IMG/VR virus record: IMGVR_UViG_3300008117_000049
Location: 62,001-126,000 of that record
Origin: a virus
Reading direction: 5' to 3' (one strand)
Length of the DNA stretch: 64,000 nt
The notes beneath the pieces were generated by a model. It searched no databases. It had not been told where the DNA came from and saw only the letters and a list, made by a program, of their open reading frames with translations. Positions 1-64,000 of this stretch are shown one piece after another. Both the position numbers and the translations under genes were made by a program. Within the stretch, counting starts at the first letter, position 1; each line of letters starts with the position of its first letter.

Positions 1-1056
1 AGTAAGAGTGCCTGTAAGAGTTTCTTGCTTAGTGTAGGAAACGCTTTGGCTCATATACGAGAACTTGACAACGCCTTGGTTGATAGTTGGCTGTGAGCCT
101 TGAGCACCTGTCCCAGCACCAGACCAAGTCGTGTGGTCTAGGGGTGGAAGAATGTTTTCGCTTTGTTGAGTGGTTGTAGTTACTTCTTCAACAATTATGG
201 TTTCTGGAATTACTCGTATGTGTTCTTTTTGGTAAGTAGGTGCTGTCCAACTAGGGTCAGGAATAAGCAGAGTGTCATAGTTTTGCTGTGCTTCTAATAG
301 TGCTTGTGCTTTATTGCTGGTGTTGATTTGGGCTGTGCTGAGTTCGCTGAAAGCATTGTTGGTGATGTTTATTTGATTAGTCAGTAAAGCGTCAGCAGAC
401 GAGAGAGCCTGTTCTTTTGCTTGGACATCTGCCTTGACGACATTGAGATTAGTCAGTGAAGCGTCAGCAAGGGCTTTTGCTTGGTCTAAGTTGGTTTGTG
501 CTGTGTCCCTTGTTGCTGTTTTATTATATACAGACTGCTGGGCTTCTTTGGCTAAAGACTGCTTGGCAAGATAGTCCTGAGTGGCTTTAGAAAGATTGAC
601 TTGTGCTGTTTGATAGACGGCTAAGTCTGATTTGGCTTTGGCTATCTTGGCTTCTAGGTCTGCTATTTTGGCTTTGATATTGGCTAAGGCTGTGTCTAGG
701 CTTGCTTGTAAGGCTGGGTCTGTGGCTTCGGTGGAGAGAGTTGCTAGTTTTGCCTTGTATTGTGATAGTGTGGTTTCAAGAGCAGAAATGTCTGACTCTG
801 TAATGATTGGAGTTGCTAATGCAAATCGTGTTTGATTCTTTTGATTGGGGTAGTTATATAGTAGGTGTCCTGACACCTTTTGGTATTGCCCTTGTTGTGG
901 CTGTAATTCAGACGCTATTCCAAAAGAAGAAGTAGCCGCCTGAGCCATACAAACTGGCGTAGAAAGAAATAGCACTGTCAGAGCAATCTGTGGTGCTTTT
1001 CTTTTTTTCTTGTTTTTTGAGTGCTCTCCCTCACCCCTGTTTTTCGGGGTAAGCAC
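1..1056 (-). CDS. Secreted coiled-coil protein, partial (runs off left edge)
   Basis: Open leftward frame from a GTG at 1056 to the window edge with no stop, at least 352 codons. An AGGAAT ribosome-binding site lies just upstream (1061-1066). The N-terminus is basic (NKKKRK) followed by a hydrophobic stretch (ALTVLFLS) ending in A-Q-A-A, a plausible Sec signal peptide. The next 200 or so residues are Ala/Lys/Gln/Asp-rich heptad-like helix, then a more mixed region with VEEVTTTTQQ. No enzymatic motif is visible. It follows the 78-codon gene by nine bases, so the two form one leftward unit. It may be a fibre-like virion or surface protein; the function is not recognised. Confidence 0.7.
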   Translation of the reverse strand, partial: MLTPKNRGEGEHSKNKKKRKAPQIALTVLFLSTPVCMAQAATSSFGIASELQPQQGQYQKVSGHLLYNYPNQKNQTRFALATPIITESDISALETTLSQYKAKLATLSTEATDPALQASLDTALANIKAKIADLEAKIAKAKSDLAVYQTAQVNLSKATQDYLAKQSLAKEAQQSVYNKTATRDTAQTNLDQAKALADASLTNLNVVKADVQAKEQALSSADALLTNQINITNNAFSELSTAQINTSNKAQALLEAQQNYDTLLIPDPSWTAPTYQKEHIRVIPETIIVEEVTTTTQQSENILPPLDHTTWSGAGTGAQGSQPTINQGVVKFSYMSQSVSYTKQETLTGTLT

Positions 1057-1064
1057 AAAAATTC

Positions 1065-1301
1065 CTAACTACCGGGCGACGGCTGTCCGTGTTGATTAGA
1101 CCAAACAACTTCACGAACATCTTCCAAAAGATTGAAAGACGCTTCTACCAATGCTTCGGTTTGAAGTAGTAGGTCTGCTTTAGAGTGTGGATAAAGTGGG
1201 TCAAGAAGTTGGTTATGAACCTCATTTATGACAGAAGTGGCTAATCTTATGCGACGCAAATTTGCTTCTACAAGAAGTTGATATTCGTCTAAGCCAGCCA
1301 T
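1065..1301 (-). CDS. Hypothetical helical protein, 78 aa
   Basis: ATG at 1301 with an AAGGT-like site about 11 bases upstream; the stop lies nine bases before the GTG of the downstream coiled-coil gene. The product is mostly amphipathic helix (LVEANLRRIRLATSVI, LLLQTEALVEASFNLL) with a polar tail. There are no Cys, no membrane segment and no catalytic motif. It is first in the leftward unit and would be transcribed from the 1302-1805 repeat region. Family not recognised. Confidence 0.65.
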   Translation of the reverse strand: MAGLDEYQLLVEANLRRIRLATSVINEVHNQLLDPLYPHSKADLLLQTEALVEASFNLLEDVREVVWSNQHGQPSPGS

Positions 1302-1805
1302 AAATCAATTTTACCTTAGATTTTGTAAGCGATTTTTACTATACACATTTGGCTGACTTGTATAGTTTTTTGAGAAAACTATACAGGTTTTGTGGTCTTA
1401 TATTATAGAAAAAATGGTGAGATACTGTGAGAAAAAATAGAAAAATAAAAAAGATTTGGGATAGTATCTAATGTATCTTTATTTTGGCCTATGTCCTAAT
1501 ACTATCGGGATATTTATATTTCTAAAAAAGATTTGCGATAGTATCCGAAAAGTGCTTTTTTCGGGATACTATTGGGTTTCACTAATTTATAAAAATGTTT
1601 TGCGATAGTATGTGCGACCTATCTATACCTAAAAACCTAACTGATTGTTAATCCTATACGCGCATGCATGTGTGCATGGGGGTGGCGGGAAACACAGTCA
1701 GATAGATAATTAGATAGGATAGGTTTTTTAGGTGTGTTTAGGTAAGATAGGTTTTGTTTTTGTGATAGCATTTTTTCAAAGCCGATTAGATAGAAAAGAG
1801 TTCAA
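1302..1805. promoter_or_regulatory. Divergent regulatory region with operator-like repeats
   Basis: This gap separates leftward from rightward genes. It contains a perfect 10-bp dyad, GTATAGTTTT / AAAACTATAC (1360-1384, 5-base loop). It also has three direct copies of TTTGSGATAGTAT (about 1453, 1531 and 1599) and two inverted partners (ATACTATCGGGA at 1499, CGGGATACTAT at 1562). Further right are CCTATCTATACCTAAAAACCTAAC (about 1618-1641) and an approximate inverted copy with GATAGGTTTTTTAGG (about 1719-1733). The repeats suggest several sites for one repressor or an initiator protein. Which role applies is inference. Confidence 0.55.
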
Positions 1806-2252
1806 ATGAGTTTTCAAGGTTTAGACATTTCAGAAGAGCAAGCGTTCAAAGATTATATAAACATCAAGCGAGCAAATAACCGTGATGGCAGGATTTGTAT
1901 TTGTGGTCATGGTATGGGATTTCACACTTTCATAGATGCTCGTGGAATTCATAAGTGTAATGCTCAAAAACAGAGTTGCCCTTGTAAGTCTCCAAGACCA
2001 GTTTTGCTGACCAACAATGTGAAGTCGTTTTTACATAAGACGATTGGTAGTGGTGGATTACACGCACTGACGCAAGGAATTGCTTCTGCTGTAAAGGGTA
2101 AGTATTTGGTTGAGTGGACTGTTGAACTGAAGTGCGACAGATGTGGCAATGAAAATGTTGTACCTTGTCCAGTAAGTCAGAACGGCAGAATTGTAAATGA
2201 AGCCACAGGATTTGATGTCCTGCTTTGTAGAGATTGTAGGGTTTCGCCATAG
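1806..2252 (+). CDS. Zinc-ribbon-like protein, 148 aa
   Basis: ATG at 1806 behind a weak AAAGAG site. Two cysteine clusters are visible: C-I-C-G-H (about residue 31) with C and C-P-C around residues 51-60, and C-D-R-C-G (about 109) paired with C-R-D-C-R near the C-terminus. This is typical of two zinc-binding knuckles. No catalytic residues are recognised. It is the first rightward gene after the repeat region and so a candidate early gene or DNA-binding regulator; that role is inference. Confidence 0.7.
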   Translation: MSFQGLDISEEQAFKDYINIKRANNRDGRICICGHGMGFHTFIDARGIHKCNAQKQSCPCKSPRPVLLTNNVKSFLHKTIGSGGLHALTQGIASAVKGKYLVEWTVELKCDRCGNENVVPCPVSQNGRIVNEATGFDVLLCRDCRVSP

Positions 2253-2258
2253 GCGAAC
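2241..2258. promoter_or_regulatory. GTTTCGCC/GGCGAAC dyad upstream of promoter
   Basis: GTTTCGCC-AT-AGGCGAAC overlaps the end of the preceding gene and lies just before the TTGCCA promoter at 2266. It resembles the GTTCGC-N5-GCGAAC dyads that precede promoters at 8553, 13047, 16771 and 17388. Confidence 0.45.
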
Positions 2259-2265
2259 AAAATAG

Positions 2266-2295
2266 TTGCCAAAAATAGCAAGCCGTAGATATAAT
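2266..2295 (+). promoter_or_regulatory. Sigma-70-type promoter
   Basis: TTGCCA (2266-2271), an 18-base spacer, then a perfect TATAAT (2290-2295). An ATG at 2301 lies at the expected transcription start and is in frame with the gene whose Shine-Dalgarno start is at 2334. Confidence 0.7.
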
Positions 2296-2333
2296 TAGGT
2301 ATGAACACCGAACATAAAGGAGTAGGTAGTACT

Positions 2334-2861
2334 ATGACTAATTACCACACTAGAGAAGAACTCATAGAAGAGTTCAGAGAAGCACTGGCACACGAGTTTG
2401 AAAGTTATGACCCAGAATACGAGTGGAAACACGGTTTTACAATGTTTCCTAACCAAATTGGTAATTTCAGATTGGTGGTTGGCTTTGATGAAAATTACAT
2501 TCCAAGAAGCGACCAAGAAAGAGAAATTGACCCCAGACCAAGACCTTGGATTGTTGGCTACAAAGACAGCATTGATGGGCGCATATCAACTATTGGTGCT
2601 TATGGAAAAGACAACTGGTTTGAAACTAAGAGAGAAGCCTACACTCAGTTTGCCAAATTGCTACTTGAAATTTCAGACAAGATTGTAGAACTTGAAATTA
2701 CAGAAGAAACTCCACGCCAAGCCAAATGTATGAGTTGTAATAAATTACACGACTATCAGCCAGAGAAATACAAAAAGACTAATGGCTATCCTGGCATGGT
2801 TACGCTTACTCCACACCTAGAAACAGATGTGGTCTATGACGGTTGTAGAGGCTGGGACTAA
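2334..2861 (+). CDS. Hypothetical protein with C-terminal CxxC, 175 aa
   Basis: The ATG at 2334 is chosen because AAAGGAG lies 11 bases upstream. An in-frame ATG at 2301 is also possible as a leaderless start, since it falls at the expected transcription start. The protein is acidic and charged and ends in a C-M-S-C...C-R-G-W region that could bind zinc. Its TAA overlaps the next ATG (TAATG), indicating translational coupling. Function not recognised. Confidence 0.75.
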   Translation: MTNYHTREELIEEFREALAHEFESYDPEYEWKHGFTMFPNQIGNFRLVVGFDENYIPRSDQEREIDPRPRPWIVGYKDSIDGRISTIGAYGKDNWFETKREAYTQFAKLLLEISDKIVELEITEETPRQAKCMSCNKLHDYQPEKYKKTNGYPGMVTLTPHLETDVVYDGCRGWD

Positions 2862-3187
2862 TGAGCGACGAAGAACTGTTTAGACAGATTGATGATGCTT
2901 TCAATAACACTCCTGTTTTTGAGATAACTGTCAAGGGCGTTGACCACACTTTTAGGATTACATCTATGGGTGAATTATCAACAGAGAAACTTTTGGATTT
3001 TTTACTCCAAGAGGGTGAAGATAAATTTACTAAGATGTTGGATTTTATCGCTATGTCTTTGATAGAGCCAAAAGATATAGAACTGCTAAAGCAAATGAAA
3101 ATGAAGCAAGCGTTAAAGTTCATAGAGCAGTGGGTAGAACTCAGCAGTGAAGAAACTTGGAAAAGCCTAGGTAGAGACGATGCCTAA
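2861..3187 (+). CDS. Tail-assembly-chaperone-like protein, 108 aa
   Basis: Small acidic helical protein. An opening beta-like stretch (FEITVKGVDHTFRIT) is followed by helices and a final I-E-Q-W region. This layout resembles siphophage tail assembly chaperones (lambda gpG / actinophage TAC), which guide tape-measure assembly. It overlaps the next gene by eight bases in another frame, as chaperone pairs do. No tape-measure gene follows, which weakens the call. Resemblance is by eye only; the alternative is an unrelated small protein. Confidence 0.4.
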   Translation: MSDEELFRQIDDAFNNTPVFEITVKGVDHTFRITSMGELSTEKLLDFLLQEGEDKFTKMLDFIAMSLIEPKDIELLKQMKMKQALKFIEQWVELSSEETWKSLGRDDA

Positions 3188-3608
3188 GAAAATAACACTA
3201 CAAACAATAAAGTTAGATAGCGAAATGGCTACCATTTGCGATTTGACTAAGTTATTCAGCAAAACTCAAATGTCCATAGATATGAAAAAAGTTTCTGCGA
3301 TAACAAAAAACTTTCCAGATATCTATGCGTCAGTACTAAAAGATTTGCCAGACAAGTATCTCTCTCCTTTGATATTAGGAAGACTGAGTGCCAATGTTCA
3401 TTGGATAAGTAACATGGGCTGGCATTGGACTTTTGAAACTATTTATGAAGACTACACTTTGAACGACGATATTGATATGACAGCAAAAGTAAGATTGGCT
3501 TTAGCAAGCAGATTAGATGCAGTTATGAAAAGGGCGATTGCTCTTTGCGAGATAGAGTATGACGCAGAATTCTACGACCCAGAGGATGTTTCAGTTGGAA
3601 CACTATAA
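3180..3608 (+). CDS. Hypothetical protein coupled to the chaperone-like gene, 142 aa
   Basis: ATG at 3180 lies inside the end of the previous gene (8-base overlap). The product is helical and lacks Cys pairs except for a lone C-E-I-E-Y near the end. It could be the second partner of a tail-chaperone pair. No slippery heptamer was identified with confidence at the overlap. The 3' end overlaps the glycosyltransferase by 23 bases. Confidence 0.6.
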   Translation: MPKKITLQTIKLDSEMATICDLTKLFSKTQMSIDMKKVSAITKNFPDIYASVLKDLPDKYLSPLILGRLSANVHWISNMGWHWTFETIYEDYTLNDDIDMTAKVRLALASRLDAVMKRAIALCEIEYDAEFYDPEDVSVGTL

Positions 3609-4257
3609 TATTTTGATTGCCACTCCAGGAAAACTTATTCACGGTGAGTATGTAAAGTCATTGGTAGAAACTACTAAGTGGCTCAATCAGCGTGGGCTGA
3701 CTTATAAATTTCTAAATGCTGGTTCATCTCTCGTTGCTCACGCTAGGGAAATGACTGCGATAGATAAGAAAGAATCAAACTGGGACACCAATGAAATTGG
3801 TTCTGGTGAATATACCTACGACAGAATTGTTTGGATTGATTCAGATATCATCTGGGGTCAAGATGCCTTTGAAAAACTAATTACTAGCGAACACGAAATC
3901 ATCAGTGGTATGTACTACACGCAGATTGGTGATATGTCAGTTTCAGTTTCTAAATTCGCACCCGACGGTAAGAGCCCAATCAACTGTAAAGAATTAGATT
4001 TCTTTTTTGAAGACGAGCCACTAGAAGTGTTTGGAGTTGGCTTTGGGTTTATCTCTATGAAGTCAGGTGTCTTTGAGCGTATGCAACGACCTTGGTTCCG
4101 AATTGAAAGAATTGACCACCCTGCCAAAAATATAGTCCTAGATATTGGCGAAGATTACTCTTGGTGTATGAACGCAAGACGAGCAGGTTTCAAAGTTATG
4201 CTTGACCCAAGTATCAAGGTGGACCACATCAAAGAGGGCGTATGGCACCTGAAGTAA
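3586..4257 (+). CDS. GT-A type glycosyltransferase
   Basis: The protein has a Rossmann-like start (YNILIATPG) and the signature R-I-V-W-I-D-S-D-I near residue 90. This supplies a D-x-D metal/nucleotide-sugar motif of GT-A (GT2-like) enzymes. Further on are E-D-Y-S-W-C and a final V-D-H-I region, also usual in this fold. It would transfer a sugar from a nucleotide donor onto phage DNA, a virion protein or a host surface polymer. The neighbouring Mom-like gene favours DNA or virion decoration, but that is inference. The start is uncertain: ATG 3586 directly abuts AGAGG, and TTG 3595 would be better spaced. Confidence 0.75.
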   Translation: MFQLEHYNILIATPGKLIHGEYVKSLVETTKWLNQRGLTYKFLNAGSSLVAHAREMTAIDKKESNWDTNEIGSGEYTYDRIVWIDSDIIWGQDAFEKLITSEHEIISGMYYTQIGDMSVSVSKFAPDGKSPINCKELDFFFEDEPLEVFGVGFGFISMKSGVFERMQRPWFRIERIDHPAKNIVLDIGEDYSWCMNARRAGFKVMLDPSIKVDHIKEGVWHLK

Positions 4258-4403
4258 TTGGAAGACCTAAGTGTGGTTTTTGTATGACAGGTAATCACGA
4301 GAACTGTAAAAAAGAGATAACCTACTACGAAAAAACTTGGGTGTGTGAGTGTCCTCATAATCAGGAAAAGAAAGAACAAGATATAAACTTGTCTGGTGAT
4401 TAG
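4242..4403 (+). CDS. Small Cys-rich protein, 53 aa
   Basis: ATG at 4242 after AAAGAGGG, overlapping the glycosyltransferase end by 16 bases and the Mom-like gene by 8. Residues 10-38 hold C-x2-C, a later C, then C-E-C-P-H. This is a compact zinc-binding pattern also seen in small actinophage proteins. The charged tail ends in LSGD. The tight overlaps on both sides argue that it is translated. Confidence 0.65.
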   Translation: MAPEVIGRPKCGFCMTGNHENCKKEITYYEKTWVCECPHNQEKKEQDINLSGD

Positions 4404-5028
4404 TTATTCCATAAGACCTGTTGCGTCAAAAGACGCTAACCAGATGGTTATAGAAAATCACTACCTACATCGCCGAGCCAGCACTATGTATGCCTTTGGT
4501 CTTTTTGATGGCGATGAAATGCTCGGCTGTGTAATCTATGGAAAGCCAGCATCTCCCTCAGTTTGTGTTGGAGTTTGTGGCAAAGATGAATCGGCTAATG
4601 TTTTAGAACTCACTAGGTTGTGGATAAAAGATGGCACTCCTAAAAACACAGAGTCTTATCTCATTGGTCGTAGCCTAAAACTCCTGCCTAAGAACAAAGA
4701 TATAATAATCTCTTACGCAGAGATTGGTGCTGGTCATATCGGAATTGTGTATCAAGCAACCAACTGGATTTACACAGGTATGTCTGACCGCCATGTTGAG
4801 TGGCGACTTGATGGAAAAACTGGTTCGCACTCTCGCCACATTTTTGACCAGCACGGTGGAGTAAATGGCGCAAAAGAATTTTATGGTGATAGACTTGAAA
4901 GACACGAGCGGCCGAGAAAGCACCGCTATGTATATTTCAATACAACTTCCAAAAGAAGAAAAAAAGAACTGCTGGATAAATTGAAATATAAAGTCCAGCC
5001 ATATCCAAAGAAAGATACACAAAGATGA
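4396..5028 (+). CDS. Mom-like DNA adenine modification protein
   Basis: Strong by-eye match to the Mom family (phage Mu Mom), a GNAT-fold enzyme that converts adenine in phage DNA to N6-carbamoylmethyladenine and blocks host restriction. Visible family blocks are N-H-Y-L-H-R-R near residue 21, F-G-L-F-D-G-D, Y-G-K-P-A, E-L-T-R-L-W (about 72), S-Y-A-E-I-G-A-G-H-I-G (about 105) and Y-Q-A-T-N-W-I-Y-T-G. The start is a GTG at 4396 overlapping the preceding stop. It sits with a glycosyltransferase, suggesting a DNA-decoration block. The C-terminus is Lys/Arg-rich, consistent with DNA binding. Confidence 0.82.
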   Translation: MISYSIRPVASKDANQMVIENHYLHRRASTMYAFGLFDGDEMLGCVIYGKPASPSVCVGVCGKDESANVLELTRLWIKDGTPKNTESYLIGRSLKLLPKNKDIIISYAEIGAGHIGIVYQATNWIYTGMSDRHVEWRLDGKTGSHSRHIFDQHGGVNGAKEFYGDRLERHERPRKHRYVYFNTTSKRRKKELLDKLKYKVQPYPKKDTQR

Positions 5029-5336
5029 GTTGGTTCAAAAACCTATTCGGTAAAAAGAAAAAGAAAAAGCCAGCGGCTTCTTCAATCGCAAGAGATGAAA
5101 AAGGTCGTTGGATTTACGAAGTCCCATCAGCAACTAAGCATGTGGCAGACCTACAACCAAGAGTTGTCTCTGAAAAAGTTTCTACAAAGTCAAAATCTTG
5201 TGGCTGTAAAAGCGGTAGCGTATGTCCTTGCGAAAAGAAAAAGGAAACACCAAAGGCTCAAATCAAGCCAGTTGCTAAAAAGCCAGTGGCAAAGAAGCCA
5301 GTTGCGAAAAAGACTCCAACACCAAAAAAGAAGTAA
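5025..5336 (+). CDS. Lys-rich protein with PVAKK repeats, 103 aa
   Basis: The ATG overlaps the previous TGA (ATGA), so translation is coupled. The N-terminus is a run of lysines (residues 10-15). The centre has C-G-C-K-S-G-S-V-C-P-C, and the tail repeats P-V-A-K-K three times before PTPKKK. The PVAKK-type tail resembles histone H1-like DNA-condensing proteins, and the Cys cluster may bind metal. It closes the operon, being followed by a strong terminator. Confidence 0.65.
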   Translation: MSWFKNLFGKKKKKKPAASSIARDEKGRWIYEVPSATKHVADLQPRVVSEKVSTKSKSCGCKSGSVCPCEKKKETPKAQIKPVAKKPVAKKPVAKKTPTPKKK

Positions 5337-5360
5337 TTTCCAAATCACTTTCTAGAATTA

Positions 5361-5401
5361 ACCCCGAAAAAATCTCACCCTTGATTTTTCGGGGTTTTTT
5401 C
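5361..5401 (+). terminator. Rho-independent terminator
   Basis: CCCCGAAAAA paired with TTTTTCGGGG, then a T run to 5401. It ends the 1806-5336 gene block. Confidence 0.85.
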
Positions 5402-5500
5402 TATGTTTGTAAATGAAAAACCCACCCCGGTCCCTCACCAGGCCCAAAATTTCGCCGAAAGCAGATTTCGCTAATAGCGTATAGTGAGAACTGTCGGAGC

Positions 5501-6517
5501 ATGGCTTCGGCGGGTAGAGACAACCTTAATTTGCGAGCAACGCAAAAAGAATGGGTCAGGCGGGAAGCAGTCTCTCCCCAGTCTTCCCGTCTGGCTCCAA
5601 AACGAAGGACATCAGTTATGTCAGACGCTCTTGATAAAGACCCGTTTGCTAAACCCGAACTCGAAGCCCCCGACATCCAGATTGATACCCCCGTCAATCT
5701 CCGCCCAGATTTATCTCTCCACGGAATTGAAGAAACCGATAGGGGAATTTGTTTAGACACCTTTGAAAATAGACAGGCGTTGCGTCGAGCAAGATTCAAT
5801 TGGCTTCCTGTCTATGCTGTAAACGGCGTTCCAACAGGATTGATTCAGGCACTCTCGCCTGAGATGCAAACTCAGCAACGGCTAATGTCGCTGGATGAAA
5901 AAGTTGCAATTCTTTCGGACCCTAATGATAAAAACTCTGATTATATAAACGGCTATGACTTGCTAGCCGAGTCAGCAGCAGACTACATCGCCCCGCCTTG
6001 GGTACTAGGAGCAACACGCGCTTGGGCAAAACAACAAACGCAGGGTCTGCATGGAAAAAAGGAACTCCCTCTTCCCCGTCGTTGTAAGGCAATCAAGGAT
6101 GACGGTATCCGTTGCCAACTCTGGTCTGGAGGGCGTGGAGCAGATGACGGCCTATGTCGTGTCCATCTTGGTTCCTTACGCAATAAACCAACCGACTCAG
6201 TGGAGCGTGCCCGCTCTCGTCTAACTCAGGCTGCCCCAACCGCCGTCGACACTCTTGAGGAACTTATGAACTCGGCAGAGTCCGAACCCGTCAAACTCAA
6301 GGCGGCCTCTGAAATTCTTGACCGTGCTGGTATTCGTGCTGGTATTGACATCAATACCGATGTCACTCTTGATGTCCGCCCCGCCGCTTCAATCATTGCT
6401 GAGCGTTTGGAACGCATTGCTCAAAACGCTATTGAAGCCCAACGGCGTTTAGAACCAGAGACCGTTATAGTAGAAGAAACAGAAGAAGCAGAGGTTGTCG
6501 AAGATGACGCTAAATGA
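5501..6517 (+). CDS. Putative small terminase-like protein, 338 aa
   Basis: ATG at 5501 with GGAG five bases before. The centre carries C-K-A-I-x6-C-Q-L-W-x10-C-R-V-H-L (about residues 195-223), a zinc-knuckle arrangement. It is followed by SRLTQAAPTAVDTLEELM and L-K-A-A-S-E-I-L-D-R-A-G. These helical A-x-E-I-L-D-R-A-G repeats are typical of phage small-terminase/HTH proteins that bind pac or cos DNA. The C-terminus is very acidic. The large terminase lies 26 kb away, so the role is tentative; the alternative is a general DNA-binding protein. Confidence 0.5.
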   Translation: MASAGRDNLNLRATQKEWVRREAVSPQSSRLAPKRRTSVMSDALDKDPFAKPELEAPDIQIDTPVNLRPDLSLHGIEETDRGICLDTFENRQALRRARFNWLPVYAVNGVPTGLIQALSPEMQTQQRLMSLDEKVAILSDPNDKNSDYINGYDLLAESAADYIAPPWVLGATRAWAKQQTQGLHGKKELPLPRRCKAIKDDGIRCQLWSGGRGADDGLCRVHLGSLRNKPTDSVERARSRLTQAAPTAVDTLEELMNSAESEPVKLKAASEILDRAGIRAGIDINTDVTLDVRPAASIIAERLERIAQNAIEAQRRLEPETVIVEETEEAEVVEDDAK

Positions 6518-6698
6518 AATCATTGAAGAGTTAGTGGCGTTGACGGACAATCTTCACTCCGATGTCAAACTTGCTTCCACTCGTTTAGAACACATTAGAT
6601 TGACGGCCAGAGCAAACGAAGCCACGAACTTATTACATAACCTTATGAATTTCCAGGATACAGATGACACCGAAACCAAAACCACCAACGGCGAGTAG
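6504..6698 (+). CDS. Small helical protein, 64 aa
   Basis: The ATG at 6504 is preferred over an upstream TTG because GAGG lies about 10 bases before it. It overlaps the previous gene by 14 bases. The protein is one long helix (IIEELVALTDNLHSDVKL) with an acidic Thr-rich tail. No motif is recognised. It overlaps the CHAP-like gene by 35 bases, so the three genes are coupled. Confidence 0.6.
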   Translation: MTLNEIIEELVALTDNLHSDVKLASTRLEHIRLTARANEATNLLHNLMNFQDTDDTETKTTNGE

Positions 6699-7440
6699 TC
6701 TTCGGGAACGCTTCATAAATAAAGCATTAGAGCACACGGGCTACTATACAAATAACGGCATGGAAAATGTCTTTGCCCAGGGGCTGAACATCAACGGCAA
6801 GCCATGGAACGGATTGTTTATTGATGTCGTTGCCAGTGAAGCGGGTGTCCGCTTACCCGTAGCCCACACAGTCTCAACGGTTGCCCTCGCCTATTACCTG
6901 GGTCACGGTTTTTTCCATGTAAGACCACGGCGAGGAGATATCGTCTTTCTCCAAACATCAACGGCAAGCGAATTCGGCTCGCCACATATCGGTATTGTTC
7001 TGGACACTAAACGGCACGCCATAGACGGGACTATACAAACGGTGGAAGGTATGACCTCTAGCGGACTACCTAAACAACCACAGACACCTAACGGTGTCTA
7101 TGTACGCACCCGTCATCAAACGGAAGTCATTGGATACGCAAGACCAAAATACAAGACGGCTAGCCCTTTGTCCCCAAACGAGAACGCACCAGTAATTACT
7201 CCTGCTCAGGTCCGCGCTGGAATAAAACATAAGAGCGTCGTTTTGGTTCAGTTAGCCCTCTCAAAAGTCACAGGCATCAAAGGCTTGCCAAGAGGACACT
7301 TTGATACAAAGACCAAACTTGCTTACGCCAAGTTCCAAAGAGACATTGGTTATGTTGGCATCTCAGCATCTGGCGATGCAGACTACAACTCGTTGAAACT
7401 GTTGGGCGAACTGACTGGTTTCTTCAACGCAAAGCCATAG
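6664..7440 (+). CDS. CHAP-like endolysin lacking the catalytic cysteine
   Basis: Residues 15-160 follow the CHAP amidase/endopeptidase layout: an alpha-helical start, W-N-G-L-F-I-D-V-V-A (48-57) at the nucleophile site, R-G-D-I-V-F (90-95) and P-H-I-G-I-V (107-112) holding the expected His. The usual Cys is Asn49, and I see no cysteine anywhere in the protein. Residues about 175-258 look like a peptidoglycan-binding domain (VQLALSK, FDTKTKLAYAKFQRDIG). It could be a cell-wall-binding or structural relative, or use other chemistry. CAGGA precedes the ATG. Confidence 0.7.
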   Translation: MTPKPKPPTASSLRERFINKALEHTGYYTNNGMENVFAQGLNINGKPWNGLFIDVVASEAGVRLPVAHTVSTVALAYYLGHGFFHVRPRRGDIVFLQTSTASEFGSPHIGIVLDTKRHAIDGTIQTVEGMTSSGLPKQPQTPNGVYVRTRHQTEVIGYARPKYKTASPLSPNENAPVITPAQVRAGIKHKSVVLVQLALSKVTGIKGLPRGHFDTKTKLAYAKFQRDIGYVGISASGDADYNSLKLLGELTGFFNAKP

Positions 7441-7498
7441 CAGCAGCCACTGACATTCAAGATTTCTTAAAAAAAACTTAAATTTTATGCAATATCTA

Positions 7499-7545
7499 TT
7501 GACAAATCCCAAAAATCGCTTTAGGATATGTCCCATATCCTAAAG
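7499..7545 (+). promoter_or_regulatory. Promoter overlapped by a perfect 12-bp operator-like dyad
   Basis: TTGACA (7499-7504), a 17-base spacer, TAGGAT (7522-7527). CTTTAGGATATG (7519-7530) and CATATCCTAAAG (7534-7545) form a perfect dyad over the -10 and start site, the classic place for a repressor. The only thing downstream before a terminator is about 65 bases. Confidence 0.6.
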
Positions 7546-7600
7546 TGCAAAACGATACAATTCCCCCGGAACCCCTGTAAAAACGGGGGTTTATTTTTTT
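7534..7600 (+). ncRNA. Possible very short transcript (about 65 nt)
   Basis: A transcript from the 7499 promoter would start near 7534 and end at the T run near 7600. No start codon with a ribosome-binding site lies inside. It could be a small regulatory RNA, or the promoter may simply be a binding site. Confidence 0.3.
7563..7600 (+). terminator. Rho-independent terminator
   Basis: CCCCCG paired with CGGGGG across a 15-base loop, followed by TTTATTTTTTT. Confidence 0.75.
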
Positions 7601-7680
7601 GAACAAATTCCTTAAGTTATTTCATAAGACGGGATGCACGCGGCGGGCCCGCCGCATGGAAAAAACGATAACCCAGGGAT

Positions 7681-7878
7681 AACGGCAAGTCTCCATCGGG
7701 GGTTATTACATAAGAACGGCAAGCACGCATCGCGGGAGGAGATGACGGCGAGCCTTCCATCGGGGTTTATAGCATAAGGACACGGTAAGAAGCAATGGAG
7801 CGAGAAGCAACGGCAAGCGAAAGGGGGTATAAGATAAAAAACATAACGGCAAGCCTTAGACGCAAAAAACGGCGAGCC
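7681..7878. repeat. ACGGC-NN-GCC repeat cluster 1 (about 7 copies)
   Basis: Copies of (A/G)ACGGC(A/G)AGC(C) at about 7681, 7715, 7744, 7791 (degenerate), 7809, 7845 and 7868, interleaved with CATAAG boxes. The same family recurs at 12.4, 16.2 and 19.1-19.4 kb, always outside genes. Confidence 0.7.
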
Positions 7879-7901
7879 ATGAGCAGAAGAAAGAATAACG
7901 G

Positions 7902-8147
7902 ATGACATTTGACGAGTGGTTGAGCATAGGATTCGCTAACGGGTGGGTTGGTGCACCTATATGCGAAACGCATGACGGGTTGCCTACATCAGAGGCAGAA
8001 GATAAAGAGTTTGAAGAGGGAGACCCTTGTATCCACATTTTGCGTCTCTACGACACACTGGAACACAAGATAGAGGTTGAAGAGAACCACGCTCCAAGCA
8101 TCTGGCGTGCAACAAACATTGGATTAGGGATTTCTTCCACAGAATAA
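7902..8147 (+). CDS. Conserved small phage protein, 81 aa
   Basis: MTFDEWLSIG-A-N-G start with C-E-T-H-D-G and E-E-G-D-P-C-I-H. This pattern recurs in many uncharacterised actinobacteriophage and cyanophage proteins. The two Cys and two His could form one metal site. The immediate upstream sequence is the ACGGC repeat cluster and no strong ribosome-binding site is seen. Function unknown. Confidence 0.7.
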   Translation: MTFDEWLSIGFANGWVGAPICETHDGLPTSEAEDKEFEEGDPCIHILRLYDTLEHKIEVEENHAPSIWRATNIGLGISSTE

Positions 8148-8172
8148 AAAATCACATAGTTTCTAATGTTTT

Positions 8173-8400
8173 ATGATAAAAGTCATGAGACACATAGAAA
8201 TCCATTTGATTGAAGAATCCAAAGATGTCATTACAGCCAATCAAGTTGGCCTGGAATGCGAGGCATCTGAAACTTGCGAAGAATGCTTTAAACAAGTAGG
8301 CGAAACCCCTGTAAGTAAGAAGTTTGTGCCATTCTGTTTCATACTTGATGATGAGGCTGAGTGGGTAGTTTGTAAAGACTGCGCCACCCCTGTTTTGTAG
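8173..8400 (+). CDS. Zinc-ribbon-like small protein, 75 aa
   Basis: Cys pairs C-E-E-C (about residue 35) and C-K-D-C near the end flank a beta-rich centre, suggesting a zinc ribbon. The start could be ATG 8173 or ATG 8185; neither has a clear Shine-Dalgarno sequence. It follows the 81-aa gene by 25 bases, so co-transcription is likely. Function not recognised. Confidence 0.6.
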   Translation: MIKVMRHIEIHLIEESKDVITANQVGLECEASETCEECFKQVGETPVSKKFVPFCFILDDEAEWVVCKDCATPVL

Positions 8401-8737
8401 TCTCCAGGTCCCCATTTTTTCCATGCACGCCCATTTCCATGCTGACGCATGGAAAAAGTGCTAACCCACAAATCCAGAACCCCCGGAGTCCAGGCCCTTC
8501 ATCTAACACATAAGCCTTATGTTTTTTCAGGGAGATGAGCCTCACCATTTCTGTTCGCTCTGGGCGAAATAAGTTTTTTTGACATTTTGGAATAAATGAC
8601 GAACACTTGGTGTTATAGTCTGTGTATCAACGAAAAACACTCCCAAAAAAAGTTTTGGAAATGGACTTGACAAAGTGGTGAAAATCACTATTGTTGATAG
8701 TAGATACAAAAAAGCGTTTTAGATAAGGAGAGACCAA
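8401..8737. promoter_or_regulatory. Composite intergenic cassette
   Basis: In order: CCAGGTCCCC, two CCATGC boxes and a GCATGGAAAAA box (8418-8456), an ACATAA-GCC-TTATGT hairpin with a T run (8508-8527), a GTTCGCTCTGGGCGAA dyad (8553-8568) and a GGAAT-N18-GTT promoter (8589). The same order recurs before later genes. Confidence 0.6.
8589..8619 (+). promoter_or_regulatory. SigR/SigH-like promoter (GGAAT-N18-GTT)
   Basis: GGAAT (8589-8593), 18 bases, GTTATAGT (8612-8619). TTGACA just upstream (8579-8584) could be an overlapping sigma-70 -35. The leader to the 8738 gene is unusually long; it also contains TTGACA at 8669 and a GTGGTGAAAATCAC dyad, a possible second promoter. Confidence 0.6.
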
Positions 8738-9292
8738 ATGAACGCAAACACAGAAAAAACAGTAGTTGGCAAGGCACTCTATTTAGAGTTCCGCAAAGAC
8801 AACTACACCTACCAAATGGTTATCACGCCACCAGCGACTAACGCTGAAGGTGGGGTAATCCCGGCTTGTGTAATGGAGAGACGACTTTCGTCTTGGCATC
8901 CACGCAAGAACTGGAACTTTTCATCAGTTCCAACAACTGGGGACTTCGTTCTACCTCGTCAAGCGAGTGGCGAGTTCCAGCAAGAGACTGACCTAAATCG
9001 TGTAAAGCACATTTCTGCTACACACCTACACAGATTAGTTTCAAAAACCATTGACTCACTTATTCACAGAGATTGGAAGTTGTTCAAGCAACCAATCACA
9101 GTTGAGGCAACTTACAAGGATGTTGAACTTATCAAATCTGGTAAGACTTCAAACGAACTTGTTCGTAGGATTGAACGCTCTCGTAAAGCGTTTAATTTCC
9201 CAGAGGCGTTATTTGATGCACCTGCACCAGTAGCACCTGCAACACCAACTGTTGTCACCCTGACACCAGTAACTCCCGGCGTAGCAAGATAA
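8738..9292 (+). CDS. Hypothetical protein upstream of the MoxR-like gene, 184 aa
   Basis: ATG at 8738 with AAGGAGAG. Residues 10-155 are mixed alpha/beta without a recognised catalytic motif. The last 30 residues are Ala/Pro/Thr-rich (APAPVAPATPTVV), a flexible tail. It is 14 bases from the AAA+ ATPase gene and shares its operon, so it may be a substrate or adaptor of the MoxR-VWA pair; that is inference from position. Confidence 0.7.
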   Translation: MNANTEKTVVGKALYLEFRKDNYTYQMVITPPATNAEGGVIPACVMERRLSSWHPRKNWNFSSVPTTGDFVLPRQASGEFQQETDLNRVKHISATHLHRLVSKTIDSLIHRDWKLFKQPITVEATYKDVELIKSGKTSNELVRRIERSRKAFNFPEALFDAPAPVAPATPTVVTLTPVTPGVAR

Positions 9293-9306
9293 GGAGACCA
9301 ACCAAA

Positions 9307-10341
9307 ATGACTACACCAAACACAAATCCAACCTCACAAGAGTGGGTTGAAAACCAGCGTAGGATTCACGAGAACCTACCAGTCATGCTCAGCGCAGTTG
9401 TTGGGCAAGTTCTAAATCCAGTTGTCGCATCTGACCTAAACTTAGGTTATGACGAGACAGCAGGTAAAGCAGTTATTCGCAATCGTGATAACGCCAACAC
9501 TGAGAAAGCAGGAGTTCAAGTGACGCAAGTCGACGCTCTTGCTGGTGAAAGTTTTTATGTTCGCCCTAATGGACAGAAATACTTCACTCGTAAGTGGGGG
9601 CAACACACAGATGTTGAAGTTGCTCGTAGCCAGCGAGCAAGTGCGACTGGAAAGTCAATCTTGCTTTATGGTGCACCGGGCACTGGAAAGACAGCAATGT
9701 TTGAAGGTGCTTTTGGTGACGACCTAATCACAGTTCTTGGAACTGGCGACACCGAAGTTGGCGACCTAGTTGGTGGCTATGTTCAAACAATCGCTGGTGG
9801 CTTTGAGTGGGTGGATGGGCCGCTAGTGCGAGCAGCAGAAGAGGGCAAAGTCCTACTGATTGACGAGATTGGTTTGATTGACCCCAAAGTTCTTTCAGTC
9901 GTCTATGGTCTTATGGATGGTCGTAGAGAACTCAAAGTAACTGCCAACCCTGAACGAGCAATCGTTAAGGCTAAGGATGGTTTCTTCGTGGTGGCTGCTA
10001 CTAACCCTAACGCTCCCGGAGTAAATCTTTCTGAGGCTCTACTCTCTCGCTTTGGTATTCAAGCAGAAATGACTACTGACTGGACACTTGCTCGTAAGTT
10101 AGGAGTTCCAGCACAAGCAGTAACTTGTGCACAGAACCTAGCCAAAAAGCAACAGTCTGATGAAGTCAACTGGTCACCACAAATGCGTGAGTTGCTAGAT
10201 TACAGAGACATCTCTGCTGAACTTGGTGCAGACTGGGCAGTCTCTAACTTGATTGCCCAAGCACCAGTTGAAGACAGAGCGATTGTCGCTGATGTATTTA
10301 CTCGTGTCTATGGCACAGAGTTCAAGCCAGCCAAAATCTAG
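9307..10341 (+). CDS. MoxR/CobS-type AAA+ ATPase
   Basis: Walker A G-A-P-G-T-G-K-T at residues 122-129, Walker B L-L-I-D-E at 183-187, sensor-like A-T-N-P-N at 231-235 and an S-R-F-G arginine-finger segment near 249. This is the AAA_5/MoxR arrangement. Such ATPases act with a VWA partner as chaperones that insert metals or remodel complexes; the partner is the next gene. The first 115 residues are a separate N-terminal region. RBS AAGGAGA. The stop codon lies in a hairpin (10329-10357). Confidence 0.88.
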   Translation: MTTPNTNPTSQEWVENQRRIHENLPVMLSAVVGQVLNPVVASDLNLGYDETAGKAVIRNRDNANTEKAGVQVTQVDALAGESFYVRPNGQKYFTRKWGQHTDVEVARSQRASATGKSILLYGAPGTGKTAMFEGAFGDDLITVLGTGDTEVGDLVGGYVQTIAGGFEWVDGPLVRAAEEGKVLLIDEIGLIDPKVLSVVYGLMDGRRELKVTANPERAIVKAKDGFFVVAATNPNAPGVNLSEALLSRFGIQAEMTTDWTLARKLGVPAQAVTCAQNLAKKQQSDEVNWSPQMRELLDYRDISAELGADWAVSNLIAQAPVEDRAIVADVFTRVYGTEFKPAKI

Positions 10342-10399
10342 GTCTCCGATTTTGGCTCGTGTGTGGGGTGGCTTACCCTTAGATTTCCGCCCCACACAC
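10329..10399 (+). terminator. Two consecutive hairpins after the AAA+ gene
   Basis: AGCCAAAAT (10329-10337) pairs with ATTTTGGCT (10349-10357) and encloses the TAG stop. GTGTGTGGGG (10359-10368) pairs with CCCCACACAC (10390-10399). There is no long T run, so they may attenuate, stabilise or partly terminate the message. A GTGTGGGG/CCCCACAC hairpin recurs at 14160-14189. Confidence 0.5.
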
Positions 10400-10412
10400 A
10401 CCCTAAAAATCT

Positions 10413-10439
10413 GGGAATAAATCTTGACATTTTTTAGTT
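10413..10439 (+). promoter_or_regulatory. SigR/SigH-like promoter
   Basis: GGGAAT (10413-10418), 18 bases, GTT (10437-10439), 68 bases before the VWA gene. A TTGACA at 10425 lies inside the spacer. Confidence 0.55.
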
Positions 10440-10480
10440 TTATACAGTAAAGTAGTAGTAACAAGAAAAGGAGTTCAGAA

Positions 10481-12376
10481 ATGAGCCACTACAAAGTAAG
10501 CACCAAAACCATTGGTCGCACCCACCCTGACTGGTTGAAAGTCAATGCCAGCGTTGGCAAGATTGTCAACAAATGGTCGCTACGCCAAGACCTAGTTGTA
10601 GGTCTAGTTGAGGACACCACCATTGGTGCACCTGCGTGTTTCAATCCTGCCACAGCAGAGATTGAAGTTTGTATCAGCAAAGCGTTTGGCAATGTTGAGC
10701 CAAAAGAAGTTGGCGAACTTACACACCGAAAAAATCAACTTAAGCACCCAACTGCTACTGGTGCTATTTTCCACGAGGCACTCCACGCTAGGATTTCTCG
10801 CTGGTCATTAGAGCAAGCAGCAAAAGATTTAGATGCAAGACACTTGCGTTTCTTGCATGCTATGGAAGAGGGTCGCATTGAGTATTGGGGTTGCGTATTT
10901 GTTCCAGAGAACAGATTGCTACTTCGTGCTTGTGCAATGGAAATCGTTATGGCAGAACTTGACGAGCAAGTTAAAAATGTTTCAAAAGTAGACGCTGCTG
11001 CCTTTACTGCTCTGCTCACTCTTGCGAGAGTAGACGCTGGCGTTTTGGATGCAAATGATGTTCCAGAAGTTGTTATGGAAATCCTGCACGAGGTTCTTGG
11101 TAAAGAGACCATTGACCAGTTGCGTGAAATCTGGAAAGAGTTCCAAGCACACAGCGACCACGAAAACGCATTACCACTTTACGAACTTACAAATCGTTTC
11201 ATTGAAGTTCTTGATGCACGCAAAGATGAAGTTGGCGAGAAACCAACTGAAACACCAAAAGGTGGTTGCGAGTATCCGGGTGGAGAGAGTGGCACACCAG
11301 AACCGGGCACATCAAAGCCGAGCGAGGATGGCACACCTACACCAAGCAACGAACCTACTGACGAGCAAGTCAAGCAGTTCAAGAAGTTCATTGAGCAAGT
11401 CAAAGACGCAGTTGAAGAAATGAAAGACATTGTTCAGATTGCCAACCAAGACGACATCAATGACGAGATTGACATGGATGAACGCAAAGAAGAAGTCGAG
11501 CAAAGAGACAAAGCACACGAAGAAAAGAAACATCGTGACAAGATTGCTGACGAAGTTTTCTCTGCTGGTTCTCACATAACTGGAATTAGAACCAACTCTG
11601 TTCTTCAAGACTCTCGCTCACCTAAGCCAGAAGAACTGGCAGCAGCCAACAAAGTTGCTAACGCTTTGCGTAAAGCAAAGTATCGTGAGCGTTCACAAGT
11701 TCGTGCTGGTAGCGTTGTTCCACCAGGTCGCTTGCGTTCTCGTGCAGTTGTTCAGCGTGAGGCTCTTAAGGCTAAGGGCGTTGTATCTCCGATTGAAACT
11801 TGGAGACGCACACAGCGTAAGCAAACAGAAGACCCAACATTAAAGGTTGGCGTTATGGTGGACATTTCTGGTTCTATGAAACCAGCAATGCAACCAATGG
11901 GCATTACTGCGTGGATTATGTCAGAGGCAGTTCGTAGGATTCAGGGCAAGTGTGCAATGGTCTATTACGGTCAGAATGTATTTGCCACTCTTAAGCCGGG
12001 ACAGAAGTTGGACAAAGTGAAGACTTTCACTGCCACCGACTCAACCGAAGAGTTTGCCAAAGCGTTCAAGGCTCTTGACAGTGGCTTGGGTCTAACCAGT
12101 GGAGACGGTGCGAGATTGCTCGTAGTTGTTTCTGACGGTAGATACCGTAGCGACCAGCAAGCATACGCCAAGCAGTTGCTCAAAGAGGCTGACCGTAAGG
12201 GCGTGGCTATCTTGTGGCTGACATTTGACGGTAAGACTGGCTACGCTAAGTCATACCTAGACGGAACAAGTGGCGAGATTGTATCGCTCAACAGCACCGA
12301 GTCGCCAGTCAAAGCAGCGCAGGTAATCGGACAGACCGCGGCCAAAGTGGTCTCGGCAATCGGCTCACGAGTCTAA
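10481..12376 (+). CDS. VWA-domain protein (CobT/MoxR partner) with HExxH
   Basis: The C-terminal 180 residues are a von Willebrand A domain with the MIDAS motif D-I-S-G-S-M (D461-M466) and the later V-V-S-D-G-R. The middle (about 250-380) is low-complexity, rich in Pro, Glu and Lys. The N-terminal part contains H-E-A-L-H at residues 98-102, the zinc-protease HExxH pattern, so it may be a peptidase or an inactive zincin fold. The pairing with the MoxR-like ATPase mirrors CobS/CobT and MoxR/VWA chaperone systems. It has its own promoter and AAAGGAG. Confidence 0.85.
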   Translation: MSHYKVSTKTIGRTHPDWLKVNASVGKIVNKWSLRQDLVVGLVEDTTIGAPACFNPATAEIEVCISKAFGNVEPKEVGELTHRKNQLKHPTATGAIFHEALHARISRWSLEQAAKDLDARHLRFLHAMEEGRIEYWGCVFVPENRLLLRACAMEIVMAELDEQVKNVSKVDAAAFTALLTLARVDAGVLDANDVPEVVMEILHEVLGKETIDQLREIWKEFQAHSDHENALPLYELTNRFIEVLDARKDEVGEKPTETPKGGCEYPGGESGTPEPGTSKPSEDGTPTPSNEPTDEQVKQFKKFIEQVKDAVEEMKDIVQIANQDDINDEIDMDERKEEVEQRDKAHEEKKHRDKIADEVFSAGSHITGIRTNSVLQDSRSPKPEELAAANKVANALRKAKYRERSQVRAGSVVPPGRLRSRAVVQREALKAKGVVSPIETWRRTQRKQTEDPTLKVGVMVDISGSMKPAMQPMGITAWIMSEAVRRIQGKCAMVYYGQNVFATLKPGQKLDKVKTFTATDSTEEFAKAFKALDSGLGLTSGDGARLLVVVSDGRYRSDQQAYAKQLLKEADRKGVAILWLTFDGKTGYAKSYLDGTSGEIVSLNSTESPVKAAQVIGQTAAKVVSAIGSRV

Positions 12377-12408
12377 TCGGCTCGTGTAGAAGTAGGGGCT
12401 GGCAAGAG

Positions 12409-12457
12409 AACGGCTAGCCCTTACTTCAAACCTTAACGGCAAGCCTAACGGCTTGCC
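12409..12457. repeat. ACGGC repeat cluster 2, forms a hairpin
   Basis: AACGGCTAGCC (about 12409), AACGGCAAGCC (12435-12445) and AACGGCTTGCC (12447-12457). The last two form an 8-bp stem GGCAAGCC/GGCTTGCC with a 4-base loop just after the VWA gene; it may act in transcript ending. Confidence 0.6.
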
Positions 12458-12484
12458 TTAGATAGAAAGAATAGGAGACTAACG

Positions 12485-12889
12485 GTGGGACAGTATCACA
12501 GATTAGTTAACATAGATAAGCAAGAGTGGGTAGACCCTCACGGATTAGGTCTAGGGTCAAAGCAGTATGAGCAAACGGGTTGCGATGCATCACTAGCAGA
12601 CGCAATGTATGTGCTTGTAATGACAAGCCCTGATAGTGGTGGTGGAGATTTCCCCATGACAGACATTTCTGGTCGCTGGGTAGGCGACAGAGTTTTGATT
12701 GTGGGAGATTACACAGACAAAGACGCAGTGCCCGGATTTGTTGGGGCTGACGCTATTTATCAGTTGGCAGAGGCTCAATACAAAGACATTACCCCTGATG
12801 TTCGCAAAGCGTTGAGCAAAGTGTTCAGGATTGAATACAGCACAACGACTATGGGCAATCATACATTTTGGAACAGAGTTCTGGAATAA
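12485..12889 (+). CDS. Conserved hypothetical protein, 134 aa
   Basis: GTG start behind AGGAG. The opening M-G-Q-Y-H-R-L-V-N-I-D-K-x-E-W-V-D-P-H is shared with a widespread family of uncharacterised bacterial and phage proteins with a conserved Gly-rich segment. Residues 60-85 contain GRWVGDRVLIVGDY, likely beta strands. There are no catalytic residues I can name. Followed by a strong terminator. Confidence 0.75.
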   Translation: MGQYHRLVNIDKQEWVDPHGLGLGSKQYEQTGCDASLADAMYVLVMTSPDSGGGDFPMTDISGRWVGDRVLIVGDYTDKDAVPGFVGADAIYQLAEAQYKDITPDVRKALSKVFRIEYSTTTMGNHTFWNRVLE

Positions 12890-12904
12890 ACCAAACGCAA
12901 AGAG

Positions 12905-12930
12905 TCCCCTGATTTTTCAGGGGATTTTTT
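12905..12930 (+). terminator. Rho-independent terminator
   Basis: TCCCCTGA-TTTT-TCAGGGGA followed by TTTTTT. Confidence 0.88.
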
Positions 12931-13149
12931 GTTGCACCTGGGGTAATACTTTTTCCATGCGAGAGGTTTGTTCCATGCTTCGCATGGAAAAACCAATAAC
13001 CTGCGTTTCCTTATGTTTTTTCTTCGTTTGAAGGTGTCGTCTTCTTGTTCGCTCAGGGCGAACAGAAAAATACTTGCCAAAGGGAAGAAAATGTCAGCGT
13101 AGTGTGTTATCTTTCTTGTATGGGAAATGACAAAACGATTGGAGACCAA
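12931..13149. promoter_or_regulatory. Composite intergenic cassette
   Basis: CACCTGGGG, TTTTTCCATGC, the hairpin TTCCATGC-TTC-GCATGGAA (12972-12990), CTTATGTTTTTT, the dyad GTTCGCTCAGGGCGAAC (13047-13063), and a GGGAAG-N18-GTT promoter (13082-13108). This is the clearest complete copy of the cassette. Confidence 0.65.
13082..13108 (+). promoter_or_regulatory. SigR/SigH-like promoter (GGGAAG variant)
   Basis: GGGAAG (13082-13087), 18 bases, GTT (13106-13108), 68 bases before the ATG at 13150. Confidence 0.55.
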
Positions 13150-13434
13150 ATGCAATACTCAACTCTTTTTCCAAAGGTAACCCTAGTAAAGCGTTCACAG
13201 GGACAGCGTGGGCAGTATGGGGCTAGAAAAGCCTACATGATTTACATAAGGCAGTTAAACCCCACAGGGCGTTGGTGCGTCTTTATGTCTTGGGGCAGAG
13301 AAGAAGCACCTAACTCTTGGATGGGCAGTGAAAAGATTTTTGCGACAGAGCAGGAGGCAGTTGCTTTTGCTTGGGATAAGTTCTACGAAAAGATTGACAA
13401 AGGCTACACAGAAAAAGTCTTGAAAAATAGTTAA
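13150..13434 (+). CDS. Hypothetical protein, 94 aa
   Basis: The ATG at 13150 has GGAG seven bases upstream and follows the promoter at 13082. Farther in-frame starts lie inside the operator dyad or before the transcription start. The protein is alpha/beta with W-C-V-F-M-S-W and a helical E-Q-E-A-V-A-F-A-W end. This is a common fold among small phage proteins, but no function is recognised. Confidence 0.65.
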   Translation: MQYSTLFPKVTLVKRSQGQRGQYGARKAYMIYIRQLNPTGRWCVFMSWGREEAPNSWMGSEKIFATEQEAVAFAWDKFYEKIDKGYTEKVLKNS

Positions 13435-13451
13435 AAATAAACTTGACATTT

Positions 13452-13478
13452 GGGAATAAATCCTGAATAATCATAGTT
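13452..13478 (+). promoter_or_regulatory. SigR/SigH-like promoter
   Basis: GGGAAT (13452-13457), 18 bases, GTTATAGTTATTATAG from 13476. TTGACA lies at 13443-13448. It is 64 bases before the next start. Confidence 0.65.
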
Positions 13479-13515
13479 ATAGTTATTATAGAAGTTCTTT
13501 TGAAAGGAGAACAAA

Positions 13516-13845
13516 GTGGAAAGACTAGGAATCCACACTGAGTCAGCAAAGGCTCAGTTGCTAACAACCCCAATCAAGTTTGACTTGGCTGGTAAATCAG
13601 GAGTCACCATTGACTCTTTCGCTAACGCTGAGGGCGAGGCTATTTATCGTCTTCAATGGACTGACTATGTAGTAAATGAGTGGAACGAGTTTTACGCAAC
13701 TCTTTCTCTTGCTCTTGCTCGCGTAGCAGTTCTATCTGCCTGTATCGAAGAAGACTTAAAGAACGAAGAAACATTGTTCTTTAAGAGCGACTCCGAGACT
13801 TTCGCAAACCACGCATACAACTTCATAAGCAACGAGGTGAAATAA
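13516..13845 (+). CDS. Hypothetical protein, 109 aa
   Basis: GTG start with AAAGGAGAAC. The central segment reads LQWTDYVVNEWNEFYATLSLALARVAVLSACI by parts, mostly helical, and the rest is mixed. It is coupled by TAATG to the zinc-finger gene downstream. No family recognised. Confidence 0.7.
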   Translation: MERLGIHTESAKAQLLTTPIKFDLAGKSGVTIDSFANAEGEAIYRLQWTDYVVNEWNEFYATLSLALARVAVLSACIEEDLKNEETLFFKSDSETFANHAYNFISNEVK

Positions 13846-14150
13846 TGACTGACAACAGAACCCACCCTTGCCCAACTTGTGATGGGCAGATTCCGAACAA
13901 CGAAACTCCCGGAGCATACCCCGGTGCTATCTCACGCAAGGATAACAAAACAGAAATCTGTTCTGCGTGTGGAATGAACGAGGCTTTCGCAGATTACAAA
14001 AAGCAACTCAGGGAAGTTTCTGGGATTGTTTGGCAGTCAACTGTTTTGGCAGAAATGGTTGAGCACCTAAACGACAACGAGATTTCATTACTCGTCAACG
14101 CTCTCAATGACGCAGTTGCCGAAATCTGCGAGTCCTACGACATAAAGTAG
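13845..14150 (+). CDS. Small zinc-finger protein, 101 aa
   Basis: The N-terminal half carries C-P-T-C (residues 9-12), the sequence P-G-A-Y-P-G-A-I-S-R, and C-S-A-C-G (about 39-43). This treble-clef-like layout recurs in many actinobacteriophage small proteins. The C-terminal half is helical. It is coupled to the preceding gene by TAATG. A role in nucleic-acid binding or protein-protein contact is inference. Confidence 0.75.
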   Translation: MTDNRTHPCPTCDGQIPNNETPGAYPGAISRKDNKTEICSACGMNEAFADYKKQLREVSGIVWQSTVLAEMVEHLNDNEISLLVNALNDAVAEICESYDIK

Positions 14151-14159
14151 AAACTCTGG

Positions 14160-14197
14160 GTGTGGGGTTGCCAAGTGTCAGCCCCACACTCTATAAT
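14160..14197 (+). promoter_or_regulatory. Hairpin then TTGCCA-N18-TATAAT promoter
   Basis: GTGTGGGG (14160-14167)/CCCCACAC (14182-14189) hairpin overlapping TTGCCA (14168-14173), then TATAAT (14192-14197). The -35 hexamer, spacer and -10 match the promoter at 2266. It drives 14236. Confidence 0.6.
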
Positions 14198-14235
14198 AAA
14201 ATACATAACAACTCTCTTGAAAGGAGAACTGCCAA

Positions 14236-14646
14236 ATGGCAAACTACTACGCAACAGAAAGAACCAACTACTTCTTGGTTAACAACGAAGAGGGGTTCTT
14301 AGAAGATGTCCAAACTTTTTTGGGCAACCACGAAATCCTTAGAAAAGAAAAGGATGGCAAAACTTATTTTGCGATTCTTGGGGATTATGAAAATGGGCAA
14401 GGGCTACCTGCTTATTACGAACACGAAGGCGACACATTTGAGTTAGAGTGGGCTGACTTTTTCAAAGCACACTTGGCAGAGGGTTCTGTCGCAATCATCA
14501 TGCACGCTGGTAACGAGAAAATGCGTTATGTAATGGGCTATGCTCACGCTTACAACTGGAAAGGCGAAGTTAAGACTATTGACCTGCGTGACATTTACGA
14601 ACTTGCCAAAGAACTTGGCAACGACATTACAGAAGTGGAGTTTTAA
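14236..14646 (+). CDS. Hypothetical protein, 136 aa
   Basis: ATG with AAAGGAGAAC. Acidic alpha/beta protein: TNYFLVNNEEGFLEDVQTF, a central YFAILGDYENGQGLPAYY, an E-W-A-D-F-F helix and a V-A-I-I-M-H strand. The pattern resembles small phage proteins found beside antirestriction genes, but no diagnostic motif is seen. The next gene starts directly after its TAA. Confidence 0.7.
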   Translation: MANYYATERTNYFLVNNEEGFLEDVQTFLGNHEILRKEKDGKTYFAILGDYENGQGLPAYYEHEGDTFELEWADFFKAHLAEGSVAIIMHAGNEKMRYVMGYAHAYNWKGEVKTIDLRDIYELAKELGNDITEVEF

Positions 14647-14841
14647 ATGGGTAAGCAAGTTTATTTCGTAGTCTATGCCGACTTAGATACCAAAGAACTA
14701 ATCGTTGATGATGGAACTTTGGAGGCTCGTTTCAACGAGGGTTCTATTTGGAACACCGAAACTAACGAGTGGGAAGACGAGGCTAAAATCAGCGAACTGG
14801 CTGAGGCACAAGAAATCCTTAAAAAAGGTTTAGTGGACTAA
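14647..14841 (+). CDS. Hypothetical acidic protein, 64 aa
   Basis: The ATG is immediately after the previous stop and translation is probably coupled. It has a beta-rich start (VYFVVYADLDTKELIV) and an acidic helical end. No motif recognised. Confidence 0.65.
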   Translation: MGKQVYFVVYADLDTKELIVDDGTLEARFNEGSIWNTETNEWEDEAKISELAEAQEILKKGLVD

Positions 14842-14844
14842 CCA

Positions 14845-14874
14845 TTGACAAGCGAAAGCCACTTGCCCTATACT
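14845..14874 (+). promoter_or_regulatory. Sigma-70-type promoter
   Basis: TTGACA (14845-14850), 18 bases, TATACT (14869-14874), upstream of 14949. Confidence 0.7.
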
Positions 14875-14948
14875 TGTAGGGTGAGTGGTAATCGCCATTC
14901 ACAACAAAGTGTAAAATGATTTATAGAAAAGATTGAGGTGAAAAAATC

Positions 14949-15215
14949 ATGAAGAAATACATTGTAGTTGCAGAAGTGAACTTTGAAGTTTATGACACTG
15001 ACGAGTTCTCCGCTGAAAGACAGGGGCTTATTGCCCTAGCCAGATTTGTTGGCGACCCAGACGCAAGGGGGTATGACAACGAATACGCAGACTTGCCAAC
15101 TCCGTCTATCCACCCAGTTACAATCAGGGTTGAAGACGAGAATGGAAAGTTCTTGGCTGGCTCTACACCAGCAACCTTAAACAAGGTTGAAGACAAAGAA
15201 GAAACAGCAGAGTAA
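14949..15215 (+). CDS. Hypothetical protein, 88 aa
   Basis: ATG with a GAGGTG site. The start IVVAEVNFEVYDTDEF looks like a beta hairpin, followed by a helix (RQGLIALARFVGD) and a further strand pair (HPVTIRVEDENG). The tail is acidic. Small alpha/beta protein of unknown role, 30 bases before the ClgR-like regulator and probably in its operon. Confidence 0.65.
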   Translation: MKKYIVVAEVNFEVYDTDEFSAERQGLIALARFVGDPDARGYDNEYADLPTPSIHPVTIRVEDENGKFLAGSTPATLNKVEDKEETAE

Positions 15216-15245
15216 TCTGCCTCAAACAGAAAGACAAAGAGACAA

Positions 15246-15524
15246 ATGAACCTAGCAATAGCACTCGGAAATACCATTAGAAAAATGCGAGTCGATAGGG
15301 AGATAACCCTAAGACAACTCAGCGCAAGGTCGCATACTTCGCTTGGGTATCTGTCTGAGATTGAACGAGGAACGAAAGAAGTTTCTTCAACAGTCTTGCA
15401 GAGTATCGCAGATGGTTTAGATGTTCCGCTTTACTTAATACTTTCAGAATGCTCAGTATCACTAATGTGTGCAGACGAAAGAGAAAAAGAAAACCGGGGC
15501 ATGGAAAATCTAGTAGCCTTCTAA
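15246..15524 (+). CDS. ClgR-like XRE-family transcriptional regulator
   Basis: Residues about 5-65 form a Cro/C1-type helix-turn-helix: G-N-T-I-R-K-M-R, T-L-R-Q-L-S, S-L-G-Y-L-S-E-I-E-R-G, K-E-V-S-S, and the helix of D-G-L-D-V-P-L. The block S-L-G-Y-L-S-E-I-E-R-G-x-K-E is characteristic of ClgR, the actinobacterial activator of clp protease and stress genes. The phage copy may steer host proteolysis or its own promoters; this is inference. Length 92 aa is close to host ClgR, and the tail is charged. Confidence 0.75.
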   Translation: MNLAIALGNTIRKMRVDREITLRQLSARSHTSLGYLSEIERGTKEVSSTVLQSIADGLDVPLYLILSECSVSLMCADEREKENRGMENLVAF

Positions 15525-15544
15525 AAAACATAAGGAGAGACGAA

Positions 15545-15682
15545 ATGAACACATTGCTGAGGCTATCTGCCGAATCCACAGTGGACATCTACCTACTTGC
15601 TGAAAGTGAGGAGTTGATTGCTCTAATCAAACAGAACAAGCCATACACCGAACTTTTGGAGTGGGTTAACGAGAACTTCTAG
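15545..15682 (+). CDS. Small acidic protein, 45 aa
   Basis: ATG at 15545 with AAGGAGAG eight bases before. This start is preferred over in-frame upstream ATGs inside the ClgR-like gene. The peptide is helical and acidic (LLAESEELIALIKQN, LLEWVNENF). It could be a partner or anti-regulator of the adjacent HTH protein; no family recognised. Confidence 0.6.
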   Translation: MNTLLRLSAESTVDIYLLAESEELIALIKQNKPYTELLEWVNENF

Positions 15683-15716
15683 TTCTCTTAGAGCGAACAA
15701 AAAACTTTGGCGTTTT

Positions 15717-15747
15717 GGAATAAAATGTCAGTGTTGTAGGTTATAGT
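15717..15747 (+). promoter_or_regulatory. SigR/SigH-like promoter
   Basis: GGAAT (15717-15721), 18 bases, GTTATAGT (15740-15747). A half-dyad GAGCGAAC lies upstream at 15691. It is 83 bases before 15800. Confidence 0.65.
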
Positions 15748-15799
15748 AAATGTATCAAGCAGAAATGCTTGGTGGCTAAACGAAGGAGATAGATACCAA

Positions 15800-16123
15800 A
15801 TGAAAAAGCCACTAACAAACATAATCAAGGGCAAGACCGTAGAAGTTGGTTTTGACCACAATGTCCGAGTTGCATTGGACAAGTTCAGCGAGGCTCTGGA
15901 GGCTAAGAAGTTAGCCGACAAAGCCAAAGAAGAGGCTGAGGAAGTCTTAAGACTTGCTCTCGGTGACGCAGAGTTCGCTACCATTAGCGGACAAAAGGCG
16001 TTCAAAATGATGCAGGTAATTATGGACAGACCAGACCTTAAGAAACTTCAAGCGGAGTTTCCAGAGGTCTACACCGCAGTCGCAGTTGACGGCTCTTACG
16101 AGTTCATCAGAGCGATAAACTAA
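15800..16123 (+). CDS. Hypothetical protein with coiled-coil segment, 107 aa
   Basis: ATG with a GGAGAT site. Residues 20-55 form a Lys/Glu/Ala coiled coil (EALEAKKLADKAKEEAEEV). Then L-G-D-A-E-F-A-T-I-S-G precedes a compact end with L-Q-A-E-F-P-E-V-Y. Similar proteins occur in phage DNA-metabolism regions beside RecB-like nucleases, but no nuclease is adjacent here. Function not assigned. Confidence 0.7.
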   Translation: MKKPLTNIIKGKTVEVGFDHNVRVALDKFSEALEAKKLADKAKEEAEEVLRLALGDAEFATISGQKAFKMMQVIMDRPDLKKLQAEFPEVYTAVAVDGSYEFIRAIN

Positions 16124-16210
16124 AAACTTGGTGGGCAGTGTTTCACTTCCTTTCAAATCACTGGCACTGCCCACCAAACAAACTCCGTTAGGTTTCACTT
16201 CCATTTTCCT

Positions 16211-16350
16211 AACGGCACGGCAAGCAAGAACCTGCCCTTTCTGTTTGCCAGCCCCTAACCGTATGACGCGGTTAGGGGTTTTACTTTTAACGGCTTGCCT
16301 AGAACGGCTAGCCCCTAACGGCTTGCCCTTTGTAGAAATGACGGCAAGCC
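16211..16350. repeat. ACGGC repeat cluster 3 (about 6 copies)
   Basis: Copies at 16211, 16289, 16303, 16317 and 16340, with both AAG and TTG/TAG cores. They partly pair with one another and flank the terminator at 16252. Confidence 0.65.
16252..16286 (+). terminator. Rho-independent terminator
   Basis: CCCCTAACCG (16252-16261) pairs with CGGTTAGGGG (16269-16278), followed by TTTTACTTTT. Confidence 0.8.
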
Positions 16351-16770
16351 TTTTACGCAAGCGTAGAACGCTTGACGGGAGACTTGACGGGTGCTTATAG
16401 CACAAGCGTAGAACGCTTGACGGGTCGCTTTTATGTAATAGACGCACACAAACCCTAACGGGTCGTGTTTTTGCACCTGCAGAAGCAGAGTGGCTGAGGG
16501 AGAAGAAATAACATAAGCAACGCACAAGAGGAAGAAGCAGAAGCAGAAGCAGAAGCAGAAGCAGAAGAAACAATGCACATTGCGAAATAAAGCATAAGAA
16601 AGCATGAGGCAAAAATCTGGGATACCAGATTTTCCATGCAACCCAGAAGTCCATGCTTCGCATGGAAAAATAAGGGACCCGGATTTTTACCTTTGAGATT
16701 TGGATGCAGAGGCGAAGATGAGATTTTTTTGTTCTTATGTTTTTAATTTGAGTTTGGAGAAGATTTTTTT

Positions 16771-16831
16771 GTTCGCTCTGGGCAAACAAAAAGTTTTCCT
16801 GTTTGGGAAGATTTTGTCTGGGGTTGGAGTT
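16771..16831 (+). promoter_or_regulatory. Dyad plus SigR/SigH-like promoter
   Basis: GTTCGCTCTGGGCAAAC (16771-16787), then GGGAAG (16805-16810), 18 bases, GTT (16829-16831). It is 50 bases before the 16855 gene. Confidence 0.55.
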
Positions 16832-16854
16832 ATTGTATGTATAGGAGGTGGAAC

Positions 16855-17007
16855 ATGAACCATAAAGTAGAGATACACATTGGCAATGTCAATGTGGGTA
16901 ATCACTTCTTCGCTACGCTAGATGAGGCTAACGCCTTTGTTGAACTATTCAACTCATCTAAGCACAGCCTAGATAACTCGCTGGCTATGTATGTGAACGC
17001 TTACTAA
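16855..17007 (+). CDS. Small hypothetical protein, 50 aa
   Basis: ATG with a strong AGGAGGTG six bases upstream and its own promoter. Beta-like start (KVEIHIGNVNVGN), then a helix (DEANAFVELFNSS). The 50 codons run to TAA at 17005. No motif recognised; promoter and ribosome-binding site make it a convincing gene. Confidence 0.65.
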   Translation: MNHKVEIHIGNVNVGNHFFATLDEANAFVELFNSSKHSLDNSLAMYVNAY

Positions 17008-17074
17008 ATAGCCACCTGCGACCTGAGCAAGTCCTAAAACTGCTCTAAACCTATTCTTTGTAAGGAGGCGCTCA

Positions 17075-17206
17075 ATGGTAAAGTTTTACTTTATTTTTGA
17101 TGGCTATGGTTATCCACTCTGCGATACTCACTCTGGGGGATTGCAACTTGGGGTGGAAACTGACCTAAGTTGTCATGCTTGCGACAAACTCGCTCAGGCT
17201 GAGTAG
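17075..17206 (+). CDS. Small Cys-containing protein, 43 aa
   Basis: ATG with AAGGAGGCG. The sequence has C-D-T-H and a later C-H-A-C, a possible single zinc site (treble-clef-like). It is the second gene of a short operon with 16855 and is followed by a terminator at 17220. Confidence 0.65.
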   Translation: MVKFYFIFDGYGYPLCDTHSGGLQLGVETDLSCHACDKLAQAE

Positions 17207-17219
17207 TCGCCACTAAAAG

Positions 17220-17251
17220 TCGCTCACTAGAAATAGTGGGCGATTTTTTTT
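17220..17251 (+). terminator. Rho-independent terminator
   Basis: TCGCTCACTA-GAAA-TAGTGGGCGA followed by eight T. Confidence 0.88.
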
Positions 17252-17387
17252 GCATCCGAACTTGGCTGGGCCGGGGATTCCATAGTGCATGGAAAAACAG
17301 GGGACCGGGAAACTTGATGCGTCTTGCCTCAACTTCTATTTATTTGTTGTCTTATGTTTTTTCTCCAGGGCCTGGAGGCTTCTTAGC

Positions 17388-17448
17388 GTTCACTGAGGGA
17401 GAACAAAAAAAGTTGGCACATGGGAATAAAAAAGTAATGTATTGGGTT
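17388..17448 (+). promoter_or_regulatory. Dyad plus SigR/SigH-like promoter
   Basis: GTTCACTGAGGGAGAAC (17388-17404), then GGGAAT (17422-17427), 18 bases, GTTATTAT from 17446. It is 52 bases before 17474. Confidence 0.65.
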
Positions 17449-17473
17449 ATTATTTGTATGGAGGTGAAAAACT

Positions 17474-17848
17474 ATGGATAACTTAGAGACAAAAGTCACG
17501 CTTAACAGCGACTGCACTTGCGTTGATGAAGATGACAACTTCATTGAAGAGTGTTTTGGTTGTTGGGATGATTCCAAGTATGACTTGGACTTACTTGTTA
17601 AAGAGGTTCAGGCTGATAAAGGCTGGACAGATGAGACAGAGGTTCAGGTTGAATACAGGGGAGTATCTTGGCGTAGAGTATCTGGCGATTTTGTTATGGC
17701 GTTCAACGCTGATGACTTAATCAAGAGGTTCTCGCTCAATGGCGACTTCAAGTTGGTATTTACTTATGCCAATGGCGAGTTGGTATTGGTTCGCTATTCT
17801 CATGATGAGCCTGTTGGGACAGGCAACATCACTTTCAAGGCTATCTAG
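17474..17848 (+). CDS. Conserved hypothetical phage protein, 124 aa
   Basis: ATG with GGAGGTG. The N-terminal segment C-T-C-V-D-E-D-D-x-F-I-E-E-C-F-G-C-W (about residues 14-31) is an acidic Cys cluster. The rest is beta-rich, ending in R-Y-S-H-D-E-P-V-G. This order of Cys cluster, W-R-R, and S-H-D-E-P-G recurs in uncharacterised actinobacteriophage proteins. Function unknown. Confidence 0.72.
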   Translation: MDNLETKVTLNSDCTCVDEDDNFIEECFGCWDDSKYDLDLLVKEVQADKGWTDETEVQVEYRGVSWRRVSGDFVMAFNADDLIKRFSLNGDFKLVFTYANGELVLVRYSHDEPVGTGNITFKAI

Positions 17849-17911
17849 TCTTGGCAACCTGAGCAAGTTGTAAAAAGGCTCAACACTACAAAAGTCTTAA
17901 GGAGGCTGATT

Positions 17912-18166
17912 ATGGAGAACTCAAAAAGAACTCTGGAACTAGAAACTAAAACTGTCTACACAATGTTAGATACAATGGGGGACATTATCATTACTTCTGT
18001 CGAACTTCAAAAACAAATGGAGTTGGCTGGTAAAAAGATACCAAAAAAGTTATCTAAACAAACTCGCAAGATTATTCTGGCTCACGCTGATTTACAGATT
18101 GCAAATAAGCGTGTTGAAACTGCCGAGTTGGAGTCAATCTTCTCTATGGATTCATTCCAAAAGTAA
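17912..18166 (+). CDS. Hypothetical helical protein, 84 aa
   Basis: ATG with AAGGAGGCTG. The product is almost entirely helical, with a basic middle (GKKIPKKLSKQTRKI). It follows the 124-aa gene and ends at a terminator. No family recognised. Confidence 0.68.
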   Translation: MENSKRTLELETKTVYTMLDTMGDIIITSVELQKQMELAGKKIPKKLSKQTRKIILAHADLQIANKRVETAELESIFSMDSFQK

Positions 18167-18180
18167 TCTCAAAACAAAAG

Positions 18181-18208
18181 TCCCGCGTTGGAAGACGCGG
18201 GATTTTTT
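18181..18208 (+). terminator. Rho-independent terminator
   Basis: TCCCGCGT...ACGCGGGA followed by TTTTTT. Confidence 0.88.
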
Positions 18209-18405
18209 GTGCCGTTTTTTGTGGGGTAGGGATTTTTCCATGCCATCCATGAGCATGGAAAAACACGCCACCCGGCTCCGACCTGAGATGGAGAAGAGTT
18301 CTTGTCAGTGTGCTGGTGTATCTCGGAAAAAACATAAGAACACCGAAAACCTGTGCGATAGGCAAAGATAACGATTTGGTAACGAAAGAAAAAAGTTTGC
18401 TGTTC

Positions 18406-18437
18406 GGGAATAAAAAGTCAGTGCGACCTGTTATAGT
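18406..18437 (+). promoter_or_regulatory. SigR/SigH-like promoter
   Basis: GGGAAT (18406-18411), 18 bases, GTTATAGT (18430-18437), 54 bases before 18460. A cassette with CCATGCC...GAGCATGG and CATAAG boxes lies upstream (18236-18335). Confidence 0.68.
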
Positions 18438-18459
18438 TAGTATGAAAGGAGGTAGTCAA

Positions 18460-18918
18460 ATGACTATCACATCACCCACCCCGGCTCGCCCGGCCTCTGA
18501 AAAGCAGGTTGCTTTTCTCAAAACCCTTATTAGCGAAAGGGCAAACGACCTTGTTGTTGATTTTGCCACTCTCACTTCTAAGCAAGCCAGCGACCTTATT
18601 GGTTCGCTAATCTCCGCCCCACGCAACAACGCCCCTGTTGCTGAAGGTATGTATCGCAACGCCAATGGCGTTATCTACAAGGTTCAAGCAAGTCGAGAGA
18701 CAGGCAACCTTTACGCAAAAGTCCTTGATGTTGCTGAACGCAAGTTCATCTACGAGCAGGGCGCTATGCGTGGTCTAACTGCCGAAATGCGTATGACTAT
18801 TGAAGAGGCGAAAGCCTTTGGCGTTGAATACGGTTTCTGCGTATGGTGCGGTAAGTTCCTTACCGACCCTGTATCAGTTGCTCAGGGTATCGGCCCGGTT
18901 TGTGCGGGTAGGGTCTAA
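18460..18918 (+). CDS. DUF6011-like protein, 152 aa
   Basis: The ATG at 18460 follows AAAGGAGG; upstream in-frame starts precede the promoter. The N-terminal helical part (A-S-E-K-Q-V-A-F-L, L-T-S-K-Q-A-S-D-L) is linked to a beta region. The C-terminus reads G-F-C-V-W-C-G-K-x-L-T-D-P-V-S...G-I-G-P-V-C-A. This C-x2-C...GIGPVC ending is the DUF6011 zinc-binding pattern, common in actinobacteriophage proteins linked to nucleic acids. The exact role is unknown. Coupled to the next gene by TAATG. Confidence 0.78.
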   Translation: MTITSPTPARPASEKQVAFLKTLISERANDLVVDFATLTSKQASDLIGSLISAPRNNAPVAEGMYRNANGVIYKVQASRETGNLYAKVLDVAERKFIYEQGAMRGLTAEMRMTIEEAKAFGVEYGFCVWCGKFLTDPVSVAQGIGPVCAGRV

Positions 18919-19064
18919 TGGCTACCAACACCGAACCTAAGTCGGCTTGCTGTAACGCCGACTACCTGTGGCTACATTGTGACGAGTGCGAACTTGCGCT
19001 CAATGACGGTGAGGGTCACGACTTCGCTACTTGTTCAAACTGCGGTGCGGACATAGACGACTAA
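18918..19064 (+). CDS. Small zinc-ribbon protein, 48 aa
   Basis: The ATG overlaps the previous stop. Six cysteines appear as C-C (10-11), C-D-E-C (21-24) and C-S-N-C-G (39-43), an obvious zinc-ribbon layout. Acidic overall. It ends the operon before the terminator at 19086. Confidence 0.7.
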   Translation: MATNTEPKSACCNADYLWLHCDECELALNDGEGHDFATCSNCGADIDD

Positions 19065-19085
19065 ACACGGCTCGCCCCTAGAAAG

Positions 19086-19116
19086 CCCTTGCTGGAAACG
19101 GCAAGGGTTTTTCTTT
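19086..19116 (+). terminator. Rho-independent terminator
   Basis: CCCTTGC paired with GCAAGGG, then TTTTTCTTT. Confidence 0.78.
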
Positions 19117-19120
19117 ATCT

Positions 19121-19397
19121 GGAACGGCTGGCTTGCTGAACACCGTTAGCAGTTCTAACGGCTCGCCTTTGACGGCAAGCCTGTATAAAAGCCAACGGCT
19201 AGCCTTTGACGGCTCGCCCTATAAGCCAACGGCTAGCAACTAACGGCTAGCCTTTAAAACACTAACGGCAAGCCTTTTTGACGGCTTGCCTTTTACAAAC
19301 TAACGGCAAGCCTTATAAGAGATAAAAAGCCAACGGTGAGCCTTTTTACGAGTGGTATGTAGGTAGGCGTGAAAAAAGCCAACGGTAAGCCTTTTTA
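19121..19397. repeat. ACGGC repeat cluster 4 (12 copies)
   Basis: Twelve copies of (A/G)ACGG(C/T)NNGC(C), most continuing CTTT, at about 19124, 19156, 19171, 19194, 19209, 19228, 19242, 19264, 19280, 19302, 19332 and 19381. Spacing is 14-48 bases. Cores AAG, TAG, TTG, TCG and GAG vary while the flanks are kept, so the flank-core-flank unit is the conserved feature. Confidence 0.8.
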
Positions 19398-19593
19398 ATG
19401 ATTAATTACAAATAAAAATACAGAGGCATTGCGTCTGGAAAAGTGGAGAAGAAAAACGCAAGAGGGAGAAAAAACATAAAAATACGAAGACATGGGAGAA
19501 AAAATGCGAAAAGAGGCGAAAGGAAAAAAAGGCAACCCAGGCTGGCCTGGGGGACTTTATTACATAAGCATCTGGTTTGGAAGACTTGCATTT

Positions 19594-19668
19594 CTGGAAG
19601 ATTTATGTAGTTCTGGAAGATTTGTAAAGATTTGTAAAGATTTGGAAGATTTGGAAGATTTGGATTTG
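19594..19668 (+). repeat. GGAAGATTT tandem repeats
   Basis: Tandem degenerate 9-10 base units: TCTGGAAGATTTATGTAG, TCTGGAAGATTTG, two TAAAGATTTG, then GGAAGATTTGGAAGATTTGG. Confidence 0.7.
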
Positions 19669-20049
19669 GTGGGAAGTGGGCTGGAAGTGGCTTTGGGTCG
19701 CCTGTTTGGGCTGGAAGTTCGCTTCTGGTGGGCTGGACTTGGGTTCATGGGAGAAAGTTGGTTGGAAGGTCGCTTTCCGGGGGGGCCTGGGTAGGTGGTA
19801 TTTCCATGCAGAATGTTATTAAAACCTCGCTCCTCTGGCTGAAATGAAGCCTCATCAACAATGGAAGTTCTGTTTGGGAGAAGTTTATTCGCTCAGTGGG
19901 AGAAAGTTTGTAAGTATAAGAAGATGATTTACACATGTCAAGCGATTTGCAAAATTAATTTCGCATGTCTGCATGGAAAAACTGCCTGGGCGAACAAATA
20001 AAAACATAAGATTCATCAGTGTAAAGGTCGGATGGAGAAAAAAATGAAG

Positions 20050-20136
20050 AGAAGATTTCTTGTCAGCAAAAAATAACATAAAAATAAAACATGTATAAAA
20101 CATGTTTGAGAAAAAGTCCAGAAGATTTCTTGTCAG
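20050..20136 (+). repeat. Direct repeat AGAAGATTTCTTGTCAG, 70-base period
   Basis: Copies at 20050-20066 and 20120-20136, each followed by an A-rich run. Between them lies AAACATGTATAAAACATGTTT. Confidence 0.7.
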
Positions 20137-20312
20137 TAAAAAAAATACGAGTGCGTGCAGTTCCAGGTTCCTGGAATTTCCATGCTTCTTATGTTTTAAA
20201 TTTCTGCCTCTCGTCTGCTTCCTCTCATCAAATAGATTTGATTTCTCATTTGGATTTGGGCTGGGCTGTGCGTGCAGACATTTATAACAGGTTGGTAACA
20301 AACATAACACTT

Positions 20313-20339
20313 GGGAAGTTATTGGCAAGTTATCTGGTT
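20313..20339 (+). promoter_or_regulatory. SigR/SigH-like promoter (GGGAAG variant)
   Basis: GGGAAG (20313-20318), 18 bases, GTT (20337-20339), 54 bases before 20367. Confidence 0.5.
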
Positions 20340-20366
20340 TTAATTAAGTAGAAAGGTGGTGAAAAT

Positions 20367-20480
20367 ATGGACACTAATGTTTGCGAAACCCCTTGGTGTG
20401 ACCACGAATTAAGTGGCGATAACATCAAAAGTTGGGCTGGCAAGAATGGTTATTGTGATTCTTGCTGGTTGCTGGGCTAA
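20367..20480 (+). CDS. Very small zinc-finger protein, 37 aa
   Basis: ATG with AAAGGTGGTG. Pattern C-E-T-P-W-C-D-H...Y-C-D-S-C-W-L gives four Cys and one His in a treble-clef-like spacing. The promoter, ribosome-binding site and terminator (20499) frame it as a single-gene unit. Confidence 0.65.
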   Translation: MDTNVCETPWCDHELSGDNIKSWAGKNGYCDSCWLLG

Positions 20481-20498
20481 ATAGTTCAGTTTAGATTT

Positions 20499-20530
20499 CC
20501 CCGAATCAGTTGGTTCGGGGATTTCTATTT
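20499..20530 (+). terminator. Probable terminator
   Basis: CCCCGAA paired with TTCGGGG, then ATTTCTATTT; the T run is interrupted. Confidence 0.6.
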
Positions 20531-20693
20531 AATCTGCTTCTGCAACTCGGATGCAACTCGGATGGAGGGTGCGAAAGTTTCCTGCCGTGTGCATGGAAAC
20601 CCAGGGGACCTGGAATTTCTTCTGCATCACGGGAATCTTTGCGTCAAGAAGTTTGTTGCGTTTGGAGATTATTATAATGATTTGATAACGACA

Positions 20694-20719
20694 GGAATAA
20701 ATACGGGGGATTATCCGTT
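20694..20719 (+). promoter_or_regulatory. SigR/SigH-like promoter
   Basis: GGAAT (20694-20698), 18 bases, GTT (20717-20719), 58 bases before 20752. Confidence 0.6.
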
Positions 20720-20751
20720 TATGTTAGTGAGATAGAAAGGAAGTGATTACT

Positions 20752-20925
20752 ATGCCGATACTAAACAGCAAGGGCGAAGCCTTTATTGAGTGCGGGGGTT
20801 GCGGAAACCTATTTGACCCAAGCACCGAAGTAAAGATTTACGAAACCCACGACTGCGAAACCTACAATGTTTGTAGTGATGAATGCGGTTGTGGCGACCC
20901 CGGGTGCGACACAATAGCAAAGTAA
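20752..20925 (+). CDS. Small Cys-rich protein, 57 aa
   Basis: The ATG at 20752 follows AAAGGAAGTG by 8-13 bases; an in-frame GTG at 20743 sits inside that site. Cysteines: C-G-G-C near residue 14, C-E-T (about 35), then C-S-D-E-C-G-C and C-D. It probably binds two zinc ions (FYVE/PHD-like spacing cannot be excluded). Function unknown. Confidence 0.65.
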   Translation: MPILNSKGEAFIECGGCGNLFDPSTEVKIYETHDCETYNVCSDECGCGDPGCDTIAK

Positions 20926-21172
20926 TAACTGAATACCGCAAGTGCCAACTCCATTCGGGGTTGGCATTTGTGTTTAACGCCGAAACCCAGAGAACGCAGG
21001 TGGATGCTGAATTATTTTGAGCCGGGGTTCCTAGAATTTCCATGCCCGGTTTTTCGTTTGGATACGCCGTCATTCGCTGTGATGAGTGGTGGGGCTTCCT
21101 CATCTATAACATAAGAGAACGCCGACTTGTGTGATAACGATTTATAACGATTTGATAACAACGCCGATGCTT

Positions 21173-21199
21173 GGGAAGTTTTTGTCGGGGGCGGGGGTT
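21173..21199 (+). promoter_or_regulatory. SigR/SigH-like promoter (GGGAAG variant)
   Basis: GGGAAG (21173-21178), 18 bases, GTTATTAT from 21197, 55 bases before 21228. Confidence 0.55.
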
Positions 21200-21227
21200 A
21201 TTATAACTATGAAAGGTGGTGATTACT

Positions 21228-21497
21228 ATGGAACTAAATGACGCGGGGCAACAAGTTGTTGGTGGTATTCCACAAACTAAACTTACGCCGAGTGACCTTG
21301 TTAAGTATTGGGGTGCGATTATTGGTGCGAACACCGATGGCGACCTAGCAACTTGGCAACACGACACAACTATCGTCAACATCTTTACCTCAAACCAAGA
21401 TGGAACTTACGACTTCTCAACTTACATAGAAGAAGACTTAGAGGGCCGGGATTTGGATTTTGTGATGGAGATGGTCGACCAGCAGTTGTTTATCTAA
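21228..21497 (+). CDS. Hypothetical acidic protein, 89 aa
   Basis: ATG at 21228 after AAAGGTGGTG. Alpha/beta content with LTPSDLVKYWGAIIG, T-I-V-N-I-F-T-S and an acidic C-terminal helix (EEDLEGRDLDFVMEMVDQQ). No motif recognised. Single-gene unit between two promoters. Confidence 0.65.
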   Translation: MELNDAGQQVVGGIPQTKLTPSDLVKYWGAIIGANTDGDLATWQHDTTIVNIFTSNQDGTYDFSTYIEEDLEGRDLDFVMEMVDQQLFI

Positions 21498-21506
21498 ACC
21501 AATGCC

Positions 21507-21553
21507 GAACCCTCTGGGAATAATTTGTCAGGGGGTTCGGTTATTATTCTTTT
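21507..21553 (+). promoter_or_regulatory. Promoter nested in a hairpin (GGGAAT-N18-GTT)
   Basis: GGGAAT (21516-21521), 18 bases, GTTATTAT (from 21540), 59 bases before 21575. The promoter core is enclosed by CCGAACCC (about 21505)/GGGTTCGG (about 21533-21540), which in the preceding transcript would fold as a terminator followed by TTATTATTCTTTT. Confidence 0.6.
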
Positions 21554-21574
21554 ACACCGAGAGGAGGTGGGACT

Positions 21575-21808
21575 ATGGAACTAACAGCAGTAGAAGAGCA
21601 AGCAGTAAAGGCTATCTACACCGATTATCACAATGGGACAACTAACGCCGATGAAGCGTTGCACGCTTTGGAGCAACTAATCAATGGTGGACTATTGCCT
21701 TGCGATAAGTGCGGGGAGAAGATAGAAGCAGATACACACGCCGAAGAACTTGGTATGTGCGTTGAATGCTCAAACGCTTTCTTTACTCACAAAGACGAGG
21801 CAAACTAA
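21575..21808 (+). CDS. Zinc-finger protein, 77 aa
   Basis: ATG with GAGGAGGTGG. Helical first half (VEEQAVKAIYTDYHNG). The second half has C-D-K-C-G-E-K (about 43-49) and C-V-E-C-S (about 63-67), a DksA/TraR-like or zinc-ribbon spacing. The D-x-x-D signature of DksA is not evident. Function unknown. Confidence 0.68.
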   Translation: MELTAVEEQAVKAIYTDYHNGTTNADEALHALEQLINGGLLPCDKCGEKIEADTHAEELGMCVECSNAFFTHKDEAN

Positions 21809-21932
21809 CACCGAATCTTCCAAACACGACCCTCAACTCAGGTTGGGGGTTTTGTTTTGCTGGGCTCGGCTGGGTGGGCTGCCGAATTTTCCATTCCCTA
21901 AACGCCGTGTTATTTTATTTTTAGAAAAAGTA

Positions 21933-21961
21933 TTGACATCCGCTGGGGCAATGTTTATAAT
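21933..21961 (+). promoter_or_regulatory. Near-consensus sigma-70 promoter
   Basis: TTGACA (21933-21938), 17 bases, TATAAT (21956-21961): one of the best housekeeping promoters in the window. Confidence 0.82.
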
Positions 21962-21985
21962 AAAGTTATGCGAAAGGAGGAACTC

Positions 21986-22198
21986 ATGCATGAATACGAA
22001 AAAACTTTACAAAAGTTATGTGCCGAACTTGTTGTTGAGCAAGGAAAGAACGCGGTTTTTGACTTCGTGAAGCAAAATCATAGAGAACTGAGTTGGTATT
22101 TCTGTCTGGAATGCAAAAGTGAGTGTCCTGCGACATCAAATCAAGTTTGTTTGGTGTGCGGTGCAAACATTTTTGATGAAGACGACCCAACCATCTAA
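21986..22198 (+). CDS. Zinc-ribbon protein, 70 aa
   Basis: ATG 21986 is chosen for AAAGGAGG at the right distance. An in-frame ATG at 21968 coincides with the expected transcription start and might be a leaderless alternative. C-L-E-C-K-S-E-C and C-L-V-C-G in the second half form a zinc ribbon. The first half is helical and acidic. Followed by a terminator. Confidence 0.66.
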   Translation: MHEYEKTLQKLCAELVVEQGKNAVFDFVKQNHRELSWYFCLECKSECPATSNQVCLVCGANIFDEDDPTI

Positions 22199-22202
22199 AA
22201 AG

Positions 22203-22244
22203 TATCCCGTATTGGAGAAAAAAGCCGATGCGGGATAGTTTTTT
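22203..22244 (+). terminator. Rho-independent terminator
   Basis: TATCCCGTATTGG pairs with CCGATGCGGGATA (two G-U pairs), then GTTTTTT. Confidence 0.85.
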
Positions 22245-22280
22245 GTTCGCCATGGGCATGGAAAATGCGGCGACCCTGAC

Positions 22281-22309
22281 TTGACTTTTGTTTTATTATC
22301 TGGGACAAT
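22281..22309 (+). promoter_or_regulatory. Sigma-70-like promoter
   Basis: TTGACT (22281-22286), 17 bases, GACAAT (22304-22309), ahead of 22343. Confidence 0.5.
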
Positions 22310-22342
22310 GTAATCAACAACCAATACCGAAAGGAGATGAAA

Positions 22343-22474
22343 ATGGAATACGAGTTTCTATTTACGATGTGGGAGTGCACCGCTTGTGCTCACCTTTACA
22401 ATAACGAGCAAGAAAAATGCACGAACTGCCACAACGAGTGCAAACCTATAAAAATTAAAGGCGTAAGAGCCTAA
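22343..22474 (+). CDS. Rubredoxin-like zinc-ribbon peptide, 43 aa
   Basis: ATG with AAAGGAGATG. Residues 12-33: C-T-A-C-A-H-L-Y...C-T-N-C-H-N-E-C, two CxxC knuckles 11 residues apart, as in rubredoxin-type or zinc-ribbon proteins. Basic tail. Below the usual size cut-off but with promoter and ribosome-binding site. Confidence 0.65.
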   Translation: MEYEFLFTMWECTACAHLYNNEQEKCTNCHNECKPIKIKGVRA

Positions 22475-22515
22475 ACCCCCGTTATCAAATTGTTATGAAC
22501 TGCCGATAGAAATAC

Positions 22516-22543
22516 TTGACTAATTTGTGCCGTAGGGTATAGA
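22516..22543 (+). promoter_or_regulatory. Sigma-70-like promoter
   Basis: TTGACT (22516-22521), 16 bases, TATAGA (22538-22543). An ATG at 22552 is near the predicted start and in frame with 22585. Confidence 0.6.
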
Positions 22544-22584
22544 TTTGCTGTATGGCAACAAAATCTCTCGGAAAGGAGAACGCA

Positions 22585-22764
22585 ATGAAAATTGTTATTG
22601 CTTTGCTAGGTATGTGGTGTTTTTGGAATTGTCTTCGCATCACCGACCAACTCGGACACGCCTTTATCTTTGGTGGAAACTTACCTGCTCTATGGGCTGG
22701 GCTTTTGCTTTTCTTCTCTGGGTTTGTGGGCTGTGTAGTGTATCTGTTTGGAAACAGGGAATAA
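22585..22764 (+). CDS. Small membrane protein with two TM segments, 59 aa
   Basis: ATG 22585 follows AAAGGAGAACGC. Two hydrophobic stretches, IVIALLGMWCFWNCL and ALWAGLLLFFSGFVGCVVYLF in parts, are separated by a short polar loop with a His. This size and shape fit holin-like or small inner-membrane phage proteins. It lies far from the endolysin-like gene, so a holin role is not claimed. Confidence 0.65.
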   Translation: MKIVIALLGMWCFWNCLRITDQLGHAFIFGGNLPALWAGLLLFFSGFVGCVVYLFGNRE

Positions 22765-22788
22765 AATGTCTGCCGTTTTAGTTATAGT
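22757..22788 (+). promoter_or_regulatory. SigR/SigH-like promoter
   Basis: GGGAAT (22757-22762), 18 bases, GTTATAGT (22781-22788). It overlaps the end of the membrane-protein gene and is 59 bases before 22816. Confidence 0.68.
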
Positions 22789-22815
22789 AATTATCAAGAA
22801 AGGAATTGATAACTA

Positions 22816-23031
22816 ATGGAAAAAACAAAAATAAGAGTAGAACTGATTTCTACTTCCGACCCTTATACAAATCTAACTAAGGGTGCATTAGGAACTAAGG
22901 TGATGGAATACATTGACCCTTGGGGATACCGAACAATTGTAGTGCAATGGGACAATGGCTCTAACCTAAGTCTTATCGAAGGTTCGGGAGATAGTTGGAG
23001 AGAGATTACGGAAGTGGTGGATAATGTATAA
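22816..23031 (+). CDS. DUF4314-like protein, 71 aa
   Basis: V-E-L-I-S-T-S-D-P-Y-T-N-L-x2-G-A-L-G-T, then V-V-Q-W-D-N-G-S-N-L-S-L-I-E-G, and a final D. This is the DUF4314 pattern, a small SH3-like barrel common in phages and plasmids with no known activity. It starts an operon of overlapping genes through 24021; the next gene begins eight bases before its stop. Confidence 0.75.
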   Translation: MEKTKIRVELISTSDPYTNLTKGALGTKVMEYIDPWGYRTIVVQWDNGSNLSLIEGSGDSWREITEVVDNV

Positions 23032-23227
23032 CTATTCATCAGCAACTTATACAGTCACTCTGACCACAAACTCTACGAGTTACATTACGAGTGTTACAAC
23101 ACCGACAACTGACCAAGAAGAAATTATTGACTTGGCGATAGAACGCATAAAAGAAGAAGATGGTTTTGACTTATCTAATCACAAGTTAGTTGATACCGAT
23201 GTAGAAGTATTGGAAGTGTGGGACTAA
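23024..23227 (+). CDS. Hypothetical protein, 67 aa
   Basis: Overlaps DUF4314 by 8 bases and is followed by a TAATG junction. Thr/Ser-rich beta-like N-terminus (SATYTVTLTTNST) and an acidic C-terminal helix plus strand (DLAIERIKEEDGF, DVEVLEVWD). It is reminiscent of small phage proteins with a repeated beta-alpha-beta fold, but not assigned. Confidence 0.62.
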   Translation: MYNYSSATYTVTLTTNSTSYITSVTTPTTDQEEIIDLAIERIKEEDGFDLSNHKLVDTDVEVLEVWD

Positions 23228-23505
23228 TGAGTGCTACCGATTACAACGACCTAAGCCGACACATAGGACACGATGTAGTAGTTGTGACCTATGCCGATAC
23301 TAATGTCGCCATTGAGTGCGAAGAGTGTAGTGAAGTGCTACTGGACTTTGACAAAGAAGTTGAGTGCGAGAACCACACTTGGACTTTACAAATGAACATA
23401 GCCAACACCCCGACACAGAACTGGTGCGAAGAGTGTGGAGCAACTGAACCTGCCGACCCTGAAGATGTGGCAGAACAAATCCGACTATTAGGAGAGAACG
23501 ACTAA
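23227..23505 (+). CDS. Zinc-ribbon protein, 92 aa
   Basis: ATG 23227 overlaps the previous TAA. Cys pattern: C-E-E-C-S (about 36-40), C-E-N-H (about 52-55) and W-C-E-E-C-G (about 74-79), enough for two metal sites. Acidic. Translationally coupled on both sides. Confidence 0.66.
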   Translation: MSATDYNDLSRHIGHDVVVVTYADTNVAIECEECSEVLLDFDKEVECENHTWTLQMNIANTPTQNWCEECGATEPADPEDVAEQIRLLGEND

Positions 23506-23645
23506 TGAACGATAAAGAAAAAGAACTAATCAACAATAAAGAAAAAGCGTTGATAAATGTTAGAACCATTCAGATTTGTTTGCGTATGGGTTTGACTATG
23601 GAACAAATTAAGAAAGTGCTGGATAAAAATGAATCAGGAAACTAA
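23505..23645 (+). CDS. Small helical protein, 46 aa
   Basis: The ATG overlaps the previous TAA, and its end overlaps the next gene by 17 bases. Lys/Glu-rich helix (EKELINNKEKALINV) then MGLTMEQIKKVLDK, which looks like part of an HTH. The overlaps support translation. Confidence 0.58.
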   Translation: MNDKEKELINNKEKALINVRTIQICLRMGLTMEQIKKVLDKNESGN

Positions 23646-24021
23646 AATCAACACCGAAAGATTATCCCCTGAGTTTTATGTCTGGGAAACTGGATACGAA
23701 GAAGTCTGGGCTGATAAAGATAATCCATTTTTCGTAGTGCGAAATGGCGAAATGCGTATCCACAAAACCGAAAAAGATGGAAGTGTAAAGATAATCAGAT
23801 ACACCGATGCTTTGCTAAAAGAAATCAGCAACGATGGGGAACTTAGCAAATTGTATGAACAAGATGAAGAACTGCTAACAATAGTTATGAACCCTTGGTT
23901 TGAGATTTACTCTATCCATCACACCGACTACTACTCTGAGCCGTTTTCTGAACTGGACAAGGCGATAGATTACGCAAGAGAAATGCTGGTGAAGTATCCC
24001 GATGGGATAGTTACCGACTAA
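23629..24021 (+). CDS. Hypothetical protein, 130 aa
   Basis: ATG overlapping the previous small gene, with AAAAATG and no strong Shine-Dalgarno sequence. Alpha/beta protein with E-E-V-W-A-D-K-D-N-P-F-F-V-V, M-R-I-H-K-T-E-K-D-G and an E-L-D-K-A-I-D-Y-A-R-E-M end. It is the last gene of the 22816 operon; a terminator follows. Confidence 0.68.
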   Translation: MNQETKINTERLSPEFYVWETGYEEVWADKDNPFFVVRNGEMRIHKTEKDGSVKIIRYTDALLKEISNDGELSKLYEQDEELLTIVMNPWFEIYSIHHTDYYSEPFSELDKAIDYAREMLVKYPDGIVTD

Positions 24022-24039
24022 AAGAGAGAAAGAGAAACT

Positions 24040-24066
24040 GGCTTGGGAAACCGAGCCTTTTTCTTT
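24040..24066 (+). terminator. Rho-independent terminator
   Basis: GGCTTGG-GAAA-CCGAGCC followed by TTTTTCTTT. Confidence 0.8.
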
Positions 24067-24122
24067 ATGCCGAAGATGGCGTGGGCAGCCTGTTTTTCCG
24101 TTCACAATGCTACCTTTGTAGC

Positions 24123-24395
24123 ATGTCCTTTCACTCTGCTACACCGATAAAACTGCTTGACGCGTTTGATGAACGCATCTCTTTTCTTTACTTCCTTTCA
24201 GGTGGGGTGCATGATGGGAGAATAGTTCTGATTTCCTCGTTGGCGAGGCAGGATTATGAAGAAACAAGTGTCTTTCTCTGTAATGATTTGGAGGGAGATG
24301 ATGTGGACTGGGGTAATTCGTTATCAACTATCCCGTATGTGGATACCGAAGATGCACTCAACAGGATAGGATACACAACGAAGATTTCCTCTTGA
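24123..24395 (+). CDS. Doubtful hypothetical protein, about 90 aa
   Basis: Open frame from a possible GTG at 24081 or ATG at 24123; no ribosome-binding site or promoter is visible. The composition is compatible with coding (LLDAFDERISFLYFL, RIVLISSLARQDY, V-D-T-E-D-A-L-N-R-I). Its end overlaps the -35 of the next promoter. Kept with low confidence. Confidence 0.35.
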   Translation: MSFHSATPIKLLDAFDERISFLYFLSGGVHDGRIVLISSLARQDYEETSVFLCNDLEGDDVDWGNSLSTIPYVDTEDALNRIGYTTKISS

Positions 24396-24420
24396 CATGG
24401 AAAAACCTGCCGCCTACAAT
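24392..24420 (+). promoter_or_regulatory. Sigma-70-type promoter
   Basis: TTGACA (24392-24397), 17 bases, TACAAT (24415-24420). The spacer contains the CATGGAAAAA box. Confidence 0.72.
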
Positions 24421-24455
24421 AAAACACAAGACGATAATGACAAAAGGAGATGCCG

Positions 24456-24953
24456 ATGGGCACGACTGTTGATGGATTGAAGCCGACTCACGCCGTAGGA
24501 GAGTCGTTCAGTAGAAATGTGTGGGGCTGGACTCCACTGAAGAACTATGTTCTTGAAAATCACAACAAATACGAGAAAGCCTTTCTTGATGGCAAACTCA
24601 CTAAACTCCAAGCAAGCAGACTGGCCGATGCTCTGTTTGAAGACATCGCAAGTGGCAAGGCCGAGAAATATGCCGATAACTTTATGCTCACTGTAAAAGC
24701 AGAGCCAACTGTCGTATGTGAAATCTGTGCTGGCACTGGTATTCGTGCCGATGAACTTGGAAAAGAAAAGGGTATGGACAAGATGGAGTTAGTGGCTCTG
24801 CTTGCCGAACAAGTTGGTAGGACACACGGATATTGCAATGGCTGTGGTGGGTTTGGCTCAAGGAAGACCAACAACAGTAGTTATTACTTAGAAGTAGAAG
24901 ATATCCAAGAGTTCGCCGAGTTTCTCAAAAACTCAGGTGGAGCAAACTGGTAA
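24456..24953 (+). CDS. CxxCxGxG-type zinc-finger protein A, 165 aa
   Basis: ATG 24456 is best spaced from AAAGGAG (24450 abuts it). R-N-V-W-G-W-x-P-L near residue 21 is followed by helices. Then come C-E-I-C-A-G-T-G (about 90) and C-N-G-C-G-G-F-G (about 129), DnaJ-like CxxCxGxG pairs, and a final F-A-E-F-L-K-N-S-G-G. The next gene has the same blocks in the same order, so they are tandem paralogues. The family is widespread in phages with no assigned function. Confidence 0.75.
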   Translation: MGTTVDGLKPTHAVGESFSRNVWGWTPLKNYVLENHNKYEKAFLDGKLTKLQASRLADALFEDIASGKAEKYADNFMLTVKAEPTVVCEICAGTGIRADELGKEKGMDKMELVALLAEQVGRTHGYCNGCGGFGSRKTNNSSYYLEVEDIQEFAEFLKNSGGANW

Positions 24954-24972
24954 AAAATCTTTTGCGACACGC

Positions 24973-25002
24973 TTGACAAATGTCAGTGCCGTTGTGTAGA
25001 TT
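24973..25002 (+). promoter_or_regulatory. Sigma-70-like promoter
   Basis: TTGACA (24973-24978), 18 bases, TAGATT (24997-25002), ahead of 25047. Confidence 0.6.
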
Positions 25003-25046
25003 TCATATATACCAAATGGTAACAACAAACGATTGGAGAAAATACT

Positions 25047-25562
25047 ATGGGTATGGATGTATATGGCAAGAGCCCTAAGAACGAAACTGGCGAGTACTTC
25101 CGCCGTAATGTTTGGGGCTGGCGACCACTCTGGGACTACTGCGTTGATAACTTCAACGACCTAGTTGGCGAAGTATCTGGACATTACAACGATGGCGATG
25201 GATTGAACAACGCTGGCAGTTTGGAACTAGCACGCCGAATTAGAGAACAACTAAAAACTGGTGAGGCTAAGGATTACATTGAAAAGCGTAATTCTCGTTT
25301 AGCATCACTTGAACGACCTAACTGCGAACTCTGCCAAGGAACTGGTATTCGTACCGATGCACTTGGCGTAGAGCACAAGATGCCGATTAGAGAACTTTCA
25401 CCTGAGATGGCATCACTAACTAATCGCACACATGGTTGGTGTAATGGTTGCGATGGCGAAGGTAAGAAAGATGCGTGGGAAACTTCCTACTCACTTGACC
25501 TTGATGATTTAGAAGAGTTTGCCGAGTTCCTAGAGAACTCTGGTGGATTTGAGATTTGCTAA
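25047..25562 (+). CDS. CxxCxGxG-type zinc-finger protein B, 171 aa
   Basis: M-G-M-D-V-Y-G-K-x-P-x6-E-Y-F-R-R-N-V-W-G-W-R-P-L-W-D-Y opening, C-E-L-C-Q-G-T-G (about 95), C-N-G-C-D-G-E-G (about 136) and the F-A-E-F-L-E-N-S-G-G ending. This copy keeps the conserved opening (MGxDVYGKxP) that the upstream paralogue has changed, so it is probably the canonical member. RBS GGAGAA. Zinc binding is expected; the role is unknown. Confidence 0.78.
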   Translation: MGMDVYGKSPKNETGEYFRRNVWGWRPLWDYCVDNFNDLVGEVSGHYNDGDGLNNAGSLELARRIREQLKTGEAKDYIEKRNSRLASLERPNCELCQGTGIRTDALGVEHKMPIRELSPEMASLTNRTHGWCNGCDGEGKKDAWETSYSLDLDDLEEFAEFLENSGGFEIC

Positions 25563-25600
25563 TGAAAGAGCAAACACAACTCACGAAAGGAGGGGTAAAA

Positions 25601-25843
25601 GTGAGAGCAAATATGACAAAAAAGAACGCCGATGCTAGTTGGGATTGGTTTGTTGCTATGTACACAAAGCGTGGCTACAAATCTCTAAACCAATTTGCGA
25701 TGGCTACTGGAATGCAGAAAAGCAGTCTAAGTAGATACTTCCATCAGCAACGACAGTTGCCGTCAGGTATGATGGCAAAACTCTGCCAAGAACTCAAAGT
25801 CACGCCAAACGAGATGATGAAAGCACTTGGTATGTGGCAGTAA
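25601..25843 (+). CDS. HTH (XRE-like) regulator, 80 aa
   Basis: GTG 25601 is chosen because AAAGGAGGGG lies seven bases upstream; ATG 25562 is an alternative that overlaps the previous TAA. Residues about 22-75 form a helix-turn-helix: S-L-N-Q-F-A-M-A-T-G-M-Q-K-S-S-L-S-R-Y-F, then L-P-S-G-M-M-A-K-L-C-Q-E-L-K-V-T-P-N-E-M. A DNA-binding regulator of early genes is likely; the target is unknown. Confidence 0.72.
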   Translation: MRANMTKKNADASWDWFVAMYTKRGYKSLNQFAMATGMQKSSLSRYFHQQRQLPSGMMAKLCQELKVTPNEMMKALGMWQ

Positions 25844-25869
25844 ACCCCGCTATTTAGTAGCAAACACCT

Positions 25870-25897
25870 GAGCCAAGTGTCTAAACTGGCTCTTTTT
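25870..25897 (+). terminator. Rho-independent terminator
   Basis: GAGCCA paired with TGGCTC across an 11-base loop, then TTTTT. Confidence 0.75.
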
Positions 25898-26011
25898 ACA
25901 CATAAACACCGATTTATGTGGGTAAAATATTACCTATAACTGAATATGTATTGGGAGAACCAAAACAAACAACGACCAAGTACTAACTAACAAGGAAAGG
26001 TAGGTCGCCTA

Positions 26012-26593
26012 ATGAAATGGTTGCTGACAATAACAATGGCTTTGTTGCTCAATGGGTGTGTATCATCTTCGGCAATAGCAAGTCAGTTAGCAAAAGATGA
26101 AGTGACAAGGAGTGTGGAAACTCAACAAATTGTCGCATCAAAGAACATTTTCAATAACCCCGTAATATCTAAATCCACTTCGTTTGCGAAGTATGCGGAA
26201 AGTATTGAAAATAGAAAAAAACTGAATAAAGTCGTAATCCGATTAATACACCGAGTAGGTAAAACCCCCTATGTTCCGACTGGTTCATCTATTTATGGGT
26301 GGGACTGCTCTGGGATGGTCAGATGGGCTTACGAGCAACTGGGTGTAGAAGTACCACACTCAGCAACAGCACAAGCGTATGTTGGTGAAAGAGTATCTAA
26401 GAAAGAACGAAAAGTTGGAGATATAGTAATCTTTGGCTATCGTGGCTCTAAGAGTTTCTACCACTCCGCTATTTACATTGGTAAGGACAAGGTAGTAAAT
26501 GCCAATCGTGGATTTGGTGGAACTCACATACAGCCACTCTCCGATTACGAAAACAACAGAATAATCTATGTTCGGGTAATACCGACTGCGTAA
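26012..26593 (+). CDS. NlpC/P60 endopeptidase lipoprotein
   Basis: Signal peptide with lipobox L-L-N-G-C (C16), predicting export and lipid anchoring on the outer face of the membrane. Residues about 70-193 are an NlpC/P60 domain: W-D-C-S-G-M-V with catalytic C99, V-P-H-S-A, G-D-I-V-I-F, and Y-H-S-A-I-Y-I-G with H151. These cysteine peptidases cut peptide stems of peptidoglycan. A membrane-anchored phage copy could remodel the wall around an infected cell, aid lysis or exclude other phages; the choice is open. RBS AAAGGTAGG. Confidence 0.85.
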   Translation: MKWLLTITMALLLNGCVSSSAIASQLAKDEVTRSVETQQIVASKNIFNNPVISKSTSFAKYAESIENRKKLNKVVIRLIHRVGKTPYVPTGSSIYGWDCSGMVRWAYEQLGVEVPHSATAQAYVGERVSKKERKVGDIVIFGYRGSKSFYHSAIYIGKDKVVNANRGFGGTHIQPLSDYENNRIIYVRVIPTA

Positions 26594-26610
26594 AGATAAA
26601 CTTCAGGAAC

Positions 26611-26640
26611 TCCCCGTCAGAAATGGCGGGGATTTCTCCT
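26611..26640 (+). terminator. Probable terminator
   Basis: CCCCG-T-CA-GAAA-TG-G-CGGGG with a short interrupted T run. Confidence 0.6.
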
Positions 26641-26681
26641 TCCTGGGCCGCCATTTTTTCTGTGCGTTTCCACTTGACAAT

Positions 26682-26708
26682 GGGAATAAATTCCTATAAG
26701 TTTTAGTT
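26682..26708 (+). promoter_or_regulatory. SigR/SigH-like promoter
   Basis: GGGAAT (26682-26687), 18 bases, GTTATTGA from 26706, preceded by TTGACA (26674). It is 53 bases before 26735. Confidence 0.65.
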
Positions 26709-26734
26709 ATTGAATACATACCGAAAGGATTCAA

Positions 26735-26944
26735 ATGAAAACAATGATTGTTTCAATACCACTGGGACTGGGGCTACTTGCTTTGGGGCTCAGTATCAAG
26801 GCTGGCACACTGTCAATCAGTGCCGATAAGTTAGCCATACTCCTATCATCAATCACTCTTGTAGTTGGGGGTTTTGCTGGGCTCATCTTTGCTTGGCAGA
26901 ACAGACCACTGGCTCTTCGTAGAAATGTCAGGAGCAGAAGATAA
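26735..26944 (+). CDS. Small membrane protein, 69 aa
   Basis: ATG with AAAGGA. Two hydrophobic segments (IPLGLGLLALGL and LAILLSSITLVVGGFAGLI in parts) and a strongly basic end (RPLALRRNVRSRR), giving a likely cytoplasmic C-terminus. TAATG overlap with the next gene. Function not recognised. Confidence 0.66.
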   Translation: MKTMIVSIPLGLGLLALGLSIKAGTLSISADKLAILLSSITLVVGGFAGLIFAWQNRPLALRRNVRSRR

Positions 26945-27768
26945 TGACTACACCGATTATTATTGACACACAAATCGCAGAACTACTTGCGTCTATTGAG
27001 TCAAAGAACATAAGCATCCACTCACTGAATCAGTCAATCGAGTACAACAAGAAGCACTCTTGGATGGGCAAAGAAGTGGAGCAAAAAGAAATCAAACGAG
27101 ATGCTCTCGAAAAAGAACTTGCCGTCGACAAGGAAAAACTGGCAGCCCTCAAGGCACTCTACACAGGATGGTCCCGTGCCTACCTTGTGCGGAATAGCAA
27201 TGGGCACATTCACAAGAGTCGTAATTGCGGAACCTGCTTTCCTACTACTCAGTATGTTTGGCTTACCGAGATGTCAGGTCGAGATGAACTTGAGATTGCG
27301 TTTCTTGCTGGCGAGAAAGCCTGTACTGTTTGCTATGCTCACGCCCCATCTGCTTACTTCCTCAGACAATGCGAGTTGGAAGACCCAGAGGTAGTAGAGG
27401 CACGCCGTCTTCGTCAGGTTCGTAAGGCTGAGATTGAGGCTAAGCGTTTGAAGACTGGTATCTGGAATCCAGATGGCACACCGCTAGTAGTGCTTGAATA
27501 CGCATTTAGCAGATACAAGACTGAGGTCAAGGCAGAGCGTACTGCTCAGTCAATTGCCGTCAATATGCTAGTTGGTATTCAAAGCATGGGTCGCACACCT
27601 GAAGAGATTGAGCGTAGCCAAGAGTCACTTGACACCATCTTGGTTGCTTTGGCACACAAGCGAGGAACTTCGGTTGAGGAGCAGAGAATTCTAATCCAAG
27701 CCAAAGCCGATGCTCAAATCAAAAAGAACAAGCGTAATTATCCAGATGTAAATTGGACTACAAGATAA
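26944..27768 (+). CDS. Conserved phage protein: coiled coil plus Cys motif, 274 aa
   Basis: Residues 8-75 are a coiled coil. Next comes W-S-R-A-Y-L-V-R-N-S-N-G-H-I-H-K-S-x-N-C-G-T-C, W-L-T-E-M-S-G and A-C-T-V-C-Y-x-H-A-P. This His/Cys block is shared by many actinobacteriophage proteins and could bind zinc. A basic helical region follows to the end. No enzymatic activity is known to me. The start overlaps the previous TAA. Confidence 0.75.
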   Translation: MTTPIIIDTQIAELLASIESKNISIHSLNQSIEYNKKHSWMGKEVEQKEIKRDALEKELAVDKEKLAALKALYTGWSRAYLVRNSNGHIHKSRNCGTCFPTTQYVWLTEMSGRDELEIAFLAGEKACTVCYAHAPSAYFLRQCELEDPEVVEARRLRQVRKAEIEAKRLKTGIWNPDGTPLVVLEYAFSRYKTEVKAERTAQSIAVNMLVGIQSMGRTPEEIERSQESLDTILVALAHKRGTSVEEQRILIQAKADAQIKKNKRNYPDVNWTTR

Positions 27769-27815
27769 GAGTTTTGGCTTAGGTTATAATTGGAATACTT
27801 ACAGTAAGGATTATG

Positions 27816-28145
27816 ATGGCTGAAGACAAAGCACAACCAGTGCCGACAGACATTTCTCAAATGTCCCCTAACGATTTACACGCTCTTATTGAAAAAGAGG
27901 GTAAGAACTTCGTTCAACAGACTGAAGAGGGTGACATTGACATCAATGAGTACCTAGCATCAGAGCAGTTCGACTTGCCTAGACTTCTAAATCTATTCTT
28001 CGCTTTTGAGTATTTTCATCGTGCAGGGTCAAAGCAAGCAAACTTTGATTCTAGATACGGATTGCTATACGAACTTGTATATGCTGAACTAGGAAAACTT
28101 CTCGGTACGCAACTATACGGACCAGAATATGTGATTGGTTTATAG
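27816..28145 (+). CDS. Hypothetical acidic protein, 109 aa
   Basis: ATG 27816 is better spaced from AAGGA than ATG 27813. A TATAAT lies at 27785-27790 with no clear -35. Acidic, helical (DLHALIEKEGKNFVQQTEEG, LPRLLNLFFAFEYFHRAG). No motif recognised. Confidence 0.66.
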   Translation: MAEDKAQPVPTDISQMSPNDLHALIEKEGKNFVQQTEEGDIDINEYLASEQFDLPRLLNLFFAFEYFHRAGSKQANFDSRYGLLYELVYAELGKLLGTQLYGPEYVIGL

Positions 28146-28180
28146 CCAACCGCCAATAAAAAAGAAAGACAGAAAGACAA

Positions 28181-28663
28181 ATGAATTTACAAACAATTCT
28201 ATTACTACCGATTGCTTACTTACTTGTTGTAAGCATCCCGTTGCTAATCACCGATATTCGCGAGAGCAGACTAAAGAACTCTATTGTTTTTCCAGGCTAC
28301 CTAGTGTGGTTAGTGTCTGCCATTGCTTATACCGCTCTATCTGGAGATTGGCTAAATGCTTTAGTGCTACCACTTGCTATTGGACTACCGCTATTAGTTG
28401 GGCTAACTATATTTAATATCAGGACCGATGCTATTGGTATGGGCGATGTCAAACTTATTGTTTTGATGGGTCTGACTTTATCTTGGAAGAGCCTATGGGT
28501 TTGGCTTACTATTCTAGTAATTGCACTATTCATTGGTCTAGTAGTTACTGCGGTGCTTGCTTTTAGAAAGAGATACCCAGACACTATCAGTTACACTATC
28601 CGTTTAGGAGTTATTACTTATCTTGTTTACATTACTCATTTGCTGGTGCTATTCACAAAGTAG
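28181..28663 (+). CDS. A24 prepilin-peptidase-like membrane protein
   Basis: Five or six hydrophobic segments. The two aspartates of type IV prepilin peptidases are both present in context: D25 in I-T-D-I-R-E-S-R-L-K-N and D89 in G-M-G-D-V-K-L, the family's GxGDxKL motif. At 160 aa it matches the short CpaA/TadV-like or archaeal-type enzymes without the N-terminal methylase part. It would cleave class III signal peptides of pilin-like proteins inside the membrane. A phage-borne copy is unusual; no prepilin gene was recognised in the window. Confidence 0.78.
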   Translation: MNLQTILLLPIAYLLVVSIPLLITDIRESRLKNSIVFPGYLVWLVSAIAYTALSGDWLNALVLPLAIGLPLLVGLTIFNIRTDAIGMGDVKLIVLMGLTLSWKSLWVWLTILVIALFIGLVVTAVLAFRKRYPDTISYTIRLGVITYLVYITHLLVLFTK

Positions 28664-28711
28664 TAGTCTGTAAGAGAGTGTCAAGAGAAAAAGAAAAGCG
28701 AGTGAATTTAA

Positions 28712-28960
28712 ATGAGCATAGATGCTTATGATTACGGAAAGCAAGATGGCAAAGCAGAAGAAAGACAAAGATTAGTTGATGTAATCAAGTCTTACCGATG
28801 CGAGTGTGTTGACATGACATACGAGCAAATGGAAGTTGCTTACCCAGACCCTAAGAAAAGATTTTTTGAACACGGGAACTGTGGCTTCATTGACATTGAT
28901 TGGCTTATTGAACAACTTGAAAAGGGAGAAGAAGATGTACCGCCTACTACACTGGATTAG
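28712..28960 (+). CDS. Hypothetical protein, 82 aa
   Basis: ATG without a strong Shine-Dalgarno sequence, after GAGTGAATTTAA. Charged alpha/beta protein with Y-R-C-E-C-V and a later G-N-C-G-F-I-D-I-D-W-L-I-E-Q-L block. This C-G-F-I-D...W-L pattern occurs in several small phage proteins of unknown role. It overlaps the next gene by 26 bases. Confidence 0.65.
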   Translation: MSIDAYDYGKQDGKAEERQRLVDVIKSYRCECVDMTYEQMEVAYPDPKKRFFEHGNCGFIDIDWLIEQLEKGEEDVPPTTLD

Positions 28961-29114
28961 TGGAATAGCATTTAAAGTTGCTCACTGGGCTCAGTGGCAA
29001 TCAACTAAGTTTCCACGCAAGAAACACCGAAAAAGGTATTTGACAAATGTCATAGGATATGCCTATGATTATCTTGTTGTAAAGATACAACACCTAAAGA
29101 CGAAAGGACACTAG
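28935..29114 (+). CDS. Small basic protein, 59 aa
   Basis: ATG 28935 follows GGGAGAAG. This is the sensible start of a longer open frame that overlaps the previous gene. Basic and aromatic (LLHWISGIAFKVAHWAQWQ, then KFPRKKHRKRY). It could associate with nucleic acid or membrane; not assigned. Confidence 0.58.
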   Translation: MYRLLHWISGIAFKVAHWAQWQSTKFPRKKHRKRYLTNVIGYAYDYLVVKIQHLKTKGH

Positions 29115-29116
29115 AA

Positions 29117-29353
29117 ATGTCAAAGAAACTAATTTCAATTAGCGAAGAGCAGTTACAGTTTGCCGTAGGGCTTACCGAGTTTGCTTTGAGGCAACTAAAT
29201 CTGAAACACGATGAATCATACTCAGGCGTAGATAAATTGCTATACACGACTTGGATTGTGTCAGCAGAGGAATTGCTTGAAACGCTCAAAGCCGAAAACG
29301 CACAAAATGAGCCAGAAACGCTTGTAGAGGACATTGAACGCCCAGAGGCGTAA
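29117..29353 (+). CDS. Hypothetical helical protein, 78 aa
   Basis: ATG with AAAGGACAC. Mostly helical and acidic (EEQLQFAVGLTEFALRQL, SAEELLETLKAENAQ). Two bases after the preceding gene, so same operon; terminator at 29379. Confidence 0.66.
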   Translation: MSKKLISISEEQLQFAVGLTEFALRQLNLKHDESYSGVDKLLYTTWIVSAEELLETLKAENAQNEPETLVEDIERPEA

Positions 29354-29378
29354 AAAACTCTATAAAAGACCCTAAAAG

Positions 29379-29408
29379 CCCTGTTTGCCCCTCGCAAGCA
29401 GGGTTTTT
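29379..29408 (+). terminator. Rho-independent terminator
   Basis: CCCTGTTTGC-CCCTC-GCAAGCAGGG followed by TTTTT. Confidence 0.88.
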
Positions 29409-29424
29409 AGCATACGGCTTATGC

Positions 29425-29453
29425 TTGACAGGATTATAACAAATTGGTAACAT
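29425..29453 (+). promoter_or_regulatory. Sigma-70-type promoter
   Basis: TTGACA (29425-29430), 17 bases, TAACAT (29448-29453), ahead of 29481. Confidence 0.68.
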
Positions 29454-29480
29454 TATCTAGTTAGCGACAAAGGAGAAGAA

Positions 29481-30449
29481 ATGACAAAGAAACTAACTAT
29501 CGCATATAGCGACGACTACCTGAACTGGAATTTAGGTTCGGGAGATGGCTCACATCCAACCAAGCCTATCCGTGCCAAGATTGCTACCGATTACTTGGTA
29601 GATGAAGTGGGTGCGGACAATGTTGAAATCATTGAACCTGAATTCAAAGATGAGGACAGAGAGAAGATTGAATCTATCCACGACCCTAACTATGTTTCAG
29701 AGGTTATTGATGAGGGTAGGTCTTATGACTGGCTTGGCTTCAAGCCTGAGATGGGGCATACCGCTGGTCAGATGTTTTCTGGAACAGTAAGACTGGTTGA
29801 GAAGATACTCGCTGGTGAAACTCAAGTTGGCTTCAATCCACAGGGAGCAAAGCACCACGCTCAATACGGATGGAGCGAGGGCTTCTGCGTGTTCAACGAT
29901 TTTGCCTGGGCTGCCAAAAATTTCGTGCAGAATGGGCTCAAAGTTGTTTACATCGACTGGGATGTGAATGCTGGTGATGGAGTGCAGAACCTACTTGCGG
30001 ATACCGATATTCCAACTTTCAGTATCCACGGACACGGAATCTACCCAACTCACTCAGACACATGGCTTCGTGAGGCTGGAGTAGATGGCAATTACATCTA
30101 TCAAAATGACGAGCAACACTGGTATAACTACTGCTTACAGCAAGGCGAGGGCGACCAAGCGTTCAAATGGGCAATTGATGAGATTGCTAAGAAAGTTGCC
30201 GAGTATAAGCCAGATGTAATCTTGCTTGCTACTGGTGCTGATGGACATGAGGAAGAGCATTGGGGGTTGAAATATACCTACGATGGCTACGCTTATGCTT
30301 CAAAAGTAATTGCTGAACTAGCAAACAAGTTTGCCGATGGGCGTGTATTGATTGGTGGTGCTGGTGGGTATCAACCACTCACACATACACCGAGAATATG
30401 GGCTAATGTCGTCAAAGACATCTACGAAGGAACTCAAAAATCAGAGTAG
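29481..30449 (+). CDS. HDAC / acetylpolyamine amidohydrolase family protein
   Basis: Arginase-deacetylase fold signatures in order: H-D-P-N-Y (67-71), G-A-K-H-H-A (122-127) with the paired catalytic His, I-D-W-D-V-N-A-G-D-G-V-Q (158-169), G-A-D-G (252-255) and G-G-A-G-G-Y (292-297). Class I/II enzymes use Asp161, His163 and Asp254 to hold zinc; here position 163 is Asn. The protein may bind zinc differently, deacetylate weakly, or be a reader or decoy. Acts in the cytoplasm; a substrate cannot be named. RBS AAAGGAGAAG. Full length (322 aa). Confidence 0.85.
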   Translation: MTKKLTIAYSDDYLNWNLGSGDGSHPTKPIRAKIATDYLVDEVGADNVEIIEPEFKDEDREKIESIHDPNYVSEVIDEGRSYDWLGFKPEMGHTAGQMFSGTVRLVEKILAGETQVGFNPQGAKHHAQYGWSEGFCVFNDFAWAAKNFVQNGLKVVYIDWDVNAGDGVQNLLADTDIPTFSIHGHGIYPTHSDTWLREAGVDGNYIYQNDEQHWYNYCLQQGEGDQAFKWAIDEIAKKVAEYKPDVILLATGADGHEEEHWGLKYTYDGYAYASKVIAELANKFADGRVLIGGAGGYQPLTHTPRIWANVVKDIYEGTQKSE

Positions 30450-30543
30450 ATGGTAGGATTGCGTTGTGTGGGAGCACTAATCGCTCTCATGCAAAGCATC
30501 TTACACAGAAAAACTGGCCACCCAGGGTAAAACAGGAGTTGAA

Positions 30544-30711
30544 ATGGACATCTTCGTCGTTATTTTAGCAATTTTAGGTTTTCTTGTCATCGTTTGGCTA
30601 GCAATAGCAGTCGATAAGAGGACAGAACCGATTGAATACACGGATGAAGAGGAAATTTCAGCACTTTTAGGTGTTGTAATGCCTAAAAACGAACAGAAAG
30701 AAGAAAAATAG
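30544..30711 (+). CDS. Small single-TM membrane protein, 55 aa
   Basis: ATG with CAGGAGTTG. One N-terminal membrane segment (IFVVILAILGFLVIVWLAIAV), then an acidic cytoplasmic tail ending EQKEEK. It directly abuts the next small membrane gene. Confidence 0.62.
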   Translation: MDIFVVILAILGFLVIVWLAIAVDKRTEPIEYTDEEEISALLGVVMPKNEQKEEK

Positions 30712-30882
30712 ATGCCAAGTTGGTTGATTTTACTCAGAGATTTGGTTTGGACATCAATTTTTGCGATTATAGCCGTCATTGCGACTATTTTCATCGCTAT
30801 TTTTGCTCCAAGCAACATTGGATTGATACTTGGGACAGGATTGTCAGCAATTTCGCTCTCAATTCTCTCGCTCCGAGGCTAG
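30712..30882 (+). CDS. Small two-TM membrane protein, 56 aa
   Basis: The ATG follows the previous TAG without a gap. Two hydrophobic segments (TSIFAIIAVIATIFIAIFA and IGLILGTGLSAISLSIL). The pair with 30544 could act together, for example as holin/antiholin-like proteins, but nothing in the sequence decides this. Confidence 0.58.
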   Translation: MPSWLILLRDLVWTSIFAIIAVIATIFIAIFAPSNIGLILGTGLSAISLSILSLRG

Positions 30883-30903
30883 TTATTCCAATAGCAAACA
30901 CAA

Positions 30904-31536
30904 TTGAATAACATTTGTATTACAGATACAATTTCAATAGAAACCACAGACCCATACGGGTCATTACATAGAAAGATAAAAGAAGAAATGACAAAGATAA
31001 AGAAAGCAAATCAAAAGTTGCCGTTTTACATCACTTCATTGCTCAATTCCGCTAAGCCAGCAGATAGAGATAACATAATTCGTTCATTGAGTAACAATGG
31101 ATGGACACTAAGTGCTATCTCTCGCTCAGTTGAACTCAGTAGAGAGCGTGTTCGTCAGATTTGTGAAACACCAATTGATGGACCAATGCCACCTGACTTC
31201 ACTAACCCAACTCCACCGATGTATCCAGCAAAAGTGGAAAGAGAGTTTGTTGAGCCATCGCCTGAAATCCTAGCAAGATTGTTGGAACTAAAGCCGATGG
31301 CAATGCAGGTTCGCTCACACGCCACTCGCTTCAGAGCAGAGGCTGAAGAGTACACTCAACTAATTGCTAAGGCTCACTTGGAAGATGGCGTTACGCTATA
31401 TCGATTGGCTAAGCGTATGGGAGTTACTCACTCAGCACTTCGTTTCAGACTTGCTCGCTATGGATACAAGACAAGCGAAAAGGGTCAGAGCAGAGTATAT
31501 ACACCAATCAATCCTAAGAACAGACACTCAAGGTAG
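30904..31536 (+). CDS. DNA-binding protein with two HTH motifs
   Basis: The first HTH (about residues 62-88) is W-T-L-S-A-I-S-R-S-V-E-L-S-R-E-R-V-R-Q-I, very like sigma-factor region 4.2 recognition helices. The second (about 160-185) is V-T-L-Y-R-L-A-K-R-M-G-V-T-H-S-A-L-R. A Pro-rich linker lies between. The 35289 protein has the same two-HTH plan, so the two may be distant relatives. Location close to the large terminase allows a small-terminase or late-regulator role. The start is uncertain: TTG 30904, or ATG 30988 which shortens it by 28 codons. Confidence 0.65.
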   Translation: MNNICITDTISIETTDPYGSLHRKIKEEMTKIKKANQKLPFYITSLLNSAKPADRDNIIRSLSNNGWTLSAISRSVELSRERVRQICETPIDGPMPPDFTNPTPPMYPAKVEREFVEPSPEILARLLELKPMAMQVRSHATRFRAEAEEYTQLIAKAHLEDGVTLYRLAKRMGVTHSALRFRLARYGYKTSEKGQSRVYTPINPKNRHSR

Positions 31537-31991
31537 TGAGCACATCCAATCGTGTGCTTCTGGTAATCAACTTACTTGTAGGTGCGTTCTTATTAGGTTC
31601 TGCTTCATCGCAATCAGTTTCAGCAGTTGAATCAAACTCTGTAATCTCTGCTTGTGTGAATAAGTCAAGTGGTGCTTTACGGATAAGTAGCAAATGTACT
31701 AAGACCGAAAGACCACTGACTTGGAACCAAACTGGAATTCAAGGACCAACTGGACCTCAAGGACCCGCTGGACCTAAAGGCACAGATGCTTCTATCAAAA
31801 CTAAACTAATCACAATCAAATACATAGGAAATGGTACAAGTCTTCTTGGCTGTGGAGATGGTTCTGTTGGATTAGCCACTGGAACAGCAACTACTTATAC
31901 TAACTGGCAATACGGGTCAGTTTTTCTAACTAATAGATACAACTGGCAGAGTAATCCATATTGCTCGCTCACGATTAGGGTAATTGAGTAA
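31536..31991 (+). CDS. Secreted collagen-like protein, 151 aa
   Basis: GTG start overlapping the previous TAG. Signal peptide VLLVINLLVGAFLLGSA...SVSA. The mature part has A-C-V-N-K-S-S-G-A-L-R, S-K-C-T-K-T-E-R and L-T-W-N-Q-T-G. It is followed by a short G-P-T-G-P-Q-G-P-A-G-P-K-G collagen stretch (about 68-80) and a C-terminal head with two further Cys. The N-K-x-S-G-A-L-R...K-C-x-K-T-E...W-N-Q block is familiar from exported actinobacterial proteins, so the gene may come from a host. A trimeric surface or virion fibre is plausible. Confidence 0.75.
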   Translation: MSTSNRVLLVINLLVGAFLLGSASSQSVSAVESNSVISACVNKSSGALRISSKCTKTERPLTWNQTGIQGPTGPQGPAGPKGTDASIKTKLITIKYIGNGTSLLGCGDGSVGLATGTATTYTNWQYGSVFLTNRYNWQSNPYCSLTIRVIE

Positions 31992-32056
31992 TACCGAAAC
32001 TTGTTCGCCAATAGTGAAACCCTTGACAAATGTCAGGGGTTTTCACTTTACTGCGA

Positions 32057-32071
32057 TACAATACTTGTATG
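32057..32071 (+). promoter_or_regulatory. -10 box and leaderless start
   Basis: TACAAT (32057-32062) lies six bases before the ATG at 32069 with no ribosome-binding site, so transcription should begin at or next to the start codon. No -35 at 17 bases is obvious. Confidence 0.5.
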
Positions 32072-32338
32072 AACAACATAGAAAAACTCTCAGATAAGTT
32101 ATACACCAAGTACTACCAAGGCGTGCCTTGGGACAGGCTCACCGATGAAGAAGCCTGTATGTCTATTGGAAAAGCAATTACTAAAGTGCTGAACCAGATA
32201 GTCGCTACCGAGAAAGAAAACCTGATTGCCCCTGTTCGTGGTATGAATACCGCTAAGAAAGAAGCATTGATTAGGCTCTCAGTAGATATCGCAAATCGTG
32301 GCATCGAGTTGATGCTGAAGAAAGAACGAAGCAACTAA
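32069..32338 (+). CDS. Hypothetical protein, 89 aa, leaderless start
   Basis: ATG 32069 is chosen over an upstream ATG at 32030 because TACAAT sits directly before it. Helical (IEKLSDKLYTKYYQG, ACMSIGKAITKVLNQIV, AKKEALIRLSVDIANRGIELM). It immediately precedes the large terminase and could be a small-terminase-like helical protein; size and charge allow this but no motif confirms it. Confidence 0.62.
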   Translation: MNNIEKLSDKLYTKYYQGVPWDRLTDEEACMSIGKAITKVLNQIVATEKENLIAPVRGMNTAKKEALIRLSVDIANRGIELMLKKERSN

Positions 32339-32389
32339 CATCTCCATCCACTGGGCAAGTTTGCCTGGGTTGCCATTTTTTCTGTGCAT

Positions 32390-32404
32390 TACAATAGATT
32401 CATG
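32390..32404 (+). promoter_or_regulatory. -10 box and leaderless start of terminase
   Basis: TACAAT (32390-32395), six bases, then ATG 32402; no Shine-Dalgarno sequence. The arrangement is identical to that at 32057. Confidence 0.5.
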
Positions 32405-33793
32405 GCCAAATCTATAATGGAACAAATCGCTCTTCTGCCTGATGCAGAGAGAGCACTCGTCTTATCTGGCATGGATGCCGATACTCTTATGTGGGATTGG
32501 TCAGTCTGGGGCAGACCTGAACAGCACGCTCCCGTAGGTGATTGGGCAGTCTGGATGTATCTTGGTGGTCGTGGTGCTGGTAAGACCCGTGCCGCAGCCG
32601 AGTGGGTGAGAGAGCAAGCCAAATACACTAACACGGGTCAAAGGCGTTTTGCTTTGGTTGCGAGAACAGCAGCAGATGTGCGAGATGTAATCGTTGAGGG
32701 TGAGAGTGGAATTATGAATGTATCTCCACCTAGCGAAAGACCATTGTATGAACCATCAAAGCGAAGACTAACTTGGCCTAATGGAAATACTGCTACTTGC
32801 TTTACTGCCGATGAGCCTGACTCTTTGCGTGGTCCACAATTTACTCACGCTTGGGGAGATGAGATTGCTGCTTGGCGACAGACACCTGACGCAGCAGGTA
32901 TGACTGCTTTTGATAACTTGCGTGTAGGAACTCGTCTTGGTCGTAATCCACAGATTATGGTTACTACTACACCTAAGCGTGTTCCATTGCTCTACAAGTT
33001 GATAGAAGAAAGTAAGAACACTGGTCGTGTAGTTATCACTCGTGGTTCTACTCTTGATAACTCTGGAAACCTAAGCGTTGCTTATCTTGATGCTATTACG
33101 GGTGTCTATGCTGGAACTCGTCTTGCTCAACAGGAACTTTATGGTGAGATGTTGGATAGCGTTGAGGGTGCTTTGTGGAATGATGATTTGATTGAGGTAC
33201 ATAGACAGAACGCTCTACCACTGAACACACCACTGCGTTGTATTGGTGTTGACCCTAGCGTTGCTGAGAACCCTAGAGATGAATGCGGAATAGTTGTAGT
33301 CGCATCAACTGGTGAGAGAGATTTGTATAAGCGTCAGGCTTGGGTATTAGAAGATGCTAGCGTGTTAGGTTCGCCTGAAGTGTGGGCTAACCGAGTAGTT
33401 GCTATGGCTCGCAAGTGGGGCTGTCCAGTTATTGCTGAAGTCAATCAAGGTGGAGCATTAGTTCGTAATGCTATCAACGCCATTGACCCTAGTATCAAAG
33501 TATTAGAAGTCCATAGCAAATACGGAAAGCAACTTCGTGCTGAACCAGTCGTGCTTGGCTATGAGCAAGGGCGTGTCCATCACATTGGATACTTACCTGA
33601 CTTAGAGAGTCAGATGCTAAGTTGGGTTCCGGGTGAGGGTAGGTCGCCAGACAGAGTAGATGCTTTAGTTCACGCTCTTACCGCTCTTATGATAAAGCCA
33701 CCAGCAGGGTTTGTAGGTGGCAAACTAACTGCTAAGTCTATGGCTGGTCGTAAAATACCAGATGCTAGAAGTAGTTTCTTTAGAGTTAGATAA
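32402..33793 (+). CDS. terL: Terminase large subunit
   Basis: The motor that cuts phage DNA and drives it into the prohead. Walker A-like G-G-R-G-A-G-K-T at 55-62, Walker B W-G-D-E-I with D153/E154, then M-V-T-T-T-P coupling motif. The RNase H-like nuclease has D284 in G-V-D-P-S, an acidic E in A-E-V-N-Q, and D417/D420 in D-R-V-D-A. Length (463 aa) is normal. The start is the leaderless ATG. A stem-loop after the stop serves the convergent phosphatase gene. Confidence 0.95.
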   Translation: MAKSIMEQIALLPDAERALVLSGMDADTLMWDWSVWGRPEQHAPVGDWAVWMYLGGRGAGKTRAAAEWVREQAKYTNTGQRRFALVARTAADVRDVIVEGESGIMNVSPPSERPLYEPSKRRLTWPNGNTATCFTADEPDSLRGPQFTHAWGDEIAAWRQTPDAAGMTAFDNLRVGTRLGRNPQIMVTTTPKRVPLLYKLIEESKNTGRVVITRGSTLDNSGNLSVAYLDAITGVYAGTRLAQQELYGEMLDSVEGALWNDDLIEVHRQNALPLNTPLRCIGVDPSVAENPRDECGIVVVASTGERDLYKRQAWVLEDASVLGSPEVWANRVVAMARKWGCPVIAEVNQGGALVRNAINAIDPSIKVLEVHSKYGKQLRAEPVVLGYEQGRVHHIGYLPDLESQMLSWVPGEGRSPDRVDALVHALTALMIKPPAGFVGGKLTAKSMAGRKIPDARSSFFRVR

Positions 33794-33794
33794 G

Positions 33795-33822
33795 AAAAAT
33801 CCCCTGCCACATTGACAGGGGA
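33795..33822 (-). terminator. Terminator for the leftward phosphatase gene
   Basis: TCCCCTG...CAGGGGA stem, with AAAAA on the left that reads as a T run on the minus strand. Confidence 0.75.
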
Positions 33823-33828
33823 TAAATC

Positions 33829-34374
33829 TTAGTTTCTCCAGATTGCTAACTGCTTTTCATCTAAGCCGAGTAAGTATCTCTCAAAGTTCTTATTACATAG
33901 AACCCAAGATGAACGCTTCTCTCTCATCAGTTTGATAGCATCTGCTGGCTCATAGCCGTCACGAATTAGAACCAAAGCCATAACTAAACCGCTACGATTT
34001 AGTCCAGCCTGACATCTAATAAGAACTCTCTTACCAGACTTCCAATCTTTATGAGCCATCTTAACTATGTCCAATAGATTTTCTACTGGGTCAAAGTCAG
34101 TTAGCGAACTATCATAGAAGCCGAACCTAAGTTCCTTGACGAACCAATCAACTGGGTCAGCACTTGCGTAAAGTGTATAGACGCAATCAAAGTGTTTCTT
34201 GCTAATCTCTTTGCCGATAACATCTACTTGCTCAAACCAGTCTTCATTGCCATAAGCATCAAGTGTTCCACCTTGCCATAGGTCAGGCAAAGTTTCAGTC
34301 CATAGAGATTTAGGCAAATCATTGTGCCGTGGTCGCTCAAAGTCAGACAGATTATTTCTTGTTGGTAGTGTCAT
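33829..34374 (-). CDS. Dual-specificity/tyrosine phosphatase-like protein
   Basis: Contains the cysteine-phosphatase loop R-C-Q-A-G-L-N-R-S-G (C121, R127; CxxGxxRS) and upstream acidic residues (Y-D-S-S-L-T-D-F-D) that could supply the general acid. It would remove phosphate from Tyr/Ser/Thr or from a non-protein substrate. It is the only leftward gene in the right half and sits between terminase and portal, so it is probably a separately expressed insert ('moron'). AAAGGAG precedes the ATG; its promoter is at 34415-34443. Confidence 0.85.
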   Translation of the reverse strand: MTLPTRNNLSDFERPRHNDLPKSLWTETLPDLWQGGTLDAYGNEDWFEQVDVIGKEISKKHFDCVYTLYASADPVDWFVKELRFGFYDSSLTDFDPVENLLDIVKMAHKDWKSGKRVLIRCQAGLNRSGLVMALVLIRDGYEPADAIKLMREKRSSWVLCNKNFERYLLGLDEKQLAIWRN

Positions 34375-34414
34375 TTGTAATCACTCCTTTCGTTTGTTTA
34401 TAAGTGATACCACT

Positions 34415-34443
34415 ATTATTACAAACAGATAACTATTTGTCAA
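34415..34443 (-). promoter_or_regulatory. Leftward sigma-70 promoter
   Basis: On the minus strand TTGACA (34443-34438), 17 bases, AATAAT (34420-34415), ahead of the phosphatase ATG at 34374. Confidence 0.68.
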
Positions 34444-34861
34444 GTGGTTTAGATAGATTACTTTCTATCACTACTCTATCTATAACCATACGGATAGGCT
34501 ATTTATTCCCAGATTTCCTTGCCGTTCCCAGTTATTTACTTAGTCGCATATACACGGGTGTCGCCCAGTCCGCCCCAGATACACGGCTGCTCACACACCG
34601 ACACACACACAAACAACATAGGGTTTCTCCCCTGGGTTACCAGATTTTCCTTTTCTTTTTGCCCCATCTGAGCCCGTGTGTCCTTAGAAACATAGCATCT
34701 TATGTAATAACTGGTATAGCAAGCCCGCTTTTCTCCGTACTTGCTCCCGAATGATAATGCGGTCAGCCAGTTCTTATGAATTGTATTTGTACTGCTCGTC
34801 TGGGCTTGTCGGCAGGTCGGTATGCCAACTCCCACCATCTAAGCCCTGTTTTGAGGCATTT

Positions 34862-35055
34862 AGTTAGGTCAGGCTAACCTAAGTGCCTAAGATAGCCTAC
34901 TCATAGGCTTTTCTTAGCCTACTAATAAGTCTTAGATAGGCTATGTAGAGCCTAGATAAGTCCTAGATAAGTCTTACATTGCTTCTTCTAAGAACAAATA
35001 AGTCATCACAAGTGCTCACATATGTCAAATAAGTCATAAATAAGTCATAAATAGG
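34862..35055. repeat. ATAAGTC / TAGGCTA direct repeats
   Basis: At least six (A)ATAAGTC units (about 34924, 34955, 34966, 34997, 35028 and 35039) mixed with TAGCCTA, TAGGCTA and CTTAG units, several in opposite orientation. The last two are a perfect 11-base tandem, AAATAAGTCAT. Confidence 0.65.
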
Positions 35056-35288
35056 CTGTTTGGTCGCTAAAATCGGCATAAAAACGGCATTTTTTTCGGC
35101 ATTTTTGGCCGCTTCTCGAAACAAATTTCGATGTGCTCGCCAGTAACCGTAGCCGTCTCACCCACCAAAGGCAAAAAACACTAATGTATCTTTTTTCTCC
35201 GTCAGTAATAAGTTTTTATCGCATAAGGGCCGCTCCCGGATTTTCCAAAAAAATCGCTTCCAATACACAGTGCTAAACTCAATACATT

Positions 35289-35813
35289 ATGAGTAAAGAT
35301 AGAGAATACGCTAGAAACTATCAACTCGGCCAAGACGAAGTTGATTTCATCAACGCCCTTACGAAAAAAGCAAAGTACTACCGAGCCAAGCAACTTTTTG
35401 ATGCGGGTTGGTCGCTACAAGCAATAGGAAATGCGTTTACGCCAACGCAACAACGCTCCACTGTTCAGTATTGGACAACACAGGCTAACCCAGCCTTTGC
35501 CACAAACAAACCAGTTCCATCTCCTTGGGGCGGGTTCGCCGACGCTCCTATGCCAAAACCCGTAAAAGGCTATCAACTCAAACGCCCTAAGTCCCCCGGT
35601 ATTACACAAGAAACACAGAAGCGTTTGCGAGAACTAGCCCCCCTTGCTCGTTATTATAGAAGTGGTATGAATTCATCAACGCCCTTTGCAATAGCAAACG
35701 AAGAGATGACGGCAATAGTTCGGGAGTTATACAATAACAATGTCAAGATTGCCGAGATTGCGAGAGCAGCGGGAATTACAAACCGAGCCATTGCTCGTAG
35801 ATTGGGTAAGTAA
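35289..35813 (+). CDS. DNA-binding protein with two HTH motifs (small-terminase candidate)
   Basis: First HTH about residues 40-66 (F-D-A-G-W-S-L-Q-A-I-G-N-A-F), a Pro/Lys middle, then a last HTH (about 145-174) N-N-V-K-I-A-E-I-A-R-A-A-G-I-T-N-R-A-I-A-R-R-L-G. The plan matches the 30904 protein. Placed next to repeats and the terminase it could recognise packaging DNA or control the head operon. The ATG is close to a TAAACT box and has no ribosome-binding site, another probable leaderless start. Confidence 0.62.
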   Translation: MSKDREYARNYQLGQDEVDFINALTKKAKYYRAKQLFDAGWSLQAIGNAFTPTQQRSTVQYWTTQANPAFATNKPVPSPWGGFADAPMPKPVKGYQLKRPKSPGITQETQKRLRELAPLARYYRSGMNSSTPFAIANEEMTAIVRELYNNNVKIAEIARAAGITNRAIARRLGK

Positions 35814-36190
35814 TGAAAATAATTCACGACATCTTTCCGTCTCACCTAAGCGTTGCTCCAACCGATTATTCAGACGATGTGTTTTCAATTGAGGCTCAGG
35901 GAAATCCAAAGGGCGTTTTTTACCGAGACATTACTCGTATAGTAATTATTGAAGATGAAAAAGGTCTAACGATTTGGGTCGCTCAAGATTCACCAACAGG
36001 TGCTCAAATTATTTTCCAAGAGCGTTTATCAGAATTTTACAAAGCGGACAAACAAGAGCAGGTGTCCAGAGCAAAAACCATAAGCGGAAAACTCATAGCG
36101 TTTCAAAAAGACAGCAACTGTGGATGCGGGTCTAGGCTCAAGAGTTGGAATCCGTATCGCACACTTCACTCCGTAAAGGACCAGTTCTAA
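35813..36190 (+). CDS. Hypothetical protein, 125 aa
   Basis: ATG overlapping the previous TAA and coupled again to the next gene. Beta-rich first half (ITRIVIIEDEKGLTIWVA), then helix. C-G-C-G near residue 103 and a basic end. It lies in the head operon before the portal; function not recognised. Confidence 0.68.
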   Translation: MKIIHDIFPSHLSVAPTDYSDDVFSIEAQGNPKGVFYRDITRIVIIEDEKGLTIWVAQDSPTGAQIIFQERLSEFYKADKQEQVSRAKTISGKLIAFQKDSNCGCGSRLKSWNPYRTLHSVKDQF

Positions 36191-36480
36191 TGTTTATTGA
36201 CCCATTTACTTTTATTCTTATTGCCCTTGCCGTTTTCAGAATTAGCAGACTAATTATTGAAGACCAAATCTTTGAGCGTTTGCGAGAAGCGATTTGGAAA
36301 AAGTTTCCACCACATACTTGGCTAGGTTATTTGATTACTTGTTATTGGTGTTTGAGCATTTGGATTTCATCGGCTTTCGCAATTTGCTATACAATAGTTC
36401 CTGTGGCAACTGCTATCGTTGCTCTACCTTTTGCATTATCAGCAGTTGCCGCACTCATTTCCAAGCGTCTAGACGACTAA
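36190..36480 (+). CDS. DUF1360-like membrane protein, 96 aa
   Basis: Starts P-F-T-F-I-L-I-A-L-A-V-F-R-I-S-R-L-I-I-E-D, then a polar loop, Y-L-I-T-C-Y-W-C-L-S-I-W and two hydrophobic segments. This is the pattern of DUF1360 proteins, found both in Firmicutes spore contexts and in actinophage head modules. The CxxC in the membrane-proximal loop is conserved in the family. The role in phage is unknown. Coupled by TAATG. Confidence 0.72.
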   Translation: MFIDPFTFILIALAVFRISRLIIEDQIFERLREAIWKKFPPHTWLGYLITCYWCLSIWISSAFAICYTIVPVATAIVALPFALSAVAALISKRLDD

Positions 36481-36493
36481 AGGAGAACACAAC

Positions 36494-38320
36494 TTGGGCG
36501 TTTTCAGGCGTGATAAATCACCCGCAACAAATACTCCACAGCGTGGTATTCGTGCTTCTAATCCAGTAGCGAATACTCTCCCTGCTAACTCTGTTTTTCT
36601 AAAACCAGTTCCTAACGCTGCCCCGTCTGCCCCTTACAACGCACCTAGAGCATTGACCGCTGCGGCTGCTCAACTAAAAATTGGCGACAAGTCCGAAGCC
36701 GAGCAATTCAAAAATCGTAGGGCAGCAGCGTCGTCTGCTTGGCAATCAGAAGCGTGGGAATACTACGACGCAATTGGTGAAATCAAATACGCTTTCAATC
36801 TTGTTGCTAGCGTTGTTTCTCGTATTCGTCTTTATCCAGCAGTAGTTTCTAATCCCGCTGAAAGCCCAAGTCCAATTAGAAATGTTGAAGCCTTTGACCA
36901 GCGTATTGTCGCTGCCGCTGAGCGTGCTCTAGCAAGACTTGATTCAGCGTATGGCGGTCAGGCTGGTCTGCTAAAAGACGCAGCACTAAATCTCCAAGTA
37001 ACTGGTGAGTGCTACCTAAGTCAAATTCCTCAACGCCCTTCAGATGGAACTCCAGAGTCTTGGGATATTCGTTCCGTTGATGAAATCACAGTTGATAGCA
37101 GAGCAAATGTTGTTATCAGTCCTAGACGAGAACTAAAGACCGCTGGTGGTGGAACTCAAAAGGGCGTTTATGTTTTGCCGAAAGGTGCGTTCATTGGTCG
37201 TATTTGGAAAGCACACCCACGCTTTTCCGAAGAAGCCGATTCATCAATGCGTGGAATTTTAGACTTGTGTGCTGAACTTCTACTTTTGAACCGCACATTC
37301 CGTGCAACGGCGCGTTCCCGTCTGAACGCTGGTGCGCTCTATCTGCCTGACGGTCTTTCGGTTGCTGCTAACCCAGACCCAGATTTCCCATACACAGATG
37401 CCGATGGTATCTACGACGGCCCTACTCCAGAGGAGTTGGAAGACGAATTTGAAGACCAACTTATGGATGCTATGACAACTCCTATCAAGGATGAAGATTC
37501 AGCGTCTGCCGTTGTTCCGTTGATTATTCGTGGACCTGCTGAACTTGGAGATAAAATCAAGCAGTTCAAGTTTGAGCGTTCATTTGACCCTGCTCTTGCT
37601 CAGCGTGCTGACCGTGTTCTTGAAAGAATTCTTCAGGGTCTAGATGTTCCAAAAGACATCGTTACTGGTCTAGCAAATGTGAAGTATTCAAACGCACTTC
37701 AAATTGACGAGGCTTTGTACAAGGCTCACATTGAGCCACTGATGTTGCTTATCGCCGACGCTCTTACAGTTGTCTATCTACGCCCATACCTACTTGCTAA
37801 CGGATTTACCGAGCCAGAAGTAGAACGCATTGTTGTTTGGTATGACCCATCACAGGTTGCTACTCGCAATGACCGTGCCGCAGATGCGGACAGCGGTTTT
37901 GAGAAGATGGCAGTTTCGTTTGAGACTTGGCGTAGAGCGCACGGTTTCTCCGAAGCAGAGGCACCAAGCCCAACTGAAGTTGCGTTGCGTTTGCTTGTTG
38001 AAAAGGGAATGATTACTCCAGAACTTACTGAAGCAATGCTTGGTGTTGTTGCTCCAGATGTTATGGAGAAAATCCGTGCTTCAGCACAGGCAGCACAGCC
38101 AACTCCAGCAGTTCCGGGTCTAGACCAAATGCTTCAGGGCGGTCCGCCACCTGAAGGTGGAGAAGCACCACCCGCTCCAGAAGAAGCACCACCTGGATTA
38201 GCAGAGCCAGGAGTAACCGAAGAAAGTGCTCCAGTTCCACCGACAGAAGAAGTCGCACCGCCACAGCCTATCGCTCCGTCAGACGCTACTCCGCCAGGCC
38301 TAGCCGAACCTACTCAGTAA
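36494..38320 (+). CDS. Portal protein
   Basis: TTG start with AAAGGAGAAC. Portal-type sequence: A-W-E-Y-Y-D-A-I-G-E-I-K-Y-A-F-N, long central helices with L-N-R-T-F-R-A-T-A-R-S-R-L, Q-F-K-F-E-R-S-F-D, L-D-V-P-K-D-I-V-T-G and V-W-Y-D-P-S-Q. It forms the dodecameric ring at one capsid vertex. The last 90 residues are Pro/Glu-rich and disordered. Order terminase, portal and then large head-associated proteins agrees with actinobacteriophage head modules. Confidence 0.9.
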   Translation: MGVFRRDKSPATNTPQRGIRASNPVANTLPANSVFLKPVPNAAPSAPYNAPRALTAAAAQLKIGDKSEAEQFKNRRAAASSAWQSEAWEYYDAIGEIKYAFNLVASVVSRIRLYPAVVSNPAESPSPIRNVEAFDQRIVAAAERALARLDSAYGGQAGLLKDAALNLQVTGECYLSQIPQRPSDGTPESWDIRSVDEITVDSRANVVISPRRELKTAGGGTQKGVYVLPKGAFIGRIWKAHPRFSEEADSSMRGILDLCAELLLLNRTFRATARSRLNAGALYLPDGLSVAANPDPDFPYTDADGIYDGPTPEELEDEFEDQLMDAMTTPIKDEDSASAVVPLIIRGPAELGDKIKQFKFERSFDPALAQRADRVLERILQGLDVPKDIVTGLANVKYSNALQIDEALYKAHIEPLMLLIADALTVVYLRPYLLANGFTEPEVERIVVWYDPSQVATRNDRAADADSGFEKMAVSFETWRRAHGFSEAEAPSPTEVALRLLVEKGMITPELTEAMLGVVAPDVMEKIRASAQAAQPTPAVPGLDQMLQGGPPPEGGEAPPAPEEAPPGLAEPGVTEESAPVPPTEEVAPPQPIAPSDATPPGLAEPTQ

Positions 38321-38329
38321 GAAAGAAAA

Positions 38330-38803
38330 ATGCATCAGAAATTAGCAGAACATCTAGCAGTATGTTTAGCCGATACGGTTACATACAAGTTCATTGCTCA
38401 CGGCTATCACTGGAATGTGAAAGGTCCTGAGTTCACTCAGTTTCACGACTTCTTCGCAACACTTTATGAAGACGCTGATTCAGCAATTGACCCGTTAGCC
38501 GAGAATATTCGCAAACTTGGGTTTGACGCTCCATTTACTTTAGAAGACTTTGCTTCTCTAACTTGCGTTAGCGTAAATCCAGTTTCAGGCGACCCGATTG
38601 AAATGAGTAGCAATCTATACGAAATAAATTGCCACCTTAAAGAGTGTTTAACAAAAGCGTTTGATATTGCCAACGCTTGTAATGAACAAGGAATTGCCAA
38701 CTTCCTAGCAGAGCGTATTGACCAACACGCTAAGTGGGTTTGGCAAATAGGCACCACTATTGGTGCTGACTCAACCGTCATAACCAGAATCGAGTTCAAG
38801 TAA
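38330..38803 (+). CDS. Dps/ferritin-like protein
   Basis: Clear Dps family member: Y-H-W-N-V-K-G-P-E-F with H27, H39 in Q-F-H-D-F, then D54 and E58 in I-D-P-L-A-E-N-I. All canonical ferroxidase positions, at the canonical spacing, are present. Dps proteins form hollow 12-mers that store iron and shield DNA. A copy between portal and giant genes suggests either a virion component or protection of phage DNA from oxidative damage. Length (157 aa) is normal. TAATG overlap with the giant gene. Confidence 0.88.
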   Translation: MHQKLAEHLAVCLADTVTYKFIAHGYHWNVKGPEFTQFHDFFATLYEDADSAIDPLAENIRKLGFDAPFTLEDFASLTCVSVNPVSGDPIEMSSNLYEINCHLKECLTKAFDIANACNEQGIANFLAERIDQHAKWVWQIGTTIGADSTVITRIEFK

Positions 38804-41800
38804 TGAGTGAATACGAAAACTTTGACCCTGTTGATGAAATAAATAAAATCATTGAAGGTGCCGACAGACCTGCTCTTCCATCTGTTTATGTGAAGAAAGA
38901 TAAAACAAATGTTGTCATCGAAGGTACTGCTTTAGTAGCGTCAGCAAACAGCAAAACTCTTCCTAGCCGTAGAGTTGGAAGATTTGAAATGCTTGAAGTT
39001 CTAGAGCGAAGTCTCAACAGAACAGTCACCAATTTCAACAACCCCTCTCAAAGAGCGTTTACCGCAATGAGAGAATTATCAGACTTTGTGAATATGGCAA
39101 CTACTGGCGCACAGCCAAAGATTGCTGGAGAACACAGAGACCTACTTCCAGTAGGACACCCCCTATCAACCAGACCAAACGACTTTTCTGAGGAAGAGTT
39201 GGCTCAAGCCCGTGCTGAGTGGATGTCGGCAGACCCTAGAATTGCCGAAGAGTTCCGCCCATTAGTCGCTACTGCTTTTGTTACACCAGAAGAGAGCGTA
39301 GAGCGTGAGTATCTAATAGCAAAGTTGGAAGCAACTAACGCTACCCAAGTACCAAGGGATATCATCCTCGGCTTGACCGCCGCTGGAAACCCTTACGCTG
39401 GGGGGAACTCTTTTTTAGCACGAAGCGCCAGGGCTAGGGCTCAGCGCCGCGACAGAAGAGGTCGCTTTGCTTGGATGGGCGGTGGAGCCAGAGTATGGCT
39501 CGGAAAATTATTTGACGCAGTATCTTCTTTGTTCAGATTTGCTGGATACGACGCAAAAACAGATTCGTTTGACCTAGAGGGCGTTCCAGGTAGCCCTTAC
39601 TTTGGAAAAGTTATTAGCGTTCCCGCTTCACAAGTAGAAGCGATAAAAGCAATTCTTCCAGACAGTTTAGGGTTGCCAGAGCCACGCTCAAAGAGCGTTG
39701 CTAAAAATTTAATTGTGGACCCAAGCACTTTACAACTAAAAGATGCTCCAACTGGTTGGGAAAAAGTTTCTAGCGAAAACGGCGTTGATGTTTTCCGTTC
39801 CGCTGATGGTTGGATAGCAACTCGCTATCCTAACCTTGCCTCAGCACCAAAAGAGAGTAGCATCACTCGTACTCGTGGTGCTAATTCTGATAAAAGCATA
39901 AATCCAGACCTACCCGTTTATCACATTGCCCAAGGTTCCGCTGACGGAACGGTAGTTGATAAGCCATTTGCCGTGGCTCAGGGGTGGGGTGACGCTCAGG
40001 CGTTGATTGCTCGCTATGATAAGAAACTTTCTCCTAGCAAAAAGAAAGCCGAATTAGATGAACCACAAGAGCAAGGATTTATAAAAGGCTGGAAAAAGCA
40101 AGAAAGAGGCTACATACCAGCGGATTATAATCCTTACGGATACTACGCTGGGGGCAGAGATGTCGCTATGGGAAACGATTCTTATACAGACCCTAGTGGC
40201 CGATTTATTGCTGTATCTATGGCTCCTAAAAAGCAAGAGCAAGCCAAAAATGTTAGAAAGCAAGTTCTTGAAAGTGGGAAGCCAATTGAAACTTTTGACG
40301 GTGCTAAAGACTGGGATGGCGATGTAAGCAATTTATGGAGACTTGAAAGAGTAAGAAGCGACGGTAAAAGAGAGATACTTGGCTACTACCAAGATACCGA
40401 AGACATTGAGCGTGATACTGAAATTCCAAAAGACCTAGAACAAGGACAAGATTTCTACGAAGAAATAATTGCCAACACATTGCAGTGGGGCGGAAACTCG
40501 GTTGATTTTGTTGATGGAAGTAATCCAGACCAAGGATATTTAGTTGCTCACGAGGCTGATGTTGTGCAACCAGATGGAAGCGTAAAAAAGCGTGAGCAGT
40601 TAGTTACTCCAGAAGACTTTATGGACCCAATCGAGGGGCCAAAAATTCTTCGTGCTTATGCTTTAAAAAACCAAGAAAAACTTATGGAAAAAGGTTTTTA
40701 TCTTGGAACTTGGACAGACATGGTTGAGGTGAAAGACGAAAATGGAAATGTAATTGACAAGAAAGAAATGGTCTTTCTAGATGTCAGTGAGTGGATAAAA
40801 GATTTTGATGATGCATTTGACGCTGGAGAAAAACGAGGCGAAATTGCTATTTTTGGTGCCTCAGAGGGCAAGAGTTATTACATTGAAGTTGAAAAGCGTA
40901 GAAGAGAAACAATACGAAATACTCCAGTTCTAGATAAAGAAGAAGATAAAAGAGTTAGGGAAGAATCCGACAGGATTACAGATGAAGAAAATAAGTGGTT
41001 TAGAGATAATTATGCAGTTTGGCAAAACTTTGAGCGTGATACTGGAATAGGATTTTTTAAAGACGACGGTTCTCCAAATCCAGAAGTAGCAAAAGTAAGT
41101 CCAGAAATTTATGAACACCTAAAACGCAGAGACGACGCTGAAAAAAATAGAAATTCTGTATTCCAAAATTACATTCGTTCAGTTTTTGAAATGGCTGACG
41201 GTATGGACCCGGGCGGGAAAAACAACGGACTTGCTGTTAATCAAGGTTTATTAGACATTAGAGATAGGTATGTCGGCGACGATGAAGCAACTCTAAAGAT
41301 GAACGCTGGTCTCCGAGAAGGTCAGGTTGCTAGTTCTAAAGTAAAAAGCGTGGATAGGCTTGTAAATAAATCTAAATTAAAACAAAACACCGTGCTGTAT
41401 AGGGGGGCTTGGCTAGACCCTGAGTTGGTAAGTCAAATAGAAATTCAGGACTCTTACTTTGACAGAGGTTTCCAGTCTTCTGGACTAGATGTAGACACCG
41501 CAACAAGTTATTTAGATTTTAGAGCCGAAAAAAGTCAAGGCAAAGAAAGAGTTGTTTTTAGAATTCTTGCTCCGCAGGGTATGAATGCTATACATGTTGG
41601 CGACGATGAAGTAATTATGCGTCGCAATACAAAAATGACTATAATTAGAAAAACTAAGTTAGATGACACAACATACATTGATGTGGATATCGAACCTCAA
41701 ACAAAGGAGCAAATAGATGTCAGACTCCAAGGACTCGTCAAAGGGCCACGACCTGAATCTAGTGAAAGTCCCGGAGAACTTCTCCCAGATGACGGAGGAG

Positions 41801-44800
41801 GAGCAGATGGCTTGGGCGAAGGAGGCCCATTCGAAGTTAATTACGCGCCTCTCCCCACCACAAGACCAGACTCAGAAAGAGTAACTGACCCACAACTAGC
41901 AATTTGGCTAAGACTTTCTAAAGATGTACTGGGAGTAAGTCTAAACGGCATAATTGACGAGGCTATTGCTATAAATCAAAACAATGACCCAGAAAAACAC
42001 TTGGCTAAAAGGCTAAAAGCAAATGTTGCTAAATCTCTAGCAGAAAAACTCAAGGATGTTGACGACAAAGAGTTTGTAAGAGTATTAGATGATTTGGGGG
42101 TGTTCTCTGGACTATCTAAACACATGGACTGGTCTGAGCCTAAAAAACTTCAAGAAGTAATTTTTTATAGTCTAGATGCAAGAAAAGAAGTTGGTGTAAA
42201 CCTTAGAGCAGAATTTGCTAATGTCTTGAGATGGGCTACGACAAATAATGATTTTTATAGAGAACAGAAGGAACTCGTTGACAAAATTAATTCTACTAAA
42301 GAGGTAACTCTTGAAGAAGCACGACTAATTCTTGATGCCTATAATGAAAATGGTCGATTAGGCGGATTTACTCTTTTCAAAAATCTTATTCTTCCAGACA
42401 GTGATAATAGAGAATTTTTAGATGCTGTTAGGTATACCGCCGTTTCAAGCCTAGTTAGTCGATGGGCATCCACATCCAACGGTTCGCATGTTTCGTCTCT
42501 TGCTATTCAAGAAGTGGCTAGAAGACAGTTTGGCATTAGAGGTTCAGCCGAATGGAATAACGGAATCGGTATGGAGATACAGGTTAAAGATGTTGCTGAC
42601 AAAAACAGAAACTTGATTGGAAGATTTTTACAAGCCCAGTATGACCTCACTCAAGAATATTTCAAGAAAAAGGGTATATCTAAAATAACTCTCTATCGTG
42701 GAGTCAAAAACTTCAAGGCTCACGATATGCCAAAGACCACTTCCTCAACAGAAAATGGCATTTCAGGAGCAGTAAGACTAAGACCTTTATCATCTTGGTC
42801 GACTTCAGAGGGGGTAGCAATTGGGTTTGCTAGGGGAGAAGACGGAAGAGTATTCCGTAAAGAATTTGATGTAAAAAACATATTTTCTATGCCAGGCTTT
42901 GGTAATGGTTGTTATGAAGAAAAAGAAATGGTAGTTCTAGGTGGAGTTGTAGATAGCGTTGATATAGGAACCTACAGTGTTCTAAACACTCGTGGAGAAG
43001 GTAGTCCAGTCAAATACCCATCTCCAGAGCCACAAGCCATTACTTACGAATCTCTTCCAAACTTACTTCCAGACTTGGGATTAGAAGTAAATTACGCTCC
43101 TTCGCGCCGTGACTCTAGACTACTAAACGACGCAGAAAGAAATGAAATTGCGCGACACCACCCAACAGAAGCAATTTGGGTATCAATTGCCGAAGACTCC
43201 ACTTTCCACAAAAGGGAGATGCCACTTACTCTAAAAAATTCATTGGAATTCCACGACAGAGAGGCAATTCGCACTGGTCAAATAGGAACTGGTCCTATGG
43301 GCGAGGGGACCGTAGAACTAGCAAGGGCTTTGAAAAAGGGTGTGGCACAAAACCTTGAAAATAAAATGTCTTCTGTTGAAGCATCGGAGTGGGCAGAAAC
43401 AGCAAATCTTTTCAAAGACTTGGGCATAGTCGTCAACTTTCCTAATGATGAAGAGAGCAGTCAATATGGAGTTGTAAGAGCACTTATTAGTTCTTGGGCT
43501 TTTACTTCAAACGGCGACGAGCCTTTATCTTTAGCAATTCAAGAATTAGCCAAAAAAGAATTTGGAATTGAAAAGGCGGCTGATTGGGAAATTAGCCCAG
43601 AGAAACAAGTAAAAGTAGATAAAATTTTAGAAACTAGCGAAAACTTAATTAGAAAGTTTCTAAGGGCTCAATACGACCTTACTCAAGAATATTTCAAGCG
43701 TAAGGGAATAAAAAAACTTACTTTGTTCCGTGGAGTAAAGAAATTTAGTAACCACGAAATTGTAGAGTCTACTTTTCCTAACGGTGGAAAATTTACCGCA
43801 ACTTTGGGCCTTAGACCGTTATCGGCTTGGACTACAAGCAGAAGAATTGGAACAATTTTTGCCAACCGCTACGAACAAAGTAGGTTGTTCCGCAAAGAGT
43901 TTGATGTAAAAGATATATTCTGTTTCCCTGGCACTGGTTTTGGTTGCTTAGATGAAAGAGAATTTGTTGTTCTTGGTGGAAACACTAAAGGCATAGATGT
44001 CTCTAGTCAAAGAGATATGAGCCCATTAGGAGGAATGAGTGATGCTTTTAACTTTGAAAACAGGGCAGCCAATTATCAAGTTGTATTTGATAGCGATGTT
44101 GAAAGTCCGCTAGACCAAATTGCTGAAAGTGGATTTAGACTTGGCGAATGGGTTAACTATGCTCCTGAAAGACTTATTCGGCCAGAAAGAGACGCAGTTG
44201 CTGACATAACCTCGTTTGACCCCACAGACGAGATACCTAATTCTCCAAAAAATGCTGGCGGAATGACACGAAACACTTGGTGGGCGTGGGAGAGAGGTCC
44301 TGACGGAAATCAATTCATTGACTACATGCGTCAACAGGCTTGTCGTTTAATTGGACTACCAGTTCCAGAAACTGAGTTTGATAAGGGCAAGGGAAGCCAC
44401 TTTATGCTCCAAAGAGGCTGGGGTGCTCCGGGCGAAAAAGCCATAAAGGGAATGGTAAATGCTATTGCAAATGGTCGCCCTCAACCGCCACTATATCGTG
44501 GGTTGGCAAACGGATATGGCGAAAACGCTTCTACTCCAGAATTAGAAAGACTAAGAAGCGTTAGAGAGGGCGATACGGTTGATATGCCACTTGCTTCTGC
44601 CACGCGCTCACCCGGAGTTGCCACTTGGTACGCAACTAATAGGGGCACAGATAGGGGTCCTATAATTCTAAAAATTAGAGAAGGTGCTAATGGAGTGTCT
44701 CTCTCTAAAACTAACTCATTCTACCCGCACGATTACGAAACTGTAGTAAACGGAAAGTTTAGAGTAGTCGGCAACCAAACCGTTCTTACTCCAGTTTGGT

Positions 44801-47800
44801 CAAGAGATTATGTAAATATTTTTGACACTGAAGACCGCCCAGCAGAGGGTATACCAATTCTTCGTGGGCAAGTACCAGAAGATTTGCTAAATGAAATACG
44901 AGAAGCATTGATAAAAAATCCAAAAGACGATTTATCACGCTTCAACACCGATACGTTGAAATTTACTAACGACAGAAATAGAAGCAAATACTCCATTCCA
45001 ATTTCAGTTTGGATGTTGAGCGAACCAAAAGAAATTCAAGTAATTGAGTTGGAACAAGAAAAAGTTTATAGCATTGACGAAAACAAGCCTGAATCTAAAA
45101 ATGACCAGCCAGAAACATACGAAAATGTGGAACCATTTTTTGCCGAAAAATTAGAGGCTAATGCTGAAAAAGCGCCACTTGACTCTCCAGCAGAAGGTTT
45201 TATAGTAAGTTATGCCCCACTAAATCTAACTGGTCCTCAAAAATTAGTAAGTTCAGATGTCCCAGAACCTAAAATAACTGGTCCTCAAAAATTAGTAAGT
45301 TCAGATGTCCCAGAACCTAAAAAATACGGAAAAGATTTAAAAAAGCGCGAACAATTATTTAAAAAATATGAAGAAGCAGAAAATAAGTTAGACAGAGCCA
45401 GAAAAGAGATTTTAGACAAAGAGCGCGCGGCGAGGAGGGCTAACGGAGGTGCCTACCGACCACTACCGTATAAGTACGATATGGATGAAAATGGCAGATT
45501 AGTGCCTAATCCTCGTCTTATAGACGAACTAGGAAGAAAGTATTTTAATTTAGTTCAAGACTTGGCTGATTCCATAAACGCTCTGAGAGATTTTGATAAG
45601 AAATTTATTGAAAGCAAGTTTGAATTATCTGTTGGCGGAGTTATACCAAATCCGCCGTCAAGGACAGAAATTACAAGTCCGGGAGATATTTGGCAAGGAC
45701 TAAAAAATGTCAGAAAAGAATCGTTATATGCCATAGGCGACTGGGGCGCAAGTGAGACATCAAGACAGGTACTAGCCAGCACAAGAGGTAGTTATGTCTA
45801 TAACAAGAGTATGAAACCTGAATTTGTTTCTAGAATTTCTCCACTAATATCTCAATCAACTTTAAAAGAAAATACTCAACTTCACAGAGGCGAGTGGCTA
45901 CCAGAAAATATAGTTGACGCTGCCGAAGTGGGAGACTCAATTTATTTTGACAATATACAGGAACTGAGTTTGTTATCTGATGTGCCTAACAAACAATTGC
46001 TTCGCAGGAACGGCGACCAATTAGATAAAACCTATTATTTCAACAAAGGCAAAAAACCAGTGGTTCTTAGATTGAACTGCCCTAAAGGTATGAATGCTTT
46101 ATATACAAAAAATCAAGCAGACGAAAGTGAAAACTTTAGCGATATTGATGCTGGAAGAGATAGAGAAGACGCTATGGTGCAAGCAGTTCTTTTGCGCCCA
46201 GATGTAAAAATGAAATTAGTAAGTAAAACCGAAAAAGACGGAGTTACTTACCTTGAGTTTGATGTAGAGCCAAAAACAAAAGAAGAAATTGAATCAAATA
46301 AAAGTGGCTTAATCAAAAAAGACGGTCAAGTAGTAGAACAAATAATGCCACAACCAGAGGACCTTGGCGCATTAGAAACTCCTGAAGGATTTATATTAGG
46401 CAACGACGCTCCGATAGAACCAGATAATAGATTAGTAGTAAATTACGCCCCTAAAAACAAAAATAAAGGCGCTGGTCTTGCTAAAGAAGTTGAAAGAAGA
46501 CAAAAATTAGCGGAAGCACAAAAAAAGATACAAGGAGAACTTAAAGAAAAGCAAGAAAAAGAAAAAGAAATTCTTAAAGAAAGGATGGAGGAGCAAAAAG
46601 AAGAGTTAGCACAAAAAATTCCAGAAATTGCTCAAATGCTACCGTCGTCTCCACAAGATTTACTTGACCCTAATCAGCCGTTAAATATTTTGGGCTCTAC
46701 AGACATTACTCAAGAAATTTTTAATGTGCCTGGCGGTGACGACCCAGAAAAACCAAACTCAATTCAAATTTTAGAGCCTAATCAAGTTTGGAAAGATTTA
46801 GTTTCAACAATGGAAGCATTGGGTTCTGCTGCTTCTGATGATATTGAAAATCAAGTAAATGAAAAATTTGCTGAAACAATTAAAGATTTAAATGCTCAAA
46901 AGAAGCAAGTAAAAGCGTCTAGAGATGAAGCAGAATTAGGATTAAGAACACTAGAAAGAGCAGCCCAGCAGTTAGAAAACTCAGCAATTCTAAATAATTT
47001 TGGGGCTAATAACAGTCCTGTGCGACAAAGTATTATAGATACGGCTTTAAGTTATATCAATGACAAATATTTTTTAAAAGACCCTAACGCCCCAGATTTG
47101 GTTTGGAATAGTGATTTTGGTGCTTTTGCTCAGTGGGCTGTAAAAAAGAGATATCCAAATATATCGAAAGACGAAGCCCTCACAAAAACATTGGCATTAT
47201 TAACAGCCGCCAACTCTCACTTAATTGAAATTGCAAAAATGCCAGACTCTGCTCAAAGAGACGCAGAAGTAAAAAAAGTTATTGCAAAAATGATGTTAGG
47301 AACTTACTTTACTCAAACATGGGAATCATTTTTTGATGCCGCGCATAATTTAAATGTTACTAATAACCCGAACTCTGCGGCTTGGGAAGCGGAATTGTCC
47401 GAAATTATTGGCAATAATCCAATACCTGATTATAACCAACTTGCTAGGAATTTGTTTAATAAATTAGAAATTTATGAAGATAATAAAAAGAATTACAAAA
47501 AAGCAATAACAGATTTTTCTAAAAAGGTGCATGATGAAATAATTAAACCAAAATTAGAAGAGTTAGGAATTGTTTTTGGCCATAGTGTCACTATAGAACC
47601 AAGAGAAATAAACTATGTTGGAAAAGGTTCCCTTGGTCATGATGCGAATCGTAACCCCGTTTTTGTTCCTAATCCTTCAATTCGGGCTACTGGTGATTTA
47701 ACAGATGCTAGAGGGTATGCTTCTATTTTGACTGAAGCAATACAAACCTTACCTTACCCGATTGCTTTGCTAGTAAAAAACTTTATAGCAAGTAATGATG

Positions 47801-48540
47801 TTATATTTTTTGCCACAGATAGAGGAAATTTTAGTTACCTGCCTAAAGATAGGAGTACCTATAGTTTATCGGGCAATCTTTCGCCGCAAGATGCGTTTAT
47901 GTCACTTGGTCTAGATGGGCCAGATGAAGATGATTCAAGTGGCAGACCGATACCGGGTAGTGGTAGGAAAAGGGCAGTGAGCGTTGCGGCACATGAACTG
48001 ACTCATATGATGATACAAGCATTATTTCCAGAACTTAAGCCAGCGGAGTGGGCTGTTTTGGCTCGTTTTATAACCCAAAGGGATGCTAACGGAAATCTAA
48101 TTCAAAATCTTGTAAACGGAAATCTTGGAGACACGGTTTTGAGCAGTGAAATAACTAATCTTACACCAGCAAGTTTGCTTGCATTATTAAGCAACGAAGA
48201 AGTGTCGGTTTTTGCTCCTGAAATTTCCACTCCTTACTCTACGCAACATCAAAAAGGTTCTAAAAAAGTTGGTGGAGTTCGCGGGCTAAATCCGTTTCTT
48301 CATGGAGAGTTTTTCTCAACTCTAACTCAAGCCATGTTTTCGGGGGACCCGACCATTATGTATCCAGGAAATCTTGTTAGTCCTGGAGATAAACTTAGAG
48401 TAGGTTTTAACGCAGACGGAACACCTAAATACTTTACTATACCAGATGGTCCGATTTTTAATGCTGGTGCCTTGCCAGTGGGTATAGTATTATCTTTATT
48501 AATGAATGAATTAGCAAAACAAAAGCAAGGAATACCATAA
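38803..48540 (+). CDS. Giant multi-ADP-ribosyltransferase protein, 3245 aa
   Basis: One unbroken frame. N-terminal basic R-R-D-R-R-G-R-F-A-W-M-G-G-G motif (about 215-228). Five ART-like domains follow. ART1: R867, SS892-893, E936. ART2: R1299, STS 1333-1335, E1373-K-E1375. ART3: R1643, TTS 1677-1679, E1718-R-E1720. ART4: R1899, S1932, E1979. ART5: R2362 and E2455, degenerate. [V/I]xYAP linkers at 1012, 1429, 1784, 2135 and 2546 separate them. A coiled coil at about 2550-2600 precedes a zincin-like domain with H-E-L-T-H at 3064-3068 and a possible third ligand E3169. ARTs move ADP-ribose from NAD+ onto targets. Position after portal and Dps suggests injection with the DNA. Confidence 0.85.
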   Translation: MSEYENFDPVDEINKIIEGADRPALPSVYVKKDKTNVVIEGTALVASANSKTLPSRRVGRFEMLEVLERSLNRTVTNFNNPSQRAFTAMRELSDFVNMATTGAQPKIAGEHRDLLPVGHPLSTRPNDFSEEELAQARAEWMSADPRIAEEFRPLVATAFVTPEESVEREYLIAKLEATNATQVPRDIILGLTAAGNPYAGGNSFLARSARARAQRRDRRGRFAWMGGGARVWLGKLFDAVSSLFRFAGYDAKTDSFDLEGVPGSPYFGKVISVPASQVEAIKAILPDSLGLPEPRSKSVAKNLIVDPSTLQLKDAPTGWEKVSSENGVDVFRSADGWIATRYPNLASAPKESSITRTRGANSDKSINPDLPVYHIAQGSADGTVVDKPFAVAQGWGDAQALIARYDKKLSPSKKKAELDEPQEQGFIKGWKKQERGYIPADYNPYGYYAGGRDVAMGNDSYTDPSGRFIAVSMAPKKQEQAKNVRKQVLESGKPIETFDGAKDWDGDVSNLWRLERVRSDGKREILGYYQDTEDIERDTEIPKDLEQGQDFYEEIIANTLQWGGNSVDFVDGSNPDQGYLVAHEADVVQPDGSVKKREQLVTPEDFMDPIEGPKILRAYALKNQEKLMEKGFYLGTWTDMVEVKDENGNVIDKKEMVFLDVSEWIKDFDDAFDAGEKRGEIAIFGASEGKSYYIEVEKRRRETIRNTPVLDKEEDKRVREESDRITDEENKWFRDNYAVWQNFERDTGIGFFKDDGSPNPEVAKVSPEIYEHLKRRDDAEKNRNSVFQNYIRSVFEMADGMDPGGKNNGLAVNQGLLDIRDRYVGDDEATLKMNAGLREGQVASSKVKSVDRLVNKSKLKQNTVLYRGAWLDPELVSQIEIQDSYFDRGFQSSGLDVDTATSYLDFRAEKSQGKERVVFRILAPQGMNAIHVGDDEVIMRRNTKMTIIRKTKLDDTTYIDVDIEPQTKEQIDVRLQGLVKGPRPESSESPGELLPDDGGGADGLGEGGPFEVNYAPLPTTRPDSERVTDPQLAIWLRLSKDVLGVSLNGIIDEAIAINQNNDPEKHLAKRLKANVAKSLAEKLKDVDDKEFVRVLDDLGVFSGLSKHMDWSEPKKLQEVIFYSLDARKEVGVNLRAEFANVLRWATTNNDFYREQKELVDKINSTKEVTLEEARLILDAYNENGRLGGFTLFKNLILPDSDNREFLDAVRYTAVSSLVSRWASTSNGSHVSSLAIQEVARRQFGIRGSAEWNNGIGMEIQVKDVADKNRNLIGRFLQAQYDLTQEYFKKKGISKITLYRGVKNFKAHDMPKTTSSTENGISGAVRLRPLSSWSTSEGVAIGFARGEDGRVFRKEFDVKNIFSMPGFGNGCYEEKEMVVLGGVVDSVDIGTYSVLNTRGEGSPVKYPSPEPQAITYESLPNLLPDLGLEVNYAPSRRDSRLLNDAERNEIARHHPTEAIWVSIAEDSTFHKREMPLTLKNSLEFHDREAIRTGQIGTGPMGEGTVELARALKKGVAQNLENKMSSVEASEWAETANLFKDLGIVVNFPNDEESSQYGVVRALISSWAFTSNGDEPLSLAIQELAKKEFGIEKAADWEISPEKQVKVDKILETSENLIRKFLRAQYDLTQEYFKRKGIKKLTLFRGVKKFSNHEIVESTFPNGGKFTATLGLRPLSAWTTSRRIGTIFANRYEQSRLFRKEFDVKDIFCFPGTGFGCLDEREFVVLGGNTKGIDVSSQRDMSPLGGMSDAFNFENRAANYQVVFDSDVESPLDQIAESGFRLGEWVNYAPERLIRPERDAVADITSFDPTDEIPNSPKNAGGMTRNTWWAWERGPDGNQFIDYMRQQACRLIGLPVPETEFDKGKGSHFMLQRGWGAPGEKAIKGMVNAIANGRPQPPLYRGLANGYGENASTPELERLRSVREGDTVDMPLASATRSPGVATWYATNRGTDRGPIILKIREGANGVSLSKTNSFYPHDYETVVNGKFRVVGNQTVLTPVWSRDYVNIFDTEDRPAEGIPILRGQVPEDLLNEIREALIKNPKDDLSRFNTDTLKFTNDRNRSKYSIPISVWMLSEPKEIQVIELEQEKVYSIDENKPESKNDQPETYENVEPFFAEKLEANAEKAPLDSPAEGFIVSYAPLNLTGPQKLVSSDVPEPKITGPQKLVSSDVPEPKKYGKDLKKREQLFKKYEEAENKLDRARKEILDKERAARRANGGAYRPLPYKYDMDENGRLVPNPRLIDELGRKYFNLVQDLADSINALRDFDKKFIESKFELSVGGVIPNPPSRTEITSPGDIWQGLKNVRKESLYAIGDWGASETSRQVLASTRGSYVYNKSMKPEFVSRISPLISQSTLKENTQLHRGEWLPENIVDAAEVGDSIYFDNIQELSLLSDVPNKQLLRRNGDQLDKTYYFNKGKKPVVLRLNCPKGMNALYTKNQADESENFSDIDAGRDREDAMVQAVLLRPDVKMKLVSKTEKDGVTYLEFDVEPKTKEEIESNKSGLIKKDGQVVEQIMPQPEDLGALETPEGFILGNDAPIEPDNRLVVNYAPKNKNKGAGLAKEVERRQKLAEAQKKIQGELKEKQEKEKEILKERMEEQKEELAQKIPEIAQMLPSSPQDLLDPNQPLNILGSTDITQEIFNVPGGDDPEKPNSIQILEPNQVWKDLVSTMEALGSAASDDIENQVNEKFAETIKDLNAQKKQVKASRDEAELGLRTLERAAQQLENSAILNNFGANNSPVRQSIIDTALSYINDKYFLKDPNAPDLVWNSDFGAFAQWAVKKRYPNISKDEALTKTLALLTAANSHLIEIAKMPDSAQRDAEVKKVIAKMMLGTYFTQTWESFFDAAHNLNVTNNPNSAAWEAELSEIIGNNPIPDYNQLARNLFNKLEIYEDNKKNYKKAITDFSKKVHDEIIKPKLEELGIVFGHSVTIEPREINYVGKGSLGHDANRNPVFVPNPSIRATGDLTDARGYASILTEAIQTLPYPIALLVKNFIASNDVIFFATDRGNFSYLPKDRSTYSLSGNLSPQDAFMSLGLDGPDEDDSSGRPIPGSGRKRAVSVAAHELTHMMIQALFPELKPAEWAVLARFITQRDANGNLIQNLVNGNLGDTVLSSEITNLTPASLLALLSNEEVSVFAPEISTPYSTQHQKGSKKVGGVRGLNPFLHGEFFSTLTQAMFSGDPTIMYPGNLVSPGDKLRVGFNADGTPKYFTIPDGPIFNAGALPVGIVLSLLMNELAKQKQGIP
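45229..45324 (+). repeat. Perfect 48-bp tandem duplication inside the giant gene
   Basis: Two adjacent copies encode T-G-P-Q-K-L-V-S-S-D-V-P-E-P-K plus one residue, just after the V-S-Y-A-P linker. Identity is complete except at the boundary, so the event is recent. Confidence 0.85.
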
Positions 48541-48770
48541 TGGCAGAAAACGAAAATGAAGAAGTAATCTGGTCTGAAACCGACAACGAAAACGCCGACT
48601 GGATAAAGTCGCTTTCTTGGGATTTACCGACTGAGCCAGAAGAGTTTCTAAGGTCTCTAGGTGGAACCAGCATTGAAGACTTTTTGAAATTGCCAGCAGC
48701 CAAGGCTATGCCAGCCGAACTGCTAAACGAACTAATCAAGTCTGGGCACATAAAGCCAAAAGGTGTCTAA
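48540..48770 (+). CDS. Small acidic protein after giant gene 1, 76 aa
   Basis: The ATG overlaps the giant gene's TAA. Very acidic, helical (EVIWSETDNENADWIKSL, PEEFLRSLGGTSIEDFL), with a basic tail. Small acidic partners directly after toxin-like genes are often immunity proteins or loading chaperones; this is inference. No family recognised. Confidence 0.65.
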   Translation: MAENENEEVIWSETDNENADWIKSLSWDLPTEPEEFLRSLGGTSIEDFLKLPAAKAMPAELLNELIKSGHIKPKGV

Positions 48771-49064
48771 ATGAAAGTCACTTTTCCAGATGGAAGTTAT
48801 CTAAATTATTATTTTTATTTAGACATAAAGCCAGAGTTTCTAGATAACGACAAGTGTTTGGCTCTCCGCGCTTGGCTTGATTGGCGTATGTTGCTACTAG
48901 ATAAAGGCACAAAAACTTACAGATTTGATAAATTTCTGGCAGACATGGAAGTGAAAAGCGACGACCCGCTATTCTTCAGAATGTTTATAGAAGAGAATTT
49001 TGTAATGGTCAAATTTGAGGGTGATTTAGTTCCAGAAATCCCTGAAAAATATAAGACTTTTTAA
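48771..49064 (+). CDS. Small acidic protein, 97 aa
   Basis: ATG directly after the previous stop. Alpha/beta acidic protein (YLNYYFYLDIKPEFL, DWRMLLLDKG, FVMVKFEGDLVPEIPE). With the preceding gene it fills the gap between the two giant genes. Candidate chaperone or immunity protein; not recognised. Confidence 0.65.
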   Translation: MKVTFPDGSYLNYYFYLDIKPEFLDNDKCLALRAWLDWRMLLLDKGTKTYRFDKFLADMEVKSDDPLFFRMFIEENFVMVKFEGDLVPEIPEKYKTF

Positions 49065-49167
49065 TTTATTGTAGAATAGAACAAACCTAATAAATAGGTT
49101 ATCAGACGCGCTGCTATACTTTTTATAGAATATCCGCTCCTCTATAACCAATCAGGAGAAGTTTTTA
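49065..49167 (+). promoter_or_regulatory. Intergenic signal between giant operon parts
   Basis: TTTATTGTAGAATA (49067), an AACCTA-ATAAA-TAGGTT dyad (about 49084-49100) and TATACT (49113-49118), then AGGAG before 49168. A TTTATTGTAGAAGTA copy recurs after giant gene 2 (61504). Possibly a promoter or RNA-processing element. Confidence 0.45.
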
Positions 49168-52100
49168 ATGACCTACTATAACTCTTTCGGTATAGAGTTT
49201 GAATGTGACGAAACCCAAGAAGGTTTAGTAGCGGCAGGTAATCGCTGGACATCTGGCGGAAACTCCACCCTTGCTCGTCGTGCTCGTGTAGCACTTCAAA
49301 GGCGTGACCGTTATGGTCGTTGGGCCGAAATGGGTGGCGGTATTTCGTTCCCTGGCCGTTTAGGAAACGGAACTATTGAAAAATTTGTTGGTCGTTATGT
49401 CGGTCCCGCTGAACGCCCAGACTATATGCGGGTCTATGTCACAGAGGCCAGAAGACCGGGTATCTACGAAGTCCCTTCCCGAGTTGCTACGGTTGCTAAG
49501 GCACTTCTAAGCAAAGAAGCACTTAAAGATGTTGGCGTAAATCTAGATGTTAACGGAAACCGCGTTGGCGAAATTCTTGACAGAGACATTGAGTTTATTG
49601 ACCAAATGTGGAAAGGCAACAAGCCTACCGATTTTGAACTTAGTATGGCTCGTGGCGAAGTATCAAAGCCAGAAAAAAGAGTTATTGAAAAGGCTCGTCT
49701 AAGAGCACCTAAGCACAAGTCCTACAACATTGTTGATGAAAAAGGCAACAGGATTGATAAAGACGAAGAGCCAGCAAAACCAGATGTAAAAAAGCCTAGC
49801 AAAAAGGCTAAGCCAGCCGAAAAGTTCCCAGTTCCAGACACAAGCCAGTGGGATGAAAAACGCCAAAGCAATGATGTTTGGTATGAAAAAGACGGTAAGC
49901 GTATTCCAGATGAAAGACTAACTGAAGCCGATAAAACTCCAGAAAATAAAAGAATTTATATTCGCGAAGGGGAAAAAGGCGAAAACGACAAAATTATTGA
50001 TGGAAATGGAAACTTAATTGAGTTTAAGCCTAGTCTTAAACCAGAATCTAGTCCAATTCCAGAAAAACTTCCAGAGCATGACCCAGAAGAGGGTTTTTGG
50101 AACAAAGCCAGAGTAAGACGAGAAGAAGTCCGTAAAAATTTAAAGACTCCTCAAGAAATTTACGAAGAATTATATAACGGTGGTTTTGCTGAAGCAGATT
50201 TAGACAAAGCAATAGCAGCCTGTGATTATGCGCTTAGTCAGCAGAAGTACTTAGGTAGAGACGAAAACCCACTATATGCGTCAAATCCAGATGACCCAAG
50301 ACTTAGACACATAGCAAACTTACTTGAGTCCCTACCAGAGTGGCAAGAATACAGAATTAAGCGTGCCATAAATCTTAGATTTATGAACGAGGAAAATATT
50401 GATGAACTAAAGGCTTGGGTAGATGGGAAAATAGAGCCCGGCTCTCCGTTATCACCAGAAGATATGGTTGAACTTCACCGTAAGTTTAGGAATCTTGCGG
50501 TTGACATAACCAACCTAAGAATTTCTGGAGAAGATGCTTTTAGCAACGACAACCTCGGTGCTGAGCGTATCAATATGCCACAACTTGATGAAAAAAACCT
50601 GCCTCTATTTTTACGAGACATGGCAAGAATTGGTGTTGGTCACCGATACACAAGAATGATGCCAGACCAATTACACCCTGTTCAAATGGAAATGGACATG
50701 GGCGATATTGCCAAGATTGCTGAGTCTTGGAAAGACATTGAGTTATTCAATAAATTTAACCCACACGAAAACCCAATTGTTATATCAAGAGATGGTTATG
50801 TTCTTGACGGACATCACCGCTGGGCTGCTGCTTGGCTAGCCCAAAAAAGAGGCGACAAACTTGCCCTTAAGGGTCTAAAAGTAGTTCAACTTGACATAGA
50901 CCACGAACAAGCATTAACGATTGCTAACGAGTGGAACGACTACGCTGGAATTCGCAGGATAACCGTTGGTGGTAAGGATGTTAGAGAGCCTAGACCACAA
51001 GCCCCAGCAGTTCCGCAAGCCACTTCTAAAATTACATCACCGTCTGCTACTCCAGATTTGCCGCGTGTTAGCCCTCAGCCAGATTTAGTAGTAAATTATG
51101 CTCCTTCCGACGACAATTTGTCCACCCCAAGCGGAGAAAACTTTAAGAGTTTTCTTGACAGGGAACTGGCAAATGTCGGCGACAAAATTATTCCAGACTT
51201 TGGTGACCGACTCACAGAAGATACTCCCAACCCAGAGGATAGGAATAGCCCGTTCCCTGGCTCTCGCACAGTTGTAAATAATCTTTTGAAGTATAGAGAC
51301 TCAATGATAAAAGCAATGAAAGAGAGTGCTTTAGACCAAGACCAAGAAAAATTTAGATATCAATTTGAAATTGCTAAAAGAGTCACAAAACTTTTAAATC
51401 AAATACACGAGAATTTTTCTAACAATAAGAATTATGCTGCCGATACTGAATTATCAATTAGTACTAGCAACCCAGAAGAAAAACTAAAAACAGTTAGAGT
51501 TCTTCCAAACACTGTTAGATATGGTACCGACAACAATGGTATTAGAAAAGTTCAGTACTTTGAAGCAATAATTATTGCTAAAAATGGAAAACCTTACATG
51601 GTTAAGTGGACACCAGACCACTCTCACGCCCACAGCATCGACAAAAACGGAATTGTAAACGACAGTAACGATGGTGGAGGTATTTCATTTAACGGTGGAC
51701 AAATGTATGACGAAATTGTTGATGGAAAACCAGTACCTAGAATTGCCAGTGTTGGTGGGGCATTTACTAACGACGGACACCACGCTTTAGGTTTAGCAAG
51801 TGCTCACATAAACCTAATTAGGTGGGTACAAAGCATGTTTGGCGGAAGGCTCAAGCATAGTTCAAACTTAAGTGCTAGAGGAAACCCATACTCAAAGATG
51901 GTTTCTAGAGACATGCGTTGGCACGACAGAAGTCAAGCAGACAAGGCAGTTCATATGAGTTGCCCAAACGCTACTATTTTTAAAGTCCTCAAAGATATGG
52001 GATTAATTAGCGGTGAGTATATTCCAGCAACCCCTGGAGCAAAACAAGATGATGACACTCCGGGCGGTTACGGGGCTCACAGCGGTGGGCGCGGTTGGCT

Positions 52101-55100
52101 AAGAAGGCTCACATTTACCAACAACTCTGGTTACTCAAGTAATGTATCTGTCTTAACAAGTTATAGCATTAACGATGAGGTCAGGGCTTATGACGGAGAG
52201 TTCTTAAGAAAAACTCCAGAAGAACAACAAGCGATACTTGACGCTATGCCTCCAATTTTTAGAGATTTCTTTGCTGGAGATAGGTCTAGAGATAGCATAG
52301 GCCGAACCGCTGATTTTGATGTTCAATATAAAATATTGGAAACTGCTTATGCTGACGGAATGAAGCAACAGGAAGCAGTAGATTTCCTAGACAGTTTAAT
52401 TACTGGGCTACCAGAATTAGATAGAGCATTTGGCAGAAATGCTGACCACAGAGAGTTGCTTAGACGCTTAAAGCAACTAAGAGATGGAATTAGTATTGGA
52501 TTTTGGAACCAAAGCGACAACAATTACAATAGGCCAAAATCTTTTGACCCAAACAGTATTAGAGCAATTGAATCTCCATTTGCTGGCTACTTTAAATTTA
52601 ATGATTGGGTTTTGCCAAGAGATGTAAATAGAGTTCTAAACGATTTACCATTTAGTGCTAGACCACACAGAGGAGGCTGGTCAAAACCAGATGGTTGGAC
52701 AGAAGAGCCACAAGCACTAAAAGACCTTTACGGTCCAGAAATTTTGCTTGCTTCCTTGCGCGACGCTCTTTTGAACAAAAAAGGTAAATCTGCCAAACTT
52801 CCAGACATTAATGGGGAAGAAAATACCGTTGACCCAACAGCAGTCTATAAAGCACTAGAGAATAACGGATATGACACAGAACTAATTCTTGCTGGCATTT
52901 ACGATGAACTAAACGGCAATTCGGTAAATACTGAAAAGTTGTTAGCAAAAAGACAAGAACTTGGAAATCTGCAAGGCATCATAGAAGAAATAACTAATGA
53001 AATAGCAGATGTAAAGGCTCCAATAGAATTTTCTAGAATTGGCGGAGAGTATGACTCAGAAAGTAAAGTTCTTCAGTCTGACCTAGTTAGGCGTGGAGAA
53101 ACTGGAGAAATTCCTACAGCACTCCAATTAAGACCACTTTCTTTGGATAACGAAGCATATGATTATCTAGGTCCAACTGGTGCAAGAACTCAAGTAATTC
53201 TTTCTCAACATCACACTCCAGAAATATCAATGTCTCGTTATTACATTGATGGAGTATCAGACAACCCAAAGGTTATTGCTAGAAACTTTAACCCAACTGG
53301 CCTAAGAAATGCTCTTATTGACTCAGTTACAAAGAATAATTACGCTGTAAAACTTAGGTACCCTAACGGACAGACCATAGATGTTCCAAACAATGCTATT
53401 CGAGATGCTTTACAGTACCAAGGGTATGACATAAATACCGTTTTAAGAGAAGAACCTAGTCTAAAACCTAAATTAAAAAGAATTAGTAGCGTTTCTGACA
53501 GGGAGAACGCAGACGGTAATGGCACCAGAATTAGCGAGTGGGCCATCTATAATTCAAGTGGCGAAGAAATTAGACTAAACGGTCCTGGCATTAGACAAAA
53601 GAGGAACGACACCACAGGGGAACACGAGTGGGATGTAGTTGATTTATCTAGTCCGCAAGATAACAGAACAATAGTTGCCAAATTAGCAAAAGTCAAGAAA
53701 AATGACGAAGGCAACTACGAAGTTTGGGTGGCAAATAGAGCCGACAACAAAACAGATGAATTTTCTGGAGAACCTAGCGGTGTTTATGAAACCTTACAAG
53801 AGGCTTTGTATGATGTTAAGAACCACATCTCAGACGATGCAAATATAGATGCATCTACCAACCTGCTAGGCCAAGGAAGAGCGCCTACAGTTAGTAACGG
53901 TTTTGCTATTGTTGGTGGAGCAAATGATGAGGCAGAAGTTACCGTTGGTGATTTAACATTACAAAGACCAGACGGTGCTGAAAGTTTTGTTGTTTTCTCT
54001 AACGGTGCTGGAACTGGCAGATTTAGAAGAATTTCTACTGCTCGTATTGAAAACAACACAATTGGCACGGTTTATACCGCAGAAACTTATTCCGTAGGAG
54101 AAGATGGCGGGAAAATTGAAGCCTTTGATTTGGTCAGAAAATCTTTCATAGGCTCTGACCCAGTTAGAAAACAAAGAATTTATGAGATTGCAAAAACTAA
54201 TCGTGGATTTGAACTTACAACTCACAAATATCATCCAGATGAGGGTGGCGTAACTAGGACCGAAACACTTGTATTTGATAATTACGAAGATGCTAAAGAC
54301 TATGCCAATAAAAAATTATTGGCTGGTCATATAGGATTACCTGGAGAGAAAGTATTTCCTAATCTTTCTGTCAGACAAGAAAGAGTTCCTGCTAGTGCGG
54401 ATTTGTCAAATCAAAACATATTCCAAGACAACTCTTCTATTCAAATAAATACTCCAGTAAAAATGACTGACGGAGTTAAAGGTCTTTTAAAAATCAATGT
54501 TAAGAAAGGTGCTCACCCTACTTGGAGAAACGGCGAGGACAATCAACAGTATGTGTTTGCTGAATTTAGTTTTGGCAATGAGCCAGACGAACCTCTTATC
54601 ACTGGTAAAATTACTAGAACTGGAGTAAGACAGTGGGTAACTGTTTCCTCAACAAATTCACCAAGTTTTAAAGAACACGCAATAAGTTCAATATTAAGAA
54701 ATGGTACTTTCTTTGCTAACAGTAAAGAAGAGGCTTTTGAAAGCCTAAAATACAGACTTGAAGAATCATTTGGCATAACTAATCAGCAAAGAGCCGACGG
54801 TCAGTCTGTACTACCTAGAATCAGACTTGTAAATAGGGCTGTTAAACTTGAGCCACCACCGCCACCGCCAGCCCCAGAAGATAAAAGCCTTTTTGCAGAT
54901 GGCGTTTTTGACGACTTCCTAAGAGTTAGAAATACCCCGCTTGATATTACTGGTGCAGAAGATAAAGGCGGTATGGGTCTAGGACAATCTGGTTCTAGAA
55001 AATATGAATTACCAGATGGTAGAAAGTTTAAAGTAAAAGATGAGGGCGCTAGAAAAGCAGCGTCTGAATCACTGAACCATGCTCTACATTTAGCACTTGG

Positions 55101-58100
55101 AATTCCAGCAACTGAAGCAAGAACTGGAAAAGCACCTGGCACCACACATGCAGTAAATGTTATTGACCCGTTTGAGCCAGATATAGTTTCTGGTCGCAGA
55201 AATGGGCACATGCCTGGTCAAGACTTGTTTAAGGATAGCGAATTTGATAAGCCAGAAAATCAGCAAGCAATTGCAGATATACAAGAAGGTTTAATTATTG
55301 ACTACTGGCTTGGCAATCAAGATTTTGTGCTAAACACTGGAAACTCTTTTGTTGCGGTTAGAGATGGAGTTAGAAGAGGTGTTCGTTGTGATGTTGGTGG
55401 CGGAATGTTCACCGCTATTCGTCAACAATTAATAAATAATTTTGCAGACGGAAATGATGCCGTAGAGGAATTTATTCACTACTGCGGCGATTTTATGAAC
55501 TCTGGAAGAGTAAACAAATCTTCTGAAAGTGGCCACATGAGGCGCGGTCTTACTAAAGAAAAAATGCTTGACATTGCTAGAAGAACCTTGCTTCGTTACA
55601 CTGACGACAAGATAGACAGAATTGTTGATGCCCACATAACTGACCCAAACGATAATGCTTTGGCAAAACAAGGTTTAAAGGCAAGGCGTTTAGCAATGCT
55701 AAATTACTTGGGAATAGACCATAACGAAACACCGCCTACTAGACAAGCACCAGCGGTTCAGGCTCCAAGAGTCCAACCCCCTACTGCAAATGTTCCTGGT
55801 GGGACACCAAATGAATTGCCAAATGGGGCAAATGGAGCAGTTCCTGTTGTCGGCATAAATCCTGCTGGAAAACCAATTGTCGGCCTACCGGGTGAACTAC
55901 AATCAAATGGTCTTTGGGTTATGCCACTTGAAGCAATTACACCTGATATTGCAAATGCAATCGCAAGGGGAGAGGTAGTTCCAGAAAACTTACCACTTCA
56001 CGCAGTAGATTCAACCAATCCAGAAAATTCAATAGTTATTGACGGCTCTGGCGTGCTTAGACCAGCATCTGCTCTAAACCACGGATACACAACAGTAATT
56101 GCTAGAAGAAAAGATGCTAACGGAAACTATCAATATCTACTTGTAAAGCCAGATGGCGACAACACTCCTTTTGGTCGTGCAAATCGAGACAGGTTTGGCG
56201 GAGCATATAAAGAACATGAAAGGTTTGATGTACGCCCATCCGCTCAAGAAATACTTAATGAGCGTTTTGGTGTAGAAGCGGAAAATAAAGTTGTTGCTAC
56301 ACAAGAAATTCTTAGGTCTGTTCCTGGACTTGATGGAGTACACAGAGTAATAATTGCTGATATTGCTGATTTTGATATGTCAATATCACAACCTCACCCT
56401 ACTCAGGGATACGCTTTATCTAGAAGATGGGCAATTTGGAGCCAAAATCCTTACGGTGACCAAGGAGATGACAACTTTATTCCACTTGACGCTACAGAAA
56501 GAGAGCGTCTTGTTTCAAAGGCTCGCCGTTGGGAAAACACCAATCCAGCACCTGCTGGAAACCAACCACCTTCAGGCGGGGACTCAAACGGTGGAGACGA
56601 TGGAAGCGGTCCATCTAACCCAAGTAACGGTGGCGGCGGAACAACTCCACCTATGTCTGGCTCAGACGATGACTGGCAACCATTCTCCAGATTCACTGCT
56701 ATTTCCGCTCTTCCTGGAATGCCAGAAATGGAATTCGAATTTAATATTTATCGTCGCAGAGATGGAGCAGTTAAGGTAGTCAGCGAATTTGACAACCTAC
56801 TAGGACATGTAAAACCGTTGGAGCACGGCTATTGGGTAGCAACATTGATGCCAGACAAAATTGGCACCAACAACAATGTTGGTGCTGAAAAAGCATTCTT
56901 TAGAAATAAATCTGATGCTGAAAACTGGCTAAGTCGAAGAATTTATAACCAAGTTGGCGTTAGAGAAGACGCTAGAAGACGCTTCACCGACCACCCAACA
57001 GATACTACATTCTTCCCAGATGTTCAACCTCCATTTGTTGTTGAAAGAGGATATCTAAATCCAACTACAGATGCTCAATCTCGTTTGGCTAAGAGACTGG
57101 TCAAAAACAAGCAAGCAACTGCTGAAGAAAGAGCAATGTACAAGGCTATTCTTTCTCAGAGAAACCCTACTGTCGGTGATGTTGGTTGGATAATTGGTCA
57201 ACTTAAAGATAGAGAAGATAGAGATATTGCAGAAATACAAGCATCTGACCAAGCAGAATTAGATGCTTTCAATGCTGGCAACCCTATCCAAGAATCTTCA
57301 CTTGAGAACGCTGGAGACGGTGCTAACAGAAGACACGCGGTTCGTGCTGGAGACCTTGAAGTTGGACATAGAATTCTTGGAAACATCAATGCCGATGTTG
57401 TCTTTACAGTTCCTGGCGAAAACGATACCGTAAATATTGGTGTGGTTGGAGACGATGGTCAACTTAAGATTTACAAAGTTGGCAGAAACAGAGTGTTGGA
57501 CTGCATTTATGGAAGACAGGCTCAACAAGCACCTGCTCAGCAACCAGCAGCACAAGGTCTTGCTGTAAGGCGGAGAAGAAACGAACTTATTCAAGACGAA
57601 ATAAGGCGCGCTTACCCCAACGCTTATACTTTGCCTAACGGCGATATAATTATCGGTAAAAGAGACCACCGTATGGCAGATGGAAGAGTATTCCGCTATG
57701 AAGCAGTGGTCCATAAACTAAAGTCTGACGAATTTGTTGGCTATGTAAGAAGACAAGAATTAGGTGCAGACAGAGCGCCAACTGGACCAAGTGAGGCTGC
57801 CTACTTAACCACCCCAGCACACTCAGCAACAGCACTTAAGAACAGGCTTAGAAAACGAGTTGTACCTGCTCTAACAGCAGCAAATCCAGCAAACGGATTC
57901 AATCAAGTTGGAGATGTTCAACCAGAAGTAACTGACCCATCAACTGGTCTATTGCTACCAGAAACTCTTGTAAATCTACAAAAGAGATTTATTGGTACTA
58001 CTGGAATTGAAAAAACTGGACACCCAGCAAAAGACGCTCTTATCGAGTATGTTCAAACCCTTGTTGCTAGAGGAATTTCTGCTCCAGAAATTATCAACCA

Positions 58101-61100
58101 AGTAACTGGACCAAACCAGCGTCTATTCAGTAGAGCGCAAATGGATGACATTATTGACCGTCTTGAGGCTAACCGTCTATATCCAGGCGTGAATGTTATT
58201 CCTTATGTTTCTAAAGACAACAAAACTATTGTTCGTGTTGGCGACAGGGTTGTTCATTACAATGCCGATGGAACTCCAAAACTTATGGCTAACGGTCAAC
58301 CAAGAACTGGTACCGTAGTTAGGCGTGTTCCATACACTCTAAATGTTAAACCAAGTGGGCAGTATGAGTACACTGACCAAACATTTGTTCAATGGGATGA
58401 TACCAGCAGACCACATCAGGCTGCCCCACGCCGTCTAGAAGTTACTAGAAGAGCCGACGGAACTGACCCAATTCCAGCGGTTCAAGACAGCGGTTCTACT
58501 CCACCGTCTCCGTCAATTGACGCTCTTCCAGTGCAACCTAAGAGAGTTGTTCCTAGGCCAGTTGCCCCAAGCCGCCGTATTCCTCCAATTCGTGAACCAG
58601 AACAAATCACCGAAAGCCTTATCGTTCAAAAAATGGGGCAGTTCACTGGCCAACTGCCTGATAACTACACTCTAGACCGCAGTGATGCAATTGATAGTGC
58701 AAATCTTGGTGGTCGTTCACCTATAGTTCTTACTGAATTAACTAGTGACGGAGAATTTATAGTAGGTCGCGTATATCAAGACGGTTCTTCAATCGTACAA
58801 GAAATACGAGAAAACGGTCAAGCAGTGTCTAGAAGAGTTGCTAGAGACCTAGACGATGCTTTAGAAGGACTTGTACTTCACGCTATAACCCAGCCATTTA
58901 GAAGAGATGACAACGAATCTTCAGATTCTAGTGGTGGCTCTTCACCCGACGATGCTGGCGGCGGTGTCCCAACTCCACCTAACAATCCACCTGCTGGTGA
59001 CGGTGAAGAAGCAGAGTCTTCTGCCCCTGGGCTAGACCTATCTCGTGGTAGAAACGGTCAATCACCGCAAGGAGTTCTTCGTTTTATCAACGGAACTATT
59101 CCTAAAGTCAACACATTTTGGGATGACGATTATCCACCTACTCGGTATCAAGTTGTTAGGGATGAAAACCGCACTAGATTCCTTGGAATTGGTGGCGACA
59201 ACCCCGGTGCTGAAGCGTTTATAAAAGTTGAAAGAACTCCAGAAGGAAACTGGAAAGTAGTTGACCCTAGAAGGCGTAGGGATAACAACGGAAACTATAT
59301 AGACCCAGACCCATACCCTGCTCAGTATGGTGACCGTAATCTAGCCGAAGCAATTGCTATCAACGACATGACTGGCAACAATGAAAATAACAGAGAACTT
59401 CTTGAAGCACCAGAAACTCCTGCTCAAAATGCTCCTGCGGTTCCGTCTAACCAAGTTCCGTCTGACCAAGAACTTATGGATACTGACCCCGCTATAAGAA
59501 ACTTTGTAAATAGAGGTAGAGTCAATAACTCTAGAAGACTGCTCACCAATGGTACAGAAGTTACAGCCTATGATGCTGATAATGAGATAGCCTCTATTCA
59601 AGCACCTGGGCCAGACGGACAATATATAGTCACCGACTTTAGAAACGGCAATGTATCTGGTTTCTCTAATAGGTTTGAGGCAATAGTTCAGTTTGGAAAC
59701 ATACTGCAAAGTTATGATGACCAGCAAGGGTTTAACCAAGTAAATCTTGATTCTACGCCACAACGAGTCCCTGAAATAGACTTACCTTGGAATGACAAGA
59801 GAAACGAAGTTCAGCCTCTAGAAATTAGTGCAATTCGTAGTTTTGAAGTTATTATGGACCCTAACGGTGATGGCAACCTCGCCCCAGTAAAAGTACAAAT
59901 AAATAGAAATCCTGATAGTACTACATTCTTTGTTGGAGACCCAATCTCACAAGACTCAGATTTGAATGTTATAAAATACACTGCTGGCTGGGGAGTAGAC
60001 GGAATAACATCAAATTCTGGTGAAGTAAAAATCTTTGCTAGCAGAGACGAAGCCGAAGCAGCAGCATTAAATGCATTCCGTGACTTCTATAGTGATATTA
60101 GGGAACGATATGTGGCACAGGGAGGTAATAGAAATAACGCTCCAGCAGTTCCAGCAGTTCCAGCAACTCCTACTGGACCATCAAACGGTGGAAACGGTGA
60201 CACCCCACCTACCAACAACCCACCAGTTCCACCTGCTCAGACACCAGTTCCACCTGCTCAGGAGCCAGCAGACGCAGTGGAGCCAGAAATTCCGCAAGGT
60301 AGACCTAGAGTAAATACAGTAAAACCTGGCGATAGGTATATCAAAACTCGTTCAAGAAGAGACCCTAATGGCGGTCCTCAAACTTTGTTTGATATTTATG
60401 ACAGAAAAACTAGAAAAATTATTGCTAATGCCAGAACTTGGCAAGAAGCAAATGACATTGTAAATGGTATTCGTGACCTAAAAGGAAAGTTGATAGATTA
60501 CCAAACCCCTATTCAACCTAGAGACAGACTTGCGCCAAGCGCTACTAAACCTCAAGGCTATAAGAGAGTTGCTAACGGCAATGGTTATTATCTAGAAAAT
60601 CCTAATGACCCAGATGGACCAGTTGTAAGAGTTGATTGGAATGAAGATTCAGAAGACTGGGTTGGCGCACTTTATGCAAATAAAGCAGATGCTACTGCTA
60701 CAATAAATCCAATGGAAGAGTTCTTTGACTCATCTCAAGACAGTATTTACAACAAGGCAAATCTATCTATTCAAAAAGAACTAGATAGAAGAAACCCCCC
60801 AGCACCGCAACCGCAAGCACAAACGCAACCGCAAGCAAATACTGGAACTAAAACAAACCTTGGAAATGACATATTCTCAGTTCATAATGAAAACGAAGAA
60901 TATGGAATTGCTATCAAGGGTGCTGATGGCAAGTGGGCTGTTAGAGTTCACGAAAACGGTATAGATGCTATGAATAACACTAACCCAATTTCCACTGGCT
61001 CTTATGACACTCCAGAAGAAGCGGAAGCCGCTATTCGCCAAGCAATCGCTGAGCGTAAAGCACAGAGAAACGCCTCCAACATTCTTCAGTGGCAGTCCGC

Positions 61101-61494
61101 TTCAGACGGAAAGGCTTACTTAGGTCTTGAAGGAGTTCCAGGTAGAGACGCTGACAATTCTCCAATTATTGGTATTAGCCCATCACCTTTTGGAAATAGT
61201 TGGATTAGTGCTGGTTGGAATAGAAAAGCAGATAGAGATGCTGGGCTACCGCCAGCCGTAGTTAATCAACACGAAAACGAAGAAGCCGCAAAAGATTACG
61301 GACAAGAAATGATGCGGAGACTTGGTGAATTATTAGGTGTAAGACAAGTTGACCCAACAATTCAAGAAAATCCAAGTGCTGGTGGAGAGCAACTGCCGCC
61401 TGGAGTAACTTTACAGGACCAAGTTGATGCTGGATTAACTACCCCGTTAAATCCAGACGCTCCGCTACCCGGAACAAACACGCCTAACCAATAA
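49168..61494 (+). CDS. Giant multidomain protein, 4108 aa
   Basis: One open frame with AGGAG. N-terminal L-A-R-R-A-R-V-A-L-Q-R-R-D-R-Y-G-R-W-A-E-M-G-G-G, as in giant 1. ParB/sulfiredoxin-like block I-V-I-S-R-D-G-Y-V-L-D-G-H-H-R-W-A at 538-553. One V-V-N-Y-A-P linker at 641. A His-rich unknown domain (D-H-S-H-A-H-S; N-D-G-H-H-A) at about 810-890. Kinase-like fold at about 1920-2190: G-G-M-G-L-G-Q-S-G start, catalytic N-Q-D-F-V-L-N (D2052), metal D-V-G-G (D2075). Nudix-like domain at about 2290-2440. The rest, to about 4040, is mostly W-x-V...EA modules joined by Pro-rich linkers. Likely virion-borne. Confidence 0.8.
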   Translation: MTYYNSFGIEFECDETQEGLVAAGNRWTSGGNSTLARRARVALQRRDRYGRWAEMGGGISFPGRLGNGTIEKFVGRYVGPAERPDYMRVYVTEARRPGIYEVPSRVATVAKALLSKEALKDVGVNLDVNGNRVGEILDRDIEFIDQMWKGNKPTDFELSMARGEVSKPEKRVIEKARLRAPKHKSYNIVDEKGNRIDKDEEPAKPDVKKPSKKAKPAEKFPVPDTSQWDEKRQSNDVWYEKDGKRIPDERLTEADKTPENKRIYIREGEKGENDKIIDGNGNLIEFKPSLKPESSPIPEKLPEHDPEEGFWNKARVRREEVRKNLKTPQEIYEELYNGGFAEADLDKAIAACDYALSQQKYLGRDENPLYASNPDDPRLRHIANLLESLPEWQEYRIKRAINLRFMNEENIDELKAWVDGKIEPGSPLSPEDMVELHRKFRNLAVDITNLRISGEDAFSNDNLGAERINMPQLDEKNLPLFLRDMARIGVGHRYTRMMPDQLHPVQMEMDMGDIAKIAESWKDIELFNKFNPHENPIVISRDGYVLDGHHRWAAAWLAQKRGDKLALKGLKVVQLDIDHEQALTIANEWNDYAGIRRITVGGKDVREPRPQAPAVPQATSKITSPSATPDLPRVSPQPDLVVNYAPSDDNLSTPSGENFKSFLDRELANVGDKIIPDFGDRLTEDTPNPEDRNSPFPGSRTVVNNLLKYRDSMIKAMKESALDQDQEKFRYQFEIAKRVTKLLNQIHENFSNNKNYAADTELSISTSNPEEKLKTVRVLPNTVRYGTDNNGIRKVQYFEAIIIAKNGKPYMVKWTPDHSHAHSIDKNGIVNDSNDGGGISFNGGQMYDEIVDGKPVPRIASVGGAFTNDGHHALGLASAHINLIRWVQSMFGGRLKHSSNLSARGNPYSKMVSRDMRWHDRSQADKAVHMSCPNATIFKVLKDMGLISGEYIPATPGAKQDDDTPGGYGAHSGGRGWLRRLTFTNNSGYSSNVSVLTSYSINDEVRAYDGEFLRKTPEEQQAILDAMPPIFRDFFAGDRSRDSIGRTADFDVQYKILETAYADGMKQQEAVDFLDSLITGLPELDRAFGRNADHRELLRRLKQLRDGISIGFWNQSDNNYNRPKSFDPNSIRAIESPFAGYFKFNDWVLPRDVNRVLNDLPFSARPHRGGWSKPDGWTEEPQALKDLYGPEILLASLRDALLNKKGKSAKLPDINGEENTVDPTAVYKALENNGYDTELILAGIYDELNGNSVNTEKLLAKRQELGNLQGIIEEITNEIADVKAPIEFSRIGGEYDSESKVLQSDLVRRGETGEIPTALQLRPLSLDNEAYDYLGPTGARTQVILSQHHTPEISMSRYYIDGVSDNPKVIARNFNPTGLRNALIDSVTKNNYAVKLRYPNGQTIDVPNNAIRDALQYQGYDINTVLREEPSLKPKLKRISSVSDRENADGNGTRISEWAIYNSSGEEIRLNGPGIRQKRNDTTGEHEWDVVDLSSPQDNRTIVAKLAKVKKNDEGNYEVWVANRADNKTDEFSGEPSGVYETLQEALYDVKNHISDDANIDASTNLLGQGRAPTVSNGFAIVGGANDEAEVTVGDLTLQRPDGAESFVVFSNGAGTGRFRRISTARIENNTIGTVYTAETYSVGEDGGKIEAFDLVRKSFIGSDPVRKQRIYEIAKTNRGFELTTHKYHPDEGGVTRTETLVFDNYEDAKDYANKKLLAGHIGLPGEKVFPNLSVRQERVPASADLSNQNIFQDNSSIQINTPVKMTDGVKGLLKINVKKGAHPTWRNGEDNQQYVFAEFSFGNEPDEPLITGKITRTGVRQWVTVSSTNSPSFKEHAISSILRNGTFFANSKEEAFESLKYRLEESFGITNQQRADGQSVLPRIRLVNRAVKLEPPPPPPAPEDKSLFADGVFDDFLRVRNTPLDITGAEDKGGMGLGQSGSRKYELPDGRKFKVKDEGARKAASESLNHALHLALGIPATEARTGKAPGTTHAVNVIDPFEPDIVSGRRNGHMPGQDLFKDSEFDKPENQQAIADIQEGLIIDYWLGNQDFVLNTGNSFVAVRDGVRRGVRCDVGGGMFTAIRQQLINNFADGNDAVEEFIHYCGDFMNSGRVNKSSESGHMRRGLTKEKMLDIARRTLLRYTDDKIDRIVDAHITDPNDNALAKQGLKARRLAMLNYLGIDHNETPPTRQAPAVQAPRVQPPTANVPGGTPNELPNGANGAVPVVGINPAGKPIVGLPGELQSNGLWVMPLEAITPDIANAIARGEVVPENLPLHAVDSTNPENSIVIDGSGVLRPASALNHGYTTVIARRKDANGNYQYLLVKPDGDNTPFGRANRDRFGGAYKEHERFDVRPSAQEILNERFGVEAENKVVATQEILRSVPGLDGVHRVIIADIADFDMSISQPHPTQGYALSRRWAIWSQNPYGDQGDDNFIPLDATERERLVSKARRWENTNPAPAGNQPPSGGDSNGGDDGSGPSNPSNGGGGTTPPMSGSDDDWQPFSRFTAISALPGMPEMEFEFNIYRRRDGAVKVVSEFDNLLGHVKPLEHGYWVATLMPDKIGTNNNVGAEKAFFRNKSDAENWLSRRIYNQVGVREDARRRFTDHPTDTTFFPDVQPPFVVERGYLNPTTDAQSRLAKRLVKNKQATAEERAMYKAILSQRNPTVGDVGWIIGQLKDREDRDIAEIQASDQAELDAFNAGNPIQESSLENAGDGANRRHAVRAGDLEVGHRILGNINADVVFTVPGENDTVNIGVVGDDGQLKIYKVGRNRVLDCIYGRQAQQAPAQQPAAQGLAVRRRRNELIQDEIRRAYPNAYTLPNGDIIIGKRDHRMADGRVFRYEAVVHKLKSDEFVGYVRRQELGADRAPTGPSEAAYLTTPAHSATALKNRLRKRVVPALTAANPANGFNQVGDVQPEVTDPSTGLLLPETLVNLQKRFIGTTGIEKTGHPAKDALIEYVQTLVARGISAPEIINQVTGPNQRLFSRAQMDDIIDRLEANRLYPGVNVIPYVSKDNKTIVRVGDRVVHYNADGTPKLMANGQPRTGTVVRRVPYTLNVKPSGQYEYTDQTFVQWDDTSRPHQAAPRRLEVTRRADGTDPIPAVQDSGSTPPSPSIDALPVQPKRVVPRPVAPSRRIPPIREPEQITESLIVQKMGQFTGQLPDNYTLDRSDAIDSANLGGRSPIVLTELTSDGEFIVGRVYQDGSSIVQEIRENGQAVSRRVARDLDDALEGLVLHAITQPFRRDDNESSDSSGGSSPDDAGGGVPTPPNNPPAGDGEEAESSAPGLDLSRGRNGQSPQGVLRFINGTIPKVNTFWDDDYPPTRYQVVRDENRTRFLGIGGDNPGAEAFIKVERTPEGNWKVVDPRRRRDNNGNYIDPDPYPAQYGDRNLAEAIAINDMTGNNENNRELLEAPETPAQNAPAVPSNQVPSDQELMDTDPAIRNFVNRGRVNNSRRLLTNGTEVTAYDADNEIASIQAPGPDGQYIVTDFRNGNVSGFSNRFEAIVQFGNILQSYDDQQGFNQVNLDSTPQRVPEIDLPWNDKRNEVQPLEISAIRSFEVIMDPNGDGNLAPVKVQINRNPDSTTFFVGDPISQDSDLNVIKYTAGWGVDGITSNSGEVKIFASRDEAEAAALNAFRDFYSDIRERYVAQGGNRNNAPAVPAVPATPTGPSNGGNGDTPPTNNPPVPPAQTPVPPAQEPADAVEPEIPQGRPRVNTVKPGDRYIKTRSRRDPNGGPQTLFDIYDRKTRKIIANARTWQEANDIVNGIRDLKGKLIDYQTPIQPRDRLAPSATKPQGYKRVANGNGYYLENPNDPDGPVVRVDWNEDSEDWVGALYANKADATATINPMEEFFDSSQDSIYNKANLSIQKELDRRNPPAPQPQAQTQPQANTGTKTNLGNDIFSVHNENEEYGIAIKGADGKWAVRVHENGIDAMNNTNPISTGSYDTPEEAEAAIRQAIAERKAQRNASNILQWQSASDGKAYLGLEGVPGRDADNSPIIGISPSPFGNSWISAGWNRKADRDAGLPPAVVNQHENEEAAKDYGQEMMRRLGELLGVRQVDPTIQENPSAGGEQLPPGVTLQDQVDAGLTTPLNPDAPLPGTNTPNQ

Positions 61495-61536
61495 TGAGAT
61501 AAACTTTATTGTAGAAGTATCTTTGGAGATATAAAT
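61495..61536 (+). promoter_or_regulatory. TTTATTGTAGAA element
   Basis: ACTTTATTGTAGAAGTATC copies the element after the first giant operon part (49067), here 30 bases before the next start, with TTTGGAGAT as ribosome-binding site. Confidence 0.4.
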
Positions 61537-62223
61537 ATGCCACAAAACCCTGAGTTCACTCTCAACTCAGACACACTTGGAGTTGTCTATAAAGACACTG
61601 GTGTGCTTGAGGCGTATGACTCTGTTGAAGCCGAAACCCCTAGCGAAACTCACGCTATTATTGGGGCTTATTATGAGCCATCTGGTCAATACAAAGGTTT
61701 GTATTTTGTTCTACCAGAGGGCGAAATAAAGTATTTTGACATAGATGTAGTAAAACTAGGCAGTCAAAACGACGGTGCTTACATAACTTTTGAGGGTGAT
61801 GGAAAGTTTTGGCTAATTAGAGGTTTAGAGCAAGAAGACGGTCTCTGGCTTTCTAAATACAAGATGGAACTTCCTACCGAAGTTTTACAGCAACTTATAG
61901 TTGGTAGGTCAAAGCCAGCACTTACCAAATATCTTGGCGTAAATATTCCAGACACTTTACCTGAATTTGAAACTTTGCTTGTTTATTTTTCTGAGGCATC
62001 TAAAAACATTTTTGCTTTGAACTATATGTCTTCTATAGGTAATTACACTCGCCTTGACTACGATTGGGAGAGTAGTGAAGTATCTTATGACTACTATGAA
62101 GACCTAGCAGTTGCTGAAATAGACCCAGAAAAAGCCAATGAATTGTTGAAAAAATTTGACGATGCAGATGGTCTATTTCCAGTTCGAGAAATTCTAAAAA
62201 CTTATGAAGTTGGTGGTAAGTAA
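61537..62223 (+). CDS. Hypothetical acidic protein after giant gene 2, 228 aa
   Basis: ATG with TTGGAGAT. Acidic beta-rich protein (GVVYKDTGVLEAYDS, G-L-Y-F-V-L-P-E-G-E-I-K-Y-F-D, A-Y-I-T-F-E-G-D-G-K-F-W-L-I). Its position after giant gene 2 resembles that of the 76/97-aa pair after giant gene 1. It could be a dedicated chaperone or immunity protein. Coupled to the next gene by TAATG. Confidence 0.68.
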   Translation: MPQNPEFTLNSDTLGVVYKDTGVLEAYDSVEAETPSETHAIIGAYYEPSGQYKGLYFVLPEGEIKYFDIDVVKLGSQNDGAYITFEGDGKFWLIRGLEQEDGLWLSKYKMELPTEVLQQLIVGRSKPALTKYLGVNIPDTLPEFETLLVYFSEASKNIFALNYMSSIGNYTRLDYDWESSEVSYDYYEDLAVAEIDPEKANELLKKFDDADGLFPVREILKTYEVGGK

Positions 62224-64000
62224 TGTTATCTAAATGTTTAGGTATAGATAAAAACAGTATTGCCTACTATGGAAACTCTGAAAGATATGTTGCTATCAAC
62301 ACCGTTTTTAATGCCGTAGTTGAGCACGGAACTGTTACAAAAGAAGTTCAGCAAAAAATAGACTCTCTAAACCCGCCAGTTGCTTTGCCAATTGAAACGA
62401 TAGAACTTGCTATATCTGCCTTATCCGCTACAAAAGAAGATACCGAAACTTTGTTAGCGTCTGCTCGTTTATACACCATACCAGCAGGTGTAAAAGCAGA
62501 GGCTAAAAAAGCACTTGAGTGGCGTAAAGAAGAAAAGCGTGGCGGAACTCCTGTAGGTCTAAACACTGCTCGCACTCTTGCCCGTGGTGGACAGATTGGC
62601 ATTGAAAAAGTTCGTCATATCGCCAAGTATTTCCCTCGCCACGAAGTAGATAAAAAAGGTAAAGGCTGGGAGCCCGGAGAAGATAACTTTCCTAGCAACG
62701 GAAGAATAGCCTGGGCGCTTTGGGGCGGAGACGCTGCTTGGCGTTGGGCCCGTGCAATTGTTGAGCGTGAAAACAAAAAGGCTCTAAAAGCAGACGCTGG
62801 TTATTCAGAAATTATTTCGGCTGATTTATCTCCAATTGAAGACGCTTTTAGGATGGATGACAGTATTGCTCCAGACTTTTTGGCTCGTGTTCGTCTTGAC
62901 GGCTCTGGCATTGACCGCATTTACAAAATTGATTTAGACGGAAAAGTTTATGCGTGGGATGACGGAACTTGGGATGATTTAGGCCACGCAGAAAATGGCG
63001 ACATTTGGACTTATGACAAGGCTTTAGATGACCCCTACGACACCGTGGAAAAAACACATGTTCAGATTGACCCTGAGTCAGCAATTATTATTTGTGCTCG
63101 TTTAAATACTGACCCGTTCAGAAATATTTCTATTGATGAAATAGATGAAGAAGAGGCTAGCCTAGCGGCGGAGGCTGCTTCCGAAGAGGACTGGGACTTT
63201 ATTGACAAAGTTATTACCGCTGCTGGAGAGGGAGGTGGTGTCGTTGATAAAGACGGAAACTACACTCCACAAGAGCGTTCTCAAAATGCTTCTAAGCAAC
63301 TAAGAGACGGTGGCGGAAGATTTGCTACTCAAGGTAAAAATGTTTCAGTAAAAGGTCAGGGTAATGGAATTATTACCAATGTTGACCAAGGTTCTGGAAA
63401 TGTTACCGTAAAGATGGAAAACGGTCAGTCCGTAGTAGTCCCAGCAAAAGACACTAAGCAGGTAGAAGAAGAAGACATTGCTTCTCCAGTCGGTCCTTAT
63501 AGTGGCTCAGAAATACAAAAACCGCTAGATGTTTCTGGAATTTTAGGCGAGCCTAGAACTCCACAAAATATGCCAAAAGCAAGACTAAAAGACACTTATC
63601 CACCTTTAGGTAGAGATGACCTACACAAACTTCTTGGTGATTTCCCTGCTTGGGTTAGAGAGCAAAGAGCACAGTTCAAAGGAACTCCTCAACACCCAGA
63701 TTCAAATTTTGCTTTAGATGATGAATTTGACAATGCTTCAGAAGATTTAGAATCTGAAGAAAAATCAGAAACAAAAATGGGTAGGCCAAGAAAGCCAAAA
63801 GTAAACCCAAAGGTACATCACCCGCTTCTTCGTCAGTGGGAAAAAAGCATAAGCCCAGAGACTCCAAATCCGTCTGATAGCAACCCAGAGGATGCTTGGG
63901 CAAAGCCAGTAACGGCTGCTGGAAAAGCAAAAGGCTCTGATGTCCAGCCAGTTTATTTGGCTATTGTTTCTCCAGACGACCCTCGTGCTGTTATGGATTG
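62223..64000 (+). CDS. Large head-region protein with RDGGGRFA motif, partial
   Basis: The ATG overlaps the previous TAA; the frame is open to the window end (at least 592 codons). Residues about 80-190 contain I-P-A-G-V-K-A-E-A-K-K-A-L-E-W-R, L-A-R-G-G-Q-I-G-I and I-A-W-A-L-W-G-G-D-A-A-W-R-W-A. This block is frequent in phage head-associated proteins, often fused to proteases or toxins. Near residue 360 is L-R-D-G-G-G-R-F-A, followed by a small beta domain (G-N-G-I-I-T-N-V-D-Q-G-S-G-N-V), matching the shared motif of the giants. The remainder is charged and low complexity. A third member of the giant set is likely. Confidence 0.75.
   Translation, partial: MLSKCLGIDKNSIAYYGNSERYVAINTVFNAVVEHGTVTKEVQQKIDSLNPPVALPIETIELAISALSATKEDTETLLASARLYTIPAGVKAEAKKALEWRKEEKRGGTPVGLNTARTLARGGQIGIEKVRHIAKYFPRHEVDKKGKGWEPGEDNFPSNGRIAWALWGGDAAWRWARAIVERENKKALKADAGYSEIISADLSPIEDAFRMDDSIAPDFLARVRLDGSGIDRIYKIDLDGKVYAWDDGTWDDLGHAENGDIWTYDKALDDPYDTVEKTHVQIDPESAIIICARLNTDPFRNISIDEIDEEEASLAAEAASEEDWDFIDKVITAAGEGGGVVDKDGNYTPQERSQNASKQLRDGGGRFATQGKNVSVKGQGNGIITNVDQGSGNVTVKMENGQSVVVPAKDTKQVEEEDIASPVGPYSGSEIQKPLDVSGILGEPRTPQNMPKARLKDTYPPLGRDDLHKLLGDFPAWVREQRAQFKGTPQHPDSNFALDDEFDNASEDLESEEKSETKMGRPRKPKVNPKVHHPLLRQWEKSISPETPNPSDSNPEDAWAKPVTAAGKAKGSDVQPVYLAIVSPDDPRAVMD

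What the first reader, a model, noticed from the sequence alone, without database searches (positions are those of the whole stretch)
8589..26708. At least 14 promoters match the actinobacterial SigR/SigH ECF consensus GGGAAT-N18-GTT
Exact N18 spacing is found at 8589, 10413, 13082, 13452, 15717, 16805, 17422, 18406, 20313, 20694, 21173, 21516, 22757 and 26682. GGGAAG replaces GGGAAT in four. The -10 often reads GTTATAGT or GTTATTAT, and the start codon usually follows 50-85 bases after the GGG. SigR (Streptomyces) and SigH (mycobacteria) answer thiol-oxidative stress. Either the phage taps the host stress sigma factor or it encodes its own ECF-like sigma outside the window. In several cases TTGACA lies just upstream, so a dual promoter is possible.
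Basis: partly seen in the sequence, partly recalled or inferred. Interest (0 to 1): 0.8.

Follow-up and report, generated by a model that had tools for sequence, protein, structure and literature searches.

The report
Phage promoters copying host stress-sigma sites
A freshwater phage, probably infecting low-GC actinobacteria, carries an array of small-gene promoters that look like the ones its bacterial host switches on under oxidative stress, which would tie part of the infection programme to the host's stress response.

Summary
The array is real. All 14 listed sites read GGAA[T/G]-N18-GTT and each precedes an ORF with a ribosome-binding site; N18 is a sharp peak, and shuffles give about 1 where 13 are seen. 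The window belongs to a 135-kb IMG/VR phage related to Actinomycetia phage DSL-LC01. The form matches SigR/SigH-type ECF promoters. Small-genome actinobacteria carry SigH, an RsrA-like anti-sigma and the same GGAATAAA-N15-GTT form before sigR, trxB and dnaK. No sigma gene was found in the phage. New: (1) the family has two promoter classes in one frame, TTGACA-AATGTC-N12-TATACT (class A) and GGAATAA-AATGTC-N10-GTTATAGT (class R); -35 and GTT change together (13/14 in the clade against 1/36), and orthologous cassettes swap class. (2) A ClgR-like operator lies 35-36 bp upstream of five class R sites, and the phage encodes a ClgR-like HTH protein. (3) Every viral contig with two or more strict matches belongs to this one clade. 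Best explanation: host SigR reads these promoters, possibly helped by a ClgR-like activator. No transcription data exist, the host is inferred, and the -10 (TATAGT) could also serve SigA.

The parts
8589..8619 (+). class R promoter GGAAT-N18-GTTATAGT; ORF 8738-9292
10414..10444 (+). class R promoter GGAAT-N18-GTTTTATA; VWA-like gene 10481-12376; TTGACA inside the spacer
13083..13113 (+). class R promoter GGAAG-N18-GTTATCTT with ATGTCAG; ORF 13150-13434
13453..13483 (+). class R promoter GGAAT-N18-GTTATAGT, TTGACA upstream; ORF 13516-13845
15717..15747 (+). class R promoter GGAAT-N18-GTTATAGT with ATGTCAG; ORF 15800-16123
16806..16836 (+). class R promoter GGAAG-N18-GTTATTGT; ORF starting 16855
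17423..17453 (+). class R promoter GGAAT-N18-GTTATTAT; ORF 17474-17848
18407..18437 (+). class R promoter GGAAT-N18-GTTATAGT; ORF 18460-18918
20314..20344 (+). class R promoter GGAAG-N18-GTTTTAAT; ORF starting 20367 (37 aa)
20694..20724 (+). class R-like site GGAAT-N18-GTTTATGT; ORF 20752-20925 (weakest -10)
21174..21204 (+). class R promoter GGAAG-N18-GTTATTAT; ORF 21228-21497
21517..21547 (+). class R promoter GGAAT-N18-GTTATTAT; ORF 21575-21808
22758..22788 (+). class R promoter GGAAT-N18-GTTATAGT; ORF 22816-23031
26683..26713 (+). class R promoter GGAAT-N18-GTTATTGA, TTGACA upstream; ORF 26735-26944
34479..34510 (-). class R promoter on the minus strand, GGGAAT-N18-GTTATAGA; gene 33829-34374 (phosphatase-like)
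8553..8569 (+). ClgR-like box, 36 bp before GGAA
13047..13063 (+). ClgR-like box, 36 bp before GGAA
15682..15698 (+). ClgR-like box, 35 bp before GGAA
16771..16787 (+). ClgR-like box, 35 bp before GGAA
17388..17404 (+). ClgR-like box (3 mismatches), 35 bp before GGAA
24973..25002 (+). class A promoter TTGACAAATGTCAG-N10-TAGATT; ORF 25047-25562
29040..29069 (+). class A promoter TTGACAAATGTCAT-N10-TATGAT; ORF 29117-29353
32023..32052 (+). class A promoter TTGACAAATGTCAG-N10-TTTACT, ahead of the ORF before terminase
15246..15524 (+). 92-aa HTH protein, ClgR-like
30904..31536 (+). 210-aa protein with a sigma-region-4-like HTH (SRERVRQI); candidate regulator, not shown to be a sigma factor

Best explanation
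The array is a set of real promoters of the SigR/SigH ECF type (class R) that drive separate small-gene cassettes of an actinobacterial phage. Most likely the host's SigR holoenzyme reads GGAATAAA at -35 and GTT at -10. In five cassettes an upstream ClgR-like operator, about 60 bp before the predicted start site, would let a ClgR-type activator help (host ClgR, or the phage's own 92-aa relative). Class R arose inside this phage clade by replacing the TTGACA -35 and the -10 of a SigA-type promoter (class A) while keeping the internal ATGTC element and the -10 register. Shown: motif, spacing, co-change of -35 and -10, class swapping between orthologous cassettes, box position, SigH/RsrA-like/ClgR-like genes in candidate host lineages, no detectable phage sigma. 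Inferred: recognition by SigR, activation by ClgR, the direction of the change, a 'Ca. Nanopelagicales'-like host, and expression tied to thiol/oxidative or protein-quality stress.
For: Enrichment, strand bias and spacing. Fifth base of -35 is T 8, G 4, A 1, C 0, as for C. glutamicum SigH (GGAAT, any base tolerated) and unlike SigE (GGAAC) (PMC10012870). -35/-10 co-change in a shared frame: 13 of 14 clade GGAA sites have GTT against 1 of 36 TTGA sites, and orthologous cassettes swap class. SigH_actino in 380 of 393 genomes, RsrA-like in 39 of 40 small genomes, the same promoter form before sigR, trxB and dnaK there. No sigma in the phage. ClgR-like boxes at fixed distance and a ClgR-like phage protein.
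Against: No start sites mapped; actual host unknown (tmRNA tag matches none of 30 host tags). The -10 TATAGT is also a good SigA -10, and bases after GTT are more constrained than in the host sites read. Only 5 of 30 trxB loci carry the motif within 80 nt and 0 of 30 rbpA loci do. SigR is normally held by RsrA, so the array would be silent without stress. The ATGTC element is unexplained. The phage protein scores 68.7 against a ClgR cut-off of 170, and the ClgR-like box is absent from 10 of 15 sites.
Confidence: 0.7

Rival explanations
1. SigA reads class R through TATAGT, and a phage protein (WhiB-like, the region-4-like HTH protein, or another) replaces normal -35 contact by binding GGGAATAAA, as MotA/AsiA do in T4 (recalled).
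For: TATAGT at the right register; two WhiB genes; a conserved region-4-like HTH protein.
Against: WhiB and the HTH protein also occur in relatives without class R (DSL-LC01 has three WhiB matches and no GGAA[TG]-N18-GTTA match); this model does not need GTT, yet GTT goes with GGAA; GGAATAAA-N15-GTT is also found before host stress genes.
Confidence: 0.15
2. A phage-encoded ECF-like sigma factor reads class R.
For: Isolated 'Ca. Planktophila' phages E7 and F5 encode a sigma-70 factor (PMC10202952); the record here is linear and may be incomplete.
Against: No Sigma70_r2 in G000 or DSL-LC01; SigH profile finds nothing among 40,439 six-frame ORFs of G000, DSL-LC01 and 80 relative loci.
Confidence: 0.08
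3. The array is a duplicated cassette element (repeat family or regulator-binding site) and the likeness to SigR promoters is coincidental.
For: The same intergenic regions carry other repeated modules, and ATGTC is shared by both classes.
Against: Spacers differ while GGAA, N18 and GTT stay fixed (the sites were found with that pattern, but one search shows the pairing without it); orthologous sites swap between two coherent promoter classes.
Confidence: 0.05

Closest known systems
SigH/SigR regulon promoters (C. glutamicum SigH: PMC10012870, abstract and passages read)
   Same: GGAAT at -35, N18-19 spacing, GTT at -10; GGAAG tolerated
   Different: in a phage, in a tandem cassette array, with GTTATAGT and an internal ATGTC element
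ClgR operators (PMC9775585 and PMC2905415, passages read)
   Same: GTTCGC-5N-GCG palindrome upstream of the promoter; clgR itself is SigH-dependent under diamide in M. tuberculosis
   Different: in front of phage genes; two of five boxes fit GTTCGC-5N-GCG exactly; the phage protein is below the ClgR cut-off
SAS/ESAS of Cluster K mycobacteriophages (PMC3203893, passages read)
   Same: repeated start-linked sequences, part of them with an upstream inverted repeat, in front of many small phage genes
   Different: SAS is linked to translation starts; no promoter or sigma assignment in the passages read
'Ca. Planktophila' phages E7 and F5 (PMC10202952, abstract and passages read)
   Same: actinophages of low-GC freshwater hosts with a whiB-like gene
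   Different: 39-kb genomes that encode their own sigma-70 factor
T4 middle promoters with MotA/AsiA (recalled)
   Same: a phage changes -35 use while the -10 is kept
   Different: no phage co-factor shown here; the host lineages have a sigma factor of the matching type

Membership tests
SigR/SigH-type ECF promoters | GGAAT at -35 | tested here: met
   T 8, G 4, A 1, C 0 among GGAAN-N18-GTTA on the + strand
SigR/SigH-type ECF promoters | N18-19 spacing to GTT | tested here: met
   single strong peak at N18
SigR/SigH-type ECF promoters | same form before regulon genes of candidate host lineages | tested here: inconclusive
   found before sigR, trxB, dnaK in some of 40 genomes; 83 matches against 31 control; trxB 5 of 30 within 80 nt, rbpA 0 of 30
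SigR/SigH-type ECF promoters | transcription by the sigma factor, mapped start sites | not testable with these tools
   needs an experiment
SigA promoters | TTGACA at -35, 17-18 bp before -10 | tested here: not met
   class R has GAATAA there; class A sites do meet it
phage-encoded sigma factor | sigma region 2 gene in the phage | tested here: not met
   record may be incomplete
ClgR operator | GTTCGC-5N-GCG | tested here: inconclusive
   exact in 2 of the 5 boxes ahead of class R, near in 3
ClgR protein (NF041677) | score over the curated cut-off | tested here: not met
   68.7 bits against 170; works-like claim only

The most novel reading that the evidence does not exclude
A phage clade rewired an array of small-gene cassettes from the housekeeping sigma to the host's thiol-oxidative-stress sigma by swapping only -35 and -10 within a conserved frame, and uses ClgR-type boxes plus its own ClgR-like protein, so that these genes are switched on by the host's redox and protein-quality stress response (or by stress that infection itself causes).
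Probability: 0.4. Interest if true: 0.85.

Novelty: new variant of a known kind. Interest (0 to 1): 0.7.

Why it matters
Phages usually use the host's main sigma factor or bring their own (general knowledge, recalled). An array of a dozen or more promoters addressed to a host stress ECF sigma would make part of an infection conditional on host redox state. [quoted passage not shown] The class A/class R pair in one frame is also a natural experiment on how promoters change sigma specificity, testable in vitro.

Tried and rejected
Own ECF sigma: rejected on profile searches, with the caveat of a linear record. Region-4-like HTH protein as class R sigma: the model has helix-turn-helix units only, PDB hits are not significant (best E 0.016), and it is conserved in class-A-only relatives. 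WhiB as the class R factor: DSL-LC01 has three WhiB matches and no class R. TTGACA about 9 bp upstream as a general second promoter: 3 of 15 sites have it exactly and one has a fair -10. Host by tmRNA tag: no match among 30 tags. Host naming by an RNR genome scan gave 9 loci, none a small freshwater actinobacterium by title. Host ClgR box: no strict box with class R in the first 400 kb; one weaker box before clpP. Searches of phage records for SigH relatives found sigma genes in other phages only. Literature searches for phages using host ECF sigmas or a phage ClgR listed no paper on the subject by title or abstract; the library holds open-licence papers only.

Slips: one search used start codons off by one for 16805, 18406 and 20313 (corrected) and a 140-bp window that misses the 8589 site. 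From I count five genes (10413, 13082, 15717, 17422, 18406): 17 of 23 near-clade rows keep the motif, 0 of 41 distant rows do. Dropped rows: 8588 (0 of 32 by that window); 13452 (0 of 2 near, 1 of 6 distant, L033); single distant hits for 21173, 21516 and 22757. Genes without rows: 16805, 20313, 20694, 26682. One search lost three loci (57 of 60 joined), so its positions after 340 kb are 60 kb low; one search used all 60.
Full report
WHAT THE WINDOW IS. The window is bases 62001-126000 of a 135,336-base IMG/VR virus record. Its terminase is 76.8% identical to that of Actinomycetia phage DSL-LC01, a lake metagenome assembly whose paper calls it very likely an actinobacteriophage (PMC10611076, passages); Microbacterium and Gordonia phages follow. 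The record is 42.1% GC, DSL-LC01 53.6%. Two WhiB matches mark it as an actinophage. A scan of viral contigs returned 80 loci encoding relatives of its AAA ATPase; L019-L022 are 100% identical in that protein, L023-L029 81-83%.

THE OBSERVATION. All 14 listed sites are GGAA[T/G]-N18-GTT and stand 49-149 nt before an ORF with a Shine-Dalgarno sequence. Shuffles give about 1 where 13 are seen. N18 is the dominant spacing, and 12 of the 13 GGAA[TG]-N18-GTTA matches in the window are on the + strand. Without pre-selecting the pair, 9 of 17 + strand GGAATAAA have GTT exactly 18 later, and 8 of 13 GTTATAGT/GTTATTAT have GGAA exactly 18 before. The consensus of 15 sites (14 plus one on the minus strand) is GGGAATAAAT--TCA---------GTTATAGTTA-TATA.

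HOW FAR IT REACHES. An exact scan of 2.9 million viral contigs for GGAATAAA-N15-GTTATAGT found 36 contigs. Ten have two or more matches and all ten align to this clade; of 26 with one match, two align to the clade and 24 do not, about what chance would give (roughly 20 by my own arithmetic). DSL-LC01 has no GGAA[TG]-N18-GTTA match. For five genes, 17 of 23 near-clade orthologue rows keep the motif in the 140 bases upstream, and 0 of 41 distant rows do (dropped rows are listed under Tried and rejected).

TWO PROMOTER CLASSES IN ONE FRAME. Sister phages use TTGACAAATGTCAG-N10-TATACT (class A), with the TTGACANNTGTC core 10 times in L030 and 3 times in G000. Class R is GGAATAA-AATGTCAG-N8-GT-TATAGT. 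Counted from the A of ATGTC, the -10 hexamer is at +17 in both. Selecting only on GGAA or TTGA plus the ATGTC-like element, GTT stands two bases before the hexamer start in 14 of 24 GGAA types (13 of 14 inside the clade) and in 1 of 36 TTGA types (Fisher p = 1.4e-6; rows include orthologues and are not independent). At one cassette L028 reads GGAAGAAAATGTC..GTTATTAT while L027 reads TTGACTAAAATGTC..CATAGACT behind the same upstream box. A joint change of -35 and -10 is what a change of sigma factor predicts. Before the VWA gene, L023, L025, L026 and L028 carry a class R promoter overlapping a SigA-type one, so some cassettes may have both.

WHICH SIGMA. In C. glutamicum SigH reads GGAAT-N18-19-GTT and tolerates other fifth bases, whereas SigE needs GGAAC (PMC10012870, abstract and passages). 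The phage shows T 8, G 4, A 1, C 0 on the + strand. SigH_actino (TIGR02947) is over its cut-off in 380 of 393 genomes of the class. An RsrA-like match occurs in 39 of 40, 3 over the cut-off; in two loci read it follows sigR and keeps HxxxCxxC. GGAATAAA-N15-GTT gives 83 matches against 31 for the reversed pattern, among them sites before dnaK, sigR, trxB, DUF4193 and a helicase-like gene (of 30 loci looked at the script placed the site in 21). Against this, only 5 of 30 trxB loci have the motif within 80 nt, and 0 of 30 rbpA loci have it with N18. The phage and DSL-LC01 have no Sigma70_r2 match, and a SigH profile finds nothing in 40,439 six-frame ORFs of the phage, DSL-LC01 and 80 relative loci.

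THE UPSTREAM BOX. GTTCGCTnnnAGCGAAC with at most 2 mismatches occurs 4 times on the + strand of the contig (mean 0.4, maximum 2 in 20 Markov sequences), and each stands 35-36 bp before a class R -35; a fifth with 3 mismatches does so too, and six other 3-mismatch hits do not. The same holds in L023 (5 of 5 listed + strand boxes) and L028 (4 of 4, at 30-47 bp); in L026 4 of 5 are so scored, and in L027 only 1 of 4 boxes is followed by a class R -35. The palindrome fits the ClgR operator GTTCGC-5N-GCG (PMC9775585, passages), exactly in two of the five phage boxes. In M. tuberculosis clgR induction by diamide depends on sigH (PMC2905415, passages). The phage's 92-aa HTH protein has ClgR as its best NCBIfam match, well below the cut-off, is 40% identical over 68 residues to a ClgR-like protein beside recA in G100, and has homologues in 29 of 80 relative loci, class-A-only ones included. 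In G100 (1.2 of 1.36 Mb read) a clpP gene has a weaker box (3 mismatches) 51 bp before GGAAG-N18-GTT, one example only. If the start site lies about 10 nt after GTT, the phage box is centred near -60, where class I activators bind (inference, recalled rule).

MECHANISM. Shown: motif, frame, co-change, box position, gene content. Inferred: host SigR transcribes the cassettes, a ClgR-type protein helps at about a third of them, and expression rises when RsrA releases SigR. SigA reading of TATAGT with a phage helper remains the main rival. ATGTC, shared by both classes, is probably a site for a phage regulator; nothing here identifies it.

NOVELTY. Searches of an open-licence library listed no report of a phage using a host ECF stress sigma or encoding a ClgR-like protein. 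The nearest analogues are SAS/ESAS repeats of Cluster K mycobacteriophages (PMC3203893, passages) and acI phages that encode their own sigma factor (PMC10202952). I rate it a new variant of a known kind.

Noticed in passing
15246-15524: The phage ClgR-like protein ends in NLVAF rather than the alanine pair that ends the host ClgR-like protein; an alanine pair is a reported ClpP degradation signal in Streptomyces, so the phage version might be more stable.
   Followed up: no
13082-32052, several sites: An ATGTC(AG) element sits at one fixed place between -35 and -10 in both promoter classes, whatever the -35; its binder is unknown.
   Followed up: partly
12900-20700, intergenic: Other repeated modules between genes: TCCATGC/GCATGGAAA inverted repeats, CTTATGTTTTTT, and runs of ACGGCTAGCC/ACGGCAAGCC near 16200-16440 and 19070-19390.
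   Followed up: no
30904-31536: 210-aa protein with SRERVRQI, a sigma-region-4.2-like helix; matches in 16 of 20 relative records. It lies just upstream of the terminase genes.
   Followed up: partly
L008:8972-9311 (contig 48972-49311, outside the window): The phage carries a tmRNA gene, tag AESRSAFALVA; none of 30 candidate-host tags matches.
   Followed up: partly
38803-48540 and 49168-61494: Two giant ORFs of 3245 and 4108 aa; the first has a DRAT-like ADP-ribosyltransferase domain.
   Followed up: no
29481-30449; 38330-38803; 28181-28663; 4396-5028: Histone-deacetylase-like protein, ferritin-like protein, type IV leader peptidase-like protein and Mom-like DNA modification protein.
   Followed up: no
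9307-12376: AAA_5 ATPase next to a VWA/CoxE-like protein, a conserved pair across the relatives.
   Followed up: no
L046:14740 and 3527: A distant relative has one GGAAG..GTTATACC and the only TTGAC..GTTATAGA among 36 class A-type sites; possible independent use of GTT.
   Followed up: no

What the first reader, a model, noticed from the sequence alone, without database searches (positions are those of the whole stretch)
38803..48540. Single phage protein with five ADP-ribosyltransferase-like domains in series and a terminal metallopeptidase-like domain
In one 3245-codon frame I find five R...S/T-S...E-type ART blocks. Three (ART1-3) are well formed, ART4 retains one Glu and ART5 is degenerate. 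ART2 and ART3 are clear paralogues (both have F-L-x-A-Q-Y-D-L-T-Q-E-Y-F before the Arg). ART1 and ART5 share W-L and the end D-V-E-P. The C-terminus has HELTH. Single ART toxins fused to phage MuF-type head proteins are known; a five-domain array with its own peptidase-like domain next to portal and Dps is not a layout I know. It suggests a virion-delivered effector polyprotein.
Basis: partly seen in the sequence, partly recalled or inferred. Interest (0 to 1): 0.92.

Follow-up and report, generated by a model that had tools for sequence, protein, structure and literature searches.

The report
Phage polyprotein carrying five ADP-ribosyltransferase-like domains
A freshwater phage, probably of actinobacteria, encodes a giant head-cluster protein that strings together four intact-looking and one decayed ADP-ribosyltransferase domain, followed by a probable protease, with the same short peptide (VNYAP) at every domain boundary; relatives swap the domains but keep a boundary peptide of their own, which looks like a built-in cutting code for effectors that the phage probably injects.

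Summary
The 3245-aa frame is real and intact. It holds five ART-like domains. ART1 matches PF03496 and the Vis toxin, ART2 and ART3 match DRAT, and ART4's predicted fold matches VIP2, iota toxin and Certhrax. ART1-4 keep R, S/T-S and E. ART5, a relative of ART1, has lost the Glu here and in one relative. The C-terminus has an invariant HExxH, but its fold is unconfirmed. The gene lies between the portal gene and a second giant polyvalent protein, upstream of the prohead protease and capsid genes.

Relatives shuffle the ART cassettes, and homology breakpoints fall on this peptide. More distant relatives replace the ARTs with GNAT domains and use another junction peptide ([DE][DE]-L/F-G/P). Codons at the copies differ synonymously, so the peptide itself is selected.

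Best reading: a phage 'polyvalent protein', packaged in the head, cut at a lineage-specific junction peptide (probably by its own metallopeptidase) and injected. Polyvalent proteins with ART arrays are known (12 copies in one prophage protein). New here are an R-S-E-type array and the junction code. Packaging, cleavage and ADP-ribosylation are untested.

The parts
38803..48540 (+). Polyvalent ART polyprotein (P1), 3245 aa
   Evidence: Open frame, intact in several contigs
38803..39372 (+). N-terminal region, residues 1-190; candidate head-targeting propeptide
   Evidence: Conserved in at least 80 viral contigs. Encoded as a separate 199-aa ORF in L076/L078, where P1 is split at this point. Propeptide role is inference
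39382..39672 (+). Head module GGNSFLARSARARAQRRDRRGRFAWMGGG plus following stretch
   Evidence: Also at the N-terminus of the neighbouring giant protein; near-invariant in the family
41023..41787 (+). ART1 (R-S-E type)
   Evidence: PDB 4xzj Vis, E 1.6e-4; PF03496 over cut-off in the L013 orthologue
41836..41850 (+). Junction peptide 1, VNYAP (residue 1012)
42400..43086 (+). ART2 core (DRAT-like, STS and ExE)
   Evidence: PF07357 27 bits vs cut-off 25
43087..43101 (+). Junction peptide 2, VNYAP (residue 1429)
43405..44151 (+). ART3 core, paralogue of ART2
   Evidence: 43% identical to ART2; DRAT E 4.8e-4
44152..44166 (+). Junction peptide 3, VNYAP (residue 1784)
44167..45204 (+). ART4 (VIP2/iota-like fold, single Glu)
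   Evidence: AlphaFold2 and Foldseek; invariant R, STRS, E
45205..45219 (+). Junction peptide 4, VSYAP (residue 2135)
45313..46338 (+). ART5, pseudo-ART related to ART1, catalytic Glu lost
   Evidence: same loss in L059
46438..46452 (+). Junction peptide 5, VNYAP (residue 2546)
46453..47400 (+). Long helical region of the C-terminal module
   Evidence: Predicted secondary structure
47440..48537 (+). Probable zincin-like metallopeptidase domain, HELTH at 47992-48006
   Evidence: HExxH invariant; homologous to the HExxH domains of distant relatives (hhalign 97.6%, E 2.8e-12); fold not confirmed
49168..61494 (+). Second giant polyvalent protein (P2, 4108 aa) with the same head module, a ParB-like domain and one VNYAP
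   Evidence: phrog_2859 E 3.4e-22 and ParB families
51091..51105 (+). VNYAP in P2 (residue 642), after its ParB-like domain
36494..38320 (+). Portal protein
   Evidence: phrog_776 E 8.8e-105
38330..38803 (+). Dps/ferritin-like protein overlapping the P1 start
   Evidence: PF00210 E 1.6e-15
32384..33793 (+). Terminase large subunit
   Evidence: phrog_979 E 3.6e-24

Best explanation
This is a phage polyvalent effector polyprotein. It is made late with the head proteins and brought into the prohead by its N-terminal module, whose first ~190 residues are probably a removable targeting piece. It is then cut at the VN[Y/N]AP-type peptides between domains, most likely by its own C-terminal HExxH metallopeptidase, which may also cut the second giant protein in trans. 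The released ART domains (four probably active, one a pseudo-enzyme) enter the next host cell with the DNA and ADP-ribosylate several host targets early in infection. Shown here: the domains, their conserved active sites, the junction peptides and their conservation, the shuffling at junctions, and the head-gene context. Inferred: packaging, cleavage and its protease, injection, and targets.
For: ART assignments. Junction peptide: four exact VNYAP (0.045 matches expected for [VIL]N[YN][AGS]P by shuffling) plus one VSYAP in P1, one in P2, none in 100 other ORFs of this virus (27,032 aa). Relatives: same motif class at 4 of 4 junctions in L010 and L059 and at both in L013. Homology-block ends lie a median 19.5 residues from a motif, against 136 for random positions (smallest of 2000 simulations 88; the ends are not independent). 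Codons at the copies vary synonymously. The G003 phage uses [DE][DE]LG instead: 9 in P1 (0.32 expected), 5 in P2 (0.44 expected). L083 uses ED/EELP and L081 EDFP-type peptides. Clear junction motifs occur only in P1 proteins that carry the HExxH domain or are contig fragments of that group, and in none of 33 long P1 proteins that lack it. Head context: TerL, portal, Dps, P1, P2, then head maturation protease and capsid protein.
Against: No proteomics, so packaging and cleavage are not shown. The metallopeptidase fold was not confirmed (one search found only coiled-coil matches; Pfam support in distant members is weak). L014, L076, L078 and L084 have the HExxH domain without a recognised junction motif. 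The link between HExxH domain and motif rests on one related group of phages, not on independent origins. The acidic motif class is common by chance (1-2 expected per protein), so in L081 and L083 the enrichment is only 4-5 fold.
Confidence: 0.5

Rival explanations
1. The protein is packaged and injected intact, like N4 virion RNA polymerase. The junction peptides are docking or spacing motifs bound by another head protein, or points that unfold easily during ejection, not cleavage sites.
For: PMC5512222 notes that N4 virion RNAP is packaged unprocessed although it has an MPTase domain. P2 has one VNYAP and no HExxH of its own. L014 has cassettes without the motif.
Against: A motif at every junction, differing between lineages but shared by both giant proteins of one phage, is what a protease with its own specificity would need; a docking role would not need one copy per border.
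Confidence: 0.25
2. The VNYAP peptides are only scars of recombination that let phages swap ART cassettes.
For: Homology breakpoints fall on them, and cassette order differs between phages.
Against: The copies differ at synonymous positions in every codon (GTT/GTA, AAT/AAC, TAC/TAT, GCG/GCT/GCC, CCT/CCA), while the peptide is kept in six places in two genes. Distant phages have an unrelated peptide in the same role.
Confidence: 0.07
3. P1 acts during assembly or in the infected cell where it is made (head-internal or late cytoplasmic protein) and is not delivered to the next host.
For: Only gene position and the N-terminal module point to the head; no particle data exist. T4 ModA and ModB are ARTs that act inside the infected cell and are not injected (PMC5512222).
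Against: The gene sits among portal, head protease and capsid genes, and its head module is shared with P2. ART and GNAT cargo that differs between relatives fits host-directed effectors better than assembly parts.
Confidence: 0.15

Closest known systems
Phage polyvalent proteins (Iyer et al. 2017, PMC5512222)
   Same: Giant multidomain protein in the portal/terminase neighbourhood, ART domains in several copies, zincin-like HExxH domain thought to process the chain, predicted injection with the DNA.
   Different: The ARTs here are of R-S-E type, whereas that paper describes the H-Y-D (Tox-ART-HYD2) clade in polyvalent proteins and states that the Alt/VIP2 R-S-E ARTs were not found in genuine ones. 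Junction peptides are not described in the sections read.
Pseudomonas aeruginosa prophage protein with 12 ART copies (WP_023121221.1, cited in PMC5512222)
   Same: Array of ART domains in one phage protein.
   Different: Described there among Tox-ART-HYD2 ARTs. Not compared by sequence here.
T4 Alt
   Same: Head-packaged, injected R-S-E ART that modifies host RNA polymerase (model for function; from PMC5512222).
   Different: Alt is not described as an array with a peptidase module or junction peptides. No direct sequence comparison was made.
MuF-ART fusion proteins of phages (for example L063)
   Same: The same DRAT-like ART family as ART2/ART3 sits in a head-associated protein.
   Different: Single ART after a MuF domain; P1 has no MuF match and has five ARTs.
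Actinomycetia phage DSL-LC01 giant protein WJZ48510.1
   Same: Same N-terminal module (34% identity) in the head cluster between portal and capsid genes.
   Different: No HExxH domain, no VNYAP, different cargo.

Membership tests
Phage polyvalent proteins | Several domains of disparate activity in one polypeptide (2-15) | tested here: met
   ARTs plus HExxH domain in P1; relatives on the same N-terminal module carry GNAT, Nudix and RNase_T-type exonuclease domains
Phage polyvalent proteins | Encoded with a portal-terminase packaging system | tested here: met
   TerL and portal upstream; head protease and capsid downstream
Phage polyvalent proteins | Zincin-like MPTase domain (common, not obligatory) | tested here: inconclusive
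   HExxH and a downstream Glu invariant; homologous to HExxH domains of relatives that weakly match eCIS_core and Peptidase_M57; fold search unsuccessful
Phage polyvalent proteins | ART of the Tox-ART-HYD2 (H-Y-D) clade | tested here: not met
   ART1-4 have R, S/T-S, E. This clade is typical of, not required for, the class
Phage polyvalent proteins | Packaged in the virion and injected | not testable with these tools
   Only gene context and a shared head module
R-S-E ADP-ribosyltransferases | Arg on strand 1, S-T-S-like motif, catalytic Glu | tested here: met
   Met in ART1-4 with family or fold support; not met in ART5
DRAT (PF07357) | Score above the Pfam gathering cut-off | tested here: met
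   45.7 bits for the whole protein, 27.0 for ART2, 19.8 (below) for ART3. Target specificity of DRAT not implied
MuF-type toxin fusion | Phage_Mu_F domain | tested here: not met
   No PF04233 match in P1, while the same library finds it in L063

The most novel reading that the evidence does not exclude
These phages run a lineage-specific cutting code. One metallopeptidase inside P1 recognises a private short peptide (VN[Y/N]AP in one group, [DE][DE]L/F-G/P in others) and frees many effector domains from two giant precursors, P1 in cis and P2 in trans, giving a plug-in cassette system for injected ARTs and acetyltransferases.
Probability: 0.33. Interest if true: 0.78.

Novelty: new variant of a known kind. 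Interest (0 to 1): 0.62.

Why it matters
How polyvalent proteins turn into separate effectors is an open question: the founding paper proposes MPTase processing but, in the sections read, names no sites. Here the sites are predicted at residue level, in two genes, with a natural experiment (different peptides in different phages, same peptidase family). If right, domain borders and effectors can be read directly from sequence in uncultivated freshwater phages. It would also show R-S-E ART arrays as a delivered multi-target host-takeover kit.

Tried and rejected
Prohead protease as cutter of VNYAP: not favoured, because the capsid protein and the 1758-aa head protease protein lack the motif; they share [LIV][TV]AAG-like stretches with the N-termini instead, which is only an idea. 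Recombination seam: rejected as sole cause by synonymous codon variation. ART4 by sequence: no Pfam or PDB sequence match; needed the fold. Metallopeptidase by PDB profile and fold: no match. Prophage copies: none found in the genome-contig collection (84,980 species) at that sensitivity. Named phages: only DSL-LC01 by N-terminus and Bacillus phage SP-15 by an ART; no match for ART4 or the C-terminal module. Unbiased repeat-peptide search in other P1 proteins gave nothing convincing outside the HExxH-bearing group.

Full report
Observation. The frame 38803-48540 (+) encodes 3245 residues without a stop. The window is part of a 135,336-base IMG/VR virus record. ART1 resembles ADPrib_exo_Tox and the Vis ART. 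ART2 and ART3 are paralogues and match the DRAT family. ART4 has no sequence match, but its model, of moderate confidence (pLDDT 67, pTM 0.71), matches Certhrax, CDTa, VIP2, iota and C3 toxins with Foldseek probability near 1. ART5 is related to ART1 but lacks the catalytic Glu, and so does its counterpart in L059. The HELTH motif lies in a predicted helix of the C-terminal module.

Surroundings. Order in the genome: terminase large subunit (32384), portal (36494), Dps-like protein (38330), P1 (38803), a second giant protein P2 of 4108 aa (49168), then beyond the window a 1758-aa head maturation protease protein and the major capsid protein. P2 has ParB-like matches. It begins with the same head module (GGNS..LARRAR..QRRDR.GR.A.MGGG) that follows residue 190 of P1. 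The N-terminal region of P1 occurs in at least 80 viral contigs (154 stretches confirmed) and in none of the bacterial and archaeal species genomes searched. In L076 and L078 the first ~199 residues are a separate ORF and the next ORF starts at the head module, so this part is separable. The host is not known; the nearest named phage, DSL-LC01, is predicted to infect Actinomycetia (PMC10611076).

Junction peptide. VNYAP occurs four times and VSYAP once in P1, each at a border between modules, and VNYAP once in P2. Shuffled P1 gives 0.045 matches to the degenerate motif, and 100 other ORFs of this virus (27,032 residues) give none. In relatives the ART cassettes are reordered: L010 has ART1-ART4-ART2-ART3, L014 has ART1-ART4, L013 has ART1 and one ART2/3-like domain, and L059 has ART1-ART2-ART5-ART3. 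Their borders carry INYGP, LNNSP, VNNAP, INNAP, VNYGP and VNYSP; L014 has none. Homology-block ends cluster at the motif: median distance 19.5 residues, against 136 for random positions. The blocks are not independent, so this is descriptive rather than a strict test.

A different code in distant relatives. In G003 (L019/L079, L043) P1 keeps the N-terminal module and an HExxH domain, but its cargo is five GNAT domains and further domains not assigned here. Its junctions carry [DE][DE]LG: nine in P1 and five in P2, against 0.32 and 0.44 by shuffling. L083 has ED/EELP and L081 ED/DEFP-type peptides at the same places, and L081 also ends with an ART2/3-like domain. L076 carries Nudix and RNase_T domains. 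The HExxH domains of the two groups are homologous (hhalign 97.6%, E 2.8e-12). Among long P1 proteins, clear junction motifs occur only in the group with this domain; 33 without it have none, but several members with it (L014, L076, L078, L084) also have none, and the carriers are one related group.

Mechanism. Codons at the motif copies differ synonymously, so the peptide, not the DNA, is kept. A peptide that sits at each domain border, is shared by both giant proteins of one phage and differs between phages fits best with a protease site whose reader co-evolves with it. The HExxH domain is the natural candidate, as the polyvalent-protein paper proposed in general. Whether cleavage happens in the prohead or in the new host is open. 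The alternative of a docking or spacing motif is not excluded.

Known or new. Polyvalent proteins, including one with 12 ARTs, are known, so the layout is not unheard of. What differs is the R-S-E type of the ARTs, which that paper says was absent from genuine polyvalent proteins, and the junction peptides. Literature searches found no description of such peptides, but the library holds open-access papers only.

Noticed in passing
45227-45322: Perfect 48-nt tandem duplication (TGPQKLVSSDVPEPKI twice) just after junction peptide 4. Near-identical contigs (L005, L009) are 16 residues shorter, consistent with one copy.
   Followed up: partly
29481-30449: Histone-deacetylase-superfamily protein (PF00850, E 1.6e-46) in the phage; curious because relatives carry arrays of acetyltransferase domains.
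   Followed up: no
9307-12376: AAA_5 ATPase followed by a VWA_CoxE-like protein, a MoxR/VWA-like pair.
   Followed up: no
28181-28663: Type IV leader peptidase family (PF01478) match in a 160-aa ORF, near an NlpC/P60 protein at 26012-26593.
   Followed up: no
38330-38803: Dps/ferritin-like gene overlaps the P1 start codon by one base, so the two are probably translated together; Dps may also be packaged.
   Followed up: no
L051:7683-10343: An ART4 homologue in a different phage protein, where three copies of a KHxxGxHDQxxHGNWAxG-like stretch precede successive domains; perhaps another kind of repeated border motif.
   Followed up: no
L029:4220-11650 and P1/P2 N-termini: [LIV][TV]A[AS][GA]-like stretches (LTAAGN, LVAAGN, VITAAG, AITAGAD) recur in head proteins; possible prohead-protease site. 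No statistics done.
   Followed up: no

What the first reader, a model, noticed from the sequence alone, without database searches (positions are those of the whole stretch)
49168..61494. 4108-aa companion protein combining ParB-like, kinase-like and Nudix-like domains with a module array
The recognised blocks (DGHHRWA; NQDFVLN with DVGG; G-x5-E...E-x2-x-G Nudix-type box with altered REUxEE) are all found in toxin/effector contexts. Nudix enzymes can also hydrolyse ADP-ribose, which would link functionally to the ART protein upstream. If virion-borne, this gene and giant 1 together represent about 22 kb of DNA devoted to cargo.
Basis: partly seen in the sequence, partly recalled or inferred. 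Interest (0 to 1): 0.82.

Follow-up and report, generated by a model that had tools for sequence, protein, structure and literature searches.

The report
Phage giant multi-domain cargo protein
This is a 4,108-residue protein of a freshwater phage that probably infects actinobacteria; it strings a DNA-nuclease-like, a kinase and a burnt-out Nudix domain together behind an N-terminal tag that the phage's head-maturation protease also carries, so it is most likely loaded into the virus head and delivered into the host with the DNA.

Summary
The 4,108-aa ORF is real: an RBS precedes it, it is under purifying selection, two further assemblies hold it, and orthologues of 3.9-4.4k aa exist. All three folds hold up: a ParB/sulfiredoxin-type domain (DGHHRW intact), a HipA/CtkA-type kinase (catalytic residues intact), and a Nudix fold. 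The Nudix box has lost two of three metal-binding glutamates, and every orthologue's box is eroded, so it should not hydrolyse ADP-ribose or NAD+. Only one repeat pair supports the "module array". The gene lies between portal and head-maturation protease; the tape measure is elsewhere. In relatives this slot holds 1.9-7.7k aa of swappable cargo (ARTs, kinase, Nudix, UvrD, RNase T, ArdC-N, zincin). Nearly all cargo giants there begin with the same ~90-aa RDxxGRF + SH3-like domain, which is also inside the protease and, in this genome, in nothing else. The kinase is fused to MuF or minor capsid proteins in bacterial genomes; a 3,787-aa relative of the ParB part is annotated as virion-verified by mass spectrometry. 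Verdict: a new variant of the polyvalent (virion-borne, multi-effector) proteins, with a shared tag that is a candidate head-loading signal. Delivery and activities are inferred.

The parts
49168..61494 (+). Giant 2 gene, 4108 aa, calculated 454.5 kDa
   Evidence: orthologues; dN/dS
49255..49509 (+). N-terminal RDxxGRF + SH3-like tag domain (aa 30-114)
   Evidence: profile in the giants of relatives and in the head-maturation protease; AF2 beta-strands at aa 59-103, pLDDT about 84
50497..50976 (+). ParB/sulfiredoxin-like domain (aa 444-603), DGHHRW intact
   Evidence: phrog_2859 E 3.4e-22; 80 viral loci; BFVD ParB/Srx matches, TM up to 0.74, rmsd 2.2
51085..52647 (+). Conserved uncharacterised ~500-aa region (aa 640-1160)
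   Evidence: 8 related giants; no Pfam match, only chance PDB matches
52687..52908 (+). Repeated small module, copy 1 (aa 1174-1247)
53248..53448 (+). Repeated small module, copy 2 (aa 1361-1427)
54970..55719 (+). HipA/CtkA-like kinase domain (aa 1935-2184): K1957, E1967, D2052, N2059, D2075 intact
   Evidence: invariant or near-invariant in an alignment of 49; residues read; Foldseek CtkA 1.8e-6, HipT 1.2e-4
55978..56370 (+). Degenerate Nudix-fold domain (aa 2271-2401)
   Evidence: Foldseek RenU 7.1e-4, prob 1.00; family profile to RenU 5.4e-8; eroded box
56665..61491 (+). C-terminal region (aa 2500-4108) of segments joined by Pro/Gly/Ser linkers
   Evidence: linkers; only orthologues match
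38803..48540 (+). Companion giant 1 (3245 aa): same tag, about five ART-like domains, C-terminal HELTH metallopeptidase-like region (HELTH at 47992)
   Evidence: Pfam DRAT 6.2e-12
36494..38320 (+). Portal protein
   Evidence: phrog_776 E 8.8e-105
38330..38803 (+). Dps/ferritin-like protein
   Evidence: Pfam Ferritin 1.6e-15, phrog_3636
62223..64000 (+). Start of the 1757-aa head-maturation protease (continues to genome 129496); carries the same tag at about 63255-63488
   Evidence: phrog_18402 head maturation protease 6.4e-56; tag

Best explanation
Giant 2 is a virion-borne polyvalent protein: many effector domains on one chain, encoded among the head genes. Most likely steps: its N-terminal RDxxGRF/SH3-like tag, shared with giant 1 and with the head-maturation protease, places it in the procapsid; it is packaged and perhaps cut at its linkers (by the head protease or giant 1's HExxH peptidase); it then enters the host with the DNA. 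There the HipA/CtkA-like kinase probably phosphorylates a host protein, the ParB/Srx-type domain acts as a nuclease or NTPase, and the dead Nudix domain at most binds an NAD/ADP-ribose-like ligand. Shown: domain folds and residues, gene position, tag sharing, cargo turnover, purifying selection. Inferred: loading by the tag, processing, injection, substrates.
For: The position between portal and head-maturation protease is kept in the relatives. Cargo giants begin with the tag (one of the mapped large cargo proteins excepted in each of three phages that have several), it lies inside the protease, and it occurs in only three proteins of this genome. A cargo-only profile finds 22 of 27 protease-type proteins and the reverse 75 of 102, against 0 of 540 and 0 of 2,040 shuffled decoys; profile-profile comparison 97.1%, E 6.8e-11. 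The cargo of relatives is typical of polyvalent proteins: ArdcN 4e-50, MPTase-PolyVal 9e-45, ADPrib_exo_Tox 1e-31, NUDIX 2e-23, UvrD, RNase_T. The kinase family is fused to Phage_Mu_F (1e-13, 6e-18), Phage_min_cap2 (1e-60) and ARTs in bacterial genomes. H66 gp60 (3,787 aa, matches the ParB part, E 2e-8) is annotated 'verified by mass spectrometry as part of the virion'. Microbacterium phage Burro's >4,400-aa protein is reported as virion-associated (PMC7302621). Kinase fold: CtkA/HipT.
Against: No proteomics for this phage or for any tagged giant; H66 shares only the ParB-like part and its host is a pseudomonad. The tag may serve assembly or DNA binding rather than loading. No cleavage site is known and giant 2 has no HExxH of its own. 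No kinase substrate or activity is known. The ParB match in Pfam is below the curated cut-off, and the ParB-containing model found nothing in the PDB.
Confidence: 0.75

Rival explanations
1. Giant 2 is a head-internal structural or assembly protein (inner core, ejection scaffold) whose enzyme folds are remnants.
For: It sits in the head module, carries the protease's tag, and its Nudix domain is dead.
Against: Kinase catalytic residues are invariant or nearly so across 49 sequences from different contexts and the kinase is among the slowest-evolving parts (dN/dS 0.184/1.419). Cargo length and content vary widely between related phages, 1.9k to 7.7k aa, unlike a structural part.
Confidence: 0.14
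2. Trojan-horse cargo: the ART-bearing companion and giant 2 act on protists that graze infected bacteria, as proposed for freshwater phage ARTs (PMC6802176).
For: Proposed in the literature for ARTs of freshwater phages, some predicted to infect Actinobacteria. CtkA, the closest solved kinase, is called proinflammatory in its PDB title.
Against: No secretion or cell-entry module was found; the next distinct fold match is the bacterial HipT toxin; polyvalent partners such as ArdC-N in relatives point to the bacterial host.
Confidence: 0.05
3. Tail tape measure or other tail component.
For: Very long phage protein with a repetitive look.
Against: The tape-measure candidate is a separate 1,106-aa gene in the tail cluster (genome 3420-6740) with homologues of varying length in the relatives; in Pumpernickel the annotated tape measure is also a separate gene.
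Confidence: 0.02

Closest known systems
Polyvalent proteins of phages (Iyer et al. 2017, PMC5512222)
   Same: Several disparate domains in one chain, encoded beside portal and head genes; ParB-like and kinase domains; relatives carry ART, ArdC-N and PolyVal zincin domains.
   Different: HipA/CtkA-like kinase, where that paper describes a truncated kinase family; relatives up to 7.7k aa; a tag domain shared with the head protease, not described in the parts read; the zincin-like region is on the companion, not on giant 2.
MuF / minor-capsid effector fusions
   Same: The same kinase family is fused to MuF and minor capsid protein 2 in bacterial genomes; same gene neighbourhood.
   Different: Giant 2 has no MuF domain; a different N-terminal domain takes that place.
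Pseudomonas phage H66 gp60 / F116-type giant (phrog_2859)
   Same: Homologous ParB-like part in a 3,787-aa protein annotated as virion-verified.
   Different: About 30% identity over 160 aa; its note mentions a methyltransferase-like domain; proteobacterial host.
Cluster EK/Burro >4,400-aa proteins (PMC7302621)
   Same: Giant, fast-diverging, late-gene actinophage protein reported as virion-associated.
   Different: No shared domain shown; functions unknown; podoviral.
Microbacterium phage Pumpernickel gp82 and the other tagged giants of its group
   Same: Same tag shortly after the portal; a head-protease homologue with the tag follows.
   Different: 2,235 aa, other cargo; annotated hypothetical.
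CtkA / HipT (HipA-like kinases)
   Same: Fold of the kinase domain.
   Different: 11-14% identity; embedded in a giant phage protein; no antitoxin partner was looked for.

Membership tests
Polyvalent protein | Two or more domains with unrelated activities in one polypeptide | tested here: met
   ParB/Srx, HipA-like kinase, Nudix fold
Polyvalent protein | Encoded in a portal-terminase phage next to virion genes | tested here: met
Polyvalent protein | Domain vocabulary shared with known polyvalent proteins (own, or same locus in relatives) | tested here: met
   ArdcN, MPTase-PolyVal, ART in relatives' cargo
Polyvalent protein | Zincin-like processing peptidase (common, not obligatory) | tested here: inconclusive
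   Not in giant 2; HELTH on giant 1 but no Pfam zincin match there
Polyvalent protein | Packaged in the virion and injected | not testable with these tools
   Only a distant homologue is annotated as virion-verified
ParB/sulfiredoxin superfamily | Fold and conserved active-site arginine (GHHR) | tested here: met
DdrB-like ParB | Extra helix with conserved tyrosine | not tested
   named in PMC5512222, not examined
HipA/CtkA-like kinase | Fold plus K, E, D...N, D catalytic set | tested here: met
HipA/CtkA-like kinase | Kinase activity | not testable with these tools
   needs an assay
Nudix hydrolase | Nudix fold | tested here: met
Nudix hydrolase | Intact Nudix box (REUxEExGU metal glutamates) | tested here: not met
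   E-I-L-N-E-R-F-G here; eroded in the giant-2 orthologues, intact in other giants
MuF protein | Phage_Mu_F domain | tested here: not met
   no match in giant 2
Tape measure protein | Long gene of the tail cluster | tested here: not met
   giant 2 lies in the head cluster; a separate gene fits

The most novel reading that the evidence does not exclude
The ~90-aa RDxxGRF + SH3-like domain is an address label for the phage head: the maturation protease and the cargo giants carry it, and phages exchange effector modules behind it, as polymorphic toxins do behind their delivery domains. The related short motif repeated between modules of other phages' ParB polyproteins would be the same label or a processing site.
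Probability: 0.4. Interest if true: 0.78.

Novelty: new variant of a known kind. Interest (0 to 1): 0.62.

Why it matters
About 22 kb of this 135-kb phage is devoted to two giant cargo proteins. The comparison turns a single odd gene into a system: a fixed slot in the head module, a common tag shared with the head protease, and swappable effectors. If the tag loads cargo, it gives a sequence handle to find virion-injected effectors now annotated as hypothetical, and a way to test how phages place proteins in their heads. The HipA/CtkA-like kinase becomes a candidate injected phage kinase, and the dead Nudix domain warns against assigning ADP-ribose hydrolysis from motif shape.

Tried and rejected
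Tape measure: rejected by gene order. Nudix hydrolase on ADP-ribose/NAD+: rejected for this protein by box erosion. Module array: nine seed modules tested, only one repeats. GNAT label for aa 860-1160: my working name from a motif, no support in Pfam, PDB or the structure search, dropped. PI3/4-kinase: Pfam matched three cargo pieces of relatives, but none of the 17 kinase domains aligned did so on its own. Recurrent [LV]xAAG as a protease site: seven strict matches in head proteins against three elsewhere, too weak to claim. Sequence search of the kinase profile in the PDB gave only chance matches. Alignments with misplaced fragments (A8, A10) were discarded. The broad kinase alignment (A3) had no stretch conserved enough for collection scans; a tighter one (A7) was used.

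Full report
Observation. The ORF 49168-61494 (+) is a single 4,108-aa frame with a GGAG ribosome-binding site. The window is positions 62001-126000 of a 135,336-base virus record. Two other assemblies hold the same ORF at about 99.97% identity, so it is not an assembly artefact. Against the nearest orthologue (4,227 aa, 62% identity over 3,832 codons) dN is 0.32 and dS 1.20, with dN below dS in every segment; tag and kinase are slowest, the Nudix segment and the C-terminus fastest.

Context. Portal (phrog_776, 9e-105), a Dps/ferritin-like protein (Pfam Ferritin 1.6e-15), giant 1 with about five ART-like domains and a HELTH motif, giant 2, a 228-aa protein, and a 1,757-aa protein whose aa 982-1427 match head-maturation protease families (phrog_18402 6e-56), then the likely major capsid protein and tail genes. 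The tape-measure candidate is elsewhere, at genome 3420-6740. Portal-based relatives were fetched and their head modules mapped: the order is kept. Where both ends of the interval are present, the cargo (ORFs of 600 aa or more) totals 1.9k to 7.7k aa, in one to three genes. Open frames of 7,669, 6,548 and 6,544 aa occur.

Cargo. Pfam scans of relatives' giants give ArdC-N (4e-50), MPTase-PolyVal (9e-45), ADPrib_exo_Tox (1e-31), NUDIX (2e-23), UvrD helicase (4e-19), RNase_T (9e-14), GNAT, WYL and others. Several of these are on the list of domains described for polyvalent proteins (PMC5512222). The domain matrix shows that relatives differ in which of ART, kinase, ParB and Nudix they carry and in how many copies.

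Domains of giant 2. (a) ParB/sulfiredoxin-like, aa 444-603: phrog_2859 3e-22, a large viral family with DGHHRW conserved, and AlphaFold/Foldseek matches to viral ParB/Srx models with TM up to 0.74 at 2.2 A. Pfam's own match is below its cut-off and the PDB search of that model was empty. (b) Kinase, aa 1935-2184: no Pfam family recognises it, but the model (kinase part mostly above pLDDT 85) matches H. pylori CtkA (1.8e-6) and HipT (1.2e-4) in the PDB. K1957, E1967, D2052 and D2075 are invariant in the alignment of 49 and N2059 nearly so. In bacterial genomes the family is fused to Phage_Mu_F, Phage_min_cap2, WGR and ART domains, in part therefore to proteins of the phage head. (c) Nudix fold, aa 2271-2401: RenU is matched by structure (7e-4, prob 1.00) and by family profile (5e-8). 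Other giants keep a canonical box (GGAHDSFDDSQNPEITAKRELQEEVG), while giant 2 has GGAYKEHERFDVRPSAQEILNERFG and its orthologues are eroded too. A non-hydrolytic role, for instance ligand sensing as reported for NrtR-type Nudix domains (PMC9503650), is possible but untested. (d) Array: one real repeat pair only.

The tag. Residues 30-114 form an Arg-rich helix with RDxxGRF followed by a small beta barrel (predicted strands at aa 59-103, pLDDT about 84; 'SH3-like' is my reading of the strand pattern, no fold match to a solved structure was obtained). A profile of it finds the giants of the relatives and a site inside the head-maturation protease; in this genome it finds only giant 1, giant 2 and the protease. 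Of the large cargo ORFs mapped, a few second or third genes of an interval (G016, G040, G042) lack it. Because iterative searches can drift, the link was tested in both directions with separate profiles: the cargo-only profile hits 22 of 27 protease-type proteins, the protease-only profile hits 75 of 102 cargo proteins, none of 540 and 2,040 shuffled decoys is hit, and hhalign gives 97.1% with E 6.8e-11. The split was by a sequence pattern, and at least one cargo sequence (L120) fell on the protease side. Cultured phages share tag and position: Microbacterium phages of the Pumpernickel group, and, weakly, Arthrobacter phages such as Atuin, directly before the capsid maturation protease; so does DSL-LC01, a metagenome-assembled lake phage predicted to infect Actinomycetia (PMC10611076). 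In other phages' ParB polyproteins the short form (such as QPRDDHGRFASGS) stands several times per protein between modules; Q-x-RDxxG[RKQ][FWY] occurs 104 times in a thinned set of ORFs against 0.1 expected after shuffling, homologous copies included. I did not find this motif described in the papers read; that is not proof of novelty.

Mechanism. Best reading: a polyvalent protein loaded into the head through its tag, released with the DNA, its parts acting on the host. Support for virion location comes from position, the tag, MuF-type fusions of its kinase family, the annotation of H66 gp60 as virion-verified and the virion-associated giant of phage Burro (PMC7302621). Loading, processing, injection and all activities are inference. 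Host assignment rests on relatives, not on direct evidence.

Membership. It meets the testable criteria of a polyvalent protein; it is not a Nudix hydrolase by the box test, not a MuF protein, not a tape measure. Verdict: a new variant of a known kind, with an uncharacterised tag domain as the most interesting lead.

Noticed in passing
window 38330-38803: A Dps/ferritin-like gene sits directly after the portal in this phage and most relatives; in several relatives it is fused to further domains, including parts of a Cys-rich protein (called high-potential iron-sulfur protein in DSL-LC01) that in this genome lies at genome 58684-59922 on the minus strand.
   Followed up: partly
window 38803-48540 (aa 1012, 1429, 1784, 2135, 2546 of giant 1) and giant 2 aa 642: The linker motif [VI][NS]YAP occurs five times in giant 1 and once in giant 2, near domain borders, and nowhere else in the genome; none of the relatives' mapped proteins holds it twice. 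Possibly a duplicated linker or cleavage site.
   Followed up: partly
window about 45274-45370: A 16-aa (48-bp) tandem repeat ITGPQKLVSSDVPEPK is present twice in the window but once in two other assemblies of the same phage (L007, L008): copy-number variation inside giant 1.
   Followed up: partly
window 48771-49064: Small conserved ORF (97 aa) between the two giants, with homologues at the same place in two relatives; no PHROG match.
   Followed up: partly
L002:15862-17040 and 16989-18326: Two adjacent major-tail-like ORFs start with nearly the same sequence; the C-terminal part of the first looks like an out-of-frame reading, so it may be a frameshifted duplicate.
   Followed up: no
L099/L100 (7,669 aa), L101/L102 (6,548 aa), L103/L104 (6,544 aa): Relatives carry single cargo genes of 19.6 to 23 kb with up to six ART-like domains, among the largest phage proteins I know of.
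   Followed up: partly
L144:5041-8664, L172:8744-12520: ParB-type or adenylyltransferase-bearing polyproteins of other phages repeat Q[PA]RDxxGR[FW]xSGG-like motifs three to five times, apparently one copy ahead of each module.
   Followed up: partly
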